DNA from: Crocinitomicaceae bacterium | GTDB lineage: Bacteria; Bacteroidota; Bacteroidia; Flavobacteriales_D; Crocinitomicaceae | Direction of reading: 5' to 3' | DNA: 64,000 nt | Assembly (NCBI GenBank): GCA_002709305.1 | Contig: PAQM01000024.1 | Coordinates: 1 to 64,000 of the forward strand | Part shown: piece after piece, positions 1 through 64,000 of the stretch | Layout of the letters: the number at the start of each line of letters is the position of its first letter | Position numbering within the stretch: the stretch's first letter is position 1 | Notes under the pieces: generated by a model | The model's database searches: none | What the model saw: only the letters and a program-made list of their open reading frames with translations | Told to the model about the DNA's origin: nothing | Translations under genes and position numbers: made by a program

Positions 1-1539
1 CAGAAAGATTAATATTAGCGCAATTATCAAAAGATCCTCCATCAATATCGCTAGCAGATATAGTAGTATTACCAGAAGCATCAAGATAAACGTTTATATC
101 TTGACAAATAGCAGTAGGTGGGATAGTATCAATCACTGTAACAATGGCTGTACATGAGGAAGAGTTTCCATTCCCATCGTCAACTGTAAGCGTTACATTG
201 TTAGGTCCAATATCATTGCACGTAAAGTTTGTATTTGAAGCAGATAGATTAATATTACCACAATTATTTGTAGATCCACCATCGATATCGCTAGCAGATA
301 TAGTAGTAATGCCAAAGGCATCTAGATAAACGTTTATATCTTGACAAATTGTTGTAGGAGCAATAGTATCAATTACTGTAACAATAGCTATACATGAGGA
401 AGAGTTTCCATTTCCATCGTCAACGGTAAGTGTTACATTGTTAGGTCCAATATCATTACAGGTAAAGGTTGTATTAGAAGCAGAAAGATTAACATTTCCA
501 CAGTTATCAAACGAACCATTATCTATATCGATAGCCGATATAGAAACATTACCAGAACCATCTAGATAAACGCTTATATCTTGACAAACTACCGAAGGAT
601 TTGTTGTATCATTTACAATAATTGTTTGTGTAGATTGACTTACATTTCCATTACCATCATCAAAAGACCAATTAACTGTATAGGTTCCTTGTGAATTGTA
701 TATTAGAGGGTCTGTTGTTGTACCAATAATATTTCCTGAACAGCTGTCGACGGCTATTGGTATTGGAACATTAGCATTACATTCAACAATTATATCATCA
801 ATAATTGGAACTATAGGTCCTTCACTATCTATTACAGTTACGTTTTGTATACATTGCGTGCTATTTCCACTAAGATCAGTTGTTGTCCACATTATATTTG
901 TAGACCCCACAGGATATTCAGCTAAACCATTATTTGAAATTAATAAAGGTTGACAATTATCACCAGTAGTAACACTTCCAAGTGCTACTCCTGTAGCTAT
1001 ACAAAATCCAGAATCATTAGATACTATAACATCTGGGGGGCAAGTTACTGTAGGTGTAATTGTATCAATTACCGTCACAATAGCTCCACAAGCTGAAGCG
1101 TTACCACTTAAATCAGTGACTGTAAGAGTAATATTATTATTTCCAATATCAGAACATATAAAGTTAGTATTTGAAGCAGAGAGATTAATACCACAGTTAT
1201 CTGAAGATCCCCCATCAATATCATTAACACTTATGGTCGCATTTCCATTTTCTGTTAAATATACAACTGTATTTTGGCAAACAGCTGTTGGTGGGATTGT
1301 ATCAAGAACAGTAACATTAGATATACAAGAGGAAGAATTTCCATTACCATCATCTACAGTAAGAGTTACATTGTTGACACCAACATTTGAACATGTAAAA
1401 TTACTATTTGAAATAGACAAATTAGTAGTTCCACAATTGTCATTTGATCCATTATTAATATCGTTAGCAGCTATAGATACATTACCAGAAGCATCTAGAA
1501 AAACATTTATGTCTTGACAAACTGCTATTGGATTAATAG
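1..1539 (-). repeat. Tandem HYR-like module repeats (about 226-241 bp each)
   Basis: Within the adhesin gene, module boundaries recur near 126/127, 365/366, 606/607, 832/833, 1060/1061 and 1300/1301, giving six whole modules plus a partial one at the edge. The modules at 1-126, 127-365 and 366-606 are nearly identical at the DNA level, with long shared runs. The modules at 607-832 and 833-1060 are diverged; the former reads as an Ig-like unit with a VECNANVP motif. This suggests recent duplication of the distal modules and a risk of assembly collapse here. Confidence 0.8.
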
Positions 1540-2890
1540 TATCATTATCACAAGGATTTTCAGATGTAATGGCAAAATCATCCACAAAAAAATCATAGTC
1601 TTCTATGTCATTTGTACTTCCATCGCTAGCATAGAAAGCAAATTTCACTATCCCAGTATAAGCAGATAAATCAATGGTGGGCATTTGTTGACCTAGATTA
1701 CCAGGATTATTTGAGTTAGTCCAACTATATAAAGATGTCCAATTAACGCCTAAATCTTGGCTAATCATTAATTTTACGATGTCATCAGAACCCATATTAG
1801 AGGATGTCGTAACATTCCATTCTGTAACACCAACATTTAAATTTAGCTGATATGTCCCTCCACTTAAATCGAAATTTGGAGAGATTAGCCAATTGTGAGT
1901 ATTACTGAAATATAAGTTTATTTTCGCTGATTTGTTCCCTACACTATTTAACCAAAAATCAGATTCCCAACTACTTGTAATTCCTGTTGGTGTTCCAATT
2001 CCACTGCCTTCCGACCATAAATTTCCTGGAAAGTTTGTGAATTCTTGAATATAATCTGGTATTAAAGGAACAGATTCAGTAGTGAAAGAGAAATCAGCAG
2101 CAATACTAGTGTTTCCTCCACAAATAGATTGTATTTCTAAATAATAATTTGTGTTTGGATTTAGTCCTGTTAGGTATGATCCAGTTGAGATAAGACTACC
2201 GCTTAGGTTATCTAAATCAATTATTTCTAAACCAGAATTATCTATTCCTTCATACAAATTAATATTGTAATTATCTGGTGTTCCATTATTATTAAAAGAA
2301 ACTTCAGCATAATTAGTTCCAATGCTAGTTAGCGTTAAATTGTTTGGAGGTTGACATATTAATGGCGCTGATAATGACACATCATCTATTATCCAATTAT
2401 CTCCATCATCATTTGACATTACAAAAGCTACATAAATAGGTGTTCCTATATAATTTGAGAGGTCTATTACTCGTGAAGTATAATAATATGTGAAATCTGT
2501 CTCATCATAACTTTCTATTATATTAAAATCTCCATGTGTTGTTTGGGAACTAGTAGATATTCTAATAGAGTAGTTTGAACCATAAATAGTTGTATATGAC
2601 TGACGTTCCATAAATGTTAATAAACTTGTTGAAGATGATGGTGTAAATTGAGGTGTAACCAACCAGTCTTCAGCTATACCTCCAGAAACATTTTCGTAAC
2701 GAACAAAAGCAGCATATGATCCGGTATTTGAAACATTTGTTGTCTCCCAATCTTTGGCTGTACCTAAATTATTTGTCCCTCTATACTTGACCCAGCCTGT
2801 GGGTGGTACTCCAGACTCAAAGCTTTCTGGGAATTGAGAAAAAGAAAAAAATGTATTTAAGAGAAATAAAAAAAGTAACAATCTATTCAT
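1..2890 (-). CDS. Large secreted multidomain adhesin with HYR-like repeats (C-terminus beyond left edge)
   Basis: An open frame runs leftward from ATG at 2890 to the window edge without a stop, so at least 963 residues are present. The N-terminus MNRLLLFLFLL...FSQ is a signal peptide. A cleaved-adhesin/choice-of-anchor J-like domain follows (about residues 20-180, ending with NWIIDDVSL), then a fibronectin type III-like domain (about 180-275) and a second MAM-like domain (about 285-445, ending YDFFVDDFAI). From about residue 447 to the edge lie tandem HYR-like modules of about 80 residues with the recurring pattern VTVIDT-PTxxCQD...LTVxDxxGN. This arrangement is typical of large Bacteroidota cell-surface proteins exported by the type IX secretion system, but the expected C-terminal sorting domain is outside the window. 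Ligand and function are unknown. Adhesion or gliding roles are inference from architecture. Confidence 0.85.
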   Translation of the reverse strand, partial: MNRLLLFLFLLNTFFSFSQFPESFESGVPPTGWVKYRGTNNLGTAKDWETTNVSNTGSYAAFVRYENVSGGIAEDWLVTPQFTPSSSTSLLTFMERQSYTTIYGSNYSIRISTSSQTTHGDFNIIESYDETDFTYYYTSRVIDLSNYIGTPIYVAFVMSNDDGDNWIIDDVSLSAPLICQPPNNLTLTSIGTNYAEVSFNNNGTPDNYNINLYEGIDNSGLEIIDLDNLSGSLISTGSYLTGLNPNTNYYLEIQSICGGNTSIAADFSFTTESVPLIPDYIQEFTNFPGNLWSEGSGIGTPTGITSSWESDFWLNSVGNKSAKINLYFSNTHNWLISPNFDLSGGTYQLNLNVGVTEWNVTTSSNMGSDDIVKLMISQDLGVNWTSLYSWTNSNNPGNLGQQMPTIDLSAYTGIVKFAFYASDGSTNDIEDYDFFVDDFAITSENPCDNDTINPIAVCQDINVFLDASGNVSIAANDINNGSNDNCGTTNLSISNSNFTCSNVGVNNVTLTVDDGNGNSSSCISNVTVLDTIPPTAVCQNTVVYLTENGNATISVNDIDGGSSDNCGINLSASNTNFICSDIGNNNITLTVTDLSGNASACGAIVTVIDTITPTVTCPPDVIVSNDSGFCIATGVALGSVTTGDNCQPLLISNNGLAEYPVGSTNIMWTTTDLSGNSTQCIQNVTVIDSEGPIVPIIDDIIVECNANVPIPIAVDSCSGNIIGTTTDPLIYNSQGTYTVNWSFDDGNGNVSQSTQTIIVNDTTNPSVVCQDISVYLDGSGNVSISAIDIDNGSFDNCGNVNLSASNTTFTCNDIGPNNVTLTVDDGNGNSSSCIAIVTVIDTIAPTTICQDINVYLDAFGITTISASDIDGGSTNNCGNINLSASNTNFTCNDIGPNNVTLTVDDGNGNSSSCTAIVTVIDTIPPTAICQDINVYLDASGNTTISASDIDGGSFDNCANINLS

Positions 2891-3061
2891 ATATGTTGAA
2901 TTTACAAGTATAACGTTTGATGACGTCTTGAAAAATTAGTTTGATTCATTAAAAGTTACAACTTTTTTTTAAAAATATAAATACGAGCTATGTAAATATC
3001 TAATTGTAATACAAGTTTTTAACAATTAAATTTTAAATAAAGATCTATTTTTTATGAATAA

Positions 3062-3577
3062 CTATTCTTCAAACCAACCTGCATACATACGGTAGTTGTT
3101 AGCGATTCTTTTTACTTCATTTTCAAACAGTTGAGGTGTTAATTTTTTTACCATTTTTGCTGGAACACCAGCATAGATACTTCCGCTATTTATTTTTGTT
3201 CCTTCTAGAACTACAGCGCCAGCAGCAATGATGCAGTTGTCTTCAATGATACAATTGTCCATCACAGTAGAATTCATGCCAATTAAAACATTACTTCCAA
3301 CTTTACATCCATGTACACATGCGTTATGTCCAACGGAGACATTATCTCCTAATATTAATTTTGTTTTCTCATAAGTACAGTGCAATACTGCTCCATCTTG
3401 AATATTTACATTCTTGCCAATTTTGATGGAGTTAACATCACCACGAATTACAGCGTTGAACCAAACCGAACAATTTTCACCCATTTCAACTTCCCCAACT
3501 ATAGTAGAATTTTCTGATAACCAGCAAGAATCAGGTATTATAGGAGTGTTTCCTTTACATGTTTTTATTAAAGCCAT
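3062..3577 (-). CDS. Gamma-class carbonic anhydrase-like hexapeptide-repeat protein
   Basis: This 171-residue protein has a left-handed beta-helix built from hexapeptide repeats (for example SVWFNAVIRGDVNSIKIG) and a C-terminal helix. The zinc-binding histidine pattern of the gamma-CA/YrdA/PaaY group is present: one His in GAVLH and two in VGHNACVHG. Known members form trimers and hydrate CO2 or have unclear substrates. The family is large and not all members are active, so activity is inferred. The gene lies just downstream of an iota carbonic anhydrase-like gene and a SulP transporter on the same strand, which supports a role in inorganic-carbon handling. A predicted terminator (3590-3629) separates it from those genes, so it probably has its own promoter or depends on read-through. 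Confidence 0.85.
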   Translation of the reverse strand: MALIKTCKGNTPIIPDSCWLSENSTIVGEVEMGENCSVWFNAVIRGDVNSIKIGKNVNIQDGAVLHCTYEKTKLILGDNVSVGHNACVHGCKVGSNVLIGMNSTVMDNCIIEDNCIIAAGAVVLEGTKINSGSIYAGVPAKMVKKLTPQLFENEVKRIANNYRMYAGWFEE

Positions 3578-3589
3578 AATATTTTTTAA

Positions 3590-3629
3590 ATAAATAAAAA
3601 AGGTGCAAACTATATTAGTATTGCACCTT
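3590..3629 (-). terminator. Rho-independent terminator after the iota-CA gene
   Basis: A perfect 9-bp stem (AAGGTGCAA at 3600-3608 with TTGCACCTT at 3621-3629) and a 12-nt loop are followed on the minus strand by a T-rich stretch. It lies between the stop of the iota-CA gene (3658) and the start of the gamma-CA gene (3577). Confidence 0.75.
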
Positions 3630-3657
3630 AAATATAAATGTTCTAATTAATTTAACA

Positions 3658-4119
3658 TTAATGGCTATATGGGAATGAAGAATGGTGTAAGTCTATTTTT
3701 AATGCACCATTTTTTAATTTATACCCAAATGTATATTCAACTTTAGCTTCATTGCCTTCAAGGTCAGTAAAAAAGTAATTACCCATTGCTATAGCACGAT
3801 TATTTTCTAAAATAATATCAGAATTTTCAAATCGTACTTTTGTCCATGGATTGATTGCAAATCCTTTATCTTCATTACAAGCTCTATCATCACCGGCAAT
3901 AAAATAAGATTTTGCCTCAGCTTTAGTTGGTCTGAATTGTTCTAATTCACATTTAGTTGGCTTAAATAAAACTGGACCATCCTCAAAAGAATATAATTTG
4001 TCTAGAAAGTCACTGGTGAAAGATTCACATTCTGATCTATTGTCTTTCAAAGATCCTATTTTAACAACGCCTGCTCCCCATTCATTTTGAGCTTCAATAA
4101 CTTGTTCTTTTGTTATCAT
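3658..4119 (-). CDS. Probable iota-class carbonic anhydrase (CaMKII-association/SnoaL-fold, HHSS motif)
   Basis: This 153-residue cytoplasmic protein has no signal peptide. Its C-terminal half contains AMGNYFFTD, then VEYTFGY, then KIDLHHSSFPYS, with HHSS at residues 145-148. This order matches the iota carbonic anhydrase family (COG4337), whose hallmark is an HHSS-type C-terminal motif on a SnoaL/CaMKII-association fold. Published members include metal-free enzymes that use Thr, Tyr and Ser at the active site. Homologs have often been left hypothetical or given misleading names. Its position 50 bp downstream of a SulP transporter and just upstream of a gamma carbonic anhydrase supports CO2/bicarbonate interconversion. 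Family membership rests on motif recall, not on a search. Activity is inferred. Confidence 0.72.
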   Translation of the reverse strand: MITKEQVIEAQNEWGAGVVKIGSLKDNRSECESFTSDFLDKLYSFEDGPVLFKPTKCELEQFRPTKAEAKSYFIAGDDRACNEDKGFAINPWTKVRFENSDIILENNRAIAMGNYFFTDLEGNEAKVEYTFGYKLKNGALKIDLHHSSFPYSH

Positions 4120-4169
4120 TTTTTTTAAGTTTTAAGTTAATATATTATAATCTATTTTTTTAATGTTAT

Positions 4170-5741
4170 TTATACTTCAGGAATTTTAATTAATTCCAAT
4201 GTTATATTTTTTTCTTTTGCTTGAGATTCTTTAAATGCTTCAATAGCTTCTAATATGTCATGATTAATCGACTTACAATTAGTACCATCAATAATTATTT
4301 TCATTCCTTCAGGAATTTCATTTAAGTACTTAACAATACTAGCTTTATTCAAAAACGTAACTTCTTCTGATAGTTCCATTTTAATAACTTTTTTATCTGA
4401 AGTGATTTTGTAATTGTTATTGAAATTTTGTTTTAAAATGTAAAAAATAGAAACAACAAGTCCAATACCAATACCTTTTAATAAATCTGTTGAAAGTATA
4501 CCTACAATTGTAGCAATAAATGGAATGAATTCTTGCCATCCATTTTTATATATTGTAATGAACAATTTAGGTTTTGCAAGTTTATAACCAACAACGAAAA
4601 GGATTGCTGCTAAACTAGCATAAGGTATTAGGTTCAAAACATTAGGAATAATAAATATACTAGCTACAATTAACATACCGTGAAAAATTGCAGACACTTT
4701 TGTTTTAGCGTTTGCACCAATATTTGCAGAACTTCTAACAATAACTTGAGTTATAGGAAGACCACCAAGAGATCCAGATATAATATTCCCCGTTCCTTGA
4801 GCAAGAAGTTCACGATTTGGATTTGTTACACTTTTTTCCGGGTCTAGTTTATCTGTGGCTTCAACACATAATAATGTTTCTATACTTGCAACAATTGCAA
4901 TTGTAATAGCTGTAATCCATATGGACGCGGAACCTAATTTTGAAAATAAAGGGAATGCAAATAATTGAGAAAAGCTTTTTCCAGATGTACCTAAATCTAC
5001 TCTAGAATCAATAGGTATTTCATTTACTGATCCATTCGTGAATATTGTAAATAAAATCCCTAAGATAACTACAAGTACAGCTCCAGGCATGTATCTAAAA
5101 ATAGAATTCTTAATTAATTTTGTTTCCCAAAGTGCTAGGATAAGGAGTGAAACAATCGTTACTCCAACAATAACTATAGAGATTTGATCCGGATGTAAAA
5201 ATATTCCTTTTATCTCTTGCCAAAAAGACAAACTTTGTTCTGAGCTTAGACCAATTTGTTCTTTTAAATTAATTTTGTCATAGCCGAAACCGTTAGATAA
5301 TTGTTTTTTTATTAAAATTAAACCGATTGCTGAAAGCATACCTTTAATGACTACATTCGGGAAATAATATGCTATAATTCCAGCTTTTGCAATACCAAGA
5401 ATAAATTGAATTATTCCTGATATTAATACTGCTAGTCCAAGCATCTGAAGCGCCATTAAATTAATGTTTTCAGCAGGTATGCCTTCTGCAGATAATTCTG
5501 ATTTAAAAGTTGTCATCGCAGCAATTATTATTGCAATTAACCCTGCCGCAGGACCAGATACCCCGATTCTAGAATTGGAGACACAACCAACAACGATACC
5601 ACCAATAACACCAGCGATAAGACCTGAGAAAGGAGGTACTTCTGACCCTAAAGCAATTCCTAAACAAAGAGGTATTGCAACTAAAAAGACTACTAAGCCA
5701 GCTGGCAAATCTGCACCTAAGTGCGAAAAATATTTTTTCAT
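4170..5741 (-). CDS. SulP-family anion permease (probable bicarbonate transporter) with C-terminal STAS domain
   Basis: This 523-residue inner-membrane protein has the SulP N-terminal signature DLPAGLVVFLVAIPLCLGIA and a second marker, GVSGPAAGLIAIII. About 10-12 hydrophobic helices span residues 15-425. The C-terminal region (about 430-523) is a compact STAS-like domain with alternating strands and helices and IIIDGTNC. The family exchanges or symports sulfate, bicarbonate or dicarboxylates. The adjacent iota and gamma carbonic anhydrase genes on the same strand point to bicarbonate. A related pairing of SulP with carbonic anhydrase is known from proteorhodopsin-bearing flavobacteria such as Polaribacter MED152. 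Substrate remains inferred. The gene probably forms a transcript with the downstream iota-CA gene. Confidence 0.88.
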   Translation of the reverse strand: MKKYFSHLGADLPAGLVVFLVAIPLCLGIALGSEVPPFSGLIAGVIGGIVVGCVSNSRIGVSGPAAGLIAIIIAAMTTFKSELSAEGIPAENINLMALQMLGLAVLISGIIQFILGIAKAGIIAYYFPNVVIKGMLSAIGLILIKKQLSNGFGYDKINLKEQIGLSSEQSLSFWQEIKGIFLHPDQISIVIVGVTIVSLLILALWETKLIKNSIFRYMPGAVLVVILGILFTIFTNGSVNEIPIDSRVDLGTSGKSFSQLFAFPLFSKLGSASIWITAITIAIVASIETLLCVEATDKLDPEKSVTNPNRELLAQGTGNIISGSLGGLPITQVIVRSSANIGANAKTKVSAIFHGMLIVASIFIIPNVLNLIPYASLAAILFVVGYKLAKPKLFITIYKNGWQEFIPFIATIVGILSTDLLKGIGIGLVVSIFYILKQNFNNNYKITSDKKVIKMELSEEVTFLNKASIVKYLNEIPEGMKIIIDGTNCKSINHDILEAIEAFKESQAKEKNITLELIKIPEV

Positions 5742-5781
5742 GTTTTTTTGATTTAAATGTTTACTTAATTATTTTTTTGAA

Positions 5782-6093
5782 TTAAGTATTAATTTCTGGA
5801 GGAGTAAAAGGAGTGTTTAAATAAACACTAGGGTAATTATTTTGACTAAATTGAGAAGCAATTGTTTTGCTTTTAATATCTGAACAATGATGGATTAAAT
5901 TTTTTTTGTTTTGTTCTTTATCGTTCGATTTTTCTTCAGTTTTTTCGTTTTCTGTTTCTTCAGAATCATCTTCATTTTCTTCTTGAAAATCAAAAGCTAT
6001 TTTTTCTGTAACATCATTATTTATAATCTGTAGATTACTTACTACTATTTGAGTAATGAATAAATTTAAGAATATATAGATTAATATTTTCAT
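5782..6093 (-). CDS. Small secreted acidic protein of unknown function
   Basis: This 103-residue product begins with a hydrophobic segment (MKILIYIFLNLFI) that is probably a signal peptide or membrane anchor. A very acidic low-complexity stretch follows (about residues 37-65, rich in E, D, N and K), then a short tail with IHHCSDIK and a proline-containing end (FTPPEINT). I do not recognise a family. It lies 40 bp upstream of the SulP gene on the same strand and could be co-transcribed with it, so a link to anion transport is possible but unproven. No other frame here is better. Confidence 0.6.
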   Translation of the reverse strand: MKILIYIFLNLFITQIVVSNLQIINNDVTEKIAFDFQEENEDDSEETENEKTEEKSNDKEQNKKNLIHHCSDIKSKTIASQFSQNNYPSVYLNTPFTPPEINT

Positions 6094-6131
6094 GGATGTA
6101 AAGATACTAATTTCATTCTATTAATATTGAT

Positions 6132-6650
6132 TTATCTAACTAGTTCTTGTGTTAAAATTTCATAACATATATAAGGATAATCTTTTTTGTACTTAAGGTA
6201 CACAGTTCCGAGTTCATGATAACCCCGATTTAGATAAAACTTTTGATTTCTTGGGTTTTGACTAAACGTGTCGAGTCTAATAGAATCGTATTTCTTTTTT
6301 ATTGCAAATTCTTCTGCGAAATCCATTATTTTTTTTGCTATACCTTTTCCTTGATAACTCGGTAATACAGCTAATCTATGAATAATTATATTTTTTGAAT
6401 CTTTAGGGGTAATCCAATCAATTTCTTTATATTCTTCATCTTGAGTTTCATTTAAAACAATAATTCCTACAATTTTATTTTTTATTTTATACGTATATAA
6501 TGTTTGTGTTTGAATATCATTTTCTATACTTTCTAAATCAGGGTAATTTTCATCCCATTGGTCTATTCCGATGTCTCGTAGATTTTTACCACATTCTTTA
6601 GTAAGAGTGATAATAGAGTCAATTTCAGAAGTAACTCCTTTACTTATCAT
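6132..6650 (-). CDS. GNAT-family N-acetyltransferase
   Basis: This 172-residue protein has the GNAT acetyl-CoA-binding motif (LAVLPSYQGKGIAKKIMDF, matching Q/RxxGxG/A), preceded by a beta strand and followed by IRLDTFSQNPRNQKFYLNRGY, the usual motif B region. The acceptor substrate cannot be told from sequence. Its ATG lies 3 bp from the stop of kbl on the same strand, so the two are very probably co-transcribed, but a role in threonine/glycine metabolism is not implied by the family. Confidence 0.85.
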   Translation of the reverse strand: MISKGVTSEIDSIITLTKECGKNLRDIGIDQWDENYPDLESIENDIQTQTLYTYKIKNKIVGIIVLNETQDEEYKEIDWITPKDSKNIIIHRLAVLPSYQGKGIAKKIMDFAEEFAIKKKYDSIRLDTFSQNPRNQKFYLNRGYHELGTVYLKYKKDYPYICYEILTQELVR

Positions 6651-6653
6651 ACT

Positions 6654-7841
6654 TTATATTACATTTAATGCCTTTCCAACTTTAATGAATGCACCAGCAG
6701 CTTTATCTAAATCCTCTTTGGAATGTGCTGCAGATATTTGTGTTCTAATTCGAGCTTGCCCTTTAGCAACAACAGGATAGAAAAACCCAATAGCATATAC
6801 ACCTTCTTCTAGAAGCATGTCGGCAAATTTTTGAGAAAGCGCTGCATCATAAAGCATAATAGGTACGATGGGTGAATCACCTGCTTTTATATCAAAACCA
6901 GCTGAAACAATTTTATCTTTAAAGTATTTTGTATTGTCTTCTAATTTGTCTCTAAGTTCAGTTGTTGTACTTAGGATGTCAAACACTTTGTTTGATGCAC
7001 CTACAATTGATGGTGCTAAAGAGTTAGAGAATAAATATGGCCGTGATTTTTGTCTTAACATATCAATAATTTCTTTTTTTCCAGTTGTGTATCCACCCAT
7101 TGCCCCTCCTAATGCTTTTCCGAGTGTTCCTGTAATTATATCAACTTTGTCTAGAACTCCAAAATGCTCAGGTACTCCACGACCAGTTTTTCCTATAAAG
7201 CCTGCTGAATGACATTCATCTGTCATTACAAGAGCATCGTATTTTTTAGCTAAATCACATATTTCATCCATTTTTGCAAGATCACCATCCATTGAAAAAA
7301 CACCATCTGTGACTATAATTCTAAAACGTTGTTTTGCTGCAGATATAAGTTGTTTTTCTAAATCTTGCATATCAGAATGTTTGTATCTGTAACGATGTGC
7401 TTTACATAACCTTATTCCATCAATAATAGAAGCATGATTTAATTCATCTGAAATGATTGCATCTTCAGGACCGAATAAAGGTTCAAAAACACCTCCATTC
7501 GCATCAAAAGCCGCAGCGTATAATATTGTATCCTCTGTACCATAAAATTTAGCAATTTTAGCTTCTAATTCTTTATGAATATCCTGAGTACCACAAATAA
7601 ATCGGACGGATGACATGCCAAACCCATGTGTATCTAAACTTTGTTTAGCAGCTTCAACGACTTCTAGGTTTGATGACAAACCTAGGTAATTATTAGCGCA
7701 CATTATTATTACTTCTTCCCCTGTATTTACTTTTATTTTTGAGTTTTGAGGGGTAGTTATGATTCGTTCTTTTTTATATATTCCTGCTTCTTCAATAGAA
7801 TTTAGTTCTTTTTGAAGGTAAGCTTTAATTTCTCCATACAT
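6654..7841 (-). CDS. kbl: Glycine C-acetyltransferase (2-amino-3-ketobutyrate CoA ligase)
   Basis: This 395-residue protein matches the alpha-oxoamine synthase family over its full length. The PLP lysine is in [10 protein letters not shown] (about K242). The PLP-contacting residues are in TDECHSAG (D208, H211), and the substrate loop includes [10 protein letters not shown]. The enzyme cleaves 2-amino-3-ketobutyrate with CoA to glycine and acetyl-CoA, the second step of threonine degradation. The partner threonine 3-dehydrogenase (SDR type) is in this window at 59912-60877, far from kbl. The ATG is preceded by a Bacteroidota-type -7 box at 7862-7869. Other family members (biotin or heme synthases) are less likely given the N-terminal sequence. 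Confidence 0.93.
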
Positions 7842-7861
7842 ATGTTAAAAATTTAGTTTCA

Positions 7862-7869
7862 CAAATGTA
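7862..7869 (-). promoter_or_regulatory. Predicted -7 box of the kbl promoter
   Basis: On the minus strand the sequence TACATTTG matches the Bacteroidota TAnnTTTG -7 consensus, 21-28 bp upstream of the kbl ATG. A TTT lies 19 bp further upstream in the -33 position instead of the ideal TTG. Confidence 0.5.
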
Positions 7870-7930
7870 ATTAGAAAAACGAATTGTTAAATAGTATAGT
7901 GATTGGAATTAATTTTTTAAATTTCTTTGA

Positions 7931-10492
7931 TTAAAAATTCCATTTCAAATCTCGATTATCTAAAATTGCGAATGAAATTTTCCAATCGGTTTGTGGTTTT
8001 ATTTGATTTCCATCCGAAAGAACACCATATATTCCTATTCTTAGCCTTCTTCTTGAAAACTTAAAATTTCTTTCCAATCCAGCGAATACTTCATAGTGTT
8101 CCCAATTAAATTCTGGTACATATAAAGCCCCAGTTCCTAATACCAAACCAATTCTAGTTTTTTTCATGAAAGGGATTTTATTAATAATTGCTCCATTATC
8201 ATGATGAATGAAGTGAGCTTCAAGATAAATTTTTTCACTAGGTAGAGTTGAGTCGAGTGCTTGAAATGAATGTAATGGATTGGAGAACCATATAGGATCA
8301 CTTCTTCTGTGAAATTTTTGATCAGCATCTTTTAGTGATTTTGTATTTAAGAACAATCCTGATTTAATATTGTAGCTAGATGTACCAAGAAGTCCAATTT
8401 TGAACGTTTGCATTATTCCTCCTAGCAGGTAATCATGATTTACATCACTCCCAAATATTTTTTCAATACCTTTTTCATAATATAAATAAAATTTAGGCCA
8501 ATTAGAACCTAATAGAACTTTTCTATTTGGTTCTTTAATATATTTTTGTTGTGGTGTATAATTTACTTCAGCATTAAAGATAAAAGCTTGGTAAGTATCA
8601 AATTTGGTCGGATCATTATTCTCAATAACATCATCTGTGTTTGAAAACCTGTAACCATCAATACTTCTCCTTTCATTTATACTAATATTTGCATCTAGAT
8701 ATAATCCATTAATTAGCTCAAAATTATTGCCAAGAGTTAAATCAGTTGTTTCGATAAAATTATCTCTTCTATATATTTGTGATAAAGCATCATATGCCCT
8801 TATAGCTTCAAAAGAATGAGAAAAATTAACTCTGAGTATCCCGAAATGAAAAGGATCATATTGAAAGCTCCAATTGGTAAAACCTTTAGGGTCTTTATTT
8901 AAAAAACCTATTGAAAATTCAGAATAACTATCTATAAAGCGTTCATCTTTCCATTTTTTAAAAAATGAAAATCCAGGGGCTAATCTAGGGCCAGCAATAT
9001 AAATTGGTCTGATAAAAGCAGCAAGTGAATTAATTGTCCATTGAGTTTTTTTATTTCGGTTCCTATGGTCAACACCCCACCAAAGTACTTTTAGTGCAGT
9101 TACTTTATTAAAGTTAGCGTCTATTGAGTCAAGGTATTCTTTTCTATTTTGATAATCTTCAATACTATCATTGATAGTAATATATTCAATTTCTTCAGAT
9201 GTTAGTTTACTCTTTCGTTTATTTCTCCAAAATGTTGAGTCTTTTTCAAATGCTTCTTCTCTAATTACTGACAGTTCGTTATTAAAATATTTTTTAGGAA
9301 ATATTGGCTCAAAATTGTATTCACTAAATTCTGATTCGGTTGAACAGATTGATGTTTCATTTTTGTATTTAACTCCATAAGTCATTTTTTGTTTTGATAG
9401 AACACATAATGAGTCCCCAGGATGATTATACTCTTGCTCAATTGAAAAGTAATCGTATATCAAAAGATTACCTTTCTCTAGTGTGAATTCTAATTTTTGG
9501 ACTAGCCAAAGAGTATCAATTACATATATATAACCTTTTAGTGTTGTCGTTGCTATATTTCTTGGTATAATTTTTATTTTGCTAATATTCCTCCCATTTT
9601 CTTCGTATTGCTCTACTAATCTATATTTATAGGATAAAATTCCAGGACTAGAAATAGGTGAACTAATGGGGGTTTGATGTAAATCATCTAAGCGCAATAA
9701 ATTTTGAAAAAAATTAAAGTTTGATTTAACTGTTGTAGTGTAGTACAAGTTGTTTTCACTTGAACCTCTTTCTTTATAGGCATTTCTAATTTCTTTAACT
9801 TTGTTTTTTCCACCATAATGCTTTGTGAGATCTACTTCTATAAGGTTCATGTTATTTTTTATAGCTTCATCTTTTTTTCGTTTTTTAAGAGAAACATTAC
9901 TAATATTATTTTCTGTATTTTCTTTCTTATTTTTTTTTCTTTTTTTCTCTTTTTCCTTTCGAATAATTTTTTCTGATGCTTTAATATATCCTTGAACAGT
10001 ATGTGGATAGTTCCAAAGGTTTATACTGTCTCTTTTTTTGATTACTTTGAGCATTATTTCTCTTCCTGGATTACTTTTTTTTGTGGAGACATTAACATCT
10101 TCAATCTCTTGAATGTTGTTAGGGAATAATTTATAATCTTTGTTCTCTGTGTTCTCTTTTATTGTAACATAAGCTTCTCTGTCTTTATAACCCATTGATT
10201 TAATGACTAAAAAATATTCACCTTGGAAAAGCCTCATTTCATAGTACCCATCAACATCTGCAACTGTTCTTAGTTCAGTTGAATTTTTCACATAAATTTT
10301 AGCGTAAGGAATTGGAGCGCCATTTTCATCTGATATTACACCAGATAGTCTTTGTTGAGCATAAGCAAAACTAGATATAAGAAAAATATAAAGGACTAAT
10401 AAGAATATACACTTAATGATTTTATATATTTTCTTTATAAAAAAAGTATTCTTCAAAATTAGTGAGATGGTGTATTGGATTTGAGATAACAA
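7931..10492 (-). CDS. DUF5686 / carboxypeptidase-regulatory-like domain outer-membrane protein
   Basis: This protein of about 850 residues has an N-terminal hydrophobic signal (IFLLVLYIFLISSFAYAQ), then a CarboxypepD_reg-like domain (RLSGVISDENGAPIPYAKIYV...), a basic linker (about residues 180-215), and a long beta-rich C-terminal part typical of DUF5686 proteins ending in an outer-membrane barrel (last residues LDNRDLKWNF). The start is uncertain. The frame has no ATG or GTG before the signal; TTG at 10492 or TTG at 10456 (12 codons later) are the candidates, and the second gives a more ordinary signal peptide. Function is unknown, and the domain set resembles TonB-linked or surface-assembly proteins. 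It is the last gene of the leftward envelope run that starts at coaX. Confidence 0.85.
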   Translation of the reverse strand: MLSQIQYTISLILKNTFFIKKIYKIIKCIFLLVLYIFLISSFAYAQQRLSGVISDENGAPIPYAKIYVKNSTELRTVADVDGYYEMRLFQGEYFLVIKSMGYKDREAYVTIKENTENKDYKLFPNNIQEIEDVNVSTKKSNPGREIMLKVIKKRDSINLWNYPHTVQGYIKASEKIIRKEKEKKRKKNKKENTENNISNVSLKKRKKDEAIKNNMNLIEVDLTKHYGGKNKVKEIRNAYKERGSSENNLYYTTTVKSNFNFFQNLLRLDDLHQTPISSPISSPGILSYKYRLVEQYEENGRNISKIKIIPRNIATTTLKGYIYVIDTLWLVQKLEFTLEKGNLLIYDYFSIEQEYNHPGDSLCVLSKQKMTYGVKYKNETSICSTESEFSEYNFEPIFPKKYFNNELSVIREEAFEKDSTFWRNKRKSKLTSEEIEYITINDSIEDYQNRKEYLDSIDANFNKVTALKVLWWGVDHRNRNKKTQWTINSLAAFIRPIYIAGPRLAPGFSFFKKWKDERFIDSYSEFSIGFLNKDPKGFTNWSFQYDPFHFGILRVNFSHSFEAIRAYDALSQIYRRDNFIETTDLTLGNNFELINGLYLDANISINERRSIDGYRFSNTDDVIENNDPTKFDTYQAFIFNAEVNYTPQQKYIKEPNRKVLLGSNWPKFYLYYEKGIEKIFGSDVNHDYLLGGIMQTFKIGLLGTSSYNIKSGLFLNTKSLKDADQKFHRRSDPIWFSNPLHSFQALDSTLPSEKIYLEAHFIHHDNGAIINKIPFMKKTRIGLVLGTGALYVPEFNWEHYEVFAGLERNFKFSRRRLRIGIYGVLSDGNQIKPQTDWKISFAILDNRDLKWNF

Positions 10493-10509
10493 TTTATCTA
10501 ACTTTGGAG

Positions 10510-10740
10510 TTAACTTGAAGATTCTTTATTCCTTTGATCATCCAAGAATTTTTGATGTTTTTCCATACGATTCATCATCCATCTTCTAATTATATACATT
10601 AGAAAAGTGATGATTGATAAAACGTAATAGAAATACCAATTTCGAAAGCCTTCATTTATTCCTTTATATGTTATAATTACAAAAAGAAAAATTGACATAA
10701 ACAACCAAAAGTTGAGCATTAATTTATTGTAAGTTTTCAT
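10510..10740 (-). CDS. Small two-helix membrane protein
   Basis: This 76-residue protein has two hydrophobic helices (about residues 8-25 and 35-50) followed by a basic, charged tail (RRWMMNRMEKHQKFLDDQ). No family is recognised. It sits between the LptC gene and the DUF5686 gene, 17 bp from the latter, on the same strand. Location suggests an envelope role, but nothing in the sequence proves it. Confidence 0.65.
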   Translation of the reverse strand: MKTYNKLMLNFWLFMSIFLFVIITYKGINEGFRNWYFYYVLSIITFLMYIIRRWMMNRMEKHQKFLDDQRNKESSS

Positions 10741-10766
10741 GTTGGAATTATTTCTATAAATATAAG

Positions 10767-11336
10767 TTATTTTGATAAGTCAAACTTACCATATGGTTCA
10801 AGAATTTTATAATTGTCAAATTTTTGTGTTGTTTCAATTCCACGGCCTAAGCCTTCTATAGAATTATCGTTGGATTTAATTAAAACATTTTTATTCGTAT
10901 AAATAATACTATCGTTTTGATTCCAAAATAATTCTTCTGTTTCTAATCTTTGTCCTTTTTTAACATTTAATAATTCTACTGAATCACGCACAAAAAATTT
11001 CCCGGTTTCATAATTTATTTCACCATAAATAGAAGTCAATTTTGATACTATTTCACCTTCTTCAGAGTAAAAGTCAACTTTTACACCATCTTTTAGTTTG
11101 GTAATATGATTAGGAAACATGTATGTTTCTGCAAGCTCAGCATATATTTTTATTCTTGTATAACCAGAGTCGTTATAAAACAAGTTTAATTCGCGCATTA
11201 CATCGTCGGGAGCATCTTCACTGTATGTGATTTTTTGAATTTTATCTATATCATTAACACATGAAAAAAGAACACTTATCAAAACAAATACAGAAGATAT
11301 TTTAATCAATGATTCCCTTGTTACATCTAAATGCAT
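10767..11336 (-). CDS. lptC: LptC-family LPS export periplasmic lipoprotein
   Basis: This 189-residue protein has an N-terminal hydrophobic segment with a lipobox-like ISVLFSC. The body is the LptC beta-jellyroll pattern seen in Bacteroidota: repeated short strands such as KLTSIYGEINYETGKFFVRDSV and RLETEELFWNQNDSIIYTNKNVLI. LptC links the LptBFG transporter to LptA in lipopolysaccharide transport. Its place next to coaX, an outer-membrane protein and a TPR protein is a common arrangement in this phylum. The ATG at 11336 is 1 bp from the stop of the upstream TPR gene, implying translational coupling. Confidence 0.82.
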   Translation of the reverse strand: MHLDVTRESLIKISSVFVLISVLFSCVNDIDKIQKITYSEDAPDDVMRELNLFYNDSGYTRIKIYAELAETYMFPNHITKLKDGVKVDFYSEEGEIVSKLTSIYGEINYETGKFFVRDSVELLNVKKGQRLETEELFWNQNDSIIYTNKNVLIKSNDNSIEGLGRGIETTQKFDNYKILEPYGKFDLSK

Positions 11337-11337
11337 T

Positions 11338-12609
11338 TTATTGTTTTGGATTAATTGATATTCCGTAGCAAGATAAATTTATAGAAGAAGGTGATCCATT
11401 ATCAAAAATTTCACTATCTGTTGGGTAACGTTTTTTAAACGAAGAAATTGTTGATCCAGTCGACTCGCCGAGAGATTGAGCTTTCAAAAGCAATTGGACT
11501 GCATATATATAGTTGCATTTTCTTTCAAATGTTGAAGAACCACAATTATTAGCATTTTTACCAACGCTATTTCCTGCAATTATTAGCGCTTTTGATTTTA
11601 ATTTTCCTTTTATAGACATCGCAGTATTATATGCGGAAGAATATGATCCAGAGTTATATTTTGCACTTGCAATTTTATATGAAATTGTTTCTATAATTGA
11701 ATCATTTTGAGCTAATTTTTTTGCAGTATTAAGCGTAGAAATGGCTAAAGAATATTTTTTTTGTGCTAATAATGCATTAGATTTCATAATCTGGGCGTCT
11801 AATGAATTTGGATTAATTTCTACATATAGATTAATTAAATCTAAGTATTCTTTAGTGTAAGTACATTCTTTGTTTTCAAGTAATGAAATGGCACTATAAA
11901 TTGAATTTTTCTTAGTTTCGGCTTCCTCTGGTAAGCTTTTTATGAAGTCTTGAAGATAAAGGACTATATCATCACAATCTTTAATGGCTGTATTAAAGTA
12001 ACTAGTAATTGTTTTTTGAGTTTTATCTGACATATTAGCACTTCTAATAAGTGCCGATAATTCAAAGTAATCACGTATCATTTTATCTTTAAATTTTTCT
12101 TTTGCTTCAGGAGTTGCAGACTCCGAGTACATAGATAAAGTATTATAATAGAAATAAGATATATATGATTCTTTTGTTTTTTTTCCTATGTTTTTGATAC
12201 CTCTTGTAAACAAATCATCTGCTTTTATTCGGTTAGGCTTTGTCGATTGTAAAATAGCTAAAGCTCTGACAAAGTCATCGTTAATATTGTAAAAACCAAC
12301 ATTTTCAACCCTATCCCACGCAGCAATTAATGTGTCGTTATAAGCCTTTTTATCAGCTTTTTTTGCTTGATTTGTGGCATTTCTTAGCGTTCCAATCAAT
12401 CGTGCGTAATTTTTAGCGTCATATCCTCCACATAATACCTCTCCTTTAAGATAATAAGAAGCAGCAAGTGAATAATTTTTAATTTTTAATTCTTCTCCAG
12501 CTAGGAATCTCATACGTTTACATTCTCTTTCTGCATCTTCATCTTGACTATATGTGAAAAAAGATGTTAAAGTTAATAGTGTTAAAAAGAAGATTTTTTC
12601 TAGTTTCAT
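11338..12609 (-). CDS. Secreted TPR-repeat protein
   Basis: This 423-residue protein has an N-terminal signal peptide (KIFFLTLLTLTSFFTYSQ) and is otherwise alpha-helical, with TPR-like helix pairs such as the region about 275-345 (SLDAQIMKSNALLAQKKYSL). It is probably periplasmic. In related genomes such a protein lies between the coaX-linked outer-membrane protein and lptC, as here. A role as an envelope scaffold is inference. Confidence 0.78.
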   Translation of the reverse strand: MKLEKIFFLTLLTLTSFFTYSQDEDAERECKRMRFLAGEELKIKNYSLAASYYLKGEVLCGGYDAKNYARLIGTLRNATNQAKKADKKAYNDTLIAAWDRVENVGFYNINDDFVRALAILQSTKPNRIKADDLFTRGIKNIGKKTKESYISYFYYNTLSMYSESATPEAKEKFKDKMIRDYFELSALIRSANMSDKTQKTITSYFNTAIKDCDDIVLYLQDFIKSLPEEAETKKNSIYSAISLLENKECTYTKEYLDLINLYVEINPNSLDAQIMKSNALLAQKKYSLAISTLNTAKKLAQNDSIIETISYKIASAKYNSGSYSSAYNTAMSIKGKLKSKALIIAGNSVGKNANNCGSSTFERKCNYIYAVQLLLKAQSLGESTGSTISSFKKRYPTDSEIFDNGSPSSINLSCYGISINPKQ

Positions 12610-12615
12610 TTTTAA

Positions 12616-13968
12616 TTAATTTAATTTTCGTTTTACAAACCATCTATCTGATCCAGGAGCAATTAATACACCAATGTTTATTCCATAATATTGCTCTCTA
12701 AAGCCATCATTTTTGCCTTCTCTTTTGCCGAAAGTAAAACCTAAGTTGATTGAAGAAAGAGAGTTTTGAACTACGACAGGTATACCAAGTCCAAATGTTG
12801 TGCCAAAATCTATAATTTGTTTATTATTTGTTTGATAAGGAAGATGAATTTGATAAACACCAATTCGGTATTTGATTCTATGGTATAGTTTTGTAGTTAC
12901 TTTATTTGCTATAAAATTAGTTTCAGGTATATACTCAATTCCAAAAGTTGTCTTTGAAGTATTGTTGTAAAAAGAATTTATAAATGTAGTGTCAAATTTA
13001 TCTTCATATCTTGACCAATTTGATTGTTGATATGAGGTGTGGAAAGATATGGCAGAATTAAGTTCTTTAGCTGTTCCTTTCTTAGATTTAAGTTTTAGTA
13101 TATAGTTTAGGCCAAGAGTCCAAGAAGGAATGTTACTAATATTACCATCATTTGTTCTATTAAAGTAAGTTGTGTCAAAATCGTTAGGGTTATTTACATT
13201 ATTTCCATAGTATAAGCCTTCTTCATAAAATCCATTTATTTTTTGGAATGGTTCAATAACACTGAATAAACTAAATGAATGTTTTTCATTGATTTTTTGC
13301 ACGTAACTTAAACCTATTTCATAGTGGAGTGAACGTACCTGAATTGATTTTATACTAACACCTCCAGCATTTTGTGTGTTTCCTGATTCAATTAGTCTAC
13401 TTTTACGTGTATTAGATGTATTGCCAAATAGCCAACCAAAATTCCCTCCTATTGAGACAACTGCACCTTTATATTTTAATATATTTGAAGATAGACCTAT
13501 GAACACTTCATTAATACCGCCTTCTCCAGAATAAGTATATAATAAAGAATCTTGATCAACTAAAATGCGAGAACTAAATTCGTATCCTCTTCTTGAGTAT
13601 GGCTTGAGTCCAAATGCTAATCCAAAATATTTACTAAAAGACATGCCTAGAGCGAAATTTTGTATGTTAGTTACATTTGAAAAGTAAGAGTCTTGATTTT
13701 CAGAAAAGGTAGATAGTTTTGTTGAGACACCAAGTGAGAATAATGGTTGGCCCTTTCCAAGTGAGCTATAAGTCGCAGGATTATAAAAGTTCAACAATGT
13801 GGAATCTTGAATTGTAATGGTTGTGTTTCCTAATCCAGAGTTAACGCAGTGATCTAGCCCTCCTAGTTCTCCTAAACCATAAAAACTATATGGACTATTT
13901 ATATTGTTTTGGCTTAATGCGTTAGACAAAAAAAACAAGGCTAAGTATGATAAATATAGTTTACGCAT
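12616..13968 (-). CDS. Outer-membrane beta-barrel protein (OMPP1/FadL-like)
   Basis: This 450-residue protein has a signal peptide (LYLSYLALFFLSNALSQ), an NSPYSFYGLGELG N-terminal motif typical of Bacteroidota barrel proteins encoded beside coaX, then many amphipathic strands, ending with GINIGVLIAPGSDRWFVKRKLN. It is predicted to be an outer-membrane barrel, possibly a hydrophobic-compound transporter by resemblance to FadL-like proteins. Its ATG overlaps the end of coaX by 8 bp, so translation is probably coupled. Confidence 0.78.
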   Translation of the reverse strand: MRKLYLSYLALFFLSNALSQNNINSPYSFYGLGELGGLDHCVNSGLGNTTITIQDSTLLNFYNPATYSSLGKGQPLFSLGVSTKLSTFSENQDSYFSNVTNIQNFALGMSFSKYFGLAFGLKPYSRRGYEFSSRILVDQDSLLYTYSGEGGINEVFIGLSSNILKYKGAVVSIGGNFGWLFGNTSNTRKSRLIESGNTQNAGGVSIKSIQVRSLHYEIGLSYVQKINEKHSFSLFSVIEPFQKINGFYEEGLYYGNNVNNPNDFDTTYFNRTNDGNISNIPSWTLGLNYILKLKSKKGTAKELNSAISFHTSYQQSNWSRYEDKFDTTFINSFYNNTSKTTFGIEYIPETNFIANKVTTKLYHRIKYRIGVYQIHLPYQTNNKQIIDFGTTFGLGIPVVVQNSLSSINLGFTFGKREGKNDGFREQYYGINIGVLIAPGSDRWFVKRKLN

Positions 13969-14701
13969 TATTGTATTTATATATTTCGTATAAACCTTTT
14001 AGTGTTAAATTTGAGTCAACAAAGATGTCATTTTTTATTTCATAATCAAAGTAAGATGAATCACCACCCGTAACAAAAAAAGATATATTTGGGAATTTTT
14101 TTATATAATTTAAAATCATTGCTGTTATTTCTGCTTGTAATCCATTTATTACACCCGAGTGAATACAGGAAAGGGTGTCATTTCCAAAAAGAGTTGCCTT
14201 AGATTTATTTGAAATTAAGGGTAGATTTCCTGTGTAGTCATTAAGTGACTTATATCTTAGTTTAATTCCAGGTGAGATTGAGCCACCAATGTAATTTTTA
14301 TTTTCACCGATTAAGTCAAATTTAATACATGTTCCAATATCAATTGTCACTGAATGCATTGTTTTAGTTGTTAATGCTGAGTATACTGCATTGCATATTC
14401 TATCAGAGCCTAATGTCTCTTTTGTTTTATAATCTATTCTTATCGGCAATTTAGTGTTTAAATTTAATTGACAATAGTTCTTATTGTTAAGAATATCGAT
14501 TATTTTTTTTGTTTTTTCTTTATTTAAAACGGATGATATAATTATGTTGTGTCCTCCCTTGTTTTTTAACCATTCATTAAAAGTTTTGAATTTATCTAGA
14601 TTAAATATTTTTACTTTATTTAATTTATCATTAATAAATTCACCAATTTTAATTGAGCTATTGCCTGCATCGATTGTCAGTATAGGTTTTTTTGTGTTCA
14701 T
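13961..14701 (-). CDS. coaX: Type III pantothenate kinase
   Basis: This 246-residue protein has the CoaX/ASKHA signatures: TIDAGNSSIKIG at the N-terminus (phosphate 1 motif), LGSDRICNAVYSA (about residues 97-109), TIDIGTCIKFDLI (phosphate 2 motif) and GGSISPGIKLRYKSL. It phosphorylates pantothenate in coenzyme A synthesis. The final residues overlap the downstream barrel-protein gene. The gene begins the leftward envelope cluster, a combination that recurs in Bacteroidota. Confidence 0.93.
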   Translation of the reverse strand: MNTKKPILTIDAGNSSIKIGEFINDKLNKVKIFNLDKFKTFNEWLKNKGGHNIIISSVLNKEKTKKIIDILNNKNYCQLNLNTKLPIRIDYKTKETLGSDRICNAVYSALTTKTMHSVTIDIGTCIKFDLIGENKNYIGGSISPGIKLRYKSLNDYTGNLPLISNKSKATLFGNDTLSCIHSGVINGLQAEITAMILNYIKKFPNISFFVTGGDSSYFDYEIKNDIFVDSNLTLKGLYEIYKYNNA

Positions 14702-14767
14702 TATTGTAAAGTTAAGGATAAGTGAAAATAAATTGTGGTTTTTATTTTAAAATGAAAAAAAAGTTGG

Positions 14768-14775
14768 TAGATTTG
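14768..14775 (+). promoter_or_regulatory. Predicted -7 box of the tRNA-Phe promoter
   Basis: TAGATTTG matches the Bacteroidota TAnnTTTG element and ends 16 bp before the tRNA 5' end. A TTT lies at the expected -33 position, 19 bp upstream. Confidence 0.5.
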
Positions 14776-14791
14776 GCCACTAAATTATGTT

Positions 14792-14864
<73 letters not shown>

Positions 14865-14881
14865 CTGAATTTTAAAAAAAA

Positions 14882-14910
14882 AGCTCTCAATTTTCTGAGA
14901 GCTTTTTTTT
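14882..14910 (+). terminator. Rho-independent terminator of tRNA-Phe
   Basis: An 8-bp perfect stem (AGCTCTCA at 14882-14889 with TGAGAGCT at 14896-14903) and a 6-nt loop are followed by a run of T. A run of A on the left side makes it potentially bidirectional. Confidence 0.88.
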
Positions 14911-14945
14911 ATTTTCTAGTTTTTTGTCTTGAATCGAAAGAGTTT

Positions 14946-14987
14946 TAGGAAGATAAAGCAGTCTGGGAAACTGCTTTATCTTACCTA
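14946..14987. other. Strong 13-17 bp intergenic hairpin
   Basis: The arms 14950-14962 and 14970-14982 are perfectly complementary over 13 bp with a 7-nt loop (CTGGGAA). Allowing one bulged base at 14983, four more pairs form (14946-14949 with 14984-14987). No T-tract follows on either strand, so it is not a canonical terminator. It could be part of a small RNA or a processing site. Confidence 0.6.
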
Positions 14988-15396
14988 ACCTAACCACTAT
15001 TCACTGAGAAGATTTTAATTAACTAAAAGTCAATATTAAATCTTACTTATCTTAAATTTACAACTAGAATTTTGTGTAATCAAGAATGAAAAAAGAGATT
15101 TTTAATAAAAATCAGATTACTTTAAAGAATAAAATTATATACTTTTTAATCTAGAGAGATTTAATTAGACGTTTTATAAGTAAAAAAAGCTTATTGGTAG
15201 AAATAAAAAAATAATCATTATTGGAATCCTAAGTTTATACAATTTTTCATTATGTTAATTGTTAGATGTGTTTTGTTCGTTGTAAAAGTTGTTGTGTACG
15301 TGTTTAGTGTTGAATGATTTTATGTATTTACTCTGTTGTTGTTAGATTTATTTATACTTGATTATTAAAATTATATCTTCGTAATAAATCAGTATA
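14988..15396. other. Non-coding stretch between tRNA-Phe and rnhA
   Basis: No convincing gene is seen here. The first part is A/T-rich without structure that I can support. From about 15250 the plus strand becomes strikingly G+T rich (repeated GTTGTT) up to the rnhA start, and contains only a 21-codon hydrophobic ORF beginning at the ATG near 15252, too short to support. The sequence TATACTTG near 15353-15360 resembles a -7 element and could serve rnhA. Confidence 0.4.
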
Positions 15397-15867
15397 ATGG
15401 TTTATATATATACAGATGGCTCAGCTAAAGGTAATCCTGGTAATGGTGGATATGGTATCGTTATGCGTTTTAATAAAGTTGTTAAAGAGTTTTCTCAAGG
15501 TTATAGATTGACAACAAATAACCGAATGGAATTGTTAGCTATTATAGTTGCTTTGGAGAAAATGAAGACTAATCAGTATCCAATTCATATTTATTCAGAC
15601 TCCAAATATGTAATAGATTCTATTACTAAAAAATGGGTTTTTGATTGGGATAAGAAAAAATATAAAGGCAAGAAGAATAGTGATCTTTGGAAAAGATACT
15701 TGAAATTACATAGAAAATTTGATTTATCTTTTCACTGGATAAAAGGACATGATGGTCATAAGGAAAATGAAAGATGCGATAAACTTGCTGTGTTAGCTGC
15801 AGAAGATGTTAGGAATCATTTGATAGATGATTTTTTTGAGTCTTTAGCTTCATCGAAAAGTAGTTAG
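15397..15867 (+). CDS. rnhA: Ribonuclease HI
   Basis: This 156-residue protein has the RNase H fold with the conserved acidic catalytic residues: YTDGSAKGNPG (first Asp), NNRMELLAI (Glu), IYSDSKYVIDS (second Asp) and the C-terminal WIKGHDGHKENERCDKLA (His and last Asp). It cleaves RNA in RNA:DNA hybrids during replication. The basic handle region (WDKKKYKGKKNSDLWKRY) is present. The gene stands alone on the plus strand after a long non-coding region and converges on the next gene with only 6 bp between stops. Confidence 0.95.
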   Translation: MVYIYTDGSAKGNPGNGGYGIVMRFNKVVKEFSQGYRLTTNNRMELLAIIVALEKMKTNQYPIHIYSDSKYVIDSITKKWVFDWDKKKYKGKKNSDLWKRYLKLHRKFDLSFHWIKGHDGHKENERCDKLAVLAAEDVRNHLIDDFFESLASSKSS

Positions 15868-15873
15868 TTTTAC

Positions 15874-16557
15874 TTAACCATTATCAATTGGAATCTGGCA
15901 TGCTTTCATAAAAGTATAAATTATTGGGTGGGGTCTTTCTCTTGTGGAAGATATTTGAGGACAAAAACCACAAGCTAAAAAGAAAGCTTTATTTTTTAAG
16001 CTAATAATTTCTGGTTCACCAAATTGATTGAATGCATCAATATCAGCAATATTATTATTTAAATATTCTATGAGTTTTGGATATAGACTATATCTATTGC
16101 TAGTTAGTTCTATGTTAGAATAGTTTTCGTATAATTGATTTAATTCTTTTGAGTTTGGTGATATAACAATTTTTTCGAATTGTTCTCCTTCAACTAAATT
16201 TTCAGAGATTAATTTTTCATTTTTAGTGTCTAATAGATAAGTACTAATTAGAACTTCTATTAATGTTTTATATGCATCACCAGTAATTAATATTGGTATT
16301 TGTTTACTAATTATTTTTTTTATTATGCCGTGAAGAAAAAAAAAGTTCTTAATTGGTCCGGGAGCAATCCAGATACCATCATATTGATCGAACTGTAGTG
16401 ATTTAAAATTAATTACTTCATTTAATTTAATCCAATAATAATTAGCATCGATATCTAGAAAATAGGCTGCATGATCAATCGCCATATTTGTAGCATGATG
16501 AGAATTATAAGTGAAGTTGTAGTCACCTATAATAGCTATTTTTAAGCTTTGGCTCAT
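15874..16557 (-). CDS. Class I glutamine amidotransferase-like protein lacking the nucleophile Cys
   Basis: This 227-residue protein resembles the C-terminal amidotransferase domain of CTP synthase and its stand-alone homologs: KIAIIGDYN at the N-terminus, DGIWIAPGP in the middle, and a C-terminal RERPHPIIYTF resembling the CTP synthase RPHP end. At the nucleophile elbow, where class I enzymes have GxCxG, it reads G93-D-A95-Y-K97, so the Cys is replaced by Ala and the last Gly is lost. Glutaminase activity is therefore unlikely. A binding or regulatory role is inferred. No CTP synthase synthetase domain is attached. Neighbours are rnhA (convergent) and a lipoprotein gene, which give no clear context. 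Confidence 0.65.
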   Translation of the reverse strand: MSQSLKIAIIGDYNFTYNSHHATNMAIDHAAYFLDIDANYYWIKLNEVINFKSLQFDQYDGIWIAPGPIKNFFFLHGIIKKIISKQIPILITGDAYKTLIEVLISTYLLDTKNEKLISENLVEGEQFEKIVISPNSKELNQLYENYSNIELTSNRYSLYPKLIEYLNNNIADIDAFNQFGEPEIISLKNKAFFLACGFCPQISSTRERPHPIIYTFMKACQIPIDNG

Positions 16558-16580
16558 TTATTTTACTATGATGTCTAATG

Positions 16581-17264
16581 CTACCTTTTGAAGTAACCTT
16601 TAATTTGGGCACCAGTAATAAGTATGCTCGCTATTGAATCTGTCATAGTAGGTGGAGATGTTTGAGGAACTACTGTATTATCAATAACAGAATATGTGTG
16701 AAATACTTCAGTTGCAAAATTACAAGTAAATTTAGAGTAGTCACCTGTATTATCAGACTCTTGAGAAATACTTTCGTAAACAAAACTAACATCTTGTATA
16801 GAAGAATTAGTTTCATCTGATTTCCATATATCACCATAAGTATCACGATAGGAAACTTCAAAGCCTGACAGGGCATTGTTTGAATAAACAGGTGAACTCA
16901 TAGCCACTCCATCTTTATTAAAGAAATTATTAAATAAACTTAATGCTGGAATAGTTGTTCCTGTTGGGTCACTCCACGATAAACTTCCCATTCCAACTTG
17001 AACAAAAGGGTTCTCATCATCAGAGAGCATTGTAAATAAATATTGTGCATTTGTTATACCTGCTGCAGTTTGTTTTGCAATACCTGTAGAACCATAGTAT
17101 CCATTGACATTTTCAATTAATTCAATGTATGCACCACCAATAGTACCTTTAAATTCAGATTTAAGTTCGACACTTGGTTCAGGGGCAGGAATAACTTCAT
17201 GTTTGATACATGAAACTAATGTAAAACATAAAACCCCCAATATAATTGTACTTATTCTAAACAT
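16581..17264 (-). CDS. Lipoprotein of unknown function
   Basis: This 227-residue protein has a lipoprotein signal peptide with lipobox FTLVSC (C19). A beta-rich mature part without a recognised domain follows, including GGAYIELIENVNGYYG and a C-terminal SIASILITGAQIKGYFKR. It is probably anchored in the periplasm or outer membrane. It may be a single transcription unit. Confidence 0.7.
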   Translation of the reverse strand: MFRISTIILGVLCFTLVSCIKHEVIPAPEPSVELKSEFKGTIGGAYIELIENVNGYYGSTGIAKQTAAGITNAQYLFTMLSDDENPFVQVGMGSLSWSDPTGTTIPALSLFNNFFNKDGVAMSSPVYSNNALSGFEVSYRDTYGDIWKSDETNSSIQDVSFVYESISQESDNTGDYSKFTCNFATEVFHTYSVIDNTVVPQTSPPTMTDSIASILITGAQIKGYFKR

Positions 17265-17339
17265 AATCTTTTCTTTAAATACACGGTCTAAATTACGTAA
17301 AAAAGATTTAAAAAGTTGCTTAAATATTAAGTTTTATGA

Positions 17340-17660
17340 TTAGGCGCGAATTTGTTTAATATTATCTTGATTAGTTAATTCATTTAAGTTAACATAATTA
17401 TTGTATGCTTTAATCATATTTATTGTGAATAGTGTTTCTCCATTAAACATAGGTTCAGTAATTATTAAGTTATATAAATCGAGATCTTTATTCTTACGTT
17501 TTAGTTGATTTAATAGCTGATTTAGGTGAGATGAAGAAATGATAATTTCGCTATTGTAATTCATATAATATTCATGTACTTTACCTATCATCAAGACTGA
17601 TGTATCATTTGATTCAAACATAATTCTTTCAATTTCAAATATTTTATCTTTTGCTACCAT
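17340..17660 (-). CDS. Small hypothetical cytoplasmic protein
   Basis: The frame is open from a TTG at 17675, but the first ATG at 17660 (MVAKDKIFEIERIMF) is the more likely start, giving 106 residues. The protein is mixed alpha/beta with no signal peptide or membrane helix. It contains a charged helix (HLNQLLNQLKRKNKDLDLYN). I do not recognise a family. The codon use looks like its neighbours, and no better frame exists on either strand. Confidence 0.6.
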   Translation of the reverse strand: MVAKDKIFEIERIMFESNDTSVLMIGKVHEYYMNYNSEIIISSSHLNQLLNQLKRKNKDLDLYNLIITEPMFNGETLFTINMIKAYNNYVNLNELTNQDNIKQIRA

Positions 17661-17786
17661 AGTTTTTTTATACAAATCTCACATAAAAGAACGTAAACTA
17701 TTTACGATCTATTTTTAATATTTATAAAAAAATCTTTTTTGTTAAGTAAAAAATGTAATTTCATCTTTAATTAAAAACAGATTGTT

Positions 17787-19079
17787 ATGAAGTATAATAG
17801 AATTGATAACGAATTATTTATCAAGAATAGAAAGAAATTTGTCGCAGAGATGGATCAGTCATCTTTAGCTGTTTTTAATTCTAATGATATATTTCCTATA
17901 AGTGCTGATAGTACTATGCCTTTTCAACAACATAGAGATATTTTCTTTCTTTCTGGAGTGGATCAAGAAGAAAGCATCTTGGTTATTTCTCCAAATTCAA
18001 AAAATAAGGCACATCGAGAAGTTTTATTCTTGAAAGAAACAAATGAACATATTGCAGTATGGGAGGGCTCAAAATTAAATAAAGCAGAAGCGTTTGAGAC
18101 ATCGGGTATTAAGACAGTTTATTGGTTAGATCAATTTGATAGAATTTTTAAGCAGATGATGAGTGAAGTAGATCATATTTATTTTAATTCAAATGAACAT
18201 TTACGAGCTGATACGACTGTGCAAACAAGAGAAGATCGTTTTATTAATAAAATTCGTGGTGAATATCCTGCACATATTGTTAAAAGAAGTGCTCCAATTA
18301 TGCATAAAATCAGGTCTATAAAGGATCCTATAGAGGTAAATTTAATGCAAAAAGCATGTGATATAACAAAATCAGGAATAGAGCGTGTTCTAGGATTTGT
18401 TAAGCCTGGAGTTTGGGAATATGAGATTGAAGCGGAATTAATTCATGAATTTATTCGAAATAAATCTAAAGGGTTCGCATATTCTCCTATTATAGCATCT
18501 GGCGCTAACGCATGTGTGCTTCATTATACTGATAACAATTCTATTTGTAATTCGGGAGATATAATTCTTTTAGATGTAGGTGCAGAATATGCAAATTATG
18601 CATCCGATTTAACAAGATCAATTCCAGTTAGTGGACATTTTACGGATAGACAAAAAGAGGTCTATAATTCTGTTTTGCGAGTAAAGAAAGAAGCAGAAAA
18701 ATTACTTATTCCAGGTGTAATGATGAATGATTATCATAAGGAAGTTGGTAAATTAATGGAAAGTGAGTTGTTAAAATTAAAGCTTATTGATAAAACAGAT
18801 ATAAAGAATCAACCTAAAGATTGGCCGGCTTATAAGAAGTATTTCATGCATGGTACATCTCATTTTATAGGGTTAGACACACATGATGTTGGCTTATGGG
18901 ATGAACCAATTAAAGCTGGAATGGTTTTTACTTGTGAACCAGGTATTTATATTCCTAAAGAGAATCTTGGTATTCGTCTTGAAGATGATTTAATTGTTCA
19001 AGATAAAGGTGCTCCATTTAATTTAATGGACTCTATTCCTATTGAAATTGATGAAATTGAGGCTTTAATGAATGATTAA
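17787..19079 (+). CDS. pepP: Xaa-Pro aminopeptidase (M24B)
   Basis: This 430-residue protein has the aminopeptidase P N-terminal domain (about 1-165) and a pita-bread M24 domain with all five metal ligands visible: two Asp in LDVGAEYANYASDLTRS, His in HGTSHFIGLDTHD, Glu in CEPGIYI, and Glu in RLEDDLIV. It removes N-terminal residues preceding proline. It is cytoplasmic, with no signal peptide. The downstream alpha/beta hydrolase overlaps its stop by 8 bp, so they are translationally coupled. Confidence 0.93.
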   Translation: MKYNRIDNELFIKNRKKFVAEMDQSSLAVFNSNDIFPISADSTMPFQQHRDIFFLSGVDQEESILVISPNSKNKAHREVLFLKETNEHIAVWEGSKLNKAEAFETSGIKTVYWLDQFDRIFKQMMSEVDHIYFNSNEHLRADTTVQTREDRFINKIRGEYPAHIVKRSAPIMHKIRSIKDPIEVNLMQKACDITKSGIERVLGFVKPGVWEYEIEAELIHEFIRNKSKGFAYSPIIASGANACVLHYTDNNSICNSGDIILLDVGAEYANYASDLTRSIPVSGHFTDRQKEVYNSVLRVKKEAEKLLIPGVMMNDYHKEVGKLMESELLKLKLIDKTDIKNQPKDWPAYKKYFMHGTSHFIGLDTHDVGLWDEPIKAGMVFTCEPGIYIPKENLGIRLEDDLIVQDKGAPFNLMDSIPIEIDEIEALMND

Positions 19080-19830
19080 TAAAAGCCAAAAGATATTATT
19101 TTACAGGGTGACAGGGAATGGTCACCCTGTTATTTTTTTACATGGTTTTTTAGAGTCTTCTAATATGTGGGAGTTTCTAGATTTACCAGATTCAATAAAG
19201 CAATTTTTAATTGATCTACCGGGCCATGGAAATAGCTTTGATGCTTTAGAATCAATAACAATGAAGAGTATGTCTGAAGATGTACTTGATATAATTAATA
19301 AGCATAAAATTCAAAATTATTCAATTGTTGGACATTCTATGGGAGGATATGTTGGCTTAGAACTAATGAAAAATGACCAGAACTGTAATAAGCTTATTCT
19401 GCTTAATTCAAATTTTTGGGAAGATTCTTCAGATAAAGTTAGGAATCGTCATCGTATTGCCAATGTTGTTCGTACAAATAAATCTCGTTTCATTAATGAG
19501 ACAATTCCTAATTTGTTTCTCGACCCTAATAAATATGCTGAGCAAGTCAGGTTATTAGTTAAAGAGGCTATTAGAATGGATTCTGATAATATTGGAAATA
19601 TCTCCATAGCAATGAGTAAAAGAAAAAACAACAAAAAAATATTACTAGATAGGCTTAATAGAATATTAATAATTCAAGGAGAAAATGATATTGTTATTCC
19701 TAAAGTTGAAATGGATCAAAAGTTAAAAGATATTAAAGCAAATTATGTTGTCGTAAGAGATACTCGACATATGTCCCATATAGAAATGTCTCACAAAATC
19801 AAAGAATTGATATTATCTTTTATTCATTAA
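19072..19830 (+). CDS. Alpha/beta-fold hydrolase
   Basis: This 252-residue protein has an HGF oxyanion motif near residue 24 and the nucleophile elbow GHSMGG (Ser 89). A likely acid is in GENDIVIP and the likely catalytic His in RHMSHIEM near the C-terminus. The family includes esterases and lactonases, and substrate cannot be assigned. The gene overlaps pepP by 8 bp, and its 3' end overlaps the convergent thiL gene by 11 bp. A near-perfect palindrome at 19842-19858 (TTGAGCTT-T-AAGCTCAA), inside the end of thiL, may help terminate transcription. Confidence 0.88.
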   Translation: MINKSQKILFYRVTGNGHPVIFLHGFLESSNMWEFLDLPDSIKQFLIDLPGHGNSFDALESITMKSMSEDVLDIINKHKIQNYSIVGHSMGGYVGLELMKNDQNCNKLILLNSNFWEDSSDKVRNRHRIANVVRTNKSRFINETIPNLFLDPNKYAEQVRLLVKEAIRMDSDNIGNISIAMSKRKNNKKILLDRLNRILIIQGENDIVIPKVEMDQKLKDIKANYVVVRDTRHMSHIEMSHKIKELILSFIH

Positions 19831-20857
19831 AATGATTCCATCCTTGAGCTTTAAGCTCAATTTGATTACCAGATTTATCAATAAAGTAAATTCCATCGTT
19901 TGGGTTTGTAATATGCCCTATAATTGTCATATTCGGATTTCCTTTAACTTTTTCAAAATCAGATTGATTTATTGTGAATAATAATTCATAATCTTCACCA
20001 CCATTTAGAGCACATGTAGTAGGGTCTAAATTAAAATCTATTGCAGTCATTGATGTTTTAGAATCGATTGGAATTTTTTCATCATAGACATTACATCCAA
20101 CATTACTTGATTTACATAAATGAATTATTTCAGATGCTAAACCATCTGATATGTCAATCATAGATGTAGGTTTGACATTCATTTTTTTTAGATCTAAAAT
20201 AATATCATTTCTTGCTTCTGGTTTTAATTGACGCCCTATTATATAATCATGACCATCCAAATCTGGTTGAATTTTAGGGTTAGTGTTATAAATTGATTTT
20301 TCACGCTCTAGTATCTGAAGCCCCATATATGCAGCTCCTAAATCACCAGTTGTAATAATCAAATCATTTTCTTTTGCTCCAGAACGGGAAACAACATCTT
20401 TTTTTTCAGCAGTTCCAATTACTGTGATACTAATTGAAAGTCCGGATAATGATGAAGTTGTGTCACCACCCACTAAATCTATATTGTATATAGAACAGGC
20501 TTTATGGATACCATCATAAAGTTCTTCAAGAGCTTCTACAGGAAAACGGTTTGATACTGCAATAGAAACTGTAATTTGCTCGGCAGTTCCATTCATTGCA
20601 AGGATGTCAGATATATTTATGACTACAGCTTTATAACCAAGATGTTTGAGAGGCATATATGTTAAGTCGAAATGAATACCTTCTATCATTAAATCAGTGG
20701 AAACTAATTTTACTTTGTTATTAGACATTGAAATAATTGCGGCATCATCACCAATTCCAAGGACCGTGCTTTTGTTTTTTTGGATGAATTTTTTTGTTAA
20801 ATGATTAATTAAATTAAATTCACCAAGTTTTTCTAATTCAGTTCTTCCCTCACTCAT
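19820..20857 (-). CDS. thiL: Thiamine-monophosphate kinase
   Basis: This 345-residue protein shows the ThiL/PurM-like ATP-binding pattern: LGIGDDAAII near the N-terminus, STDLMIEGIHFDLTYM, VGGDTTSS, TGDLGAAYMGL, and DISDGLASEI in the second domain, followed by NGGEDYELLF. It phosphorylates thiamine monophosphate to the diphosphate cofactor. It is transcribed divergently from the PLP decarboxylase, with about 200 bp between the starts. Confidence 0.93.
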   Translation of the reverse strand: MSEGRTELEKLGEFNLINHLTKKFIQKNKSTVLGIGDDAAIISMSNNKVKLVSTDLMIEGIHFDLTYMPLKHLGYKAVVINISDILAMNGTAEQITVSIAVSNRFPVEALEELYDGIHKACSIYNIDLVGGDTTSSLSGLSISITVIGTAEKKDVVSRSGAKENDLIITTGDLGAAYMGLQILEREKSIYNTNPKIQPDLDGHDYIIGRQLKPEARNDIILDLKKMNVKPTSMIDISDGLASEIIHLCKSSNVGCNVYDEKIPIDSKTSMTAIDFNLDPTTCALNGGEDYELLFTINQSDFEKVKGNPNMTIIGHITNPNDGIYFIDKSGNQIELKAQGWNHFNE

Positions 20858-20972
20858 TTAGTTACTATTTTTTTTGCAAACATAATTTAAATTTAATAAA
20901 CAGTATAATAGATATATTCAGATTTTTTATTCTATTATTTAGAAAGTAAATTTAATTTCTTTTATTTAGTTG

Positions 20973-21003
20973 TTGTATTCTTTATTTGATTGTAATATTT
21001 TTG
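20973..21003 (+). promoter_or_regulatory. Predicted promoter of the PLP decarboxylase gene
   Basis: TTG at 20973-20975, a 20-bp spacer and TATTTTTG at 20996-21003 match the Bacteroidota -33/-7 promoter consensus. The predicted start of transcription is about 45 bp upstream of the ATG at 21055. Confidence 0.62.
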
Positions 21004-21054
21004 GTTTAGTAAATAAAATAGTTCTAAGAACGATACAAAAATTGAATTAATAAG

Positions 21055-22437
21055 ATGGAATCGAAATTAAAATCTGATTTAGAACTATTTAATCTAATGG
21101 TTGAGTTTTTAATGAACGAAGAGACCATTAACCCAGTTTCCAAAAGAATCGAAGCAGAAAAATTGTACGAAACTTTGGATTTATCACTTCAAGATGATCC
21201 AATGGTGAAGGAAGATTATATTAAGACACTTAAAAATCTAATTTTTGCTACTCCAAAAACAGGCACAAACTTATTTTTCAATCAATTGTTTGGAGGGCGA
21301 CAAGGAAAAGCAATTTTGGGAGATCTACTTGCTGTTATTCTCAATAATAGTATGTACACCTATAAGGCTGCAGGCCCTCAAGTAGGTATTGAACAAGAAA
21401 TCATAAGAAAATCTTGTGACTTAATAGGTTATGGTAAAAAAAGTAATGGTACTTTTCCCACAGGTGGATCTATGAGTAACTATATGGCTTTAGTAATGGC
21501 AAGAGATAAATATGATTTATCTATTCGAAATAATGGCATCACAGAGCGATTAGTTATATATACTTCTATAGAATCACATTATTCAAATGCTAAAAACGCT
21601 AGTTTTGTAGGTATTGGAAGGTCTAATGTTCGTTATATTGATGCAGATGAGAACGGTTGTATGATTCCTTCAGTTCTTGAGGATCGGATAAAGGAAGATA
21701 TTAATAATGGTTATACTCCTATTTATGTTAATGCAACAGCAGGTACAACAGTTTTAGGTGCCTTTGACCCCGTTAATAAAATAGCCGATGTTTGTGAAAA
21801 ATATAATCTTTGGCTTCATGTTGATGGTGCGTATTGTGGAGGAGTAATTTTTAGTAGAAAATATCGTCACCTTGTAGATGGTGTAAAACGAGCGGATTCT
21901 TTTAGTTTTAATGCTCATAAAATGCTTGGTACTCCGTTAACATGTTCTGTACTTCTTGTAAAGAATAAAGAAAATCTAAGCAATTCATTTAACAATGATG
22001 CTAAATATTTGTATCAAACTGATAAAGATGATTTTAATCTTGGAAAAACTTCTTTTCAATGTGGAAGAAGGAATGATGCACTAAAATTTTGGACATTATG
22101 GAAGTCAATTGGGACTAACGGATTAGAAAAAACGGTAGATCATCAATTTTATTTAGCTGATGAAGCTAGAACTTATATTAATAATAATTCTGACTATGAA
22201 TTATATAGTTTTAACAACTCTATATCTGTTTGTTTTAATTATAAGGGTTTAGATGCAAAAAAAATATGTAGAGCACTTTATGAAAATCATAAAACACTTG
22301 TAGGTTTTGGGTCTTTTAATGATAATGAATTTATACGTTTTGTCACTATCAATTCTAATAATTCTCGAGATGATATTTTGAACTTCTTTAAAGTTTTGGA
22401 GGATTTTGTAGAAAAAAATCCTGATTTAATTCAGTAA
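21055..22437 (+). CDS. Group II PLP-dependent decarboxylase (glutamate/cysteine-sulfinate decarboxylase-like)
   Basis: This 460-residue protein belongs to the pyridoxal-dependent decarboxylase group II family. Visible markers are NLFFNQLFGG, TFPTGGSMSNYMAL, NATAGTTVLGAFDPV, the cofactor-contacting HVDGAYCGG, and the PLP lysine in NAHKMLGTPLTCS. The HKM-G-PL-CS context is closest to glutamate and cysteine-sulfinate decarboxylases. Aspartate or diaminobutyrate as substrate cannot be excluded. It has its own promoter and terminator, so it appears monocistronic. Confidence 0.85.
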   Translation: MESKLKSDLELFNLMVEFLMNEETINPVSKRIEAEKLYETLDLSLQDDPMVKEDYIKTLKNLIFATPKTGTNLFFNQLFGGRQGKAILGDLLAVILNNSMYTYKAAGPQVGIEQEIIRKSCDLIGYGKKSNGTFPTGGSMSNYMALVMARDKYDLSIRNNGITERLVIYTSIESHYSNAKNASFVGIGRSNVRYIDADENGCMIPSVLEDRIKEDINNGYTPIYVNATAGTTVLGAFDPVNKIADVCEKYNLWLHVDGAYCGGVIFSRKYRHLVDGVKRADSFSFNAHKMLGTPLTCSVLLVKNKENLSNSFNNDAKYLYQTDKDDFNLGKTSFQCGRRNDALKFWTLWKSIGTNGLEKTVDHQFYLADEARTYINNNSDYELYSFNNSISVCFNYKGLDAKKICRALYENHKTLVGFGSFNDNEFIRFVTINSNNSRDDILNFFKVLEDFVEKNPDLIQ

Positions 22438-22453
22438 ATTAAATCCTTTTTTT
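22423..22453 (+). terminator. Terminator overlapping the decarboxylase stop codon
   Basis: A 9-bp perfect stem (GATTTAATT at 22423-22431 with AATTAAATC at 22437-22445) and a 5-nt loop are followed by C and seven T. The stop codon TAA (22435-22437) lies across the loop and the start of the right arm. Confidence 0.75.
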
Positions 22454-22463
22454 GCTAGAATAA

Positions 22464-22571
22464 TTATTCCAGGAATTTAAATAATCCGAAAAAAAACAAC
22501 AACCAAATTATGCCTTTAATTAAGAAAAAAAGTATGGTTATTTTTATTGATTTTTGCCACCATTTTTTCAT
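22464..22571 (-). CDS. 35-residue single-span membrane peptide
   Basis: An ATG at 22571 opens a 35-codon frame (MKKWWQKSIKITILFF ... GLFKFLE). It has a basic, tryptophan-rich head and one hydrophobic helix. The ATG overlaps the last bases of the upstream HmuY lipoprotein gene (stop at 22568), as expected for translational coupling. Similar tiny KWW-headed proteins are, to my knowledge, common in flavobacterial annotations. Function is unknown. Confidence 0.5.
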   Translation of the reverse strand: MKKWWQKSIKITILFFLIKGIIWLLFFFGLFKFLE

Positions 22572-23518
22572 AATGAACTTATTTCAAATTTTGGAGTACC
22601 TTTTTCACCTTGATTGTTATAAAAATCAATAAAATGAATTTTGTAATATAGGTCTTCAGTTGTTTTAATGATATAATTTTTATTAATGTCTACTTCATAA
22701 GTTCCAGAATTATATGATTTCCAATCGTATCCAATCATATCTATATCTGAAGAGAATGTGTAATTTGTAATATCTGAAAAATTTATATCTAAAAAATCTT
22801 TATCAAAAACTTCTGCAATTTCAACACCATTTCTATTTGATAAGACACCAGTCACTAAGTAGGGGAATGTTGGATCAAATAAATGTGTGTATTGTCCAAA
22901 AACCAAATCCCAATCTGTTTTTATTGGTTCTATTTCAAGGCAACTATTTTGTTGAAAAGAGAAGAACGAGAAATTATATAGTTCATTTTTTTGAATTGTG
23001 ATACTTGTATTGTTAGAGTTATTTAATGAAGAATAAGTAATATTATATTCATTCTCATTGACAGAAAGAATTTGAAGTTTTTTAAATCCTAATTGTTCAG
23101 CAGTGTATGAATATCCTAAATCTATAATAAAGAAATTTTGATTAGTTGTCCAATTTCCAATGGCAGTAGAGTCTAAATTCCCTGAACTCACATCATTTTT
23201 CCATTCACAATTAATGGTATCTGTAGTAGAAATAAACTCTGTAATTGGCTTAGAAGCCACTTTCATTGCTTTAGATGTATTTAATATTACTCTATAACCA
23301 TTTTCATTAGATTCAAACCCCAAATCCCAATCAGTTTTTAAGTGTTTTTTTACCATTGAATTTGTAGCGACATCATAATATGCTTGGTAACGATAATCTG
23401 AACCTAATTCAATTTGGTTTGTAGTCAAATCACCAGGCTGATGGGCCTCTATAGGTATTTCTTCTTTAAGACAAGAAAAGTTAATTAAAATTAAAATTAA
23501 AAGAGAAATTTTTTTCAT
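22568..23518 (-). CDS. HmuY-family heme-binding lipoprotein
   Basis: This 316-residue protein has a lipoprotein signal peptide with lipobox INFSC (C16). The body carries HmuY hallmarks: repeated TDWDLGF/TDWDLVF segments, VTGVLSNRNG, MIGYDWKSYN and the C-terminal YKIHFIDFYNNQGEKGTPKFE. HmuY proteins are surface lipoproteins that take heme from host or environmental hemoproteins and pass it to a TonB-dependent receptor. The upstream gene is such a receptor and overlaps this one by 4 bp. A paralog with the same core but a T9SS tail is at 25866-27101. Heme as ligand is inferred from the family; the axial ligands were not mapped. Confidence 0.82.
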   Translation of the reverse strand: MKKISLLILILINFSCLKEEIPIEAHQPGDLTTNQIELGSDYRYQAYYDVATNSMVKKHLKTDWDLGFESNENGYRVILNTSKAMKVASKPITEFISTTDTINCEWKNDVSSGNLDSTAIGNWTTNQNFFIIDLGYSYTAEQLGFKKLQILSVNENEYNITYSSLNNSNNTSITIQKNELYNFSFFSFQQNSCLEIEPIKTDWDLVFGQYTHLFDPTFPYLVTGVLSNRNGVEIAEVFDKDFLDINFSDITNYTFSSDIDMIGYDWKSYNSGTYEVDINKNYIIKTTEDLYYKIHFIDFYNNQGEKGTPKFEISSL

Positions 23519-25791
23519 TTCAATGACTTACTTAAATTTAATTTCAAACTTACAAAATAAGTTCTACCTGTACCAACAGATACTGAGTTTAAAGAACTAG
23601 AATGAATGTCATTATTAGCATTGCTAAATACCTGTGTTACATTTAAAATATTTTTCACTCCACAATTCAAACTAATATTATTCTCCCATATTTTTTTTGT
23701 GATTGTAAAATCTAATAGATGATAATCATTAATAATGCTTTGTGATATAACATTGTTTTCATCTATTCTAAAATTTGGGAGTTTACCTTGATATTTATAA
23801 AACAATCCAAATGTTGTTTTTATTTTCTTTATTGAGTATATAATAGATGTTTGAATATCAGGATAAAATAAAAAGTCATTAAAATCATTAACAAGGGATG
23901 GAGAGATTACATTGCTAGCTGTACCAGTTAATCCAAAGGCAATCTTTGAATTTAATTTATTGTTTTTTAATCTTACTAAAAATCTACAGCCAGTAGACTT
24001 AAATAATCCAATATTGGTATAAGAAAATTGTGTTCCTTGTATATTAGCTAAACTAATTCTATTTTTTATGGAATTATAGAAAGCATTTAATTCAAGGTTT
24101 ATATCTGATAAATTAAAGGATAGATTATTTGTTATTGCTCCAGAAAAATTATTTGAACTTTCTGCTTTCAAATTTTCATTCCCAACAATATTGTGATTTA
24201 TATCAATAAATTCAAAGTATAATTCTTTTATGCTAGGTGCTCTAAACCCCCTTGCATATGATGAACGTAACGTCCATTGATTCGAAATACTCCATTTTAA
24301 GTTTAAAGATGGTAGAATAGGAGTAGAGTAAGTTGTATTGTATGAATAACGAATCCCTGGTTTAACTGTTATTAAATTATTTGGTTTGTATTCAAAAGAT
24401 GCAAAAATAGCGTAATCATACTGTTCCTGTCTATTATTCAAAATTCTTCTACCCTCAGCGCTTTCAATTAAAACATCATAACCAATTTGAAAATTTATTT
24501 TATTTGAGTCTTTTGTTGAAGTATAATTTCCTCGAAAAACCCATTGGTCAAAAACAGAGGTGTCTTGATCAGACTCATTATTTGATAATTCAGAAGATAA
24601 ATTTGTTAAGTCAGTGAAATATGTATTTTTATTTCTATTATAACGATTGAAGGAAAATAGAGAGTTAATAGCCCCTTTATTTTTAAATTCCTTGCTTAAG
24701 AAAAGTGATTGATCAATTCTTCTGGTGATATATTTATCATCAAAAGCACTTTCTTGATAAGGAGGTCTTGGATATCCACGATTTATAATCACTTCATTGA
24801 AAACATCCATTTTGTATTTAATTTGGTAATTATTTTTCATGAATTGGTAATAAATATTTCCAAAAACTTGTTCTTTAGGTTTCCATGTCATGAATCTATT
24901 AGAATCAGCTATTGGTTCGGGATTTCTAAATACTTTATGATGATCACTCCATCCATCAAAGAAATTTCTACCTCCAGAAGCTCCTAAAGAATGAAACTTA
25001 CTACCATAGTTGACTGAACCCACTAAGTTGAAATGACCACTACTTTCATAATATGAAGTTATGTTTGATTTAAACTTACGAAAAGTTGGCTGTTTAGAAA
25101 TTAAATTAACTACCCCTGCTAAAGCATTAGTTCCATAGTTTACTGATAATGGACCTTCTACAACTTCTATATGATCAATTTCTTGAAGATTTATTTGACT
25201 AAGGTCTATATTTCCACCTAATCTACCAATTACAGGAACACCATCAATTAATATTTTTACATTTTCACCCGATATTCCTTGTAAAGTCATGTTGCTTCCT
25301 AATATGTTGTCTTGAGATATTCTAATTCCAATCTCATTAGAAAGAATATCTCTTAGATTTATGGCAGCCATTGCATCTATTTTTTCTCTGTTTATAATAG
25401 ATACTTTATGTATAGATTGAGCAACATTTTGTTTTTTGTATTGTGCTGTAACAATTACTTCATCTTTGTTGAATGTTTTTTCATTCATAGAGATATATAT
25501 GTTTTCTTCCAGGGTAACGAATTTATCTATTGATTGGAAACCAAATGCATTGATTTGTAATCTGACTTTTTCTTTAAAGTTATTTATATCAATTATAGAA
25601 ACTATCCCTTTTTTATTTGAAAACCCTCTAAAAATTATATCACCATTTAGTGTTGATATTATTGTTTTAGCTTGAAAAATTTCGCTTCCTTTTTGATCTT
25701 TAATATAAATATTAGTTTGAGCAGATATTTTGCTGGTAAATAAAAAGCTGATTAAAAAAACAATTGATATTAAAGGAGTAAAATTTCGCAT
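23515..25791 (-). CDS. TonB-dependent outer-membrane receptor (HmuR-like)
   Basis: The ATG at 25791 (MRNFTPLIS...) gives 758 residues; the frame is also open to a TTG at 25797. After the signal peptide comes a short carboxypeptidase-like beta domain (about 25-110), then a plug domain with INLRDILSNEIGIRIS, LIDGVPVIGRLGG and VEGPLSVNYGTNALAGVVNLISK, and a beta barrel ending KLNLSKSLK. It imports a ligand, probably heme, using TonB energy, and is coupled by a 4-bp overlap to the HmuY lipoprotein. A terminator-like hairpin sits just upstream of its start (25803-25845), so its expression may depend on read-through from the secreted HmuY-like gene. Confidence 0.9.
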   Translation of the reverse strand: MRNFTPLISIVFLISFLFTSKISAQTNIYIKDQKGSEIFQAKTIISTLNGDIIFRGFSNKKGIVSIIDINNFKEKVRLQINAFGFQSIDKFVTLEENIYISMNEKTFNKDEVIVTAQYKKQNVAQSIHKVSIINREKIDAMAAINLRDILSNEIGIRISQDNILGSNMTLQGISGENVKILIDGVPVIGRLGGNIDLSQINLQEIDHIEVVEGPLSVNYGTNALAGVVNLISKQPTFRKFKSNITSYYESSGHFNLVGSVNYGSKFHSLGASGGRNFFDGWSDHHKVFRNPEPIADSNRFMTWKPKEQVFGNIYYQFMKNNYQIKYKMDVFNEVIINRGYPRPPYQESAFDDKYITRRIDQSLFLSKEFKNKGAINSLFSFNRYNRNKNTYFTDLTNLSSELSNNESDQDTSVFDQWVFRGNYTSTKDSNKINFQIGYDVLIESAEGRRILNNRQEQYDYAIFASFEYKPNNLITVKPGIRYSYNTTYSTPILPSLNLKWSISNQWTLRSSYARGFRAPSIKELYFEFIDINHNIVGNENLKAESSNNFSGAITNNLSFNLSDINLELNAFYNSIKNRISLANIQGTQFSYTNIGLFKSTGCRFLVRLKNNKLNSKIAFGLTGTASNVISPSLVNDFNDFLFYPDIQTSIIYSIKKIKTTFGLFYKYQGKLPNFRIDENNVISQSIINDYHLLDFTITKKIWENNISLNCGVKNILNVTQVFSNANNDIHSSSLNSVSVGTGRTYFVSLKLNLSKSLK

Positions 25792-25802
25792 TTTCAAATA
25801 TC

Positions 25803-25845
25803 AAAAAAAAACAACAAAATCAAACTAATGATTTTGTTGTTTTTG
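25803..25845 (-). terminator. Terminator or attenuator between secreted HmuY-like and TonB-receptor genes
   Basis: A 13-bp perfect stem (25810-25822 with 25829-25841) and a 6-nt loop are flanked on the left by a run of A, which is a T-run for minus-strand transcription. It starts 12 bp before the receptor ATG and has no room for a promoter after it. Confidence 0.72.
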
Positions 25846-25865
25846 TTATTAAATTAAAAGTAAAA

Positions 25866-27101
25866 CTAATGAATGATAAGTTTTTTTGTTAGTTGACCAT
25901 TATCTGTAGTTACTTTCACAAAGTAAGATCCACTATTGAGATGACTAACTGAAATAGGATAATTTATGAGTCCGCTAGAATCTATCTCCTTGTAGTGAAC
26001 TATTTTACCTGACATGTCTGTAATTGATATTCTTGAGTTAACAGATGATGTATTAATTAAAATAGATATATTGTTATTTGCAGGATTTGGGAAAACTTCA
26101 AAGTTTTTAATATCAACAATTTCGTATGTATTAGCAGAAGAAATTAGATTTTTCCCAAATACAATTTTACCTGTTGAGCTTCCTTCAAAATCGGTAAATA
26201 ATAGATGCCATATGTTACCTCCATGGTCTTCTATAAAATATGATAGGTTTGGTTCAATAGTATATCCCATACCATTGAAACTTTTCCAATCATATCCAAT
26301 AACATTGATTACTGAATCTACTTGGTAATCCAAAAAGTCTGCGGTTAATGGATCAACTCCGCTCGCTTCTCTTACATATATATTGTTGTTTGACAAAACA
26401 CCTGTAACCGAATAGTTAACTGTCGGTGCACCAGGACCCATAGCTATTTCAGCAGAATATTTTGTAAATACGATGTCCCAATCACTATTCATAGGTTCTC
26501 TATCTATAGACTGATGAGTTGTAATTGAGTAATAAATGAAATTTTTACCATTATAATCGGATTTAGTAACAGAATTTGTCATTTCATCTGAGCCGTCTAA
26601 ATTAGCATATTTAAAAGAGTACGTTCCGCTAATTAAACTTTCAATCATAATTTTTTTATAGGCTCCATTGGACAATTTAATAATGTAAATTTTATTTCCA
26701 GAAATAGTATGTGTCACAGGATTGTATGCCCCCCAACCAAGATCAAAAGGATCAGCTGGATTTGCAGACTGATCAAATGCGCCTATTTTCCATGTTGTTT
26801 CACTATTGTGATATGTATCCCATATCATTCCTGTTGTGTCAACAGCTTGCCAATCTGATCCCGAGTATAGATAAACTTCAGTTCCGATATGTTCATTAGA
26901 TCTAACTGAAGCCCCATAACCACTTAAATCAAAGGCAATATCCCATGATGTGTTATCAATATTTTGAATTTCACCATTTTGAAACGAATAATATGATTCA
27001 TTCGTGTAACCTGGAAGCATATAAATAGAATCTTCTACTATTTGAGCTTTACCTAGTAGGTAAAAGCACATCATTGATGTAAAGAGTAATGTTTTTTTCA
27101 T
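25866..27101 (-). CDS. Secreted HmuY-like protein with T9SS C-terminal sorting domain
   Basis: The likely start is ATG at 27101 (MKKTLLFTSMMCFYLLGKAQ, a clean signal peptide); an upstream TTG at 27158 is less likely. The protein has about 411 residues. The central part repeats the HmuY features of the lipoprotein at 22568-23518: NSDWDIVFTKY, VTGVLSNNN, NVIGYDWKSFN and WHLLFTDFEGSSTGKIVFGK. The last 75 residues are a type A T9SS sorting domain (NFEVFPNPANNNISIL ... GSYFVKVTTDNGQLTKKLIIH). It is therefore predicted to be exported and attached or released at the surface, a probable heme scavenger working with the receptor downstream. An AATACC-N8-GGTATT operator lies upstream (27149-27168). Confidence 0.83.
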   Translation of the reverse strand: MKKTLLFTSMMCFYLLGKAQIVEDSIYMLPGYTNESYYSFQNGEIQNIDNTSWDIAFDLSGYGASVRSNEHIGTEVYLYSGSDWQAVDTTGMIWDTYHNSETTWKIGAFDQSANPADPFDLGWGAYNPVTHTISGNKIYIIKLSNGAYKKIMIESLISGTYSFKYANLDGSDEMTNSVTKSDYNGKNFIYYSITTHQSIDREPMNSDWDIVFTKYSAEIAMGPGAPTVNYSVTGVLSNNNIYVREASGVDPLTADFLDYQVDSVINVIGYDWKSFNGMGYTIEPNLSYFIEDHGGNIWHLLFTDFEGSSTGKIVFGKNLISSANTYEIVDIKNFEVFPNPANNNISILINTSSVNSRISITDMSGKIVHYKEIDSSGLINYPISVSHLNSGSYFVKVTTDNGQLTKKLIIH

Positions 27102-27148
27102 AGTTTTTGTTTTTTTCTGCAAATTTCGTGACACTTTGGAGTTTAAAC

Positions 27149-27168
27149 AATACCACAAAAAAGGTATT
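27149..27168 (-). promoter_or_regulatory. Candidate iron-regulon operator, copy upstream of secreted HmuY-like gene
   Basis: On the plus strand the site reads AATACC-ACAAAAAA-GGTATT, a perfect 6+6 palindrome. In the sense of the gene the right arm leads into TATTGTTT, in the place of the -7 element, 48 bp upstream of the ATG. The same palindrome precedes the suf operon and the DUF6607 operon. Confidence 0.68.
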
Positions 27169-27196
27169 TATAATCGTTCTAAATAAGATAATAGTA

Positions 27197-29374
27197 TTAA
27201 TAACAATCTGTATGGATTTGAGTTTCAAAATCCGAGACTCTTTTTTTTAGTTTATTTTTTAATATTTCGTCAATTATTTTGAGTACTTCATCTCTCATTA
27301 CTATTGAACCGCAGATTAAGATTTTAGAACCATTATATATACTATTTGAAATGAAATCTTGATTGTTTAAAATAATGTCTTGTACATATTTCGAATTTTT
27401 ATTCTCTTGAGAAAAAACAGATTTAAATTCATTAATTAATTTTTTATCCTTTAATTTTTTAATATGAGGTTCAAATACTTTTAAAACATTTTTTGATTTT
27501 CCACCCCAATATATATGAAAATCAATTTTATTTTTATTTTCATATCCCATCCCTATGAATGGTGTAATTCCTGTTCCGTTCGATATAGCTATAATTTTTT
27601 CAGCATCTTTAGGAAGATTAAAATTTTTATTTTTTTCTATTCTTGCTCTTATATTGCTTCCTATATTAATTTCACTCAGATAAGATGAGCAGATTCCATT
27701 AGGTATTTTTCTCACACAAATAATTGCTAAACCATTCATCCCTTGACCGAGAGAATAATATCTTTCAACCTTATTCTCTAGGTCAGTTATCGCTATTAAA
27801 TCTCCAGACTTAAAATCTTTTTTTGAAAGATTAATCTCCAATAAAAAAGTTTGGTTATTGGACTGATTGGGTATAGTTTTGTTATATATTTTATAAGACA
27901 CCAAATTTTTCAAATTGATCTTTTTTATTTGGACATTCATTTTTTTTGACCAATCATTTGACCATTTATTTAATGATTCAATAGACTTTTCATTTATAAG
28001 TTTTAGAGGAATGAATTCATAACAATTTGTTTGTTTTTTTAGTTTTGTTGAAATATCTTTTGCGAATTGGCAAAACTTTGGATAAGTTTTTGAACCAAAG
28101 CCAACAATGGAAAAATTAAAATCAAATGGTTGCTTAATTTTCTCAAATTTTGAGATAAATTTATTTGCGTTGGATGGCGGGGAGCCATCTCCATATGTTG
28201 AAGTAAATATAATTAGATGCTTTAAATTTTTGTATAAAGTATAATTGTTAAGTTCATCAATGAATATATTTTGACTTGTCTTTATTATATTATTTTTGAA
28301 TTCTTTTGCTATTTGCATTGTGCTACCATTCTCTGAGCCTACTAATATTACTATATCACTTATATCTTTTGTGATATAATTTCTTTTTTTACTCTTAAAT
28401 CTTTTTAATGCCATTTTATATCCTGAAAAAATAAAGAATAGAATATTTAGGCATGATACAAATAAAATTATTGACCAAATTACATTCCCTTTTCCAGTGT
28501 GAAGATTATAACTTAATTGTTTAAATAGTGTTAAATTTTCAATTTTTGATTCGCTAATTATTTCGCCATTAAATTGATTGATTATTAGCTCTTTATCTTT
28601 TAGTTTTACTTTGAAATAATCTTCCTTATCAGAGGAAAATGGGAATTGAATTGATTCTAGTTTCTTTAAATTTGTTTCTTGAAATATCTGAAATTTTTCT
28701 AGCCTTATTTTGTTGTATTTTTCAAATTTATCAGGTTTAAGGTTGTGATTAATTTCATTTTTTTGAGGTAATAAGCCAAATCGATTCATCGATAATATTG
28801 AACCAGACAAAGCAATTATTAAGATGAATACAATACTAGCTCTTGCTAATATAGCATGCCAGTCCTCGTAAAATCCAACTTTGTTGATTTTTTTGAAAAA
28901 GTTTTTTGGAGATATTTGTCTTTTTAGAAGAAGAATAATGCCTGATACAGATATTAGTAGAAGAAAAAAAGAAGATAAACCTATAAAAAACCTTCCCACC
29001 ACCCCCAAAAAGAGAGACCTATGAATAATTTCTGCATATTTAAATATTTTTGATGTCTCTATTTCAGAAACTTTTTTCTTTAAGGTGTCTGGATCTGCAA
29101 AGAATTCTTGATATTCTCCTTTATTTATTAATGATAATTTTAATAGGTTGTTTTTATCTACTTTTATTTCAATTATTTCATCAAATTTTGAATTAAGTTC
29201 ATTAATTAAAGTTGAAATATTTTTATTCCCTACTTTATTAATATTCGCTTCATGGAGTTCAAAAGCAATAGGTTTAAAAGATAAAATTACCCCAGTTAAT
29301 GTTGTAATTATAAGAAACAAGAAAGAACTAATAGCTAGAATTAAATGACTTTTTCGCCAAAAAGATAAAATCAT
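27197..29374 (-). CDS. PepSY-TM / flavodoxin / FAD-NAD reductase fusion (membrane ferric or heme-iron reductase candidate)
   Basis: This 725-residue protein has an N-terminal PepSY-associated membrane part (about residues 1-335) with four hydrophobic helices and periplasmic loops. Next is a flavodoxin-like FMN domain (about 343-480, with VGSENGSTMQIA and TSTYGDGSPPSNA) and a ferredoxin-reductase-like FAD/NAD(P) domain (about 500-725, with RYYSLGQ, NGTGITPFIGMG and KILICGS). The C-terminal half resembles the sulfite reductase flavoprotein/cytochrome P450 reductase group. This architecture is found in Bacteroidota iron-uptake loci and is thought to move electrons from NAD(P)H across the inner membrane to reduce iron. 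It belongs to the DUF6607-ankyrin-DUF2271 operon. Substrate is inferred. Confidence 0.85.
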   Translation of the reverse strand: MILSFWRKSHLILAISSFLFLIITTLTGVILSFKPIAFELHEANINKVGNKNISTLINELNSKFDEIIEIKVDKNNLLKLSLINKGEYQEFFADPDTLKKKVSEIETSKIFKYAEIIHRSLFLGVVGRFFIGLSSFFLLLISVSGIILLLKRQISPKNFFKKINKVGFYEDWHAILARASIVFILIIALSGSILSMNRFGLLPQKNEINHNLKPDKFEKYNKIRLEKFQIFQETNLKKLESIQFPFSSDKEDYFKVKLKDKELIINQFNGEIISESKIENLTLFKQLSYNLHTGKGNVIWSIILFVSCLNILFFIFSGYKMALKRFKSKKRNYITKDISDIVILVGSENGSTMQIAKEFKNNIIKTSQNIFIDELNNYTLYKNLKHLIIFTSTYGDGSPPSNANKFISKFEKIKQPFDFNFSIVGFGSKTYPKFCQFAKDISTKLKKQTNCYEFIPLKLINEKSIESLNKWSNDWSKKMNVQIKKINLKNLVSYKIYNKTIPNQSNNQTFLLEINLSKKDFKSGDLIAITDLENKVERYYSLGQGMNGLAIICVRKIPNGICSSYLSEINIGSNIRARIEKNKNFNLPKDAEKIIAISNGTGITPFIGMGYENKNKIDFHIYWGGKSKNVLKVFEPHIKKLKDKKLINEFKSVFSQENKNSKYVQDIILNNQDFISNSIYNGSKILICGSIVMRDEVLKIIDEILKNKLKKRVSDFETQIHTDCY

Positions 29375-29383
29375 TTTTTTAGA

Positions 29384-29863
29384 TTATTGTGGCAACATAC
29401 GTACATATCTTATGAAACCTTTACCATTAAATTTTTTTTGCAGATTTGAATCAGTTAATTTAAATTCAATATCTTTTTCATAATAATTTTTAGCCTCAAC
29501 TGCACTTTCAAATCTAATTTTATACCCATTATTTATTTTTGATTCATCTAATTGAATAAACTTAATAGCTCGTTCTCCACCTGAAAGAGTACTTCCAGAA
29601 ATTCCATCTAATTTAGTTCTGTTTTTTCCATAAAATTTCCACCATGATTCAATTTCATAATACCAATCTGGATCTTTTCCTTGAACATAGAGAGTTTTTT
29701 CATATTTACCTTTTGGACTAATTAATGAAACAACCACATATGCTCCTTCTCCTTCATAGTTCGTCATTTGAATCAAAAATTTATATTTTTTTTGATTAGC
29801 GATAAATGAGCTAAAAACCAAAATTGAAATACACATAAAAATATTTATAATAATTCGTTTCAT
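29384..29863 (-). CDS. DUF2271-family secreted protein
   Basis: This 159-residue protein has a signal peptide (IIINIFMCISILVFSSFIA) and a beta-sandwich-like body with YVVVSLISPKGKYEKTLYVQG, DWYYEIESWWKFY and GISGSTLSGGERAIKF, which fit DUF2271. Members are regularly found beside PepSY-TM proteins in iron-related clusters, as here, 9 bp upstream of the PepSY reductase. Molecular function is unknown. Confidence 0.75.
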   Translation of the reverse strand: MKRIIINIFMCISILVFSSFIANQKKYKFLIQMTNYEGEGAYVVVSLISPKGKYEKTLYVQGKDPDWYYEIESWWKFYGKNRTKLDGISGSTLSGGERAIKFIQLDESKINNGYKIRFESAVEAKNYYEKDIEFKLTDSNLQKKFNGKGFIRYVRMLPQ

Positions 29864-29866
29864 AGT

Positions 29867-31132
29867 TTATTTTAAAAAATTTAATGGTGTGTTATTTAAG
29901 AGTTCATTTTCTTTTGCTAGCATAAATGCAGTTTCGTTAAAATTTGTTTTTAGTTTTTTGTCTGCTCCATGTTTTAATAAAGTTTTAAGTATTTCATTAT
30001 TTTTTGAATTCATTGCTGAAATGTGAAGAGCAGTCATTCCTTCATTTGTTTTTTCGTTAATATTTTTTATTTCTTTAATTATGTTGTTAATTATTTCTTT
30101 GTTTTTTCTTTTTACGGCTATATGAAGTGCATTTTCTCCCTTTGAATTTTTTTTATTTACATTAGTTTTTTCTTCTATTAAAATTTTAATTCCTTCAATT
30201 GAATTATTTTGTACAGAGTATAAAAAAGGAGTCATACCAATTGAATCACGAGCATTTGTTGATAGATTGTTGTCAATTAAATATCTGTATAAGCTGGTGT
30301 CTGAAGAGTAATTTGCAACATAATGTAAAGCGGTCTTTCCTTTACTATCCTTTACATTGATTGATAATCCTAAATTTTTTAAATATTTGTAGGTCTCGAT
30401 TGAGTTTTTCTTTTTTCTAGTGCCTTTACTTGCATAAATCACCGCAGCATCATTATTTGCTCTTATATTAAGACCCTTTTCAACTAGATAGTTCATTATA
30501 TTTATATTCCCTGTTTTGGAAGCATATACAAATGCATTATTTCCATATTTATCTGTTTGAGTTATATCAAGATTATTAATTGTAAAATAATCTATCATTT
30601 CTGAGTTCGGCATATGAGGAATCAAAAGTAAGAGAGGCGAAGCGCCATCATTATTAAGTTGTTCACTAAATTTCACTCCGTTCGATTTACATAATTCATA
30701 AATTTTTTTGTTTAATTGACCGGTAGTAGCAGCAAAATTAACTAGGCTATATCCATGATCATCAATTATATCTAACTTTGCATTCTCTTTAATTAAGTAT
30801 TCCATTAGTTCAATATTGTCTTTATATGCAGCCCAAAAAATTGGTGGTCTCCCGTCATGAGATTTTTTATTTATACCATTTCCATTCAAATTAATTAAAA
30901 ATATAATTGTTTGATTAGAAACACTCTCCAGTATAGCCCATGTGACAGGGTCAAAATTATATTCGTTTAATTCCGTTGGATCGTTACCTAATTGAATATC
31001 TTTTTTTATTGCTTCGATTGATGGATTAGATGTCCAATATTTTCTTGAAATAAATTTATTTGAAATCTCTTGACTAAAGCAAAAGTTAATACTGTTTAAA
31101 AATATGAAAAAAAAAATACAAATCTTAAACAT
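29867..31132 (-). CDS. Secreted ankyrin-repeat protein
   Basis: This 421-residue protein has a signal peptide (ICIFFFIFLNSINFCFSQ) and about ten ankyrin repeats from residue 70 to the end. Clear units include GRPPIFWAAYKDNIELMEYLI, KGKTALHYVANYSSD, KGENALHIAVKRKNKE and GMTALHISAMNSKN. It should be periplasmic. It lies 3 bp upstream of the DUF2271 gene and 1 bp downstream of the DUF6607 gene, so it is an integral member of the iron operon. Periplasmic ankyrin proteins can act as protein scaffolds or inhibitors; the partner here is unknown. Confidence 0.85.
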   Translation of the reverse strand: MFKICIFFFIFLNSINFCFSQEISNKFISRKYWTSNPSIEAIKKDIQLGNDPTELNEYNFDPVTWAILESVSNQTIIFLINLNGNGINKKSHDGRPPIFWAAYKDNIELMEYLIKENAKLDIIDDHGYSLVNFAATTGQLNKKIYELCKSNGVKFSEQLNNDGASPLLLLIPHMPNSEMIDYFTINNLDITQTDKYGNNAFVYASKTGNINIMNYLVEKGLNIRANNDAAVIYASKGTRKKKNSIETYKYLKNLGLSINVKDSKGKTALHYVANYSSDTSLYRYLIDNNLSTNARDSIGMTPFLYSVQNNSIEGIKILIEEKTNVNKKNSKGENALHIAVKRKNKEIINNIIKEIKNINEKTNEGMTALHISAMNSKNNEILKTLLKHGADKKLKTNFNETAFMLAKENELLNNTPLNFLK

Positions 31133-31133
31133 T

Positions 31134-32036
31134 TTACTTGATATATGCTTTAATTATTTTTTGAATTTTTTTTGGAGAGGTCTCCAAATCCATATAAAAT
31201 AGTTGTTCATATAATTTTTTACCATCAACTTTTGAATGCATTGCAAGATTTTTGTCTTTGTTATAAACTTCATTCCATGAATCTCTTGTATGCTGCCAAA
31301 ATTTATGGTTTTTTTTCCACCATGTTTTTGCAGATTCACATTTTGAATCATCAACACGCTTGTATGTATTATATCCTTTTTCTTGTGCTAAAATAAAATC
31401 AGAATTATTATTTCTAATTACTTTATCATTGTCTTGATCGTGAAGCCATCCATAATTTGTTATCTCATGCCTATTTCTTCTAACAGTAATATTGTAATCA
31501 CTTCTTTGGGTATACTCTCTTCTAGGTAATGGAGCATCAGTGGTATTTTCCCAATAACTTTTGCCATCGACATGAACCCATGAAGAAGAGCCTTCATATC
31601 TGGGGCTGTCGTCTACTTGATATACTTTTTGAGTCCATTGACCTTTTATTTCATCATTAGTTTTTTTAACGAAATTCCATTTATTATCGCCATTGTACAT
31701 ATAAAAGTCATTGTTTTCAAATAACCAATCTTGACGCCAATGTTTTATAATCATAGGGTTATCTTTACCTCCTACTACTAAAAGGTGTTGAATAATTATT
31801 TTATCATTTGAATCTTCCACTAGTTCAGCCCACTCTAATGCATTTGCATGTTTTACTTTTGATGGCATATAGGTTGTATCATCAGAATAATTAAATGTTT
31901 CTGAGAAATTAAATCCAACTTCAAAACAACCACACATTTTTTTGATTGCATTTTGGTCTTTTTCTTGTTTACTTATTTGACTGTAAGTACTCGAAATAAT
32001 TAAAAGATATATAGTTAAAAGAATTAAATTTTTCAT
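31134..32036 (-). CDS. DUF6607-family secreted protein
   Basis: This 300-residue protein has a signal peptide (LILLTIYLLIISSTYSQ), then KKMCGCFEVGFNFSETF near the mature N-terminus and a body rich in Trp (KHWRQDWLFEN, SSWVHVDGKSYWENT). I associate this with DUF6607, a Bacteroidota family seen beside iron-transport genes. It is the first gene of the four-gene operon with the ankyrin, DUF2271 and PepSY reductase genes. A candidate operator lies 90-110 bp upstream. Biochemical role is unknown. Confidence 0.68.
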   Translation of the reverse strand: MKNLILLTIYLLIISSTYSQISKQEKDQNAIKKMCGCFEVGFNFSETFNYSDDTTYMPSKVKHANALEWAELVEDSNDKIIIQHLLVVGGKDNPMIIKHWRQDWLFENNDFYMYNGDNKWNFVKKTNDEIKGQWTQKVYQVDDSPRYEGSSSWVHVDGKSYWENTTDAPLPRREYTQRSDYNITVRRNRHEITNYGWLHDQDNDKVIRNNNSDFILAQEKGYNTYKRVDDSKCESAKTWWKKNHKFWQHTRDSWNEVYNKDKNLAMHSKVDGKKLYEQLFYMDLETSPKKIQKIIKAYIK

Positions 32037-32126
32037 ACGTATTGTGTTAGCTTTTAAAGATTAAACTTAATTGTCTATTATTAATTGACATAATTTTATT
32101 CTTAATAAATTATAATATTATGGAAA

Positions 32127-32146
32127 AATACCTTTTTAATGGTATG
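32127..32146 (-). promoter_or_regulatory. Candidate iron-regulon operator, copy upstream of the DUF6607 operon
   Basis: On the plus strand the site reads AATACC-TTTTTAAT-GGTATG, matching the palindrome at the other two copies at 11 of 12 arm positions. In the sense of the operon the arm GGTATT runs into TATTTTTC, one base off the TAnnTTTG -7 consensus, so the operator overlaps the likely promoter. Confidence 0.66.
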
Positions 32147-32197
32147 ATGTAAGTTAAAACACAGACAACTTTTAGTCTATTTATAATATCTAAGTTT

Positions 32198-32929
32198 TTA
32201 GATTAAATCAGTTAATTCTCTATAATATTTTTGACATTCTTTTAGAAGTGGCTCTAAGTGAATAGGGAACTTTTTTGTTTTTGCTTTATATTTATTAAAT
32301 CCAGTTGATAGATGTACATTATTATACCAATATTTTGCCCATATCCCGTCTTCTTTTTTTGGTCCTGATTTCCATGAAAGCATAGACTCTTGAAATTCTA
32401 TATTGATTTTATTGCATAATTTTTTTAGTTCTTTTCTGGGATTTAATAATATATTTTTGGAGTCAATTACTATTGGTTCAATTTCATGATAATTCATATA
32501 TTTTAATAAATTGATATGATCTTTATATCCTAAATCATTTATAGAGGGATTCTTAATTATTTCATTAAATGATGGAATCATATCGATGGGATTTCTAGTG
32601 AGAATAATATTTATAGTATTCTTCAAGAATTTTTTATCTAGATTTATTAGGTGGTGCGTCATGTTTTTAAAAAATACTATAGGATATTCATGTTCTGCCA
32701 TCATATTTTTTATCACTTTTATCCCATCTTTTTCTTGGCTTTCTAGAACTTCTTTTGCACCAGGATGGTATTGATATGCCGTTGTAGAATTTAGATAATG
32801 TGCATATAATGGTTCATCAAAAACTTTCGTGTCATCTCTTTGAGAAAAGGAGTACATTAAAGCCGTAGATATGTTTCTTGGACCAGACCATAAACAAATT
32901 CTCTTTGTTAAATTCATATTAACTTTCAT
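32198..32929 (-). CDS. Sulfotransferase-like P-loop protein
   Basis: This 243-residue protein begins with ICLWSGPRNISTALMYSFSQRDDT, the sulfotransferase-type P-loop (PAPS 5'-phosphosulfate loop) with its first helix. It has ILTRNPIDMIPSF, resembling the 3'-phosphate-binding RNP motif. It is cytoplasmic. Its N-terminal 11 bp overlap the end of the class IV aminotransferase gene. Plants have proteins in which a related P-loop domain is fused to a branched-chain-aminotransferase-like domain, which suggests the two act on one substrate. Acceptor unknown. Whether PAPS is really used is inferred. Confidence 0.75.
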   Translation of the reverse strand: MKVNMNLTKRICLWSGPRNISTALMYSFSQRDDTKVFDEPLYAHYLNSTTAYQYHPGAKEVLESQEKDGIKVIKNMMAEHEYPIVFFKNMTHHLINLDKKFLKNTINIILTRNPIDMIPSFNEIIKNPSINDLGYKDHINLLKYMNYHEIEPIVIDSKNILLNPRKELKKLCNKINIEFQESMLSWKSGPKKEDGIWAKYWYNNVHLSTGFNKYKAKTKKFPIHLEPLLKECQKYYRELTDLI

Positions 32930-33827
32930 TCACAATTAATTCTTCATACAAGTTGTTTATCTTTCTAGATAAAGGCCCAAAAATCTTAACCCCAATTAAT
33001 TTTCCGTCAATTTTCTTGACTGGGGTTACTCCTCCAAAAGTGCCAGTCACAAAAGCTTCATCAGCATCGTAAACATCAAAAAGAGAAAAGTTTTTTTCTT
33101 TGCATATAATTTTATTTTGGTTACAAATTTTAATAATATTATTTCTTGTAATACCATTCATACAATATTGACCTGTTGATGTCCATACTTCTTTGTTTTT
33201 AATCATAAAAAAATTTGTTGAGTTACATGTTGAAACAAATCCATTGACATCCAACATAAGTGCTTCATCAGCGCCTGCATCAATTGCTTGAATTAGAGCT
33301 TGGACTTCATGTAATTTACTATGGCAGTTTAATCGAGGATCAAGAGTGTCTGGTGAACCTCTTCTTATTGTACTTGTAAATAATTCTAATCCTTTTTCTT
33401 TACTTTCTTTTGATGCCTTTTTATGTTCTGCTATTATTACTAAATTCGGATTAGATACAGTAAACCTTGGGTCTTGTGTTGGTGTTTTTTTTATACCTCT
33501 AGTTAACATAATCCTTATATGGATATTGTCTTCCATTTTATTTGCATCTAGAGTTTGCCAAATTTTTTTAACGAGCTCAGATTTTGTAAAATTTAATTTT
33601 ATGCCAATTACTTTAGCCGATTGCCATAACCTGTCTAAGTGTTGATTTAAAAATATGAGAGAGCCTTTATGTAATCTTATACCTTCCCAAACGCCGTCAC
33701 CTATAAGATACCCACTATCAAAAACTGATATTTTCGCATTATTTCTAGAATATAATTCATCATTAATAAAGATCTTTATTTTTTCGTTTCTTGAATCATT
33801 TTCTGAATTATGTGTACCATGAATCAT
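32919..33827 (-). CDS. Class IV aminotransferase (branched-chain/D-amino acid type)
   Basis: This 302-residue protein has fold-type IV PLP enzyme features: ISVFDSGYLIGDGVWEGIRLH, the PLP lysine in NCHSKLHEVQAL, and the cofactor glutamate region ADEALMLDVNGFVSTCNSTNFF, followed by GITRNNII and EAFVTGTFGGVTPV. It transfers amino groups between amino and keto acids. The sequence is closest to branched-chain or D-amino-acid aminotransferase-like proteins rather than to 4-amino-4-deoxychorismate lyase. It is translationally coupled to the sulfotransferase-like gene by an 11-bp overlap. Substrate not assigned. Confidence 0.85.
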   Translation of the reverse strand: MIHGTHNSENDSRNEKIKIFINDELYSRNNAKISVFDSGYLIGDGVWEGIRLHKGSLIFLNQHLDRLWQSAKVIGIKLNFTKSELVKKIWQTLDANKMEDNIHIRIMLTRGIKKTPTQDPRFTVSNPNLVIIAEHKKASKESKEKGLELFTSTIRRGSPDTLDPRLNCHSKLHEVQALIQAIDAGADEALMLDVNGFVSTCNSTNFFMIKNKEVWTSTGQYCMNGITRNNIIKICNQNKIICKEKNFSLFDVYDADEAFVTGTFGGVTPVKKIDGKLIGVKIFGPLSRKINNLYEELIVNES

Positions 33828-33905
33828 ATGATTGAGTTAAATATTTTTATTCAATATAATAAAAGGAAAAGTATATTTATAATATGTAACTAAAAACCTT
33901 TAATT

Positions 33906-34136
33906 ATGAAAATAAAAGATATTATATTATTTCTTAGTTTAACTTATTCTATCATTATGTCAACATATGCATTTTATCATTCCACTAAACAAAATCAATT
34001 AATAGAATCTAACATTAATTTTATAAGCAAGATTAAAAATAGAATATTAGAGGTTGAGAAAATTGTTGATGGTACTGATAGAATTATAGATAAAGGCAAT
34101 AAAGTAATAGATAAATTAAGCGAAATTTACAAATAA
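33906..34136 (+). CDS. Small membrane-anchored coiled-coil protein
   Basis: This 76-residue protein has one N-terminal hydrophobic helix (IILFLSLTYSIIMSTYAFY) and a charged, heptad-like tail (FISKIKNRILEVEKIVDGTD ...). It is the only rightward gene in this stretch and ends 2 bp before the stop of the convergent gene. No family recognised. Confidence 0.55.
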   Translation: MKIKDIILFLSLTYSIIMSTYAFYHSTKQNQLIESNINFISKIKNRILEVEKIVDGTDRIIDKGNKVIDKLSEIYK

Positions 34137-34138
34137 AT

Positions 34139-34762
34139 TTATGACTTAGTATTTTTTAAGAATCTTGTTATTTCTGATTTTTTTAATAATCTTTTATATC
34201 CTTCATATGTTCTTTCAATTTCTTCCATTGACCAAATTGCACTAACACCGTTCCATAAAATTTGGACTTTAAAGATATTGCCTTCCTTATACATTATTGT
34301 TTTTACATCATCATAGAAGAAAACAACATTATTACTGTATGTGATTTTATTTAGATAATTTTCATAAGAAGTTTTTACATCTATTATTTTTTTTAAAAAA
34401 TTCGTTGCTTGATTTCTTTTTAGTAACTTAAATCCATAGCCCTTGCAACTCCCTTCAAAATCATCCCAAAATTCGCCATAAAATCCAAGGAGTAAACCAA
34501 CATCATCCCAACCTTTTCCTTTCAAAGAGTAGCAAATGGAACTTATTTCATTTGATTTAATTGAAATATATGGATCAAGAACAACTTCTGCAATTGTAAT
34601 TGAATCGTTTATTAATGAATTAGTGATAAATGTTTTTGCCTTTGATAATGTGTAATCTTTATTAAAAGGTGATTTTAACATATATCTTTTAGGACTTATA
34701 TTTTGTGTCTGGCTATAAGAAATTATAGGGACTAATAGTAAAATGATTAATAGTGTTTTCAT
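34139..34762 (-). CDS. Hypothetical secreted protein
   Basis: This 207-residue protein has a clean signal peptide (TLLIILLLVPIISYSQ) and a mature part with YSLKGKGWDDVGLLLGFYGEFW and a C-terminal helix. No domain is recognised. It is probably periplasmic. It lies upstream (in its own sense) of the convergent 76-residue gene and just downstream of tRNA-Gln. Confidence 0.68.
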   Translation of the reverse strand: MKTLLIILLLVPIISYSQTQNISPKRYMLKSPFNKDYTLSKAKTFITNSLINDSITIAEVVLDPYISIKSNEISSICYSLKGKGWDDVGLLLGFYGEFWDDFEGSCKGYGFKLLKRNQATNFLKKIIDVKTSYENYLNKITYSNNVVFFYDDVKTIMYKEGNIFKVQILWNGVSAIWSMEEIERTYEGYKRLLKKSEITRFLKNTKS

Positions 34763-34882
34763 TGTGATAACTAAACTAATAATTATTTGTGAGATAATAA
34801 AAAGCTAATTTTTTAAATATACCAAATAATTTTCCCTAACAAATAACATCCGATAAACTCTATTAATAAAACAATTAAGCAT

Positions 34883-34909
34883 AAAAAAAGGAGCTAGCTT
34901 CCTAACTCC
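34883..34909 (-). terminator. Rho-independent terminator of tRNA-Gln
   Basis: On the minus strand, GGAGTTAG pairs with CTAGCTCC (8 bp with one G-U), separated by a 4-nt loop and followed by seven T. It lies 8 bp after the tRNA 3' end. Confidence 0.82.
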
Positions 34910-34916
34910 CTCGTTG

Positions 34917-34989
34917 TTGTCCCACTAGGGCTCGAACCTAGACTCTTCTGGACCAAAACCAGACGTGTTGCCAGTTACACCATGGGACA
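34917..34989 (-). tRNA. tRNA-Gln (TTG anticodon)
   Basis: On the minus strand the acceptor stem TGTCCCA/TGGGACA closes with discriminator A. The anticodon stem TCTGG/CCAGA holds the loop TTTTGGT with anticodon TTG. The T arm contains GGTTCGAGCCC. CCA is not encoded. Confidence 0.95.
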
Positions 34990-35217
34990 ATTTTTAGATT
35001 GCGAAGCTACAAACAAAATTTATTTCTTCATAAAAAAACAGATAAAAAAACACAAAACACAATATTTTTTTATTTCTATTTTATAGTGTATATGAAAAAA
35101 TCTTAAAATTTCATTTTCATACCGCTTCCTACATATTTTTATATTGTTATTTTCGTATTGCATTTATAAATCTACTTTTTGATTTTAATAAGAATTTATA
35201 ACGTTTAATAACTAAAT

Positions 35218-38200
35218 ATGAATTTTAAGAAATTAAGCCTTTATTTAGGTTGGTTGGTATTTTTGATTTCAACAATTGTATATTTTATTACGATTGAGGA
35301 TACTGTAAGTTTGTGGGATTGTGGTGAGTATATAACTGCTGCTTATAAGTTAGAAGTTGGTCACCCTCCAGGAGCTCCATTATTTATGGTCATTGGTAGG
35401 TTGTTTTCTTTTTTCGCTGATCCTGAAAATGTTGCTATATGGATTAATAGAGTTTCTGCACTTTCTAGTTCTGCTACAATCTTGTTTATGTTTTGGTCAA
35501 TTTCAATTTTGGTTAAAAAAATCAGCTTAAAATATAAATCTGAATTAACTAATGGGGATAAAGTTGCAATATTAGGGTCTGCATTTATTGGCTCATTAGC
35601 ATATACTTTTTCTGATTCATTTTGGTTTTCTGCAGTTGAGGGGGAAGTTTATGCAATGTCTTCTTTGTTTACTGCAATTATTTTTTGGTCTATTCTTAAA
35701 TGGGATGAAGAAATGATCGAAATTCAAGACGGAAAACTTATTCAAGGTTATTCTCCTGATAGGTGGTTGTTATTAATAATGTTCATGCTTGGTTTAGCCA
35801 TAGGAGTTCATCTTTTAGGCATATTGGTTGTGCCTGCAATTGCTTATGTTATATATTTTAGATATCAGAAGGTGGCCAACTTAAAGGGCATAATATTGAC
35901 AGGTATTCTTGGAATTTTTGTGCTAGGTTTTATTCAAGTTGGAGTTATTCAAGGAGTTATTTCAATTGCATCTTCTTTTGAGGTAAATTTTGTGAATAGT
36001 CTAGGTATGCCTTTCTATAGTGGTACTATCTTTTTCTTTTTGTTAATTGTTGGTTTTTGTGTCTTTTTAATTAGATATGCAAGAAAAAAAGGTAAAAGAA
36101 TTTTATATTCTTCAGCTATGGGACTAATATTGTTGTTGATTGGATATGGTTCTTTTGCTGTGATTGTAATTCGTTCTAATGCGAATCCTCCTCTTGATGA
36201 AAATGATCCTGAAAATTTAGTAACACTTACTTCTTATTTAAAAAGAGAACAATATGGTTCGGCACCTATTTTATTTGGACAGCAATGGAACTCAAGAGAA
36301 AATAGTAGAGATTTATGGAAAGATATGTCACCTTTTTATTTAAGAAGATTTATTGTTGTTAAAGGAGACAAAGAATTAAAAGCATTTAAAAACAAATCAC
36401 GTGCTAATGAATTTGCCAAAGAAAATAATGGAGAAGTTGTAGAACGTTATTTCGAATCTAATTCATCAACTCGTATAAATGCTACACCTACTTATTCTCA
36501 ATCTGTCTTTTTTCCAAGGATGTATTGGAATCAAGATCAACAAAGAATAAATGCTTATAAAAAATGGTCTGGTTATGATGCAAATGATGGAACTGTATCT
36601 GAATTAGGTAAAGATGGCAAGCGTCTTCCTACTTTTAGCGAGAATATTAAATTCTTTACAAGTTATCAAGTTAACTGGATGTACTGGAGATATTTTATGT
36701 GGAATTTTTCAGGTCGACAAAATGATATTCAAGGTCATGGAGATCAAATGAGAGGTAATTGGATTTCTGGTTATAGTTTTGTAGATAATGCACGTTTAGG
36801 GAATCAAGATGATTCGGCACCATATTTTACATCACAGAATCCTTCTAACAATAGATTTTTCTATTTACCTCTAATTTTAGGTATTATAGGTTTATTTTTT
36901 CATTTTTATAGGGCCCCAAAAGATGCTTTTGTTCTGTCTTTAGTTTTTTTATTTACTGGTTTAGCTATTATCATTTATCTTAATCCAAGGCCTTTCGAAC
37001 CAAGAGAGCGGGATTATGCTTATGCCGGATCCTTTTATTTCTTTGCCATGTGGATTGGTATAGGCGTGTATGCATTATATGATGCATTTAAAAATTTTCA
37101 AAGTAAGGAAGTGAAAAGAGGAGGTATTATTATTGGAGCAGGTCTTCTTCTTTCATTAATTGCAGATATCGGTAGTTTGTCATCTATGCCAATTACTTTG
37201 TCATGGATCATTATCGTTGTCATTGCTTGTGGAATAATAGCTTTGATGATCTTGCTTAAAAGAGTCTTAAAAAATGATATTCATGGCGCATTGGTTGCAG
37301 TTTCTTTATCGTTATTTGTACCAATAATAATGGCCTTTCAAGGTTGGGACGACCATGACCGAAGTCTAAAAACCTCCGCACATAATTTATCATTGAACTA
37401 TTTAAATTCAGTTGAAAAAAATGGAATTATTTTTACAAATGGAGATAATGATACATTTCCATTATGGTACATGCAAGAGGTAGAAGGTAAACGTACGGAT
37501 GTTAGAGTTTGTAATTTATCTTTGATGCAGACAGATTGGTATACTGATCAGATGAAACTAAAAGCATATGATTCTGACCCTTTACCTATTGAATTTACTG
37601 AGGATCAGATTTTAATGTATTCTGGAAATACAGATCAAGTATTGTTCACTGATTTATTTGAACTGTTTTATATTAATGCACAACCAAAAATTATTCGTAA
37701 GGTAATTAATATGAGGGTTGACGCTGCGAATATAGATCAACTAGCACAATCGGTTATTATATTTAATAATAAGGCTTCACAAACTTTAATTAACGCCAAA
37801 TCCTCTAATCCTAGAGTATCATCAAGACTAGCTCAAATTAAAGCTACTTTATCTATGCCTTTATCTTTGGGAGGAGACTATTCTAAATTGATATATGATA
37901 AATATCAAGGTGCTTTTGAAATTTTTAGTGCAGTTCAAAGTGGTTTAATTCAGGTTGAAAGTCCTGAACAGAATCTAGAAGCTCTCCAAAAAGCATTATT
38001 GGATTTTGAAAAAACATGGAGTTATACTAATCTTCAAGATGCGATGAAATTTACTAGAGATGATAATAACTTGGTTAATTTTCAAGGTCAACGTAAAGTG
38101 AGAATATTCCCAAGTTCTGGTTTTATTCTTCCAGTAAACATAAAAAATGCTATTTCATCGGGTATAGTATCTAAAGAGCAAAAAGGATTATGTGTGGATG

Positions 38201-39306
38201 AGATGAGGTTTAATTTTGATCAACGTGGATTAACTCGTGAGCAAGTTATGATGCTAGATATTATTTCTAATAATGATTGGAGGAGAGGTATATGTTTTTC
38301 TTCCCCTGGAGGATCAGAAGTTTCAATTGCATTATATAAGAAAGGATATATAAAACAAAATGGAATGGCTTTTGAATTGAGTCCAATTAGTAGTCAATCC
38401 AGATTTAATCTTAATAAGATGTATGATAATTTGATGAATACATATGATTATGGAGCTATGAGTAATCCAGATGTATTAACAGATTATTATGCGAGGCGTC
38501 ACACGGCTCAATATAGGCTTCATTTTTTATCTTTAGCAGAAGAATTTATTTCTAAAGCATTTTCAGCAGAGCAAGAAAATGAGCGTATAGAAATGATGAA
38601 GTCTATGGGGCAAGATTTTTCTAATTTACCTGCTATGATTTCTGATAATGAAATTAAAGATTATAAGAAAAAAGCAAAAGAATTAATTCACAAGTCACTA
38701 GATGTTATGCCTGCATCAGTAGTAATAGATTATGGTGAACCAAATTCTTCTGGAAATCCTAGAGATAATTATACTATAAATGGTGAAACATTAACAGCTT
38801 ATACAGATGGAATATTGCATGATTATGTTGGTATTCTTTATATGGCAGGGGACAATAAAGGAGCAGAAGAGCTTGGCCTTGAAGTTGCTTCACAATTGGA
38901 ATCTATAATTGGCTTTTTTGAGTCTAGCAATATCGGTATTTCAGCAAGACCTGAGAATATGAAAGATTTTTATTCAGCATTGTCGGCATATTTTAAAATA
39001 TATTCTGCATCCAATGATTCTAATTTTAATAATTTGGAAAGTGAACTTTCAAAAATAACAAGCAAAAAAATAAATTATTTCTATAAAGAAATGTTTCCAA
39101 AGATGTTTTCTGATTTAGAGTCTTTAGCCAACAAAAATGGTGAAAGTATTAGACGAGGGAAAAATGCTGGGTATTATGCTTCTATGTTACATAAAATGCA
39201 AGACTATTCTGAAGCGATGGCTATACATTTTGGTTTTATAGATTCTGATATGCAAGATTCTCAACTACCATCTAATGTTTCATTAAATGGTCTTATGAAT
39301 CCTTAA
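35218..39306 (+). CDS. DUF2723-family polytopic membrane protein (GT-C-like glycosyltransferase candidate)
   Basis: This 1362-residue inner-membrane protein begins with the DUF2723 signature: a first helix, then TVSLWDCGEYITAAYKLEVGHPPGAPLF. The acidic DCGE and GHPPG motifs resemble the catalytic loop of protein O-mannosyltransferase-type GT-C enzymes. There are about 12 helices in residues 1-720, interrupted by a large loop (about 340-540), and a long soluble C-terminal part (about 740-1362). DUF2723 proteins are nearly universal in Bacteroidota and are proposed to glycosylate exported proteins or lipids. Neither donor nor acceptor is known here. It appears monocistronic, with a 230-bp upstream region, and overlaps the convergent DUF2480 gene by 4 bp. 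Confidence 0.87.
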   Translation: MNFKKLSLYLGWLVFLISTIVYFITIEDTVSLWDCGEYITAAYKLEVGHPPGAPLFMVIGRLFSFFADPENVAIWINRVSALSSSATILFMFWSISILVKKISLKYKSELTNGDKVAILGSAFIGSLAYTFSDSFWFSAVEGEVYAMSSLFTAIIFWSILKWDEEMIEIQDGKLIQGYSPDRWLLLIMFMLGLAIGVHLLGILVVPAIAYVIYFRYQKVANLKGIILTGILGIFVLGFIQVGVIQGVISIASSFEVNFVNSLGMPFYSGTIFFFLLIVGFCVFLIRYARKKGKRILYSSAMGLILLLIGYGSFAVIVIRSNANPPLDENDPENLVTLTSYLKREQYGSAPILFGQQWNSRENSRDLWKDMSPFYLRRFIVVKGDKELKAFKNKSRANEFAKENNGEVVERYFESNSSTRINATPTYSQSVFFPRMYWNQDQQRINAYKKWSGYDANDGTVSELGKDGKRLPTFSENIKFFTSYQVNWMYWRYFMWNFSGRQNDIQGHGDQMRGNWISGYSFVDNARLGNQDDSAPYFTSQNPSNNRFFYLPLILGIIGLFFHFYRAPKDAFVLSLVFLFTGLAIIIYLNPRPFEPRERDYAYAGSFYFFAMWIGIGVYALYDAFKNFQSKEVKRGGIIIGAGLLLSLIADIGSLSSMPITLSWIIIVVIACGIIALMILLKRVLKNDIHGALVAVSLSLFVPIIMAFQGWDDHDRSLKTSAHNLSLNYLNSVEKNGIIFTNGDNDTFPLWYMQEVEGKRTDVRVCNLSLMQTDWYTDQMKLKAYDSDPLPIEFTEDQILMYSGNTDQVLFTDLFELFYINAQPKIIRKVINMRVDAANIDQLAQSVIIFNNKASQTLINAKSSNPRVSSRLAQIKATLSMPLSLGGDYSKLIYDKYQGAFEIFSAVQSGLIQVESPEQNLEALQKALLDFEKTWSYTNLQDAMKFTRDDNNLVNFQGQRKVRIFPSSGFILPVNIKNAISSGIVSKEQKGLCVDEMRFNFDQRGLTREQVMMLDIISNNDWRRGICFSSPGGSEVSIALYKKGYIKQNGMAFELSPISSQSRFNLNKMYDNLMNTYDYGAMSNPDVLTDYYARRHTAQYRLHFLSLAEEFISKAFSAEQENERIEMMKSMGQDFSNLPAMISDNEIKDYKKKAKELIHKSLDVMPASVVIDYGEPNSSGNPRDNYTINGETLTAYTDGILHDYVGILYMAGDNKGAEELGLEVASQLESIIGFFESSNIGISARPENMKDFYSALSAYFKIYSASNDSNFNNLESELSKITSKKINYFYKEMFPKMFSDLESLANKNGESIRRGKNAGYYASMLHKMQDYSEAMAIHFGFIDSDMQDSQLPSNVSLNGLMNP

Positions 39307-39818
39307 TTTTCAGTTTTCCTTTTTTTAAAAACAGGAACTGTAGAGCAAGGTTCTCCATACATAATAGTTTTAGCGACTGGTTGTAGGTGCCTTATTAATT
39401 CTGACATTGCGTATTCCGGTGAAGGAATATCAGAGCATCCTTTAATTATAATTCTACCATCTCTATAATTCTCTTTTTTATCATCAGAAATTCGGTTTTT
39501 AATAAGTAATTTTTCAATCTCATCTTTAGAACCGATTAAATACATTGCTCCTGCTTCATGAAGTTTTGAGCTGATAATCATATATGCCCAAGTTGGAATA
39601 ATTGCATCTGTAGAACAAATTATATTTACTGCTTTATTTTTGTAGGAAGACCAATCATGATCTTTGATCCATGCACGAAAAACTTTTTCTTTAAGAGCTA
39701 TTCCCTTCCATAGTATATCAGCAATGTCAATACTAATAATCTCTTTTTTTGGTTTATAATTAGCTAAATCTATTGAAATAAGACCACTTTCTTTTACACG
39801 ATTTATTATTTCTTTCAT
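39303..39818 (-). CDS. DUF2480-family protein
   Basis: This 171-residue cytoplasmic protein has ISIDIADILWKGIALKEKVFRAWI, then IICSTDAIIPTWAYMII and GCSDIPSPEYAMSELIRHLQPVAKTIMYGEPCSTVPV, which together fit the DUF2480 family of Bacteroidota. In several genomes this family sits near suf genes or Fe-S assembly genes, though I cannot check that here. The C-terminal conserved Cys (GEPCS) and IICS might bind a metal, which is inference. Confidence 0.78.
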   Translation of the reverse strand: MKEIINRVKESGLISIDLANYKPKKEIISIDIADILWKGIALKEKVFRAWIKDHDWSSYKNKAVNIICSTDAIIPTWAYMIISSKLHEAGAMYLIGSKDEIEKLLIKNRISDDKKENYRDGRIIIKGCSDIPSPEYAMSELIRHLQPVAKTIMYGEPCSTVPVFKKRKTEN

Positions 39819-39929
39819 AGAATAAAAATATATTTTTTATTTAAAATAGATTGATTAATTTAATTTACAATTATCTTAAAGTGTCCTACAAATATTATCT
39901 TATATAGGAAGTTAAATAATTTATGTAAT

Positions 39930-40610
39930 ATGCAAAAACAGGAATTTGGTTCATATATAGAAGCTATTATTTATCCTTTTTTACTTGTTATTTCAATGTG
40001 GTTAGTTTATTGGGCAGATCATCTATTTCCTTTAATACCATTTTATAAATATGGAATAATGCCTCGTGAAATTCTAAGTTTAAAAGGAGTTCTTTTTATG
40101 CCGTTTATTCATTCTTATAATGAGATTAATCATATTATAAATAATTCAATACCTACATTAGTATTGTTCGCAGCTATTGTTTATTATTATCGTGAAATTG
40201 CCTTTCGAGTCCTTTTTTTATCATGGATATTTACAGGGTTAGGAGTTTGGTCATTTGCTGTAAACAATAATTCATATCATATTGGTATGAGTGGGCTTAT
40301 CTATGCTATGGCTGGGTTTCTTTTTGTTTCCGGTGTTTTAAGAAAATATAAGCCTTTACAAGCCATATCATTATTCGTTGCTTTTATATATGGAAGTATG
40401 ATTTGGGGTATTTTTCCAGTTAAGCAACAAATTTCTTGGGAGGGACATTTATGTGGTCTTATTTTCGGTGTTATTTTAGCTTTTTTATATAGGAATAGAG
40501 GTCCACAAGCTCCTAAGTATCTTTATGAAATAGAAAAAGAAATGGGTATAGAACCCCCTGATTTTGAGTCTGAATGGAATGAAAATAATAATCATGTAGA
40601 AAAGAAATAA
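39930..40610 (+). CDS. Rhomboid-family intramembrane serine protease
   Basis: This 226-residue protein has six hydrophobic helices. The catalytic Ser is in YHIGMSGLIYAMAGF (S121, GxSG motif) and the catalytic His in SWEGHLCGLIFG (H173). Both expected dyad residues are present, so it is probably active. Bacterial rhomboids cleave membrane-protein helices; the substrate is unknown. It precedes the FAD oxidoreductase by 55 bp on the same strand. Confidence 0.87.
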   Translation: MQKQEFGSYIEAIIYPFLLVISMWLVYWADHLFPLIPFYKYGIMPREILSLKGVLFMPFIHSYNEINHIINNSIPTLVLFAAIVYYYREIAFRVLFLSWIFTGLGVWSFAVNNNSYHIGMSGLIYAMAGFLFVSGVLRKYKPLQAISLFVAFIYGSMIWGIFPVKQQISWEGHLCGLIFGVILAFLYRNRGPQAPKYLYEIEKEMGIEPPDFESEWNENNNHVEKK

Positions 40611-40665
40611 TTTATTATGTTTAATTAGTTTAGATTAAGTTTACATCATCTTTTAATTATTTAAA

Positions 40666-41898
40666 ATGAAAAAAATAAATATTGTTGGTGCAGGAGTTAG
40701 CGGTTTGATAGCTGCAAAAATTCTTGAAGAACATGGATTTCATCCTAACATTTTTGAAGAAACATCTAGAATAGGAGGAAGAATAAAAACAGATGTTTTA
40801 AATGGCTTCTTTCTTGATAGAGGATTTCAGGTTTTATTAACTTCTTATCCAGCTGTTAGGAGACATCTTAATCTCGAAAAATTAAATCTTATCAATATTC
40901 AATCCGGGGCATATATTTTTGATAAAAAAAGATATAAGTTATTAGGTGATCCATCGAAAAATATAAATTTTATTTTTGAACCATCTTTATATAGGTCTGT
41001 TAACTTATTTGATCTATTAAGAATTTTTAAATTAAAACTAAAACTTAAAAACAAAGATTTATCTGACATCTTTTCTTCTAAAGAAACTTCAACTATTAAA
41101 TATTTAAACAATAATGGTTTTTCACAAAAGATTATAGACTCTTTCTTTAAACCCTTTTTTGGTGGGGTATTTCTTGAATCAAAATTAGAGACTTCAAGCA
41201 GAATGTTTGAATTTATATTTAAAATGTTTTCAGATGGTAAAGTTTCTATTCCAAAAAATGGAATGGAAGAAATACCAAAACAAATATTTCAAGGACTTAA
41301 TAAAACAACTTTTAATTATAATACTAAAGTAAAAGAGGTATATAAAGATATAATCGAATTAGAAAAAGGAAAGAAAATCAAAAGTGACTATACAATTATT
41401 GCAACTTCCCCAAAAAAACTGTTTAGAAATTCTTTTAAGCAAATTACATGGAATTCTTCTGAAACACTTTATTTTGAAACTGAAAACAAAATATTTAAAA
41501 AAAATATTATTGGACTTATTTCAAGTTCTAAATCATTAATTAATAATTTTTATTATTACCCGGATACATATTTAGGAAAAACAAATAAATTTCTTTTGTC
41601 AGTTACTATTCTTAATTCTCATAATTTTGATGCTGAAGATCTTATTCAAAAAGTGATTCACGAGTTAGATGAATATTGTGACATTAAGAATGTTAAGTTT
41701 ATTAAAAAATATTTAATACCTCATTCTATCCCTCAACTAAATAATTTGAAAGAAAGAAATAATTTGGACGACATAAAACAGTTTGGGAATGTTTTTTTAG
41801 CCGGTGATCAGCAATTAAATGGGTCTTTAAATGCTGCAATAATTTCAGGTGAACAAGCAGCTTATGGTGTTATAAAATCAATTCAAAATAAATTATAA
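40666..41898 (+). CDS. FAD-dependent amine-oxidase-type oxidoreductase
   Basis: This 410-residue protein has an N-terminal Rossmann dinucleotide-binding motif (NIVGAGVSGLIAAKILEEHG), then the amine oxidase/phytoene desaturase-like GGRIKTD and FLDRGFQVL, and a C-terminal FAD motif NVFLAGDQQLNGSLNAAIISGEQAA. It belongs to the group that includes protoporphyrinogen oxidase-like, amine oxidase and carotenoid desaturase enzymes. The substrate cannot be told. It lies next to, and converges on, the retinal/proteorhodopsin cluster, but nothing specific ties it to carotenoids. Confidence 0.82.
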   Translation: MKKINIVGAGVSGLIAAKILEEHGFHPNIFEETSRIGGRIKTDVLNGFFLDRGFQVLLTSYPAVRRHLNLEKLNLINIQSGAYIFDKKRYKLLGDPSKNINFIFEPSLYRSVNLFDLLRIFKLKLKLKNKDLSDIFSSKETSTIKYLNNNGFSQKIIDSFFKPFFGGVFLESKLETSSRMFEFIFKMFSDGKVSIPKNGMEEIPKQIFQGLNKTTFNYNTKVKEVYKDIIELEKGKKIKSDYTIIATSPKKLFRNSFKQITWNSSETLYFETENKIFKKNIIGLISSSKSLINNFYYYPDTYLGKTNKFLLSVTILNSHNFDAEDLIQKVIHELDEYCDIKNVKFIKKYLIPHSIPQLNNLKERNNLDDIKQFGNVFLAGDQQLNGSLNAAIISGEQAAYGVIKSIQNKL

Positions 41899-41928
41899 AA
41901 TTTGACTTATTATTACATTAATACTATT

Positions 41929-42336
41929 TTATTCAATATTAGTTTTTTTCATTATCATTAGTTTAGAAATGAATTTTTTATTGACGTGATAATTATTGTC
42001 TATTTGAAACTTAATATAGTTTCCTGAAGAGTGAATACTAAATAAATTAGATTTAAATATGCTTAACTTATAAAATGGAATCAACCATGAAATGGTTTCT
42101 AAGTTGTTAGAAATCCTAATTATTATTCCGTTATTTCTTCTTTCAATACTACCATATAATGTGTCTTGTTTTTTTTTCAGGAAACGTTGAAAAGACTCAC
42201 TATATTCTTTAATAATCATTCTATGTGACCCTCTTGGTCCAGTTGATAAAGAATCTAAAAAAGAGATTTTTTTACCGACATTGTCAATGATGTTTTTCTT
42301 CATTTCTTTTGTTAAGTATGTTGTATTAATAATCAT
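41929..42336 (-). CDS. Hypothetical protein next to the crtY-blh gene
   Basis: This 135-residue protein is basic, with no signal peptide or clear membrane helix. It contains LDSLSTGPRGSHRMIIKEY near the N-terminus and a central NNGIIIRISNNLETISWLIPFYKLSIF, suggesting an alpha+beta domain. No family is recognised. It follows crtY-blh by 6 bp on the same strand, so it is probably co-transcribed with the retinal gene. Confidence 0.6.
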   Translation of the reverse strand: MIINTTYLTKEMKKNIIDNVGKKISFLDSLSTGPRGSHRMIIKEYSESFQRFLKKKQDTLYGSIERRNNGIIIRISNNLETISWLIPFYKLSIFKSNLFSIHSSGNYIKFQIDNNYHVNKKFISKLMIMKKTNIE

Positions 42337-42342
42337 CTTGAT

Positions 42343-44310
42343 TTATTTATAATTTTTGGTATAGAAGAAATTCATTGATATAATATGGGGGAAACTTATG
42401 CAGGATAAAAACACAAAAAACCAACTAATATGCTCGCTAGTGTTTTTATTAATTATACTTGTGAAAATAAGATAAATAAAAATTGCTCCTAAATTAAATG
42501 GTACTGCTTTAAGGTACATTTTTAAATGAGAAAGGTTTAAATTTTTTTTTATGTCATACCAACCAATAACACTATGGTGAAAAATAAAGTATAAACCAAA
42601 TGTGTATACTAAACTTAACGAATAAGATAGGTATAAAAATAAGCACAATAAAAACCAAGTTAACTTTCTTTTATATATGGAAATGAATGTTGTTCCAGCT
42701 AATAAAATCGTTGATATTGAAGTTAAAATAGTTATGTTAATGTTATCGCTAACATCTATTAGTTTTAATATTTCTTCAAATTCATCAATGTGATTAGAAA
42801 AAATATAGATAAAAATAGTAAGACCCCAAAGTAAAGTTAATACTGGTGATTTAATATTCCAATATCTCATGTCAGTTTGGCCAAAGTGCCAAGAAGAAAA
42901 TAAAATAAAAAAAACAAGGGAGAGAGAAGGGTTTAGAACCCATAGAATAAAAATAGGGATCATTAATAGTAGATATAATAATATAAAGGATATTGTTAAT
43001 TTTTTTGATGAATTAAAAAACCCAGAATAATAGTCTAGTGCACCATGTGGTATTCCAATTAATAAAAGGCCTAATGACATAAATACAATCTGGTTGTTAT
43101 TAAGTAAAACTACTTTTTCTGAATATGATGGTAATAAGGTTAAAATAATTAGTAAGGATGGTATTATTATTTTTTTTGTTTTTAAAAAACACCATATTAA
43201 AAGTGATTTCAAAAAAAGAGAAATTTGAAGCTTAGAAAAAATTTTGATATCATCTCTTAAGTTTGTTTTTTCATCTAGAAATTTAAGAATTAATTTATAG
43301 TCAGAATGTTTAAATAATTTTAGAAAAATATCTTTTCCATATTTAGGCCATTTGTTTAGTATTATCAAAAGTAGCTCATCATAAAGTTGAAACTTCTTTT
43401 TTGTTGTGATTGAACTTTTTTCAACTGCATTATTGCAGATAGATTTAGAGTGGTTGTACATTTTTTTAAATCCATATCCAGTACTAGGTTTAATGTTACC
43501 TGCTCTTGTTCCTAATTCTATTATGTTTTTACTGTTAATATTGGAAAATTTTTTTGTTGACATTGGAATCAGTCCAATTTCTTTTTTCAATAGATCATAT
43601 TCTCCGAAATGGTTTTTAATATATTTATCTAATATCAATTCAGAGTTCTTTCTTTCAATTATATTGTCTGCAAATCTTGTTAATTCAACAAGACCAGTAT
43701 CATTTGAGTATGGAAGCGTGTATACAAATTGAGTCCCTTCTTTTTGTTCCACTCTAAAGTCCATTAAGTTGAATTTGTTTGAATCAAAATTCTTAGCTTT
43801 TAATTTTACTTTGAAACCAATAAAAGATTGATAAATTATTTTTTCTTCTATTAAATACTTCATATTAATTGTTCTACAATCAATAATTTTATAACCAAGA
43901 TATTTTTTACTTCCAACTATAACTTCTGTTATTTTGCTTTCATTTATTTTCGATACTGAATCAATTTTGGAAATAATATTATTTTTTTTAATCACTTTTT
44001 TTGCTGAATCATATAAATCTATACTCTTTATATGAAAGTAAAATAATGGGGCAATTGATTTTGCCTGATAATCTGAGATTTGAATTTTACTCCATTCGTT
44101 TGAAATTATATCTTGATATTCATTATAAATATCATCGGTTTTCCTAGCCCAGAAACAAAAAGTTTTATCATTTTCATTTTTGGTATTAGGGTCTATAATT
44201 AAACTTTTTTTATTTTTTAAAAGGCCTTTTATATCCATTTCTCTTAAGAGAATGCATGTGCTTGCACCAAAACCAGTGAATATATAGTCGTATATCTTTT
44301 TTTCAGCCAT
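42343..44310 (-). CDS. Fusion of lycopene beta-cyclase (CrtY) and beta-carotene 15,15'-dioxygenase (Blh)
   Basis: ATG at 44310 (MAEKKIYDY) gives 655 residues; the frame extends upstream to a TTG at 44334, which lies inside a terminator and is rejected. Residues 1 to about 380 are a lycopene cyclase: an FAD motif near FTGFGASTCILL, DPN near 40-42, TQFVYTLPYSNDTGLVELTRF (193-213) and STGYGFKKM (276-284). Residues about 385-655 are a Brp/Blh-type polytopic dioxygenase with its conserved histidines in GIPHGALD (419-426), SSWHFGQTD (472-480), YFIFHHSVIGW (574-584) and SFPHIISM (639-646). One chain could therefore cyclise lycopene to beta-carotene and cleave it to retinal for the adjacent proteorhodopsin. 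The two steps are normally on separate genes. The frame is continuous, with no stop at the junction. Confidence 0.9.
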   Translation of the reverse strand: MAEKKIYDYIFTGFGASTCILLREMDIKGLLKNKKSLIIDPNTKNENDKTFCFWARKTDDIYNEYQDIISNEWSKIQISDYQAKSIAPLFYFHIKSIDLYDSAKKVIKKNNIISKIDSVSKINESKITEVIVGSKKYLGYKIIDCRTINMKYLIEEKIIYQSFIGFKVKLKAKNFDSNKFNLMDFRVEQKEGTQFVYTLPYSNDTGLVELTRFADNIIERKNSELILDKYIKNHFGEYDLLKKEIGLIPMSTKKFSNINSKNIIELGTRAGNIKPSTGYGFKKMYNHSKSICNNAVEKSSITTKKKFQLYDELLLIILNKWPKYGKDIFLKLFKHSDYKLILKFLDEKTNLRDDIKIFSKLQISLFLKSLLIWCFLKTKKIIIPSLLIILTLLPSYSEKVVLLNNNQIVFMSLGLLLIGIPHGALDYYSGFFNSSKKLTISFILLYLLLMIPIFILWVLNPSLSLVFFILFSSWHFGQTDMRYWNIKSPVLTLLWGLTIFIYIFSNHIDEFEEILKLIDVSDNINITILTSISTILLAGTTFISIYKRKLTWFLLCLFLYLSYSLSLVYTFGLYFIFHHSVIGWYDIKKNLNLSHLKMYLKAVPFNLGAIFIYLIFTSIINKNTSEHISWFFVFLSCISFPHIISMNFFYTKNYK

Positions 44311-44316
44311 TTTTAT

Positions 44317-44346
44317 AAAAAAAAAGCGGTTCAATTGAACCGCTTT
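44317..44346 (-). terminator. Terminator between proteorhodopsin and crtY-blh
   Basis: A perfect palindrome at 44323-44346 (arms AAAGCGGTTC and GAACCGCTTT) is preceded on the plus strand by a run of A, which gives a run of T after the hairpin in the minus direction. It would stop most transcription from the proteorhodopsin promoter before crtY-blh. Confidence 0.85.
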
Positions 44347-44364
44347 TATTAATTGAAATAAATT

Positions 44365-45093
44365 TTACGCTTCTTTAGATTGGTCTACTGCTAATGAATA
44401 AACAACTAGGCCAAATCCTATTTTATTTATTGCATCTCCAATATTGTAGATTACATCCATATCTATGTTGCATCCAAATAATTGTCCTGCTTCTCCATAC
44501 CAACCTGCAGTTCCAGCCATGTATCCAAGTGGATATATTGCCCAACCAATTAGTACGAATTTACATAATATGTTATGTGCTTTCAAAACATTACCTCCTG
44601 CTTTTGTGGCTAATTCCTTAGCTTTGCCAAACATAATTAAGTATACAATGTAGAAGTAAGCAATACCAGAGATCAATCCCCAAATAGCCGCATTTTTCAT
44701 GTCAACTCCTTCTCCCCAATAACCAGTAACTAACATTATTACCGATGCGGTTATTAGAGTCCACATTAATTTCTTTGTTGCTCCAGCTACTCTAAGAATT
44801 AGGTAGAATTCAACACACATTAATGGAACAGTTAATATCCAATCTACATATCTGAAAAAAGTAGGAGATTCTCCATTGGCTGCCCAATAATCTCTCATGT
44901 AATAGTAGTGCACTGCTGCAATAAATGTAATTAAGCCGGACACTAAAATTGATGTCCTCCATTTTTTATCAAATTGATTGATTGATAAAAAGAAAAATGC
45001 AGATGCAGCCATCATGGCCATACATCCAACGAAAAAAGTGAATCCAACGTAGTCCGTAGTATCCATTTTAGCGAGTAATAAAAAATTTTCCAT
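44365..45093 (-). CDS. Proteorhodopsin, green-absorbing proton pump
   Basis: This 242-residue seven-helix protein has, in helix C, RYVDWILTVPLMCVEFYLI. The proton acceptor Asp (D84), Thr (T88) and proton donor Glu (E95) form the DTE set of outward proton pumps. The spectral-tuning position (105 in the reference protein) is Met (M92), the green-absorbing type common in flavobacteria. The conserved His partner of the acceptor is H62, and the retinal Schiff-base lysine is K224 in NIGDAINKIGF. It converts light into a proton gradient. Retinal would come from the CrtY-Blh fusion next to it. The gene has its own promoter and terminator. Confidence 0.97.
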   Translation of the reverse strand: MENFLLLAKMDTTDYVGFTFFVGCMAMMAASAFFFLSINQFDKKWRTSILVSGLITFIAAVHYYYMRDYWAANGESPTFFRYVDWILTVPLMCVEFYLILRVAGATKKLMWTLITASVIMLVTGYWGEGVDMKNAAIWGLISGIAYFYIVYLIMFGKAKELATKAGGNVLKAHNILCKFVLIGWAIYPLGYMAGTAGWYGEAGQLFGCNIDMDVIYNIGDAINKIGFGLVVYSLAVDQSKEA

Positions 45094-45118
45094 TTTATAG
45101 TTTTTAAAGTTTATGGTA

Positions 45119-45165
45119 CAAATTTAACATATTTTGTTTAACAAACTAAAAAAAAAGTTAAACAG
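45119..45165 (-). promoter_or_regulatory. Proteorhodopsin promoter with inverted-repeat motifs
   Basis: On the minus strand TAAATTTG at 45119-45126 matches the TAnnTTTG -7 box, 26 bp upstream of the ATG. A TTG lies at 45142-45144, with a short 15-bp spacer. A 13-bp palindrome, TTTGTT-T-AACAAA, at 45133-45145 overlaps the spacer and -33 region. A related half-site, GTTAAACAG at 45157-45165, forms an inverted pair with TTGTTTAAC at 45134-45142. These look like operator sites. Confidence 0.55.
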
Positions 45166-45206
45166 TTTTAAAAAATTATTTTTTTTTAATTAATAATTTT
45201 CTTCAT

Positions 45207-45214
45207 TACTTTTG
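45207..45214 (+). promoter_or_regulatory. Predicted -7 box of rnpB
   Basis: TACTTTTG is a perfect TAnnTTTG match. Seven bases downstream is the predicted 5' end of RNase P RNA (about 45221-45222). A TTT lies 19 bp upstream in the -33 position. Confidence 0.6.
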
Positions 45215-45221
45215 TAAGTAG

Positions 45222-45600
45222 GGCAAATCAGCTTATCGCTTTATATGAAAATTGTAAAGAGGAAAGTCTGGGCAGCAAAGAGCACCATACTTCTTAACGG
45301 GAAGGGTTCACATTAATTATTTTTTTGTGAACACAGAAAGTGCCACAGAAAGTTAAACTACCTATATTTTTAAATATGGGAAAAGGTGAAAAGGTGAGGT
45401 AAGAGCTCACCAGATGTATGGTGACATACATTGCTTGGTAAACCTTATGGGCTGAAAAACCATGTAAACCTAGTATTGAGGGCTGCTCGTCCAATCTAGG
45501 AGGGTAGGTTGTTTGACGTTAATGGAGACATTAACGCTAGAGAAATGATAAGCGCTATAGTCATAAGATTTTAGTTACAGAACCCGGCTTACGATTTGTC
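45222..45600 (+). ncRNA. rnpB: RNase P RNA
   Basis: The bacterial RNase P RNA core is visible: GAGGAAAGTCTGGGC in the first third, a conserved ACAGAA with CCGGCTTA near the 3' end, and an AGAGCACC/GCCACAGAAA-type middle region. The ends pair as stem P1 (GGCAAATC at 45222-45229 with GATTTGTC at 45593-45600, one G-U). A nearby long-range pair AGCTTATCGC/GATAAGCGCT also fits. A run of T follows at once. It matures tRNA 5' ends with the RnpA protein, which is not in this window. Confidence 0.95.
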
Positions 45601-45647
45601 TTTTTTTTAACTGAGATTTACAAAAATAAAATTGTAATTGAATTAAT

Positions 45648-46196
45648 ATGGAATCAACAAAAAAAGAGTTGAAATTAAAACATCTTTTAACAGAGATTAA
45701 ATCCGATAATATAGACAAAGTTTCAAAGGCAATTAAATCTCTTGAAATACATGGAGATTCTTCCGTTATTCTTCCTTTATCCGAAATATTACTTTCAGGT
45801 ATAAACAAAAAAAATCAAGAAGAAATTATAGAGTTTTTATCTAGCTTGAAGGATACTAGTGTTATTGTTGAAATTATGGAAATTATTAGAGATATTAAAT
45901 TTATCTCTATTCGACCTATTATGCTATCTGTAGTGTGGAATACAAAGGTTGATTTTAGTCATTATATTGATGAATTTGTTGAAATAGCTACTAAAGGATC
46001 AATGATAGAAGCATTAGATTGTTTAACTATTATTGAAAATCTTGAGGGTCCATTTATGGAGGAGAATATACTTGAATGCCATTTACACTTAAAGGATTAT
46101 ATCAAATCATCTAGTAAGAAAGAACAACATAAAGAATCTTTATTACAAGAAATCGCTTTAAAAATTAAAGAAATCACGGAACATATAGATAATTAA
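45648..46196 (+). CDS. Alpha-helical HEAT-like hypothetical protein
   Basis: This 182-residue acidic cytoplasmic protein consists of regular helices of about 15-20 residues, in a HEAT-repeat-like pattern (IDKVSKAIKSLEIHGDSSVI and DTSVIVEIMEIIRDIKF). It follows rnpB by 47 bp. The 3' end overlaps the convergent sufD gene by 4 bp. Function unknown; a protein-binding scaffold is a guess from fold. Confidence 0.68.
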   Translation: MESTKKELKLKHLLTEIKSDNIDKVSKAIKSLEIHGDSSVILPLSEILLSGINKKNQEEIIEFLSSLKDTSVIVEIMEIIRDIKFISIRPIMLSVVWNTKVDFSHYIDEFVEIATKGSMIEALDCLTIIENLEGPFMEENILECHLHLKDYIKSSSKKEQHKESLLQEIALKIKEITEHIDN

Positions 46197-47446
46197 AAAT
46201 TCCATTCAAATCTATCATTTAATAATTGAGATATATATCCTTTGATATTTTGATTTTCGATGTTATTAATTACATCTTGAAAGAATGCTGAGATAAGTAT
46301 ATTTCGAGCTGACTTATCAGATAATCCACGAGTTTTTAGATAGAAAATAGAATTTTGATCTAATTCACCAATAGTCGATCCATGTGAACATTTAACATCA
46401 TCTGCATATATTTCTAATTCTGGTTTTGAATTAATTGATGCATTGTCTGATAATAATATATTTTTATTTGATTGAAATGCATTAATCTTTTGAGCATTTT
46501 TACGCACAAAAACTTTACCATTAAATACTGCTGTTGAGTTATCATCCATTACACCTTTGTATAATTCATGAGAAATGCAATTTTCTACTTTATGGTCAAC
46601 TATAGAATGATTGTCTACATGTTGGTTATTTTTTAATACATAGGCTCCATTTAGATGAGTTTCACAGTTTTGCCCGTTAACATGAATGTTTAAATTATTT
46701 CTAACTATTCTACCATTTAGAGTAAAGGTGTTTATCTTAAAAATTGATTCTTGTTCTTGTTTAACTTGTTCTGTATTGATATGAAATGATTGTTCGGATT
46801 CAGATTGAATTTTATCTATGTTCAATTTAGCGTTTTTAGCAACTTGAATTTCAGAAGTTGAATTACAAAAATTATTATTTCCTGAATCACAGAAAAAACC
46901 TTGAATAAAAGAAGAATTAGAAGATTCCCCAGCATTAATTATTACTTTGAAATTAGAGATTATATTATCGCCTTTTAAGATATGGATAATCTGTATAGGT
47001 TTTTCTAATTTAGTACCTGGTTTAATATCGATCAAAAGTCCATCATTTAAATAGAAAGTATTTATAGCATTAAAAATTTCACCTTTAATTTTTAGGGAGC
47101 TATTAACAAATTCATTATTTTTTTTTGAAAGAACTTTTATTTCAACACCTACAGGAATTTTTTTAGATGAATGTATATTTGAAAAGTGACCATTAATAAA
47201 GATGAAAGAGTATTTAGTATCATCAATTATATATCTAGATATATTATCAATATTGGCTTTATTATTTTCAAAGTTAATATTCCCAAGTTTTGATACTCTA
47301 GTATATTTCCAATTTTCAATTTTTGAGTTGGGTAAAGGTGTATTTTTTATAACAGATATAGCATTTTTTTTATCTTCCTTATTAATATTAATAGCGGTTT
47401 CTTTTAGGAGAGAATTAAGATTGAAATTGTTTTTTTGCTCTGTCAT
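46193..47446 (-). CDS. sufD: Fe-S cluster assembly protein SufD
   Basis: This 417-residue protein matches the SufB/SufD beta-helix family: VPVGVEIKVL-like strands, HVNGQNCETHLNGAYVLKNNQHVDNHSIVDH, DDNSTAVFNGKVFVRKNAQKINAFQSNKNILL and the C-terminal DDVKCSHGSTIGELDQNSIFYLKTRGL. SufD is the scaffold partner of SufB and SufC. It is the last gene of the four-gene suf operon here. The usual downstream sufS and sufE are not in this position; the next gene converges on it. Confidence 0.95.
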   Translation of the reverse strand: MTEQKNNFNLNSLLKETAININKEDKKNAISVIKNTPLPNSKIENWKYTRVSKLGNINFENNKANIDNISRYIIDDTKYSFIFINGHFSNIHSSKKIPVGVEIKVLSKKNNEFVNSSLKIKGEIFNAINTFYLNDGLLIDIKPGTKLEKPIQIIHILKGDNIISNFKVIINAGESSNSSFIQGFFCDSGNNNFCNSTSEIQVAKNAKLNIDKIQSESEQSFHINTEQVKQEQESIFKINTFTLNGRIVRNNLNIHVNGQNCETHLNGAYVLKNNQHVDNHSIVDHKVENCISHELYKGVMDDNSTAVFNGKVFVRKNAQKINAFQSNKNILLSDNASINSKPELEIYADDVKCSHGSTIGELDQNSIFYLKTRGLSDKSARNILISAFFQDVINNIENQNIKGYISQLLNDRFEWNF

Positions 47447-47449
47447 TTT

Positions 47450-48202
47450 CTAAATATCATTTTCTTTTTTAATCCAATCGTAACCATTTTTCTCTAATTT
47501 AAGAGCAAGGTCTTTATCTCCTGATTTAACTATTCTTCCATCCATTAAAACGTGAACAAAATCAGGGACAATATAATCTAATAAGCGTTGATAATGTGTT
47601 ATTACAATTGTTGCATTATTTTCATTTTTTAATTTATTTACACCATTTGCTACAATTCTTAATGCATCAATATCTAAGCCTGAATCTGTTTCATCAAGAA
47701 TAGATAGTTTTGGATTTAGCATAGCCATTTGAAATATTTCATTTCTTTTTTTCTCGCCACCAGAAAAACCTTCGTTGACTGATCGAGAAGTTAATTTTGC
47801 ATTTAGTTCTACTAATTTTGATTTTTCACGAACTAAATTCATATAATCTTTAGCTGTAATAGGTTCATGACCATTTTTCTCTCTTTTTTCATTAATTGCT
47901 GTTTTTAAGAAATTGATATTAGAAACACCAGGGATTTCTATTGGATATTGAAAGGCTAAAAATAATCCTGCCCAAGCTCTCTCCTCTGTAGATAATTCTA
48001 AAAGGTCCTCTCCACAAAAAACAATTGAACCATTTGTCACATCATATTCTTCTTTCCCAGCCAATATAGATGCGAAAGTACTTTTACCTGAACCATTAGG
48101 TCCCATGATTGCATGTATTTCTCCCTTATTAACATTCAGACTTAATCCTTTAAGGATTTCTTTTCCTTCAATTTTAGCATGTAAATTTTTTATCTCAATC
48201 AT
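47450..48202 (-). CDS. sufC: Fe-S cluster assembly ATPase SufC
   Basis: ATG at 48202 (MIEIKNLHAKIEG) gives 250 residues; an upstream GTG at 48211 is also open. The ABC ATPase motifs are all present: Walker A GPNGSGKST, signature FSGGEKKRNE, Walker B LSILDETDSGLD and switch His in VITHYQRLL. SufC drives the SufBC2D scaffold. It lies 3 bp upstream of sufD and 15 bp downstream of sufB. Confidence 0.96.
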   Translation of the reverse strand: MIEIKNLHAKIEGKEILKGLSLNVNKGEIHAIMGPNGSGKSTFASILAGKEEYDVTNGSIVFCGEDLLELSTEERAWAGLFLAFQYPIEIPGVSNINFLKTAINEKREKNGHEPITAKDYMNLVREKSKLVELNAKLTSRSVNEGFSGGEKKRNEIFQMAMLNPKLSILDETDSGLDIDALRIVANGVNKLKNENNATIVITHYQRLLDYIVPDFVHVLMDGRIVKSGDKDLALKLEKNGYDWIKKENDI

Positions 48203-48217
48203 TTTAATCACATTGTT

Positions 48218-49672
48218 TTAACCTACTGATCCTTCAAGACTTATTGTTAATAGTTTTTGTGCTTCAACAGCAAATTCCATAGGTAATTTGTTTAATATTT
48301 CTTTGCAATATCCATTAACAATTAAACTAATTGCTTTTTCTTCTGTAATTCCTCTTTGAAGACAATAAAATATTTGGTCTTCACCAATTTTTGAAGTAGT
48401 TGCTTCATGTTCAATTTTAGCATTTTTATTTTTACATTCTATATATGGGAATGTATGTGCTCCACATTCATCTGACATTAGCAACGAATCACATTGTGAA
48501 AAATTTCTAGCATTTTTTGCATTTTTATGAATTTGAACCAAACCTCTATATGAATTATTTGATTTTCCGGCCGAAATTCCCTTAGATATTATAGTACTTT
48601 TTGTATTCTTACCTAAATGAATCATTTTTGTTCCAGTATCTGCTTGTTGAAAATTATTTGTTACTGCTACAGAATAGAATTCACCTATAGAGTTATCACC
48701 TTTTAAAATGCATGATGGATACTTCCATGTAACTGCTGAACCAGTTTCAACTTGTGTCCATGATATTTTCGAATTTTTTTCACATAAGCCTCGTTTTGTC
48801 ACAAAATTGAAAATACCTCCTAATCCATTTTTATCTCCAGGATACCAGTTTTGAACAGTAGAATATTTTATCTCAGCATTTTCCATTGCTATTAGTTCAA
48901 CTACAGCAGCGTGTAGCTGATTTTCATCACGTTGGGGCGCTGTACAGCCTTCAAGATAGGAAACGTATGAATCTTCATCTGCTATTACAAGTGTTCTTTC
49001 AAATTGACCAGTTTCACCTTCATTAATTCTAAAATAAGTTGATAGTTCCATAGGACATTTAACTCCTTTGGGAATATAACAAAAAGAGCCATCTGTAAAT
49101 ACTGCTGAGTTTAGTGCAGCATAAAAGTTGTCAGACGGTGGAACAACACTGCCCATATATCTTTTAACTAAATTAGGATGTTCTTTAACTGCTTCAGAAA
49201 ATGAACAAAAAATAATTCCTAGTTCTTTTAATTTTGATTGAAAAGAAGTAGCAACAGAAACAGAATCCATAACAAAATCAACTGCTACGTTTGTTCCTGT
49301 AATTCTTTTCTGTTCTTCTAATGAAATACCAAGCTTTTTCATTGTTTCTTTCATCTCTGGTTCTACGTCTTCCCAGCTTTCATACTTTTTTGATTGTTTT
49401 GGAGCAGCATAATAACTAATATCTTGAAATTTGGGTTCAGTAAATTTAACATGTGCCCAATTCGGATTTTCCATTGATTTCCAGATTTTAAAAGCCTTTA
49501 ATCTATTTTGTAATAGCCATTCTGGTTCCTGTTTTTTTGAAGAAATTAATTTAATAATATCTTCGGTAAGACCTTTGGGAGCCTTATCTGATTTAATATC
49601 AGTAGTGAATCCAAACTTGTATTCTTGATTCTTTAAATCTTGAGCTAATTGATCTTCTGTATAATTTGCCAT
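48218..49672 (-). CDS. sufB: Fe-S cluster assembly scaffold SufB
   Basis: This 484-residue protein has the SufB signatures [81 protein letters not shown] and, near the C-terminus, [25 protein letters not shown], with the conserved Cys used in cluster assembly. It forms the SufBC2D complex. It is the second gene of the operon, 6 bp after the A-type carrier gene. Confidence 0.96.
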
Positions 49673-49678
49673 AAAAAG

Positions 49679-50002
49679 TTATATTGAAAATGATTCACCA
49701 CAACCACATGTTCGATCAGCATTTGGATTTATAAAAACAAAGCCTTTGCCATTAAGGCCTCCTGAATAATCTAGAGTTGTTCCTACTAGGTACAAGTAGC
49801 TTTTTTTTTCAACTACGATTTTGATATTATTGTTCTCAAATACTTTATCATTCTCAGACTCTTTATTATCAAAATCTAGTTTGTACATTAGACCGGAACA
49901 ACCACCTCCTTCAACACCTACTCGTATAAAAAGATTTGAGCGATCATCATCTTTCATAAGTCGAAGGGCTTCTTTTTTTGCAGATTCGGTTACTATTATC
50001 AT
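49679..50002 (-). CDS. A-type Fe-S carrier (SufA/IscA/ErpA family)
   Basis: This 107-residue protein has the three conserved cysteines of A-type carriers: GVEGGGCSGLMY and the C-terminal RTCGCGESF. It accepts Fe-S clusters from the SufBCD scaffold and passes them to target proteins. It is the first gene of the suf operon. A promoter and a candidate operator lie upstream at 50062-50091. Confidence 0.93.
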   Translation of the reverse strand: MIIVTESAKKEALRLMKDDDRSNLFIRVGVEGGGCSGLMYKLDFDNKESENDKVFENNNIKIVVEKKSYLYLVGTTLDYSGGLNGKGFVFINPNADRTCGCGESFSI

Positions 50003-50061
50003 AATAAATTTGTTACTATTCCATGTAGAAATAGTTAAATAACACGATGAATTAACGAGTA

Positions 50062-50091
50062 CAAAAATACCTTTTTTATGGTATTCAACAA
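50062..50091 (-). promoter_or_regulatory. suf promoter with overlapping iron-regulon palindrome
   Basis: In the minus sense, TTG (50089-50091), a 19-bp spacer and TATTTTTG (50062-50069) form a near-ideal Bacteroidota promoter. The 20-bp palindrome AATACC-N8-GGTATT at 50066-50085 fills the spacer and overlaps the first four bases of the -7 box. Bound regulator would block the promoter. The predicted leader is about 53 nt. Confidence 0.72.
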
Positions 50092-50204
50092 AAAAAAATC
50101 AAATTCTGTTTATTATTTTTTATTTATTTTAAATTTTTAATTTTCGAAAGATTATGACATCTTTGACAGTTAATTTTATTGAGTAATAAAATCTTATTTT
50201 TTGA

Positions 50205-51143
50205 ATGAAAATTTTCCATGGTTTTGAAGCATTAGATGATATAGAGAACCCTGTTTTGACAATAGGTACCTTTGATGGTGTTCATATTGGTCATCAAAAA
50301 ATCATTAAACGATTAAATATTGAAGCTGAAAAAATTGGTGGAGAATCTGTTTTATTTACATTTGACCCACATCCTAGAATAGTATTATATCCAGAAAATC
50401 ATGGCTTGAAATTAATCCAAACACAGGTTGAAAAAAATGATAAGCTACGTCGTTTTGGTTTAGATAATATTATTGTTCATCCTTTCACAAAGGAATTTTC
50501 TAGATTGTCAGCTATTGAGTTTGTGAGAGATTATCTTGTAAACAAATTACATGTAAAGAAATTAGTTATTGGTTATGATCATCAATTTGGTAAGAATAGA
50601 GAAGGAGATTTAAAATTTCTTTTTGATGTATCTGACACATATGGCTTTCAAGTTCTTGAGATTGATGCAGAAGAGATTGATGCTGTCAATATTAGTTCTA
50701 CTAAAATTCGAAAAGCTATTAAAAAAGGAGATATTAAACTTGCAAAGCGCTATTTAGGCGAACCATTTGAACTGTATGGTAAGATTATTGAAGGTCAATC
50801 TTTAGGTAGGCAGATAGGTTATCCAACAGCAAATTTAGATTTAGAAAGTGATATTAAATTAATCCCTAATGCTGGTGTATATGCTGTAAATGTTCTTCTT
50901 GATAGTGGACAAATTTATGAGGGTATGATGAACATTGGTAATCGCCCAACAGTATCTATGCATAATAATCTTTCTATAGAAGTACATTTATTTAATTTTA
51001 AAGGTAATTTATATAATCAATATATTACAGTCCAATTATTATTTAGGGTTCGAGATGAGATTAAATTTAATTCAATTTTTGATTTAAAAGAACAACTTAA
51101 AAAAGATGAAGAGTCTATTCGTGATTATTTTATTAATGGTTAG
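50205..51143 (+). CDS. ribF: Bifunctional riboflavin kinase / FAD synthetase
   Basis: This 312-residue protein has the adenylyltransferase half (about 1-160, GTFDGVHIGHQKII near residue 22 and VIGYDHQFGKNREGD) and the riboflavin kinase half (about 180-305, GKIIEGQSLGRQIGYPTANLDL and YEGMMNIGNRPTV). It makes FMN and FAD. Its ATG is divergent from the suf operon. Its last 38 bp overlap the next gene in another frame. Confidence 0.95.
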   Translation: MKIFHGFEALDDIENPVLTIGTFDGVHIGHQKIIKRLNIEAEKIGGESVLFTFDPHPRIVLYPENHGLKLIQTQVEKNDKLRRFGLDNIIVHPFTKEFSRLSAIEFVRDYLVNKLHVKKLVIGYDHQFGKNREGDLKFLFDVSDTYGFQVLEIDAEEIDAVNISSTKIRKAIKKGDIKLAKRYLGEPFELYGKIIEGQSLGRQIGYPTANLDLESDIKLIPNAGVYAVNVLLDSGQIYEGMMNIGNRPTVSMHNNLSIEVHLFNFKGNLYNQYITVQLLFRVRDEIKFNSIFDLKEQLKKDEESIRDYFING

Positions 51144-51681
51144 TATTTTTAGACTTTCCGGACAGACAGATATAAAGATTTATAAATGGGACGAAGTTTT
51201 ATTTGCATCTCCTGATACAATTTATGGCTTATCATTAGCAAAATTAAAGCTAAAATCATTGCCTAAAGAACTTTCAAAGTTTATTTACCTTAAAAAATTA
51301 GATTTAAAAAAAAATAGATTAGCTCAACTTCCTGACTTTCTTTTAGATTTTGATTCACTTGAATTTATTGATTTAGAAAAGAATCAATTGAATTATTTTC
51401 CTGTAATTTTTTGTCAAATGTCTAACTTAAAGCAGATTTTGATTGGGAATAATTTTTTTGAAACGCTACCTGAATGTATTTCAAACATAGAAAAACTTAA
51501 GTTTTTAGACCTTTACGATACACCTATAAAAAGTTTGCCAAATTCTTTTCAAAGATTAAATAACTTATATAAAGTTGACTTATCTGGAATTAAATTTAGC
51601 TCTGAATTTCAAGAGAATTGGAAAAAAAGAATGCCTAAAGTTAATTGGGAATTTGATCCTCCGTGTGCTTGTATGAGATAA
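51106..51681 (+). CDS. Secreted leucine-rich-repeat protein
   Basis: This 191-residue protein starts with a signal peptide (LFVIILLMVSIFRLSGQ) encoded inside the 3' end of ribF in a different frame. Then come about five LRR units, such as LKSLPKELSKFIYLKKLDLKKN and LAQLPDFLLDFDSLEFIDLEKN, and a C-terminal cap with CACMR. It is probably periplasmic or surface-exposed. Ligand unknown. Confidence 0.82.
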   Translation: MKSLFVIILLMVSIFRLSGQTDIKIYKWDEVLFASPDTIYGLSLAKLKLKSLPKELSKFIYLKKLDLKKNRLAQLPDFLLDFDSLEFIDLEKNQLNYFPVIFCQMSNLKQILIGNNFFETLPECISNIEKLKFLDLYDTPIKSLPNSFQRLNNLYKVDLSGIKFSSEFQENWKKRMPKVNWEFDPPCACMR

Positions 51682-51753
51682 TGATTTTTTTAAATTATTA
51701 TTTTATAATTGTGAAGTTTATGAGGTATATTGATAGGGCTTATTTTAATCATT

Positions 51754-51784
51754 TTGTTTATTTAGGTAAAAAGAATTAACTTTG
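51754..51784 (+). promoter_or_regulatory. Predicted promoter of the PorP/SprF-family gene
   Basis: TTG at 51754-51756, a 20-bp spacer and TAACTTTG at 51777-51784 match the Bacteroidota promoter consensus. The predicted leader before the ATG at 51899 is about 105 nt, long for this genome. Confidence 0.6.
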
Positions 51785-51898
51785 TAAAGTCTATAAAGCT
51801 TGAAAATTCAATGATATTAGTATATTAATTTTATTGTAGTTAAGGTTTTAAGAATTATTATTTATATAATCATTTTTTGATTTGAAAATCGACTTTTA

Positions 51899-52879
51899 AT
51901 GCGAAATATTATAGTTTCAACGTTCATCTTTTTTATTTCTATTGTTGCTTTTGCTCAGCAAGAACCACAGTTTAGTCAGTTTAATCGAAATCAATATTTA
52001 GTTAATCCAGCTGCGGCTGGCACATATAATTTTGCTGATATTACTCTAGGAGGTAGAATGCAATGGGCAGGTTTTCAAAATGCTCCAATGACCACTTATT
52101 TATATGGCTCTACTTCACTTCCTCAAAAAGATAAAGCAAGATACTATCCAAGAAAAAGAACTGTAGGTGGTCCAATTCGTCAACCAAAAAGAGATGTTGG
52201 TCAAATTAAGCACGCTTTTGGTGGTTATTTGTTTGCTGATCAATATGGAGCTTTCAAGCAAATAAGACTTTCTGGAACTTATGCTATTCATATTCCTTTA
52301 AGTAGGAAGTTAAATTTATCTTTTGGTATTGATTTAGGCTTTTCTAATCGTCAGTTTTTAAATGATAGAGCACAAACATTAAATGTGATAACTGGAATAG
52401 GAACAGATAATACATATGATCTATATTCTTCGTCAGTAAATGATTATGTTATGGATATTGGTTCAGGACTGTATTTATATTCAGAAGATTTTTATTTTGG
52501 CGTTTCTGCTGATCAATTAACTGGTGATTTAGTTCATTATGGTTTAGGGTTAGTTAATTTTGACCCAAAAATTCATTATCGTGCTGTTGCAGGATATAAT
52601 TTTATCATGAAGAATGATATTACTATTACACCAAATGTATTAGTAAAGTATGTAATGTATGCTCCAATTTCCATTGAAGGAGGCTTACAGTTAGAGTTTA
52701 AAGAACGTCTTTGGTTTGCAGGATCATATAGAAGTTCTGGTACAATCATAGGTATGGTTGGTTATAATATCAATCGTTTATTTAAAATTGCTTATTCCTT
52801 TGATTTTTCTACATCAGACATGCAAAGTTATAATGCCGGTGGACACGAATTGGTCTTAGGTATTATGCTAGGCAGATAA
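51899..52879 (+). CDS. PorP/SprF-family type IX secretion membrane protein
   Basis: This 326-residue outer-membrane protein has a signal peptide (VSTFIFFISIVAFAQ) and the family hallmark QQEPQFSQFNRNQYLVNPAAAGTY near the mature N-terminus. Amphipathic strands follow, ending HELVLGIMLGR. In gliding and T9SS systems, PorP/SprF paralogs are paired with specific secreted proteins. No obvious large secreted partner is adjacent; the next gene is convergent. Confidence 0.88.
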   Translation: MRNIIVSTFIFFISIVAFAQQEPQFSQFNRNQYLVNPAAAGTYNFADITLGGRMQWAGFQNAPMTTYLYGSTSLPQKDKARYYPRKRTVGGPIRQPKRDVGQIKHAFGGYLFADQYGAFKQIRLSGTYAIHIPLSRKLNLSFGIDLGFSNRQFLNDRAQTLNVITGIGTDNTYDLYSSSVNDYVMDIGSGLYLYSEDFYFGVSADQLTGDLVHYGLGLVNFDPKIHYRAVAGYNFIMKNDITITPNVLVKYVMYAPISIEGGLQLEFKERLWFAGSYRSSGTIIGMVGYNINRLFKIAYSFDFSTSDMQSYNAGGHELVLGIMLGR

Positions 52880-52887
52880 TTTAGATA

Positions 52888-54597
52888 TTAATTAAATTTT
52901 ATTGATTTAATAGGTTTTATCCTTGTGATAACTATACTAGGTACAATTAACGAAATTAAACAAATTAGTAGTATTGAAATGTTTAAAATTATCCATTCAA
53001 CAAAAGATAAATCTAGTGGAACGCTATTTAGGTAGTATACTTCAGGATTTAGTTTAAATAATTTAAATTTTTGTTGTACAAAGTATAGGCTTAGTCCAAT
53101 GATATTTCCCCAAAGTAATCCTCTTGAAATTAAAAAAGTAGCTTGCATTAAAAAGATTTTTCGAATACTCCAGTTTTTTGCCCCTAAAGCTTTGAGTATT
53201 CCTATAAAATTTGAACGAATTAGAATTAAAACTAATAATGCGGAACCCATATTAATAATGCCAATTAGAATCATCAGTGTTAAAATGATAACAACATTAA
53301 TATCAAGAAAATCTAACCAAACAAAAATATCATTTTCGTTATCTAGAATACTTGTTGTTTTAAGTACTTCACCATATTTTGTTGGAATAAAATCAATTAT
53401 TTTTGATGTTTTATCAAGAACAGTATTTAGTTTTTCCCATTCATTAACTTTAATTTCAAATCCTCCAATATATTTTTGATAACTACCTTTTCCTTTAATA
53501 GTTTCAAAAATCACTTTTTTTTCACTTGCTTGAATGGAAAACTTAGAACCATCATTCTTTAGATATTTTCGTTCTATTTGACCTAACTTGTTTAATTTAA
53601 AATCACAGGGGCTATTTCTATTTCCAGTGATAGTCATTTTTAGATAGGCTGTATCTGCGATTGTATTTTTTTCATTAATTCCTTCAATATTATTCCAATA
53701 ATCGGATGCTATTAGTTGAAAAATTGTATCTTTTGTAGGAAAGTGTGTAAATCTCGATTTTCTCTGATAACCTTTCCCCCAATTATATCTATAATTCCCA
53801 TTCCCCCCCTGAACATTAGCTTCGACTATTATCTGTCCGTTTAATATCGTGTCTGATAATTCAATAAAGGATTTTATTCCCCAATCGTTTAGTTCTTGAA
53901 CAGTTGATAATTTAGAAATAACAAATTTTTCATCAAATTCTTCGAGTCCTGTATCGTATATTCCGACAACAATGAAATTACGTTTAACAGGAATATTTTT
54001 AACAAAGAATACAGATATAGTATCTCTTAATTTATATAAGAGTTTATCTGCTAATTTTTTTGAAATTAGTATATGTTTATTAGAAGAGATATTTTTGTAG
54101 TCAGGTAATTCTCCTTCAACTAAGTTTTCTTGATAAAAATTAAGGTTATAGTTTTTATCAACACCTTTCATTATTGCACCGCTAACTTGTTGACTTATTT
54201 CAGAAGTATCTTTTCCATTTGAAAGTTTGTAGTGAATTTTATTTTTTTTAGATTGAAATAGAACAGCTTTATAAGCAACACCATTGATAGAATTAATATT
54301 TTTATTCGATGATAAAGTTTTTATAAAATTTTGGTTAGCATTTATAGCACTTCCTTCGTATATGTTGTTATCACTAGCATTCATTATAAAGATATGAGGG
54401 CTAAAACCACTAATCTTTTTTCGAACTTCTTTTTGAAATCCATTGACAACAGCAATTGTAATTAAATTTACAATTACTGCTAATCCAATACTAATTATTG
54501 ATATTCTTACAATAGGTTTAGAAACTTTCTTACCTTGTATAATACTTTTTGCTGTTTTTTTAGATATGAAATATTCGAATGACAAATTAGATTTCAA
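52888..54597 (-). CDS. FtsX/LolCE-type permease with a large periplasmic insertion
   Basis: This 569-residue inner-membrane protein has the lipoprotein-release permease layout: an N-terminal helix (about 28-52), a periplasmic MacB-like domain, and three C-terminal helices (about 430-560, LMILIGIINMGSALLVLILIR). It is about 150 residues longer than usual LolC/E-like proteins because of an insertion at about 245-378, which contains NVQGGNGNYRYNWGKG, resembling a PKD/SprB-like repeat. The role could be lipoprotein release or another envelope ABC export; no partner ATPase is adjacent. The start is a TTG at 54597 (or a second TTG four codons later); no ATG is in frame before the conserved LSFEYFISKK. 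Confidence 0.8.
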   Translation of the reverse strand: MKSNLSFEYFISKKTAKSIIQGKKVSKPIVRISIISIGLAVIVNLITIAVVNGFQKEVRKKISGFSPHIFIMNASDNNIYEGSAINANQNFIKTLSSNKNINSINGVAYKAVLFQSKKNKIHYKLSNGKDTSEISQQVSGAIMKGVDKNYNLNFYQENLVEGELPDYKNISSNKHILISKKLADKLLYKLRDTISVFFVKNIPVKRNFIVVGIYDTGLEEFDEKFVISKLSTVQELNDWGIKSFIELSDTILNGQIIVEANVQGGNGNYRYNWGKGYQRKSRFTHFPTKDTIFQLIASDYWNNIEGINEKNTIADTAYLKMTITGNRNSPCDFKLNKLGQIERKYLKNDGSKFSIQASEKKVIFETIKGKGSYQKYIGGFEIKVNEWEKLNTVLDKTSKIIDFIPTKYGEVLKTTSILDNENDIFVWLDFLDINVVIILTLMILIGIINMGSALLVLILIRSNFIGILKALGAKNWSIRKIFLMQATFLISRGLLWGNIIGLSLYFVQQKFKLFKLNPEVYYLNSVPLDLSFVEWIILNISILLICLISLIVPSIVITRIKPIKSIKFN

Positions 54598-55807
54598 TTT
54601 TTTACTAAGTTACACAAAGGTTTTGTGCTTCAAAAGTATTTTGTTGGTTTTACCTTTATATATTAGTTCTAGCCAATCATCAGCGATTTCTCAAAGTTTA
54701 GATTCAATAAATAAATCAATTGTTGTAGGCGCACAAAAAATAGATTCATATCTTCCATTATTAAAAAACAAATCTGTTGGAATTGTTAGCAATCAATCTT
54801 CTTTAGTAGATGATATTCATATAGTAGACACATTATTAAGTCTTGGCGTTAGATTACATTGTATTTTTTCACCTGAACATGGTTTTAGAGGTAAAGAAGA
54901 TGCAGGAGATCAAATCTTTAATCAAATAGACTATAAGACAAATCTGCCAATTATTTCCTTGTATGGAAAAAATAAAAAGCCAACAGGTACTCAATTATCC
55001 AAAATAGATGTTTTAATCTTTGATCTTCAAGATGTTGGAGCTCGTTTTTATACGTATATTTCAACGTTACATTATGTAATGGAAGCTTGTGCTGAAAATA
55101 ATATTACTCTTATCATTTTAGATCGTCCTAATCCTAATGCGCATTATGTTGATGGACCTGTTTTAGATAGGAGATTTAGTTCATTTGTTGGTATGCATCC
55201 GGTTCCTATTGTCTATGGAATGACAATTGCCGAATATGCAAAGATGATTAACGGTGAGAAATGGCTAGAAAATAAGATAAGTTGTCAATTAATTATTATA
55301 TCGTGTGATAATTACAATCATACTAGAAGCTATGTGTTACCTGTACCTCCTTCGCCAAATTTAAGATCTGATATTTCAATTCAACTTTATCCTAGTTTAT
55401 GTTTGTTTGAGGCAACTACAGTATCAGTAGGAAGGGGTACAGATTCCCCTTTTGAATGTTACGGGCATCCAGATTTTTCAAAAAAAGAGTTCTTGTTTAA
55501 ACCAAAAAAAAGTTTTGGGTCAAAAAATCCTAAGCATAAAGATAAGTTATGTAAAGGTTACAATTTAAATAAATCAAAATATAAAAGATTACATCAATTG
55601 GATTTAAGTTTTCTTTTGAATGCAAAAAAAGAATTAGAAGGAAAAGTATTTGTTAATAAACATAATTTTTTTAATCTTCTTGCAGGGAATGATGTTCTTA
55701 TTAAACAATTAGAAAGTGGAATGAATGAGAATGAAATTCGAGCTACTTGGGAAAAAGATTTGGATAATTTTAAAGTAATTAGACTAAAATATTTGATATA
55801 TGATTAG
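54566..55807 (+). CDS. DUF1343 / NamZ-family exo-beta-N-acetylmuramidase
   Basis: From ATG at 54566 the protein has 413 residues. The DUF1343 core starts at KNKSVGIVSNQSSLVDD and includes FSPEHGFRGKEDAGD, ISLYGKNKKPTGTQLSKIDVLIFDLQDVGARFYTYISTL in pieces, LDRPNPN and VSVGRGTDSPFECYG. NamZ enzymes remove terminal N-acetylmuramic acid from peptidoglycan fragments for recycling. The N-terminus has a hydrophobic signal-like stretch (SILLVLPLYISSS). The start is uncertain: the ATG overlaps the divergent permease gene by 32 bp, while a TTG at 54623 would give a shorter, more ordinary signal peptide and no overlap. Confidence 0.85.
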   Translation: MKYSNDKLDFNFLLSYTKVLCFKSILLVLPLYISSSQSSAISQSLDSINKSIVVGAQKIDSYLPLLKNKSVGIVSNQSSLVDDIHIVDTLLSLGVRLHCIFSPEHGFRGKEDAGDQIFNQIDYKTNLPIISLYGKNKKPTGTQLSKIDVLIFDLQDVGARFYTYISTLHYVMEACAENNITLIILDRPNPNAHYVDGPVLDRRFSSFVGMHPVPIVYGMTIAEYAKMINGEKWLENKISCQLIIISCDNYNHTRSYVLPVPPSPNLRSDISIQLYPSLCLFEATTVSVGRGTDSPFECYGHPDFSKKEFLFKPKKSFGSKNPKHKDKLCKGYNLNKSKYKRLHQLDLSFLLNAKKELEGKVFVNKHNFFNLLAGNDVLIKQLESGMNENEIRATWEKDLDNFKVIRLKYLIYD

Positions 55808-55809
55808 TG

Positions 55810-56295
55810 TTAAATATTAATTGAATTAGAACTATTTAAGACTTTTTCTTCTAGAGTCTTCATATACTCAATTAGTCGATTTGATACTTTTTTATCATAC
55901 GATCCAATAATTTTTGCAGCTAAAATTCCTGCATTTTTTGATCCATTTAACGCTACTGTAGCTACTGGTATACCCCCCGGCATTTGTAAAATTGACAAAA
56001 TACTATCCCAACCATCAATTGAATTAGATGATTTTATGGGTACACCAATTACTGGTAGTGATGTTAATGATGCAGTCATGCCTGGAAGGTGAGCTGCGCC
56101 ACCAGCTCCTGCAATTATTACTTTTAATCCTCTTTTATAAGCAGATTTAGCGTATTGATACATTTTTTCAGGTGTTCTATGTGCCGAAACTATCTCTAAT
56201 TCAAATTCTATATTTAATTCTTTTAATATATCTGCAGCTTCTTTCATTATCGGTAAATCCGATTTACTACCCATTATAATTCCTACTTCTGCCAT
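55810..56295 (-). CDS. purE: N5-carboxyaminoimidazole ribonucleotide mutase
   Basis: ATG at 56295 ([15 protein letters not shown]) gives 161 residues; an upstream TTG is also open. Conserved PurE motifs are [37 protein letters not shown] and [14 protein letters not shown]. It converts N5-CAIR to CAIR in purine synthesis. No purK is adjacent. It lies 40 bp downstream of the tryptophan dioxygenase gene. Confidence 0.95.
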
Positions 56296-56334
56296 TATCA
56301 ATATTTTAAATCAAAGTTAACTATTATTAAATAA

Positions 56335-57300
56335 TTATATTTTAATATCATTTATGTCTGATAATATTTTTTCTGAAATAACATTTTCATTTCCCCAGTC
56401 TTTTAGTTCAGAAGGAGACCATAATTCAGGGAAGAAGATACGTCTTTGGTATTTTGGATGCATATATTTTTGCCATTCACTTCCTCCAGTTGCTTCAACA
56501 CTTTTTTTCCCACTATTTAGGTATTTCCTTGCAGCATTTAAGTGGTGCATTACCCAACTAATATTAACAGTATGGTCATAATGACGCATTGCATTAACTA
56601 AATTAACATTATCACGTTCTTTTTGTGGTAAATTTTTGAATTTACTCCATAAATTTGTGGTGTTATATTTTTTCATGAAGTCTAAAAATTCACTTTTGTA
56701 CTTTTCTTCAAAATTTTTAATCAATTTTGTTTTTTCCCCTGTATTATGGTCTAATCCCGCAACTTGCCAATATAGATTGTCAAATGCATATGAATATTCA
56801 GTATCACGGTTAATGGTTTTTCTAAATCTAAAGTCAATTAGGTTAATTAATTCAGTTGATGCAAATTCAATTTTTCGATATTGAGCACTTTGGAAGCCGC
56901 TTGCAGGAGTTAAGGTATCTCTGAATTTCATGTATTGATCTACATCCATACCATCCCCCATAATTGTAAAAGAATTTGATAGCATATCAAAGTAACGTGA
57001 TATTCTATTAAGGTGTTTAGTAAATTTTTCAGTGGATATAGATTCATCTTCAGATATTTGTTCAATTTCCCACAGAATCATTTTAAATAGAAGTTCATTG
57101 ATTTGATGATAGATTATAAAAACCATTTCATCTTTTAATGTTGTTTTTTGACATTGTAAACTTAATAATGCCTCAACTTGAATATAATCCCAATATTTGG
57201 TAGGTTCAGAATAGAGAAGACCTGATAGATGAACATCAGGGTCTTGTCCCATTGCTTCGTATTTTTTATCAATTTCTTTAAGTAATTCTTCTCTTGTCAT
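56335..57300 (-). CDS. kynA: Tryptophan 2,3-dioxygenase
   Basis: This 321-residue protein shows the heme dioxygenase signatures LSGLLYSEPTKYWDYIQVEALLSLQ, DEMVFIIYHQINELLFKMILWE, and the C-terminal ANMRHYDHT-like region with MHHLNAARKYL and TGGSEWQKYMHPKYQRR. It opens the indole ring of tryptophan to N-formylkynurenine. It follows hpd by 37 bp on the same strand, forming an aromatic amino-acid catabolic run with hmgA. Other kynurenine-pathway genes are not in the window. Confidence 0.94.
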   Translation of the reverse strand: MTREELLKEIDKKYEAMGQDPDVHLSGLLYSEPTKYWDYIQVEALLSLQCQKTTLKDEMVFIIYHQINELLFKMILWEIEQISEDESISTEKFTKHLNRISRYFDMLSNSFTIMGDGMDVDQYMKFRDTLTPASGFQSAQYRKIEFASTELINLIDFRFRKTINRDTEYSYAFDNLYWQVAGLDHNTGEKTKLIKNFEEKYKSEFLDFMKKYNTTNLWSKFKNLPQKERDNVNLVNAMRHYDHTVNISWVMHHLNAARKYLNSGKKSVEATGGSEWQKYMHPKYQRRIFFPELWSPSELKDWGNENVISEKILSDINDIKI

Positions 57301-57337
57301 AGATTCTTAATTCAGGTGAATTTTATTTATACCTTCT

Positions 57338-58501
57338 TTATAGGGTGCCTCTATTTTTTTGTTCTCTTTCAATAGCCTCAAATAATGCCTTAAAATTCCC
57401 AACACCAAAAGATTGTGCACCTTTTCTTTGAATAATTTCAAAAAATAAAGTTGGTCGATCGACAATAGGCTTAGTAAATAGTTGAAGTAAATATCCCTCA
57501 TCGTCTCTATCAATCAATATTCCATGTTTTTTTAGTACCTCAACATCTTCATCAATTTCACCAACTCGATCCAATAAATCATCATAATATTCTTCAGGAA
57601 CATATAAGAATTCAACTCCCCTATTACGCATTTTTGATACTGTCTCTATAATGTTGTTTGTTGCAATAGCTATGTGTTGAACACCGGCTCCATTATTGAA
57701 ATCTAAATATTCTTCAATCTGTGATTTCTTTTTCCCTTCTGCGGGTTCATTGATTGGAAATTTTATTCTTCCATTACCATTGCTCATTACTTTACTCATT
57801 AGAGCCGTATATTCAGTCGATATATCATCATCAGTAAACGAGATTATTTGTGCAAAACCCATTACATTTTTATAAAAATCACACCATTTTTTCATTTTTC
57901 CCCAACCAACATTTCCAACTACATGATCTACGAATTTTAATCCAACTGGTTCAGGGTTGTAATGTGAATCCCATTTTTGATACCCAGGTAAAAATAATCC
58001 TCTATAGTTCTTTCTTTCAACAAAAACATGAACGGTTTCGCCATAAGTATAAATACCAGATCGAATTATTTCACCAAATTCATCTTTTTCAGTAGTTGGT
58101 TCCATAAAAGATTTAGCACCTCTTTTTGTTGTTTCTTCCCATGCATTTTTAGCATTTTCAACCCAAAGAGCTACTATTTTTACACCATCTCCATGTTTGT
58201 TTATATGCTTATTTATTGGACCATTTTCTTTTAACGGTGTAGTTAAAACTAATCGAATTTTATCTTGCTTTAATACATATGAAACACGATCATTAATACC
58301 TGTTTCTAAACCAGCAAATGCTTCAGATTGAAACCCAAAAGCAGTTTTGTAAAAATGAGCTGATTGTTTAGCATTACCAACATATAATTCAATATAATCA
58401 GTGCCTAATAATGGTAAAAAGTCTTCTGCATCTGAGAATAATTTCTCTAGTCCATATTGGGTATTTTGTAAATTTTGTAAATTTTTAATTTCTTGTTTCA
58501 T
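57338..58501 (-). CDS. hpd: 4-hydroxyphenylpyruvate dioxygenase
   Basis: This 387-residue protein has two vicinal-oxygen-chelate domains. The three metal ligands of the second domain are visible: His in LKFVDHVVGN, His in GAGVQHIAIAT and Glu in LFFEIIQRKG. It converts 4-hydroxyphenylpyruvate to homogentisate in tyrosine degradation. The product feeds hmgA, whose gene is 22 bp upstream, so the two are co-transcribed. Confidence 0.95.
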   Translation of the reverse strand: MKQEIKNLQNLQNTQYGLEKLFSDAEDFLPLLGTDYIELYVGNAKQSAHFYKTAFGFQSEAFAGLETGINDRVSYVLKQDKIRLVLTTPLKENGPINKHINKHGDGVKIVALWVENAKNAWEETTKRGAKSFMEPTTEKDEFGEIIRSGIYTYGETVHVFVERKNYRGLFLPGYQKWDSHYNPEPVGLKFVDHVVGNVGWGKMKKWCDFYKNVMGFAQIISFTDDDISTEYTALMSKVMSNGNGRIKFPINEPAEGKKKSQIEEYLDFNNGAGVQHIAIATNNIIETVSKMRNRGVEFLYVPEEYYDDLLDRVGEIDEDVEVLKKHGILIDRDDEGYLLQLFTKPIVDRPTLFFEIIQRKGAQSFGVGNFKALFEAIEREQKNRGTL

Positions 58502-58523
58502 TATTATTTTTTATTTAACAATT

Positions 58524-59681
58524 TCAATGATGCCATGATTTATAGTATTCTTTAAACTCTATTTCAAGGGCTTGTTGAGTTAGCTTCAAGGGTTTAAATG
58601 TATCAACCATAACTGCAAGTTCTTGTGTTTCTTTTTTTCCAATACTTCTTTCGTATGCTCCAGGATGAGGACCATGAGGAAGGCCAGCAGGATGTAATGT
58701 AATTTGCCCTTTCTGGATATTATTTCTACTCATAAAGTCTCCATCAACATAATAAAGTACTTCATCAGAATCGATATTACTATGATTATAAGGTGCTGGA
58801 ATAGATTTAGGATGATAGTCATAAAGTCTTGGCACAAAAGAACATATTACAAAAGCATTTGTTTCAAATGTTTGATGGGTAGGAGGAGGTAAATGAATTC
58901 TACCTGTAATTGGTTCAAAATCGTGGATTGAAAATGCATAGGGAAAATTATAACCATCCCAACCAACAACGTCAAATGGATGAGAGGCGTATGTATATGA
59001 ATATAAAACACCTTCTTTTTTAGTTTTTATTAAGAATTCTCCTAATTCATCGAAGGTTTGAAGGTCTTTTGGAGCTCTAAAATCACGTTCACAAAAAGGA
59101 CTGTGTTCTAACAATTGTCCAAACCAGTTTCTATATCTTTTTGGAGTATATATTGGATGTTTTGATTCTATAATAAATAATCTATTTTGTTCGTTATCAA
59201 AATCAATTTGATAGATCATTCCTCTTGGAATTACTAGATAGTCGCCATATTTAAAATTAATATTACCTAATAAAGTTTTTAATTTTCCAGACCCTTCATG
59301 AATGAAAATTACTTCATCACAATCAGCATTTTTGTAAAAATAATTTTCAAGAGATTTTTTAGGTCTAGATAGTATAATTTCACAGTCGTTATTTACTAAT
59401 ATTGGAACACGACTGTCTAGAAAGTCATCTTTTTGTTTAATATTGTAACCTTCAAAACTTTTCATTTGAAGTTGACGCTCTGATGCTAGTTTAGGTCGTA
59501 AGTCTTTAGTTTCTATAAAATCTTTTACAATAGTTGGTGGATGTAAGTGATAGAGTAATGAAGACATACCATCAAATCCAACAGTACCAAAAAGTTGTTC
59601 ATGATGAAGTTCCCCATTTTCTTTTCTAAATATAGTATGTCTTTTATTTGGTATATTTCCTCTTTTTTGATAAAATGGCAT
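58524..59681 (-). CDS. hmgA: Homogentisate 1,2-dioxygenase
   Basis: This 385-residue protein has the homogentisate dioxygenase cupin core: GDYLVIPRGMIYQI, PFDVVGWDGYNFPYAFSI, IHLPPPTHQTFE, NHSNIDSDEVLYYVDGDFM and PAGLPHGPHPG with the conserved His ligands. It opens homogentisate to maleylacetoacetate. The downstream isomerase and fumarylacetoacetase are not in the window. It is first in the hmgA-hpd-kynA run. A 230-bp region separates it from the divergent threonine dehydrogenase. Confidence 0.93.
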   Translation of the reverse strand: MPFYQKRGNIPNKRHTIFRKENGELHHEQLFGTVGFDGMSSLLYHLHPPTIVKDFIETKDLRPKLASERQLQMKSFEGYNIKQKDDFLDSRVPILVNNDCEIILSRPKKSLENYFYKNADCDEVIFIHEGSGKLKTLLGNINFKYGDYLVIPRGMIYQIDFDNEQNRLFIIESKHPIYTPKRYRNWFGQLLEHSPFCERDFRAPKDLQTFDELGEFLIKTKKEGVLYSYTYASHPFDVVGWDGYNFPYAFSIHDFEPITGRIHLPPPTHQTFETNAFVICSFVPRLYDYHPKSIPAPYNHSNIDSDEVLYYVDGDFMSRNNIQKGQITLHPAGLPHGPHPGAYERSIGKKETQELAVMVDTFKPLKLTQQALEIEFKEYYKSWHH

Positions 59682-59911
59682 TTGTAATTATTTAAGTGTT
59701 TATTTAATAAAGTAAATTTATATACTTTGAATTTTTAATCTATTTTAGAATTAAATATAATTTATAAAATTATATTCAATACCTTGTAAAGTTAAGGAAT
59801 TTGTTAAAAGGAACATTTTAGATGAAATTAAATTAGTAATGATTAATAATTTATTTTTACCATAACATTTAGTATTATTGGAAAAATAGTTTTTCTATTA
59901 GGATTTAATTT

Positions 59912-60877
59912 ATGTTTATGAAAAGAATTTTAGTAATTGGATCTTGTGGTCAAATTGGAACAGAATTAGTTTTGAATTTAAGAGATAAATATGGGACTAA
60001 TAATGTATATGCATCTGATATTTTAGAGAACTGTCCAGAGAAATTATACCCTGGTCCATATGTTAAGATGGATATCTTAGAAAAAGAAATGGTCCGTAGT
60101 TTTATTATTTCTGAAAAAATCTCAGAAGTATATCTATTAGCTGCACTTTTAAGTGCAAAAGCCGAAGAAAGGCCTGAATATGCATGGAAATTAAATATGG
60201 ATGGTTTATTTACAATATTAGATTTAGCAAAAGAAGGTTATTTACGTAAAATATTTTGGCCAAGCTCCATAGCTGTTTTCGGAAAAACAACACCGAAATT
60301 TAACACACCTCAATTTACCATAATGGAACCCTCAACAGTCTATGGTATATCTAAACAAGTTGGTGAACGGTGGTGTGAATATTATTATGCTAAATATGAT
60401 GTTGATGTAAGAAGTATTAGATATCCAGGTTTAATATCTTATACTAGTTTACCAGGTGGAGGGACTACAGATTATGCAGTTGATATGTTTTACCAAGCTA
60501 AATTAGGAAATGATTTCACTTGTTTCTTGAGTGATGATACAGCTTTACCTATGATGTATATGGATGATGCAATTCGTGCGACACTTGAACTTATGAATGC
60601 ACCAAAAGAAAATATTAAGATAAGATCATCTTATAATTTGTCAGGAATAAGTTTTACACCAAAAGATATTTTTGAAGAAATACAAAAATATATTCCTGAT
60701 TTTAGGATTACTTTTATGCCAGATTTTAGGCAAAAAATCGCCGATACTTGGCCAAGTTCAATAGATGACATATCTGCAAGGTCTGATTGGGGATGGAAAG
60801 AGAGATATAATCTTGAAATGCTTGTTAAGAAGATGTTGGATAATGTTGATGTTTCAATTTTATCAAGTGTTAGTTAA
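59912..60877 (+). CDS. L-threonine 3-dehydrogenase, short-chain (SDR) type
   Basis: This 321-residue extended-SDR protein has the nucleotide-binding motif ILVIGSCGQIGTELV, the catalytic YxxxK in STVYGISKQVGE, WPSSIAVFG before it, and RYPGLIS and TTDYAVDMFY after it. The latter are typical of the SDR-type threonine dehydrogenases. It oxidises threonine to 2-amino-3-ketobutyrate, which kbl (6654-7841) cleaves to glycine and acetyl-CoA. Either ATG at 59912 or at 59918 may be used. Confidence 0.87.
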   Translation: MFMKRILVIGSCGQIGTELVLNLRDKYGTNNVYASDILENCPEKLYPGPYVKMDILEKEMVRSFIISEKISEVYLLAALLSAKAEERPEYAWKLNMDGLFTILDLAKEGYLRKIFWPSSIAVFGKTTPKFNTPQFTIMEPSTVYGISKQVGERWCEYYYAKYDVDVRSIRYPGLISYTSLPGGGTTDYAVDMFYQAKLGNDFTCFLSDDTALPMMYMDDAIRATLELMNAPKENIKIRSSYNLSGISFTPKDIFEEIQKYIPDFRITFMPDFRQKIADTWPSSIDDISARSDWGWKERYNLEMLVKKMLDNVDVSILSSVS

Positions 60878-60878
60878 A

Positions 60879-60908
60879 AAACTTTTGACACCACCTTTTC
60901 AAAAGTTT
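60879..60908 (+). terminator. Hairpin after the threonine dehydrogenase gene
   Basis: A 10-bp perfect stem (AAACTTTTGA at 60879-60888 with TCAAAAGTTT at 60899-60908) with a 10-nt loop lies directly after the stop codon. The T-tract is short, so termination may be weak. Confidence 0.55.
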
Positions 60909-60961
60909 ATACGTCTATTTATATAACGAGTTTAAATGTTGAAATTAAAATCTTAATAATT

Positions 60962-61834
60962 ATGCTTTTTAAATCAATATTCTTTATTTCTTTTATACAA
61001 TTATTTTCATACTCTTTGATTTCTAATTCAATTGGTTATGAAAATGGTGATATAAATAAAAAAGATAAAAAAGGAAGAAAGCAGGGATTTTGGATTTATC
61101 ATGGGAAAGATATGCCAAATTTGGGTTACCCACTTGATGGAAAAGTTGAAGAAGGCAATTATAAAGATAATCGTAAATATGGTATTTGGATAAAGTACCA
61201 TAAAGATGGTGTTACACCGAAATTAAAAGGTAATTACAATAATAATCGCCCAAGTGGAAAGTTTACAAAAAATTACACCAATGGGAAAACATGGATGCAA
61301 GGAACTATTTATAGAAATAAATACAAAGATTCTTTGAAAAGATTTTATAAAAATGGTCGTTTGGAATATTCTGCTAATTATAATGAGTATGGAAGAGAGG
61401 AAGGTCAAGTTAAATATTTATATCCTAATGGGCAGGTAAAGTTTGCTTATGACGCTCAAGATGGAGTTCCAGTAGGTAAAGCTTCAAGATATTATGAAAA
61501 TGGTGACATAAAAGAGATAATATATTATTCGATAAATGGAAAAGTAGAGAAAAGTGAGGTTAGGAAAATGGTAAATCCTAAAGTAAAAATTATAGATAAA
61601 AATCTTTCTAAAGAATATCCACCTAAAGTAAATAGCCCTAGAACAAAAGGTAATATATTTAAGTCAAATGGTTATAATAAAGTGTATAATTCTAATGATG
61701 AGATATGGCAAGATGGGGAGTTTAGAAATAATAGACTTTGGGATGGAAAAGTTTATGAATATGATTCTGATGGAATTTTATTAAAAGTAAAAGTTTTTAA
61801 AGAAGGTTTATATCATTCTGATGGACAGTTATAA
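60962..61834 (+). CDS. MORN-repeat secreted protein
   Basis: This 290-residue protein has a signal peptide (SIFFISFIQLFSYSLISNS), then repeated MORN-like units of about 22 residues: DKKGRKQGFWIYHGK, GNYKDNRKYGIWIKYHKDG, GNYNNNRPSGKFTKNYTNGK, GRLEYSANYNEYGREEGQ and GQVKFAYDAQDGVPVG. Similar proteins are often labelled YwqK-type antitoxins by automated pipelines, but no toxin is adjacent. It is probably periplasmic or surface-exposed. Function unknown. Confidence 0.8.
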   Translation: MLFKSIFFISFIQLFSYSLISNSIGYENGDINKKDKKGRKQGFWIYHGKDMPNLGYPLDGKVEEGNYKDNRKYGIWIKYHKDGVTPKLKGNYNNNRPSGKFTKNYTNGKTWMQGTIYRNKYKDSLKRFYKNGRLEYSANYNEYGREEGQVKYLYPNGQVKFAYDAQDGVPVGKASRYYENGDIKEIIYYSINGKVEKSEVRKMVNPKVKIIDKNLSKEYPPKVNSPRTKGNIFKSNGYNKVYNSNDEIWQDGEFRNNRLWDGKVYEYDSDGILLKVKVFKEGLYHSDGQL

Positions 61835-61933
61835 ATCATAAACATCTACTAATTTCTAGTCTTTTTGCAATCAACTTATGTTATTATATTTGTTAAGTAT
61901 TATTACATATAATCTTTTGAAAGTAATATTCGA

Positions 61934-62854
61934 ATGAATAATTATACTAACAAAGTCGTACAACCTGATTTTTCCAAATCGCCTCGCATAGATAAAGTTG
62001 GGGTTGAGGAAAGAGTTAGTAAATTTCAAAAACGAAGTTTAAAAAGAGAAACGAAGTTAATGGGCCTGAGGATGGCTTTAAGTATGATTGATTTAACTAC
62101 ATTAGAAGGAAAAGATACTATACAAAAAGTTAAACAAATGTGTTATAAGGCTCAACATTTACATGATGTATTTCCGAATCTTCCAAAAGTAGCTGCAGTT
62201 TGTGTCTATCCTTCAATGGTTCGTGTTGCCTCTAAATTACTTGATCAATCAGAAGTTAAAGTTGCTTCTGTATCTACTTCTTTTCCTAGTGGACAATCGC
62301 CATTAAAGGTAAAATTAATGGAAACTAAATTTGCTATTTCTGAAGGTGCTGATGAAATTGATATGGTAATTTCTCGAGGCAAGTTTTTAGCAGGAGAATA
62401 TAATTTTGTTTTTGATGAAATTGCTAGAATTAAAGAAGTTTGCGGTAATGTTAGGTTAAAAGTTATTTTAGAGACAGGTGAATTAATTACATTGGATAAT
62501 GTTAGACGTGCTAGTGAAATAGCTATGTATGCAGGAGCTGATTTTATAAAAACTTCTACCGGTAAAATTCAACCAGCAGCTTCAATGCAAGTTACTTATG
62601 TTATGTTAGAAGCAATACGTGACTTTATGGATAAAACTGGTATTAAAGTTGGCATGAAACCTGCGGGTGGTATTTCAAATTCTAAATTAGCATTACATAA
62701 TTTAGTTATGGTAAATGAAGTTTTAGGTAATGGGTGGTTGAGCAATGAGTGGTTTCGATTTGGTGCTAGTAGTCTAGCAAATGATTTGCTTATGCAGATT
62801 ATTAAATCTGAGACAGGTATTTATCAGTCATCAGATTATTTTTCAATAGATTAA
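61934..62854 (+). CDS. deoC: Deoxyribose-phosphate aldolase
   Basis: This 306-residue protein is the longer DeoC type. The Schiff-base lysine is in ADFIKTSTGK (about K206) and the second lysine in GMKPAGGIS (about K242). CVYPSMVRVA and SEGADEIDMVI are also typical. It splits deoxyribose 5-phosphate to acetaldehyde and glyceraldehyde 3-phosphate. The aldehyde dehydrogenase frame follows after 15 bp in the same phase, and would oxidise the acetaldehyde. Confidence 0.93.
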   Translation: MNNYTNKVVQPDFSKSPRIDKVGVEERVSKFQKRSLKRETKLMGLRMALSMIDLTTLEGKDTIQKVKQMCYKAQHLHDVFPNLPKVAAVCVYPSMVRVASKLLDQSEVKVASVSTSFPSGQSPLKVKLMETKFAISEGADEIDMVISRGKFLAGEYNFVFDEIARIKEVCGNVRLKVILETGELITLDNVRRASEIAMYAGADFIKTSTGKIQPAASMQVTYVMLEAIRDFMDKTGIKVGMKPAGGISNSKLALHNLVMVNEVLGNGWLSNEWFRFGASSLANDLLMQIIKSETGIYQSSDYFSID

Positions 62855-62869
62855 TTATTAAATTTAAAG

Positions 62870-64000
62870 GTGGATAAGAATAAGGAAAAAAAAACATGGG
62901 ATTATGTTTCTGCTTTATAGCAAAAGTCTTCAATAAATCTTAAAGAAAAATATAATTTATTTATTGGTGGTAAATTTGTTAAGCCTTCATCGGGAAAGTA
63001 TTATGATACAATTAATCCTGCTACAGAAGAAAGAATTTCTAAGATAGCTTATGGTAATAATATTGATATTGACCTTGCAGTAAAATCGGCAAGAAATGCT
63101 TATTTGAATATTTGGTCAAAAGTTTCTCCATCTGAAAAATCAAAATACATTTATCGTATTGCTAGATTGATGCAAGAGCGTGCTCGTGAATTAGCAATTA
63201 TAGAGACGTTAGATTCAGGTAAAGTAATTCGAGAATCTAGAGATATTGATATTCCATTAGCGTGTAATCATTTTTTTTATTACGCAGGTTGGACTGATAA
63301 ATTACAGTATGCTTTTCCTAATAAAAAAGTATCTCCATTGGGAGTAGTAGGACAGATTATCCCTTGGAACTTCCCTTTATTAATGGCTGCTTGGAAAATA
63401 GCACCTGCCTTAGCGGCAGGGAATACAGTGGTTCTAAAACCAGCTGAGACAACATCGCTTACTGCATTAAAATTAGCTGAGATTATTAGAGACTCTGGTT
63501 TGCCTGATGGTGTTGTTAATATAGTTACAGGATATGGTGATACTGGTGCTGAATTAGTAAATCACTATGATATAAATAAAATTGCATTTACTGGTTCAAC
63601 GACAGTTGGAAAAATAATACAAAAATCAATTTCAGGATCTGATAAAAAAGTAACATTAGAATTAGGTGGTAAATCAGCAAATATTATTCTAGAAGATGCT
63701 CCAATTGATCAAGCTGTTGAAGGAATAATTAATGGGATATTTTTTAATCAAGGTCATGTATGTTGTGCTGGTTCTAGATTATTCGTTCAAGAGAGTATTT
63801 ATGATATAATTATTAAAAAATTAAAGCGTAGAATAGATAAACTGATTATAGGAGATCCATTAGATAAAAATACTGATATAGGTGCTATTAATTCAAAAGA
63901 ACAGTTAAATACAATAAATAATTATATTAACATTGGTAAGTCTGAAGGGTCTAAAATTTTTCAAAGTTCATATAAGCTTCCTAATAAAGGATATTATTGT
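62870..64000 (+). pseudogene. Aldehyde dehydrogenase with an in-frame TAG near the N-terminus (3' end beyond window)
   Basis: From GTG at 62870, a frame reads 16 codons (VDKNKEKKTWDYVSAL), then TAG at 62918-62920, then continues open for 360 codons to the window edge. The later part is a well-preserved NAD(P)+ aldehyde dehydrogenase: VVGQIIPWNFPL, VLKPAETT, FTGSTTVGK, LELGGKSAN and the catalytic Cys in NQGHVCCAG. The residues before the TAG match the usual N-terminal extension of deoC-linked flavobacterial aldehyde dehydrogenases, as I recall them. No ATG, GTG or TTG occurs within the first 60 codons after the stop, so a simple restart is unlikely. It may be a new nonsense mutation, a base error, or use of a rare start such as ATA. 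The protein body shows no other damage. Confidence 0.75.

What the first reader, a model, noticed from the sequence alone, without database searches (positions are those of the whole stretch)
27149..50085. A shared 20-bp palindrome (AATACC-N8-GGTATT) overlaps promoters of three iron/Fe-S transcription units
Seen directly: the palindrome occurs at 27149-27168 (secreted HmuY-like gene), 32127-32146 (DUF6607-ankyrin-DUF2271-PepSY reductase operon; one arm base differs) and 50066-50085 (suf operon). Arms, 8-bp A/T spacer and placement agree. In each case the right arm GGTATT runs into the TAnnTTTG -7 element in the gene sense (TATTTTTG, TATTTTTC, TATTGTTT). I did not find it in the other intergenic regions read by eye. 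All three units concern iron or Fe-S clusters. Inferred: one repressor, iron- or Fe-S-responsive, coordinates heme/iron uptake with cluster assembly. The site does not resemble the Fur 7-1-7 box or SufR or RirA sites known to me.
Basis: partly seen in the sequence, partly recalled or inferred. Interest (0 to 1): 0.88.

Follow-up and report, generated by a model that had tools for sequence, protein, structure and literature searches.

The report
Second iron-control DNA switch beside Fur
A short mirror-image DNA sequence sits at fixed places in the promoters of iron-uptake and iron-sulfur-cluster genes across a group of Bacteroidota bacteria, next to the known iron switch Fur, and the best guess for the protein that reads it is a little-known regulator with three unvarying cysteines.

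Summary
The palindrome is real: exact at 27149 and 50066, one mismatch at 32127, against 0.21 expected at this stringency. It marks a regulon. In fetched loci of relatives, 64 of 77 strict sites lie next to iron, heme or Fe-S genes. In 37 suf promoters the core TACC-N8-GGTA is exact in 27 and within one mismatch in 32. It is phase-locked to the promoter in two registers: ending at -33 in uptake operons (centre about -42.5), and between -33 and -7 in suf (about -17.5). Most of these promoters also carry a separate Fur box.

The best candidate reader is an orphan NarL/LuxR-HTH protein with an eroded receiver and three invariant cysteines, whose gene carries a Fur box in 26 of 30 loci. NarL binds 7-2-7 sites of this form (TACCCCTAAAGGGGTA, PMC4549865). 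I predict that it activates uptake and represses suf, possibly sensing Fe-S clusters. That it binds the site is inferred, not shown. No Rrf2 protein was found in this genome; DtxR is unlikely.

The parts
27149..27168 (-). Palindrome AATACC-N8-GGTATT, uptake register (-33 TTG follows the right arm in gene sense)
   Evidence: register rule from relatives
27167..27183 (-). Fur-like 7-1-7 box (TTTAGAACGATTATAAA in gene sense), 1 mismatch to TTTANAATNATTCTAAA, abutting the palindrome upstream
   Evidence: Riemerella Fur box with EMSA in PMC5609570
27120..27127 (-). -7-like element GAAATTTG, 21 nt below the right arm
   Evidence: sequence; spacing rule
25866..27101 (-). Secreted HmuY-like protein with Por secretion tail
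   Evidence: PF14064, PF18962
32127..32146 (-). Palindrome, one arm mismatch, suf-type register
32123..32130 (-). -7 element TATTTTTC overlapping the right arm
   Evidence: sequence
31134..32036 (-). DUF6607 protein; in relative G088 the DUF6607 gene lies directly behind a 3-Cys NarL-type regulator gene under palindrome + Fur box
29867..31132 (-). Ankyrin-repeat protein, same operon
29384..29863 (-). DUF2271 protein, same operon
27197..29374 (-). PepSY-TM / flavodoxin / NAD-binding reductase, same operon
50066..50085 (-). Palindrome, exact, suf register (between -33 and -7)
50062..50069 (-). -7 element TATTTTTG overlapping the right arm
50089..50091 (-). -33-like TTG upstream of the palindrome
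   Evidence: sequence; TTG at this place in many relatives, read by eye
49679..50002 (-). SufA-type Fe-S carrier, first gene of the suf operon
   Evidence: PF01521
48218..49672 (-). SufB
   Evidence: PF01458, PF19295
46193..48211 (-). Two further genes of the suf operon (47450-48211 and 46193-47446), SufC and SufD by position, family not tested
   Evidence: ORFs

Best explanation
The palindrome is the operator of a second iron regulator that works with Fur. The most likely reader is an orphan NarL/LuxR-HTH protein (G000:C6:178333-178968 minus, 220 aa) with an eroded receiver and three invariant cysteines. Proposed mechanism: (1) in iron-replete cells Fur holds down this gene and the uptake operons through its own boxes. 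(2) On iron shortage Fur leaves, the protein accumulates and binds AATACC-N8-GGTATT as a dimer. (3) At uptake operons (site near -42.5, overlapping -33) it activates. At suf and the DUF6607 operon (site between -33 and -7) it blocks RNA polymerase, saving iron by limiting cluster assembly. (4) The three cysteines let the protein sense iron, an Fe-S cluster or redox state. Shown: the sites, their registers, the Fur boxes, and the cysteines. Inferred: that this protein binds the site, the sign of regulation, and the ligand.
For: Of 77 distinct strict sites in fetched loci of relatives, 64 lie next to iron, heme or Fe-S genes. The reversed-pattern control is 0 in every row shown. The best -7 falls 21-22 nt below the arm in 41 of 45 uptake sites, against 13% after shuffling. 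All 12 AATACC suf contexts have the -7 inside the right arm. 37 suf promoters, own included: core exact in 27, up to 1 mismatch in 32 (shuffled 0.2% and 6%). Protein: Response_reg + GerE domains; NarL-type fold (VraR, RcsB, NarL). C104, C124 and C146 are invariant in 30 of 30 sequences of A1. The set of three is absent in this genome's other NarL-type regulator and in three control regulators of relatives. Its gene has a Fur box (up to 2 mismatches) in 26 of 30 loci, shuffled 0.3%; the four control regulators show 5-6 mismatches. A 3-Cys paralog in G088 sits under palindrome + Fur box, directly before DUF6607. Family precedent: NarL binds 7-2-7 sites such as TACCCCTAAAGGGGTA, with a 7-2-7 site upstream of the start at activated napF (-40 to -49) and one near the start at repressed frdA. 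Shewanella SsoR is a Fur-repressed orphan response regulator that activates siderophore genes.
Against: No binding or expression data. The protein's own promoters carry no palindrome within 2 mismatches in the 30 loci scanned; only the G088 paralog has one. Three of 40 genomes (G001, G002, G013; 79-92% complete) have a suf site with 0-1 mismatches but no close ortholog. Four genomes (G025, G035, G036, G037) lack the suf site although each has a hit to the protein at 6.8e-33 or better. The own suf, DUF6607 and C12 TonB sites have no good Fur box (best 3-4 mismatches). The C12 site does not show the 21-nt spacing (sequence). Activated narG of E. coli lacks 7-2-7 sites, so the NarL precedent for sign is not uniform. 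C146 lies in a low-confidence loop, so clustering of the cysteines could not be tested. Other GerE-type proteins of this genome were not listed.
Confidence: 0.55

Rival explanations
1. Common co-repressor: the same 3-Cys protein (or another) carries an Fe-S cluster and, when loaded, represses both uptake and suf together with Fur, as IscR or RirA do (recalled). Cluster loss derepresses both.
For: Both registers overlap core promoter elements. Three invariant cysteines. No Rrf2 protein found in this genome. Fur boxes stand in most of the same promoters.
Against: A repressor needs no fixed spacing to the -7, yet 41 of 45 uptake sites keep it, although the shared -33 TTG could fix it. Holding the repressor's own gene under Fur would lower the repressor when iron is high.
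Confidence: 0.22
2. The reader is another NarL/LuxR-HTH protein (a two-component regulator) or another undiscovered factor, and the 3-Cys protein has a different site.
For: In other families the palindrome + TTTTTG precedes TPR-histidine kinase genes (L226, L232, L269; L255 shows only the repeats in the fetched piece) and a GerE-HTH protein (L240). This genome has a second NarL-type regulator at C1:45169.
Against: That regulator's gene has no Fur box (5 mismatches), and the strict sites in this order are mostly iron sites.
Confidence: 0.15
3. MliR, the MerR-like iron regulator described in Bizionia, reads the palindrome as an activator.
For: [quoted passage not shown] An ortholog is in this genome.
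Against: Its helix-turn-helix is much alike in order genomes with the suf site and in three without it (G025, G036, G037). The site has NarL-type geometry. I found no DNA site for MliR in what I read ('palindrom' does not occur in the paper).
Confidence: 0.05
4. The sole DtxR-family protein or Fur itself reads the palindrome.
For: Each has one copy in this genome, and the genes are iron genes.
Against: The DtxR gene carries its own even palindrome GTTAG-N6-CTAAC, in 16 of 30 DtxR promoters, own included. Fur has its own type of box in most of the same promoters.
Confidence: 0.03

Closest known systems
E. coli NarL and its 7-2-7 sites (PMC4549865, passages read)
   Same: Same domain pair; 16-bp inverted TACC...GGTA core; a 7-2-7 site near -45 at activated napF and near the start at repressed frdA
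   Different: NarL is a phosphorylated nitrate regulator; the protein here is an orphan with an eroded pocket, three invariant cysteines and a Fur box before its gene
Shewanella SsoR (PMC11045786, passages read)
   Same: Orphan response regulator, Fur-repressed, adds activation to a siderophore operon
   Different: OmpR/PhoB subfamily; cysteines and suf are not mentioned in the passages I read
LuxR and the lux box (PMC3376562, passages read)
   Same: 20-bp inverted repeat centred at -42.5 for activation by a LuxR-type protein
   Different: Senses acyl-homoserine lactones; function is quorum sensing
IscR / RirA / NsrR (Rrf2; recalled)
   Same: Coordinate iron and Fe-S genes or sense clusters; three-cysteine sensors
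   Different: Unrelated fold; no Rrf2 protein found in this genome
Riemerella Fur box ATTTAGAATTATTCTAAAT (PMC5609570, section 18 read)
   Same: Matches the second box in these promoters
   Different: It is not the palindrome of the finding
MliR of Bizionia argentinensis (PMC9478572; abstract, sections 5, 7, first part of 12, and passages read)
   Same: Non-Fur iron regulator in Bacteroidota, overlapping target types
   Different: MerR-like fold; no binding site in what I read
PG1236-38 and BT0519-20 of Porphyromonas and Bacteroides (PMC10434189, passages read)
   Same: Response-regulator transcription factor genes listed among upregulated genes of the iron-dependent stimulons
   Different: Homology to the 3-Cys protein not tested; beside a hemerythrin gene

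Membership tests
NarL/LuxR-type (GerE HTH) response regulators | Receiver domain followed by GerE HTH | tested here: met
   PF00072 8.8e-14 and PF00196 1.4e-20; solved structures VraR, RcsB, NarL among the matches
NarL/LuxR-type (GerE HTH) response regulators | Complete acidic phosphorylation pocket (DD...D...K, recalled) | tested here: not met
   Consensus xxxVLADSN has A in place of the first acidic residue; D53 and K102 are kept. So an atypical or orphan member
NarL/LuxR-type (GerE HTH) response regulators | Binds a 7-2-7 inverted-heptamer site | tested here: inconclusive
   Genomic site TACC-N8-GGTA has the geometry; binding not shown
NCBIfam response-regulator equivalogs (MctR, MadR, NarL, FimZ and others) | Score over curated cut-off | tested here: not met
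   Best 112.1 bits against cut-off 300 (MctR); no shown family reaches its cut-off (best 25 of 40 shown)
Rrf2 Fe-S regulators (IscR, RirA, NsrR) | Rrf2 domain protein in the genome | tested here: not met
   0 matches in G000; also 0 in 6 of the 13 other genomes holding the strict motif
Rrf2 Fe-S regulators (IscR, RirA, NsrR) | Three-cysteine Fe-S cluster | not testable with these tools
   Three cysteines invariant; cluster binding needs chemistry
Fur regulon | 7-1-7 Fur box in the promoter | tested here: met
   34 of 45 uptake and 11 of 12 suf contexts of relatives have a box with up to 2 mismatches; shuffled 0.8%. In the window only the HmuY-like promoter has a good one
DtxR-family operator | Same site in the regulator's own promoter | tested here: not met
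   16 of 30 DtxR promoters, own included, carry GTTAG-N6-CTAAC instead
MliR (MerR-like) | Ortholog present | tested here: met
   L274 1958-2305
MliR (MerR-like) | Known binding site equals this palindrome | not testable with these tools
   No binding site found in the parts of the paper I read

The most novel reading that the evidence does not exclude
A group within Bacteroidota has made its own Fe-S sensor out of a NarL-type response regulator. The phosphorylation pocket is eroded, and three cysteines in the receiver-linker region hold an iron-sulfur cluster. Under Fur control it uses one operator both ways: on for iron uptake at -42.5, off for Fe-S assembly at -17.5. It takes the place of IscR/RirA.
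Probability: 0.3. Interest if true: 0.87.

Novelty: new variant of a known kind. Interest (0 to 1): 0.74.

Why it matters
How Bacteroidota coordinate iron uptake with Fe-S assembly is poorly known, and 16 of the 40 relatives show no Rrf2 protein, the family of Fe-S sensors used elsewhere. The finding gives a defined operator, a target list, a two-position logic and a named candidate protein, so the question can be tested directly. If the cysteines hold a cluster, it would add a new protein family to the Fe-S sensors. I found no description of the operator or of a 3-Cys NarL-type iron regulator in the listings of the paper searches. These list only the top papers, and the library holds only open-licence papers.

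Tried and rejected
Chance: rejected. Rrf2: rejected for this genome. DtxR: first favoured because it is single-copy, then set aside because of its own palindrome. MliR: considered after the literature search, set aside on the similar HTH and the site geometry. Loose own-genome scan with 2 mismatches: 23 sites against 23 in the control, so uninformative. I first thought family f9 lacked the site. That was an artefact of demanding an A/T-only spacer; the suf promoters show the common spacer ACAAATTA. The label 'Imelysin' was mine and is wrong for most rows: the reference protein is DUF4856, with a true imelysin next in the operon. 'Porin' is also my label; Pfam gave no match. The structure model was meant to show whether the cysteines cluster, but C146 is in a low-confidence loop. 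Phylum test: outside the order the suf-type string TACC-N8-GGTATTTTTG gives 22 matches in 244 genomes against 16 for the reversed control, so little or no enrichment. Of the three genomes of the order in that sample only the own one matches, so the contrast rests on the 23 of 37 suf promoters (the genes at those 22 places were not examined). Of 27 fetched best hits outside the order, 2 have all three cysteines.

Selection to note: the 77 sites are in loci fetched. One search did not list all its matches, and those not fetched were not classified. A site counts as iron-type if either flanking ORF start within 350 nt belongs to my classes. The 45 uptake contexts are the rows assigned to my gene classes. 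Shuffles keep composition only. Relatives are not independent samples. A1 left out one of the 30 fetched loci (L293), which shows the same three cysteines.
Full report
OBSERVATION. The palindrome AATACC-N8-GGTATT is at 27149-27168 and 50066-50085 exactly and at 32127-32146 with one arm mismatch. In a 28.8% G+C window, 3 sites at up to 1 mismatch compare with a mean of 0.21 in 300 Markov-1 sequences. One of the 300 reaches 3, and none has two exact sites. At up to 3 mismatches there is no clear excess. The genes are a secreted HmuY-like protein, a DUF6607-ankyrin-DUF2271-PepSY reductase operon, and sufA-sufB with two further genes. SufC and SufD are named by position only.

WHOLE GENOME. In the 2.3-Mb genome there are 12 places at up to 1 mismatch against 6 for the reversed control. 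Two more exact sites stand before operons of iron type. One is DUF4856-imelysin-HTTM/VKGC-TonB receptor. The same kinds of gene (TonB receptor, vitamin K-dependent gamma-carboxylase, imelysin lipoprotein, a hypothetical) are listed as RAYM_09779-09794 in the Riemerella section on gene regulation by fur under iron restriction (PMC5609570, passage). The other is a lipoprotein-like gene followed by a TonB receptor, with an epimerase-like gene on the other side of the site. Of the 7 remaining one-mismatch places outside the window's three, 6 lie inside ORFs.

RELATIVES. With an A/T-rich spacer required, 14 of 40 genomes and 78 of 399 genomes of the order have exact sites, own included, and the control is 0 in every row shown. 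In the loci of relatives that I fetched there are 77 distinct strict sites. 64 lie next to iron-type genes: DUF4856 17, TonB receptors 15, SufA 12, porin-like 7, HmuY-like 5, imelysin 3, FeoA 2, FeoB 2, ankyrin operon 1. Of the 13 others, at least two belong to the regulon by context. L167 is discussed below. Further matches remain unclassified because one search did not list all.

SUF PROMOTERS. I read 37 sufA promoters, own included (38 of 40 genomes have the gene; G016 is cut by a contig end). The core TACC-N8-GGTA is exact in 27, one mismatch in 5, two in 1, three in 4. Shuffled sequences give 0.2% exact and 6% up to one mismatch. In 23 the string TACC-N8-GGTATTTTTG is complete, so the right arm runs into the -7. 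A TTG stands just upstream of the left arm in many (by eye). The best Fur-type box has up to 2 mismatches in 34 of 37 and lies below the -7 in most. The four genomes without the site are G025, G035, G036 and G037. In this window's own suf promoter the Fur box is poor (best 3 mismatches, elsewhere).

TWO REGISTERS. At uptake genes the arm is followed by G in 38 of 45, so that GGTATTG carries the -33 TTG. A strict TAnnTTTG begins exactly 21 nt further on in 25 of 45 (18 have no strict one in range). Allowing mismatches, the best one is at 21-22 in 41 of 45, against 13% after shuffling. If the -7 element spans -11 to -4 (recalled convention), the site is centred near -42.5. At suf the -7 begins inside the right arm in 12 of 12, which puts the centre near -17.5.

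FUR. The neighbouring box TTTAGAATnATTCTAAA matches the Riemerella Fur box; EMSA of promoters holding it is reported there (PMC5609570 section 18). It is present with up to 2 mismatches in 34 of 45 uptake contexts and 11 of 12 suf contexts; shuffled 0.8%. It lies upstream abutting the palindrome, between -33 and -7, or below the -7. This genome has one Fur-family gene.

WHO READS THE PALINDROME. No Rrf2 protein was found in this genome (99.7% complete) or in 6 of the 13 other genomes with the strict motif. The single DtxR-family gene has its own even palindrome GTTAG-N6-CTAAC, found in 16 of 30 DtxR promoters. MliR, a MerR-like iron regulator known from Bizionia (PMC9478572), has an ortholog here. 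Its HTH is much alike whether or not a genome keeps the suf site. A scan of genome contigs (84,980 species by the tool's description) for the suf-type site gave 50 loci. In 13 of 50 a suf gene was found below the site by BLAST, and L229 looks the same by eye. Record titles of these 13 name Crocinitomicaceae, Fluviicola, Lishizhenia, Cryomorphaceae and Flavobacteriales bins, among others. In L226, L232 and L269 a TPR-histidine kinase follows the site, in L255 a TPR protein cut by the end of the piece, and in L240 a GerE-HTH protein. Many of the rest look like chance by eye. One fetched site, in G088 (L167), precedes a NarL-type regulator with palindrome and Fur box, directly followed by DUF6607, the first gene of the window's second unit. 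This led to the candidate.

THE CANDIDATE. A protein of about 225 aa with Response_reg and GerE domains has a best hit at E 6.8e-33 or better in 37 of 40 genomes; the exceptions, G001, G002 and G013, are 79-92% complete. C104, C124 and C146 are invariant in 30 of 30 aligned sequences, and the acidic pocket is eroded (A6-D7, D53, K102). This genome's other NarL-type regulator and three others from relatives lack the set of three. The gene has a Fur box with up to 2 mismatches in 26 of 30 loci; the best box lies 19 nt before the start in 18 of the 30; shuffled 0.3%; the four control regulators show 5-6 mismatches. In 118 genomes of the phylum, the three from this order score 3e-105 to 2e-107 and the rest 6e-53 or worse. 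Of 27 best hits outside the order, two have all three cysteines, and their genes also have Fur-like boxes (2 and 3 mismatches). The suf-type string likewise shows little or no enrichment outside the order (22 matches in 244 genomes against 16 for the control; of the three order genomes in that sample only the own one matches). The model fits NarL-type structures, but C146 is in a low-confidence loop.

WHY NARL GEOMETRY. NarL prefers inverted heptamers two bases apart. The engineered reference palindrome is TACCCCTAAAGGGGTA, with 7-2-7 sites at -40 to -49 (napF, activated) and near the start at frdA, which NarL represses; activated narG has none (PMC4549865 passages). Sites here such as TACCCTAAAAAGGGTA (L032) are close to it. 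The lux box of the related LuxR proteins is a 20-bp repeat centred at -42.5, and EsaR of that family represses (PMC3376562 passages). In Shewanella, the Fur-repressed orphan regulator SsoR activates siderophore synthesis (PMC11045786 passages), the same circuit logic.

JUDGEMENT. Shown here: the conserved operator, its regulon, its two locked registers, its pairing with Fur boxes, and a conserved 3-Cys NarL-type protein with a Fur box before its gene. Inferred: that this protein reads the operator (about 0.65), that it activates uptake and represses suf rather than repressing both (about 0.65 of that), and that the cysteines bind a cluster (about 0.5). Against it: no autoregulatory site in the main ortholog, genomes with the protein but no suf site and the reverse, and no biochemical data.

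Noticed in passing
window 44365-45093 (-): Bacteriorhodopsin-like protein (PF01036), so a possible light-driven pump in the same genome stretch as suf.
   Followed up: no
L088 (G000:C15:78819) and relatives L068-L097: DtxR-family gene, in many relatives divergent from a receptor-like gene, with an even palindrome GTTAG-N6-CTAAC in 16 of 30 promoters; looks like a separate metal switch.
   Followed up: partly
G000:C5:74064 (L006, L036): One-mismatch site with GGTATTTTTG before an aromatic amino acid lyase (PF00221) in a fatty-acid-synthase-like cluster (cluster named by eye); may be chance.
   Followed up: partly
L226, L232, L269 (and L255, L240): In other Bacteroidota families the palindrome + TTTTTG precedes TPR-histidine kinases (HisKA_3 or HATPase_c), and once a GerE-HTH protein.
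   Followed up: partly
L170: A site lies beside a ferritin gene (PF00210).
   Followed up: no
L129, L165: Two relatives have a similar gene (methyltransferase by Pfam in L129) under palindrome + Fur box.
   Followed up: no
L274 1958-2305: Ortholog of MliR, not beside recognisable iron genes (neighbours read by eye).
   Followed up: partly
literature: PG1236-38, BT0519-20: Response-regulator plus hemerythrin genes listed as upregulated in the iron-dependent stimulons of Bacteroidales (PMC10434189 passages) may be the counterpart there; homology not tested.
   Followed up: no
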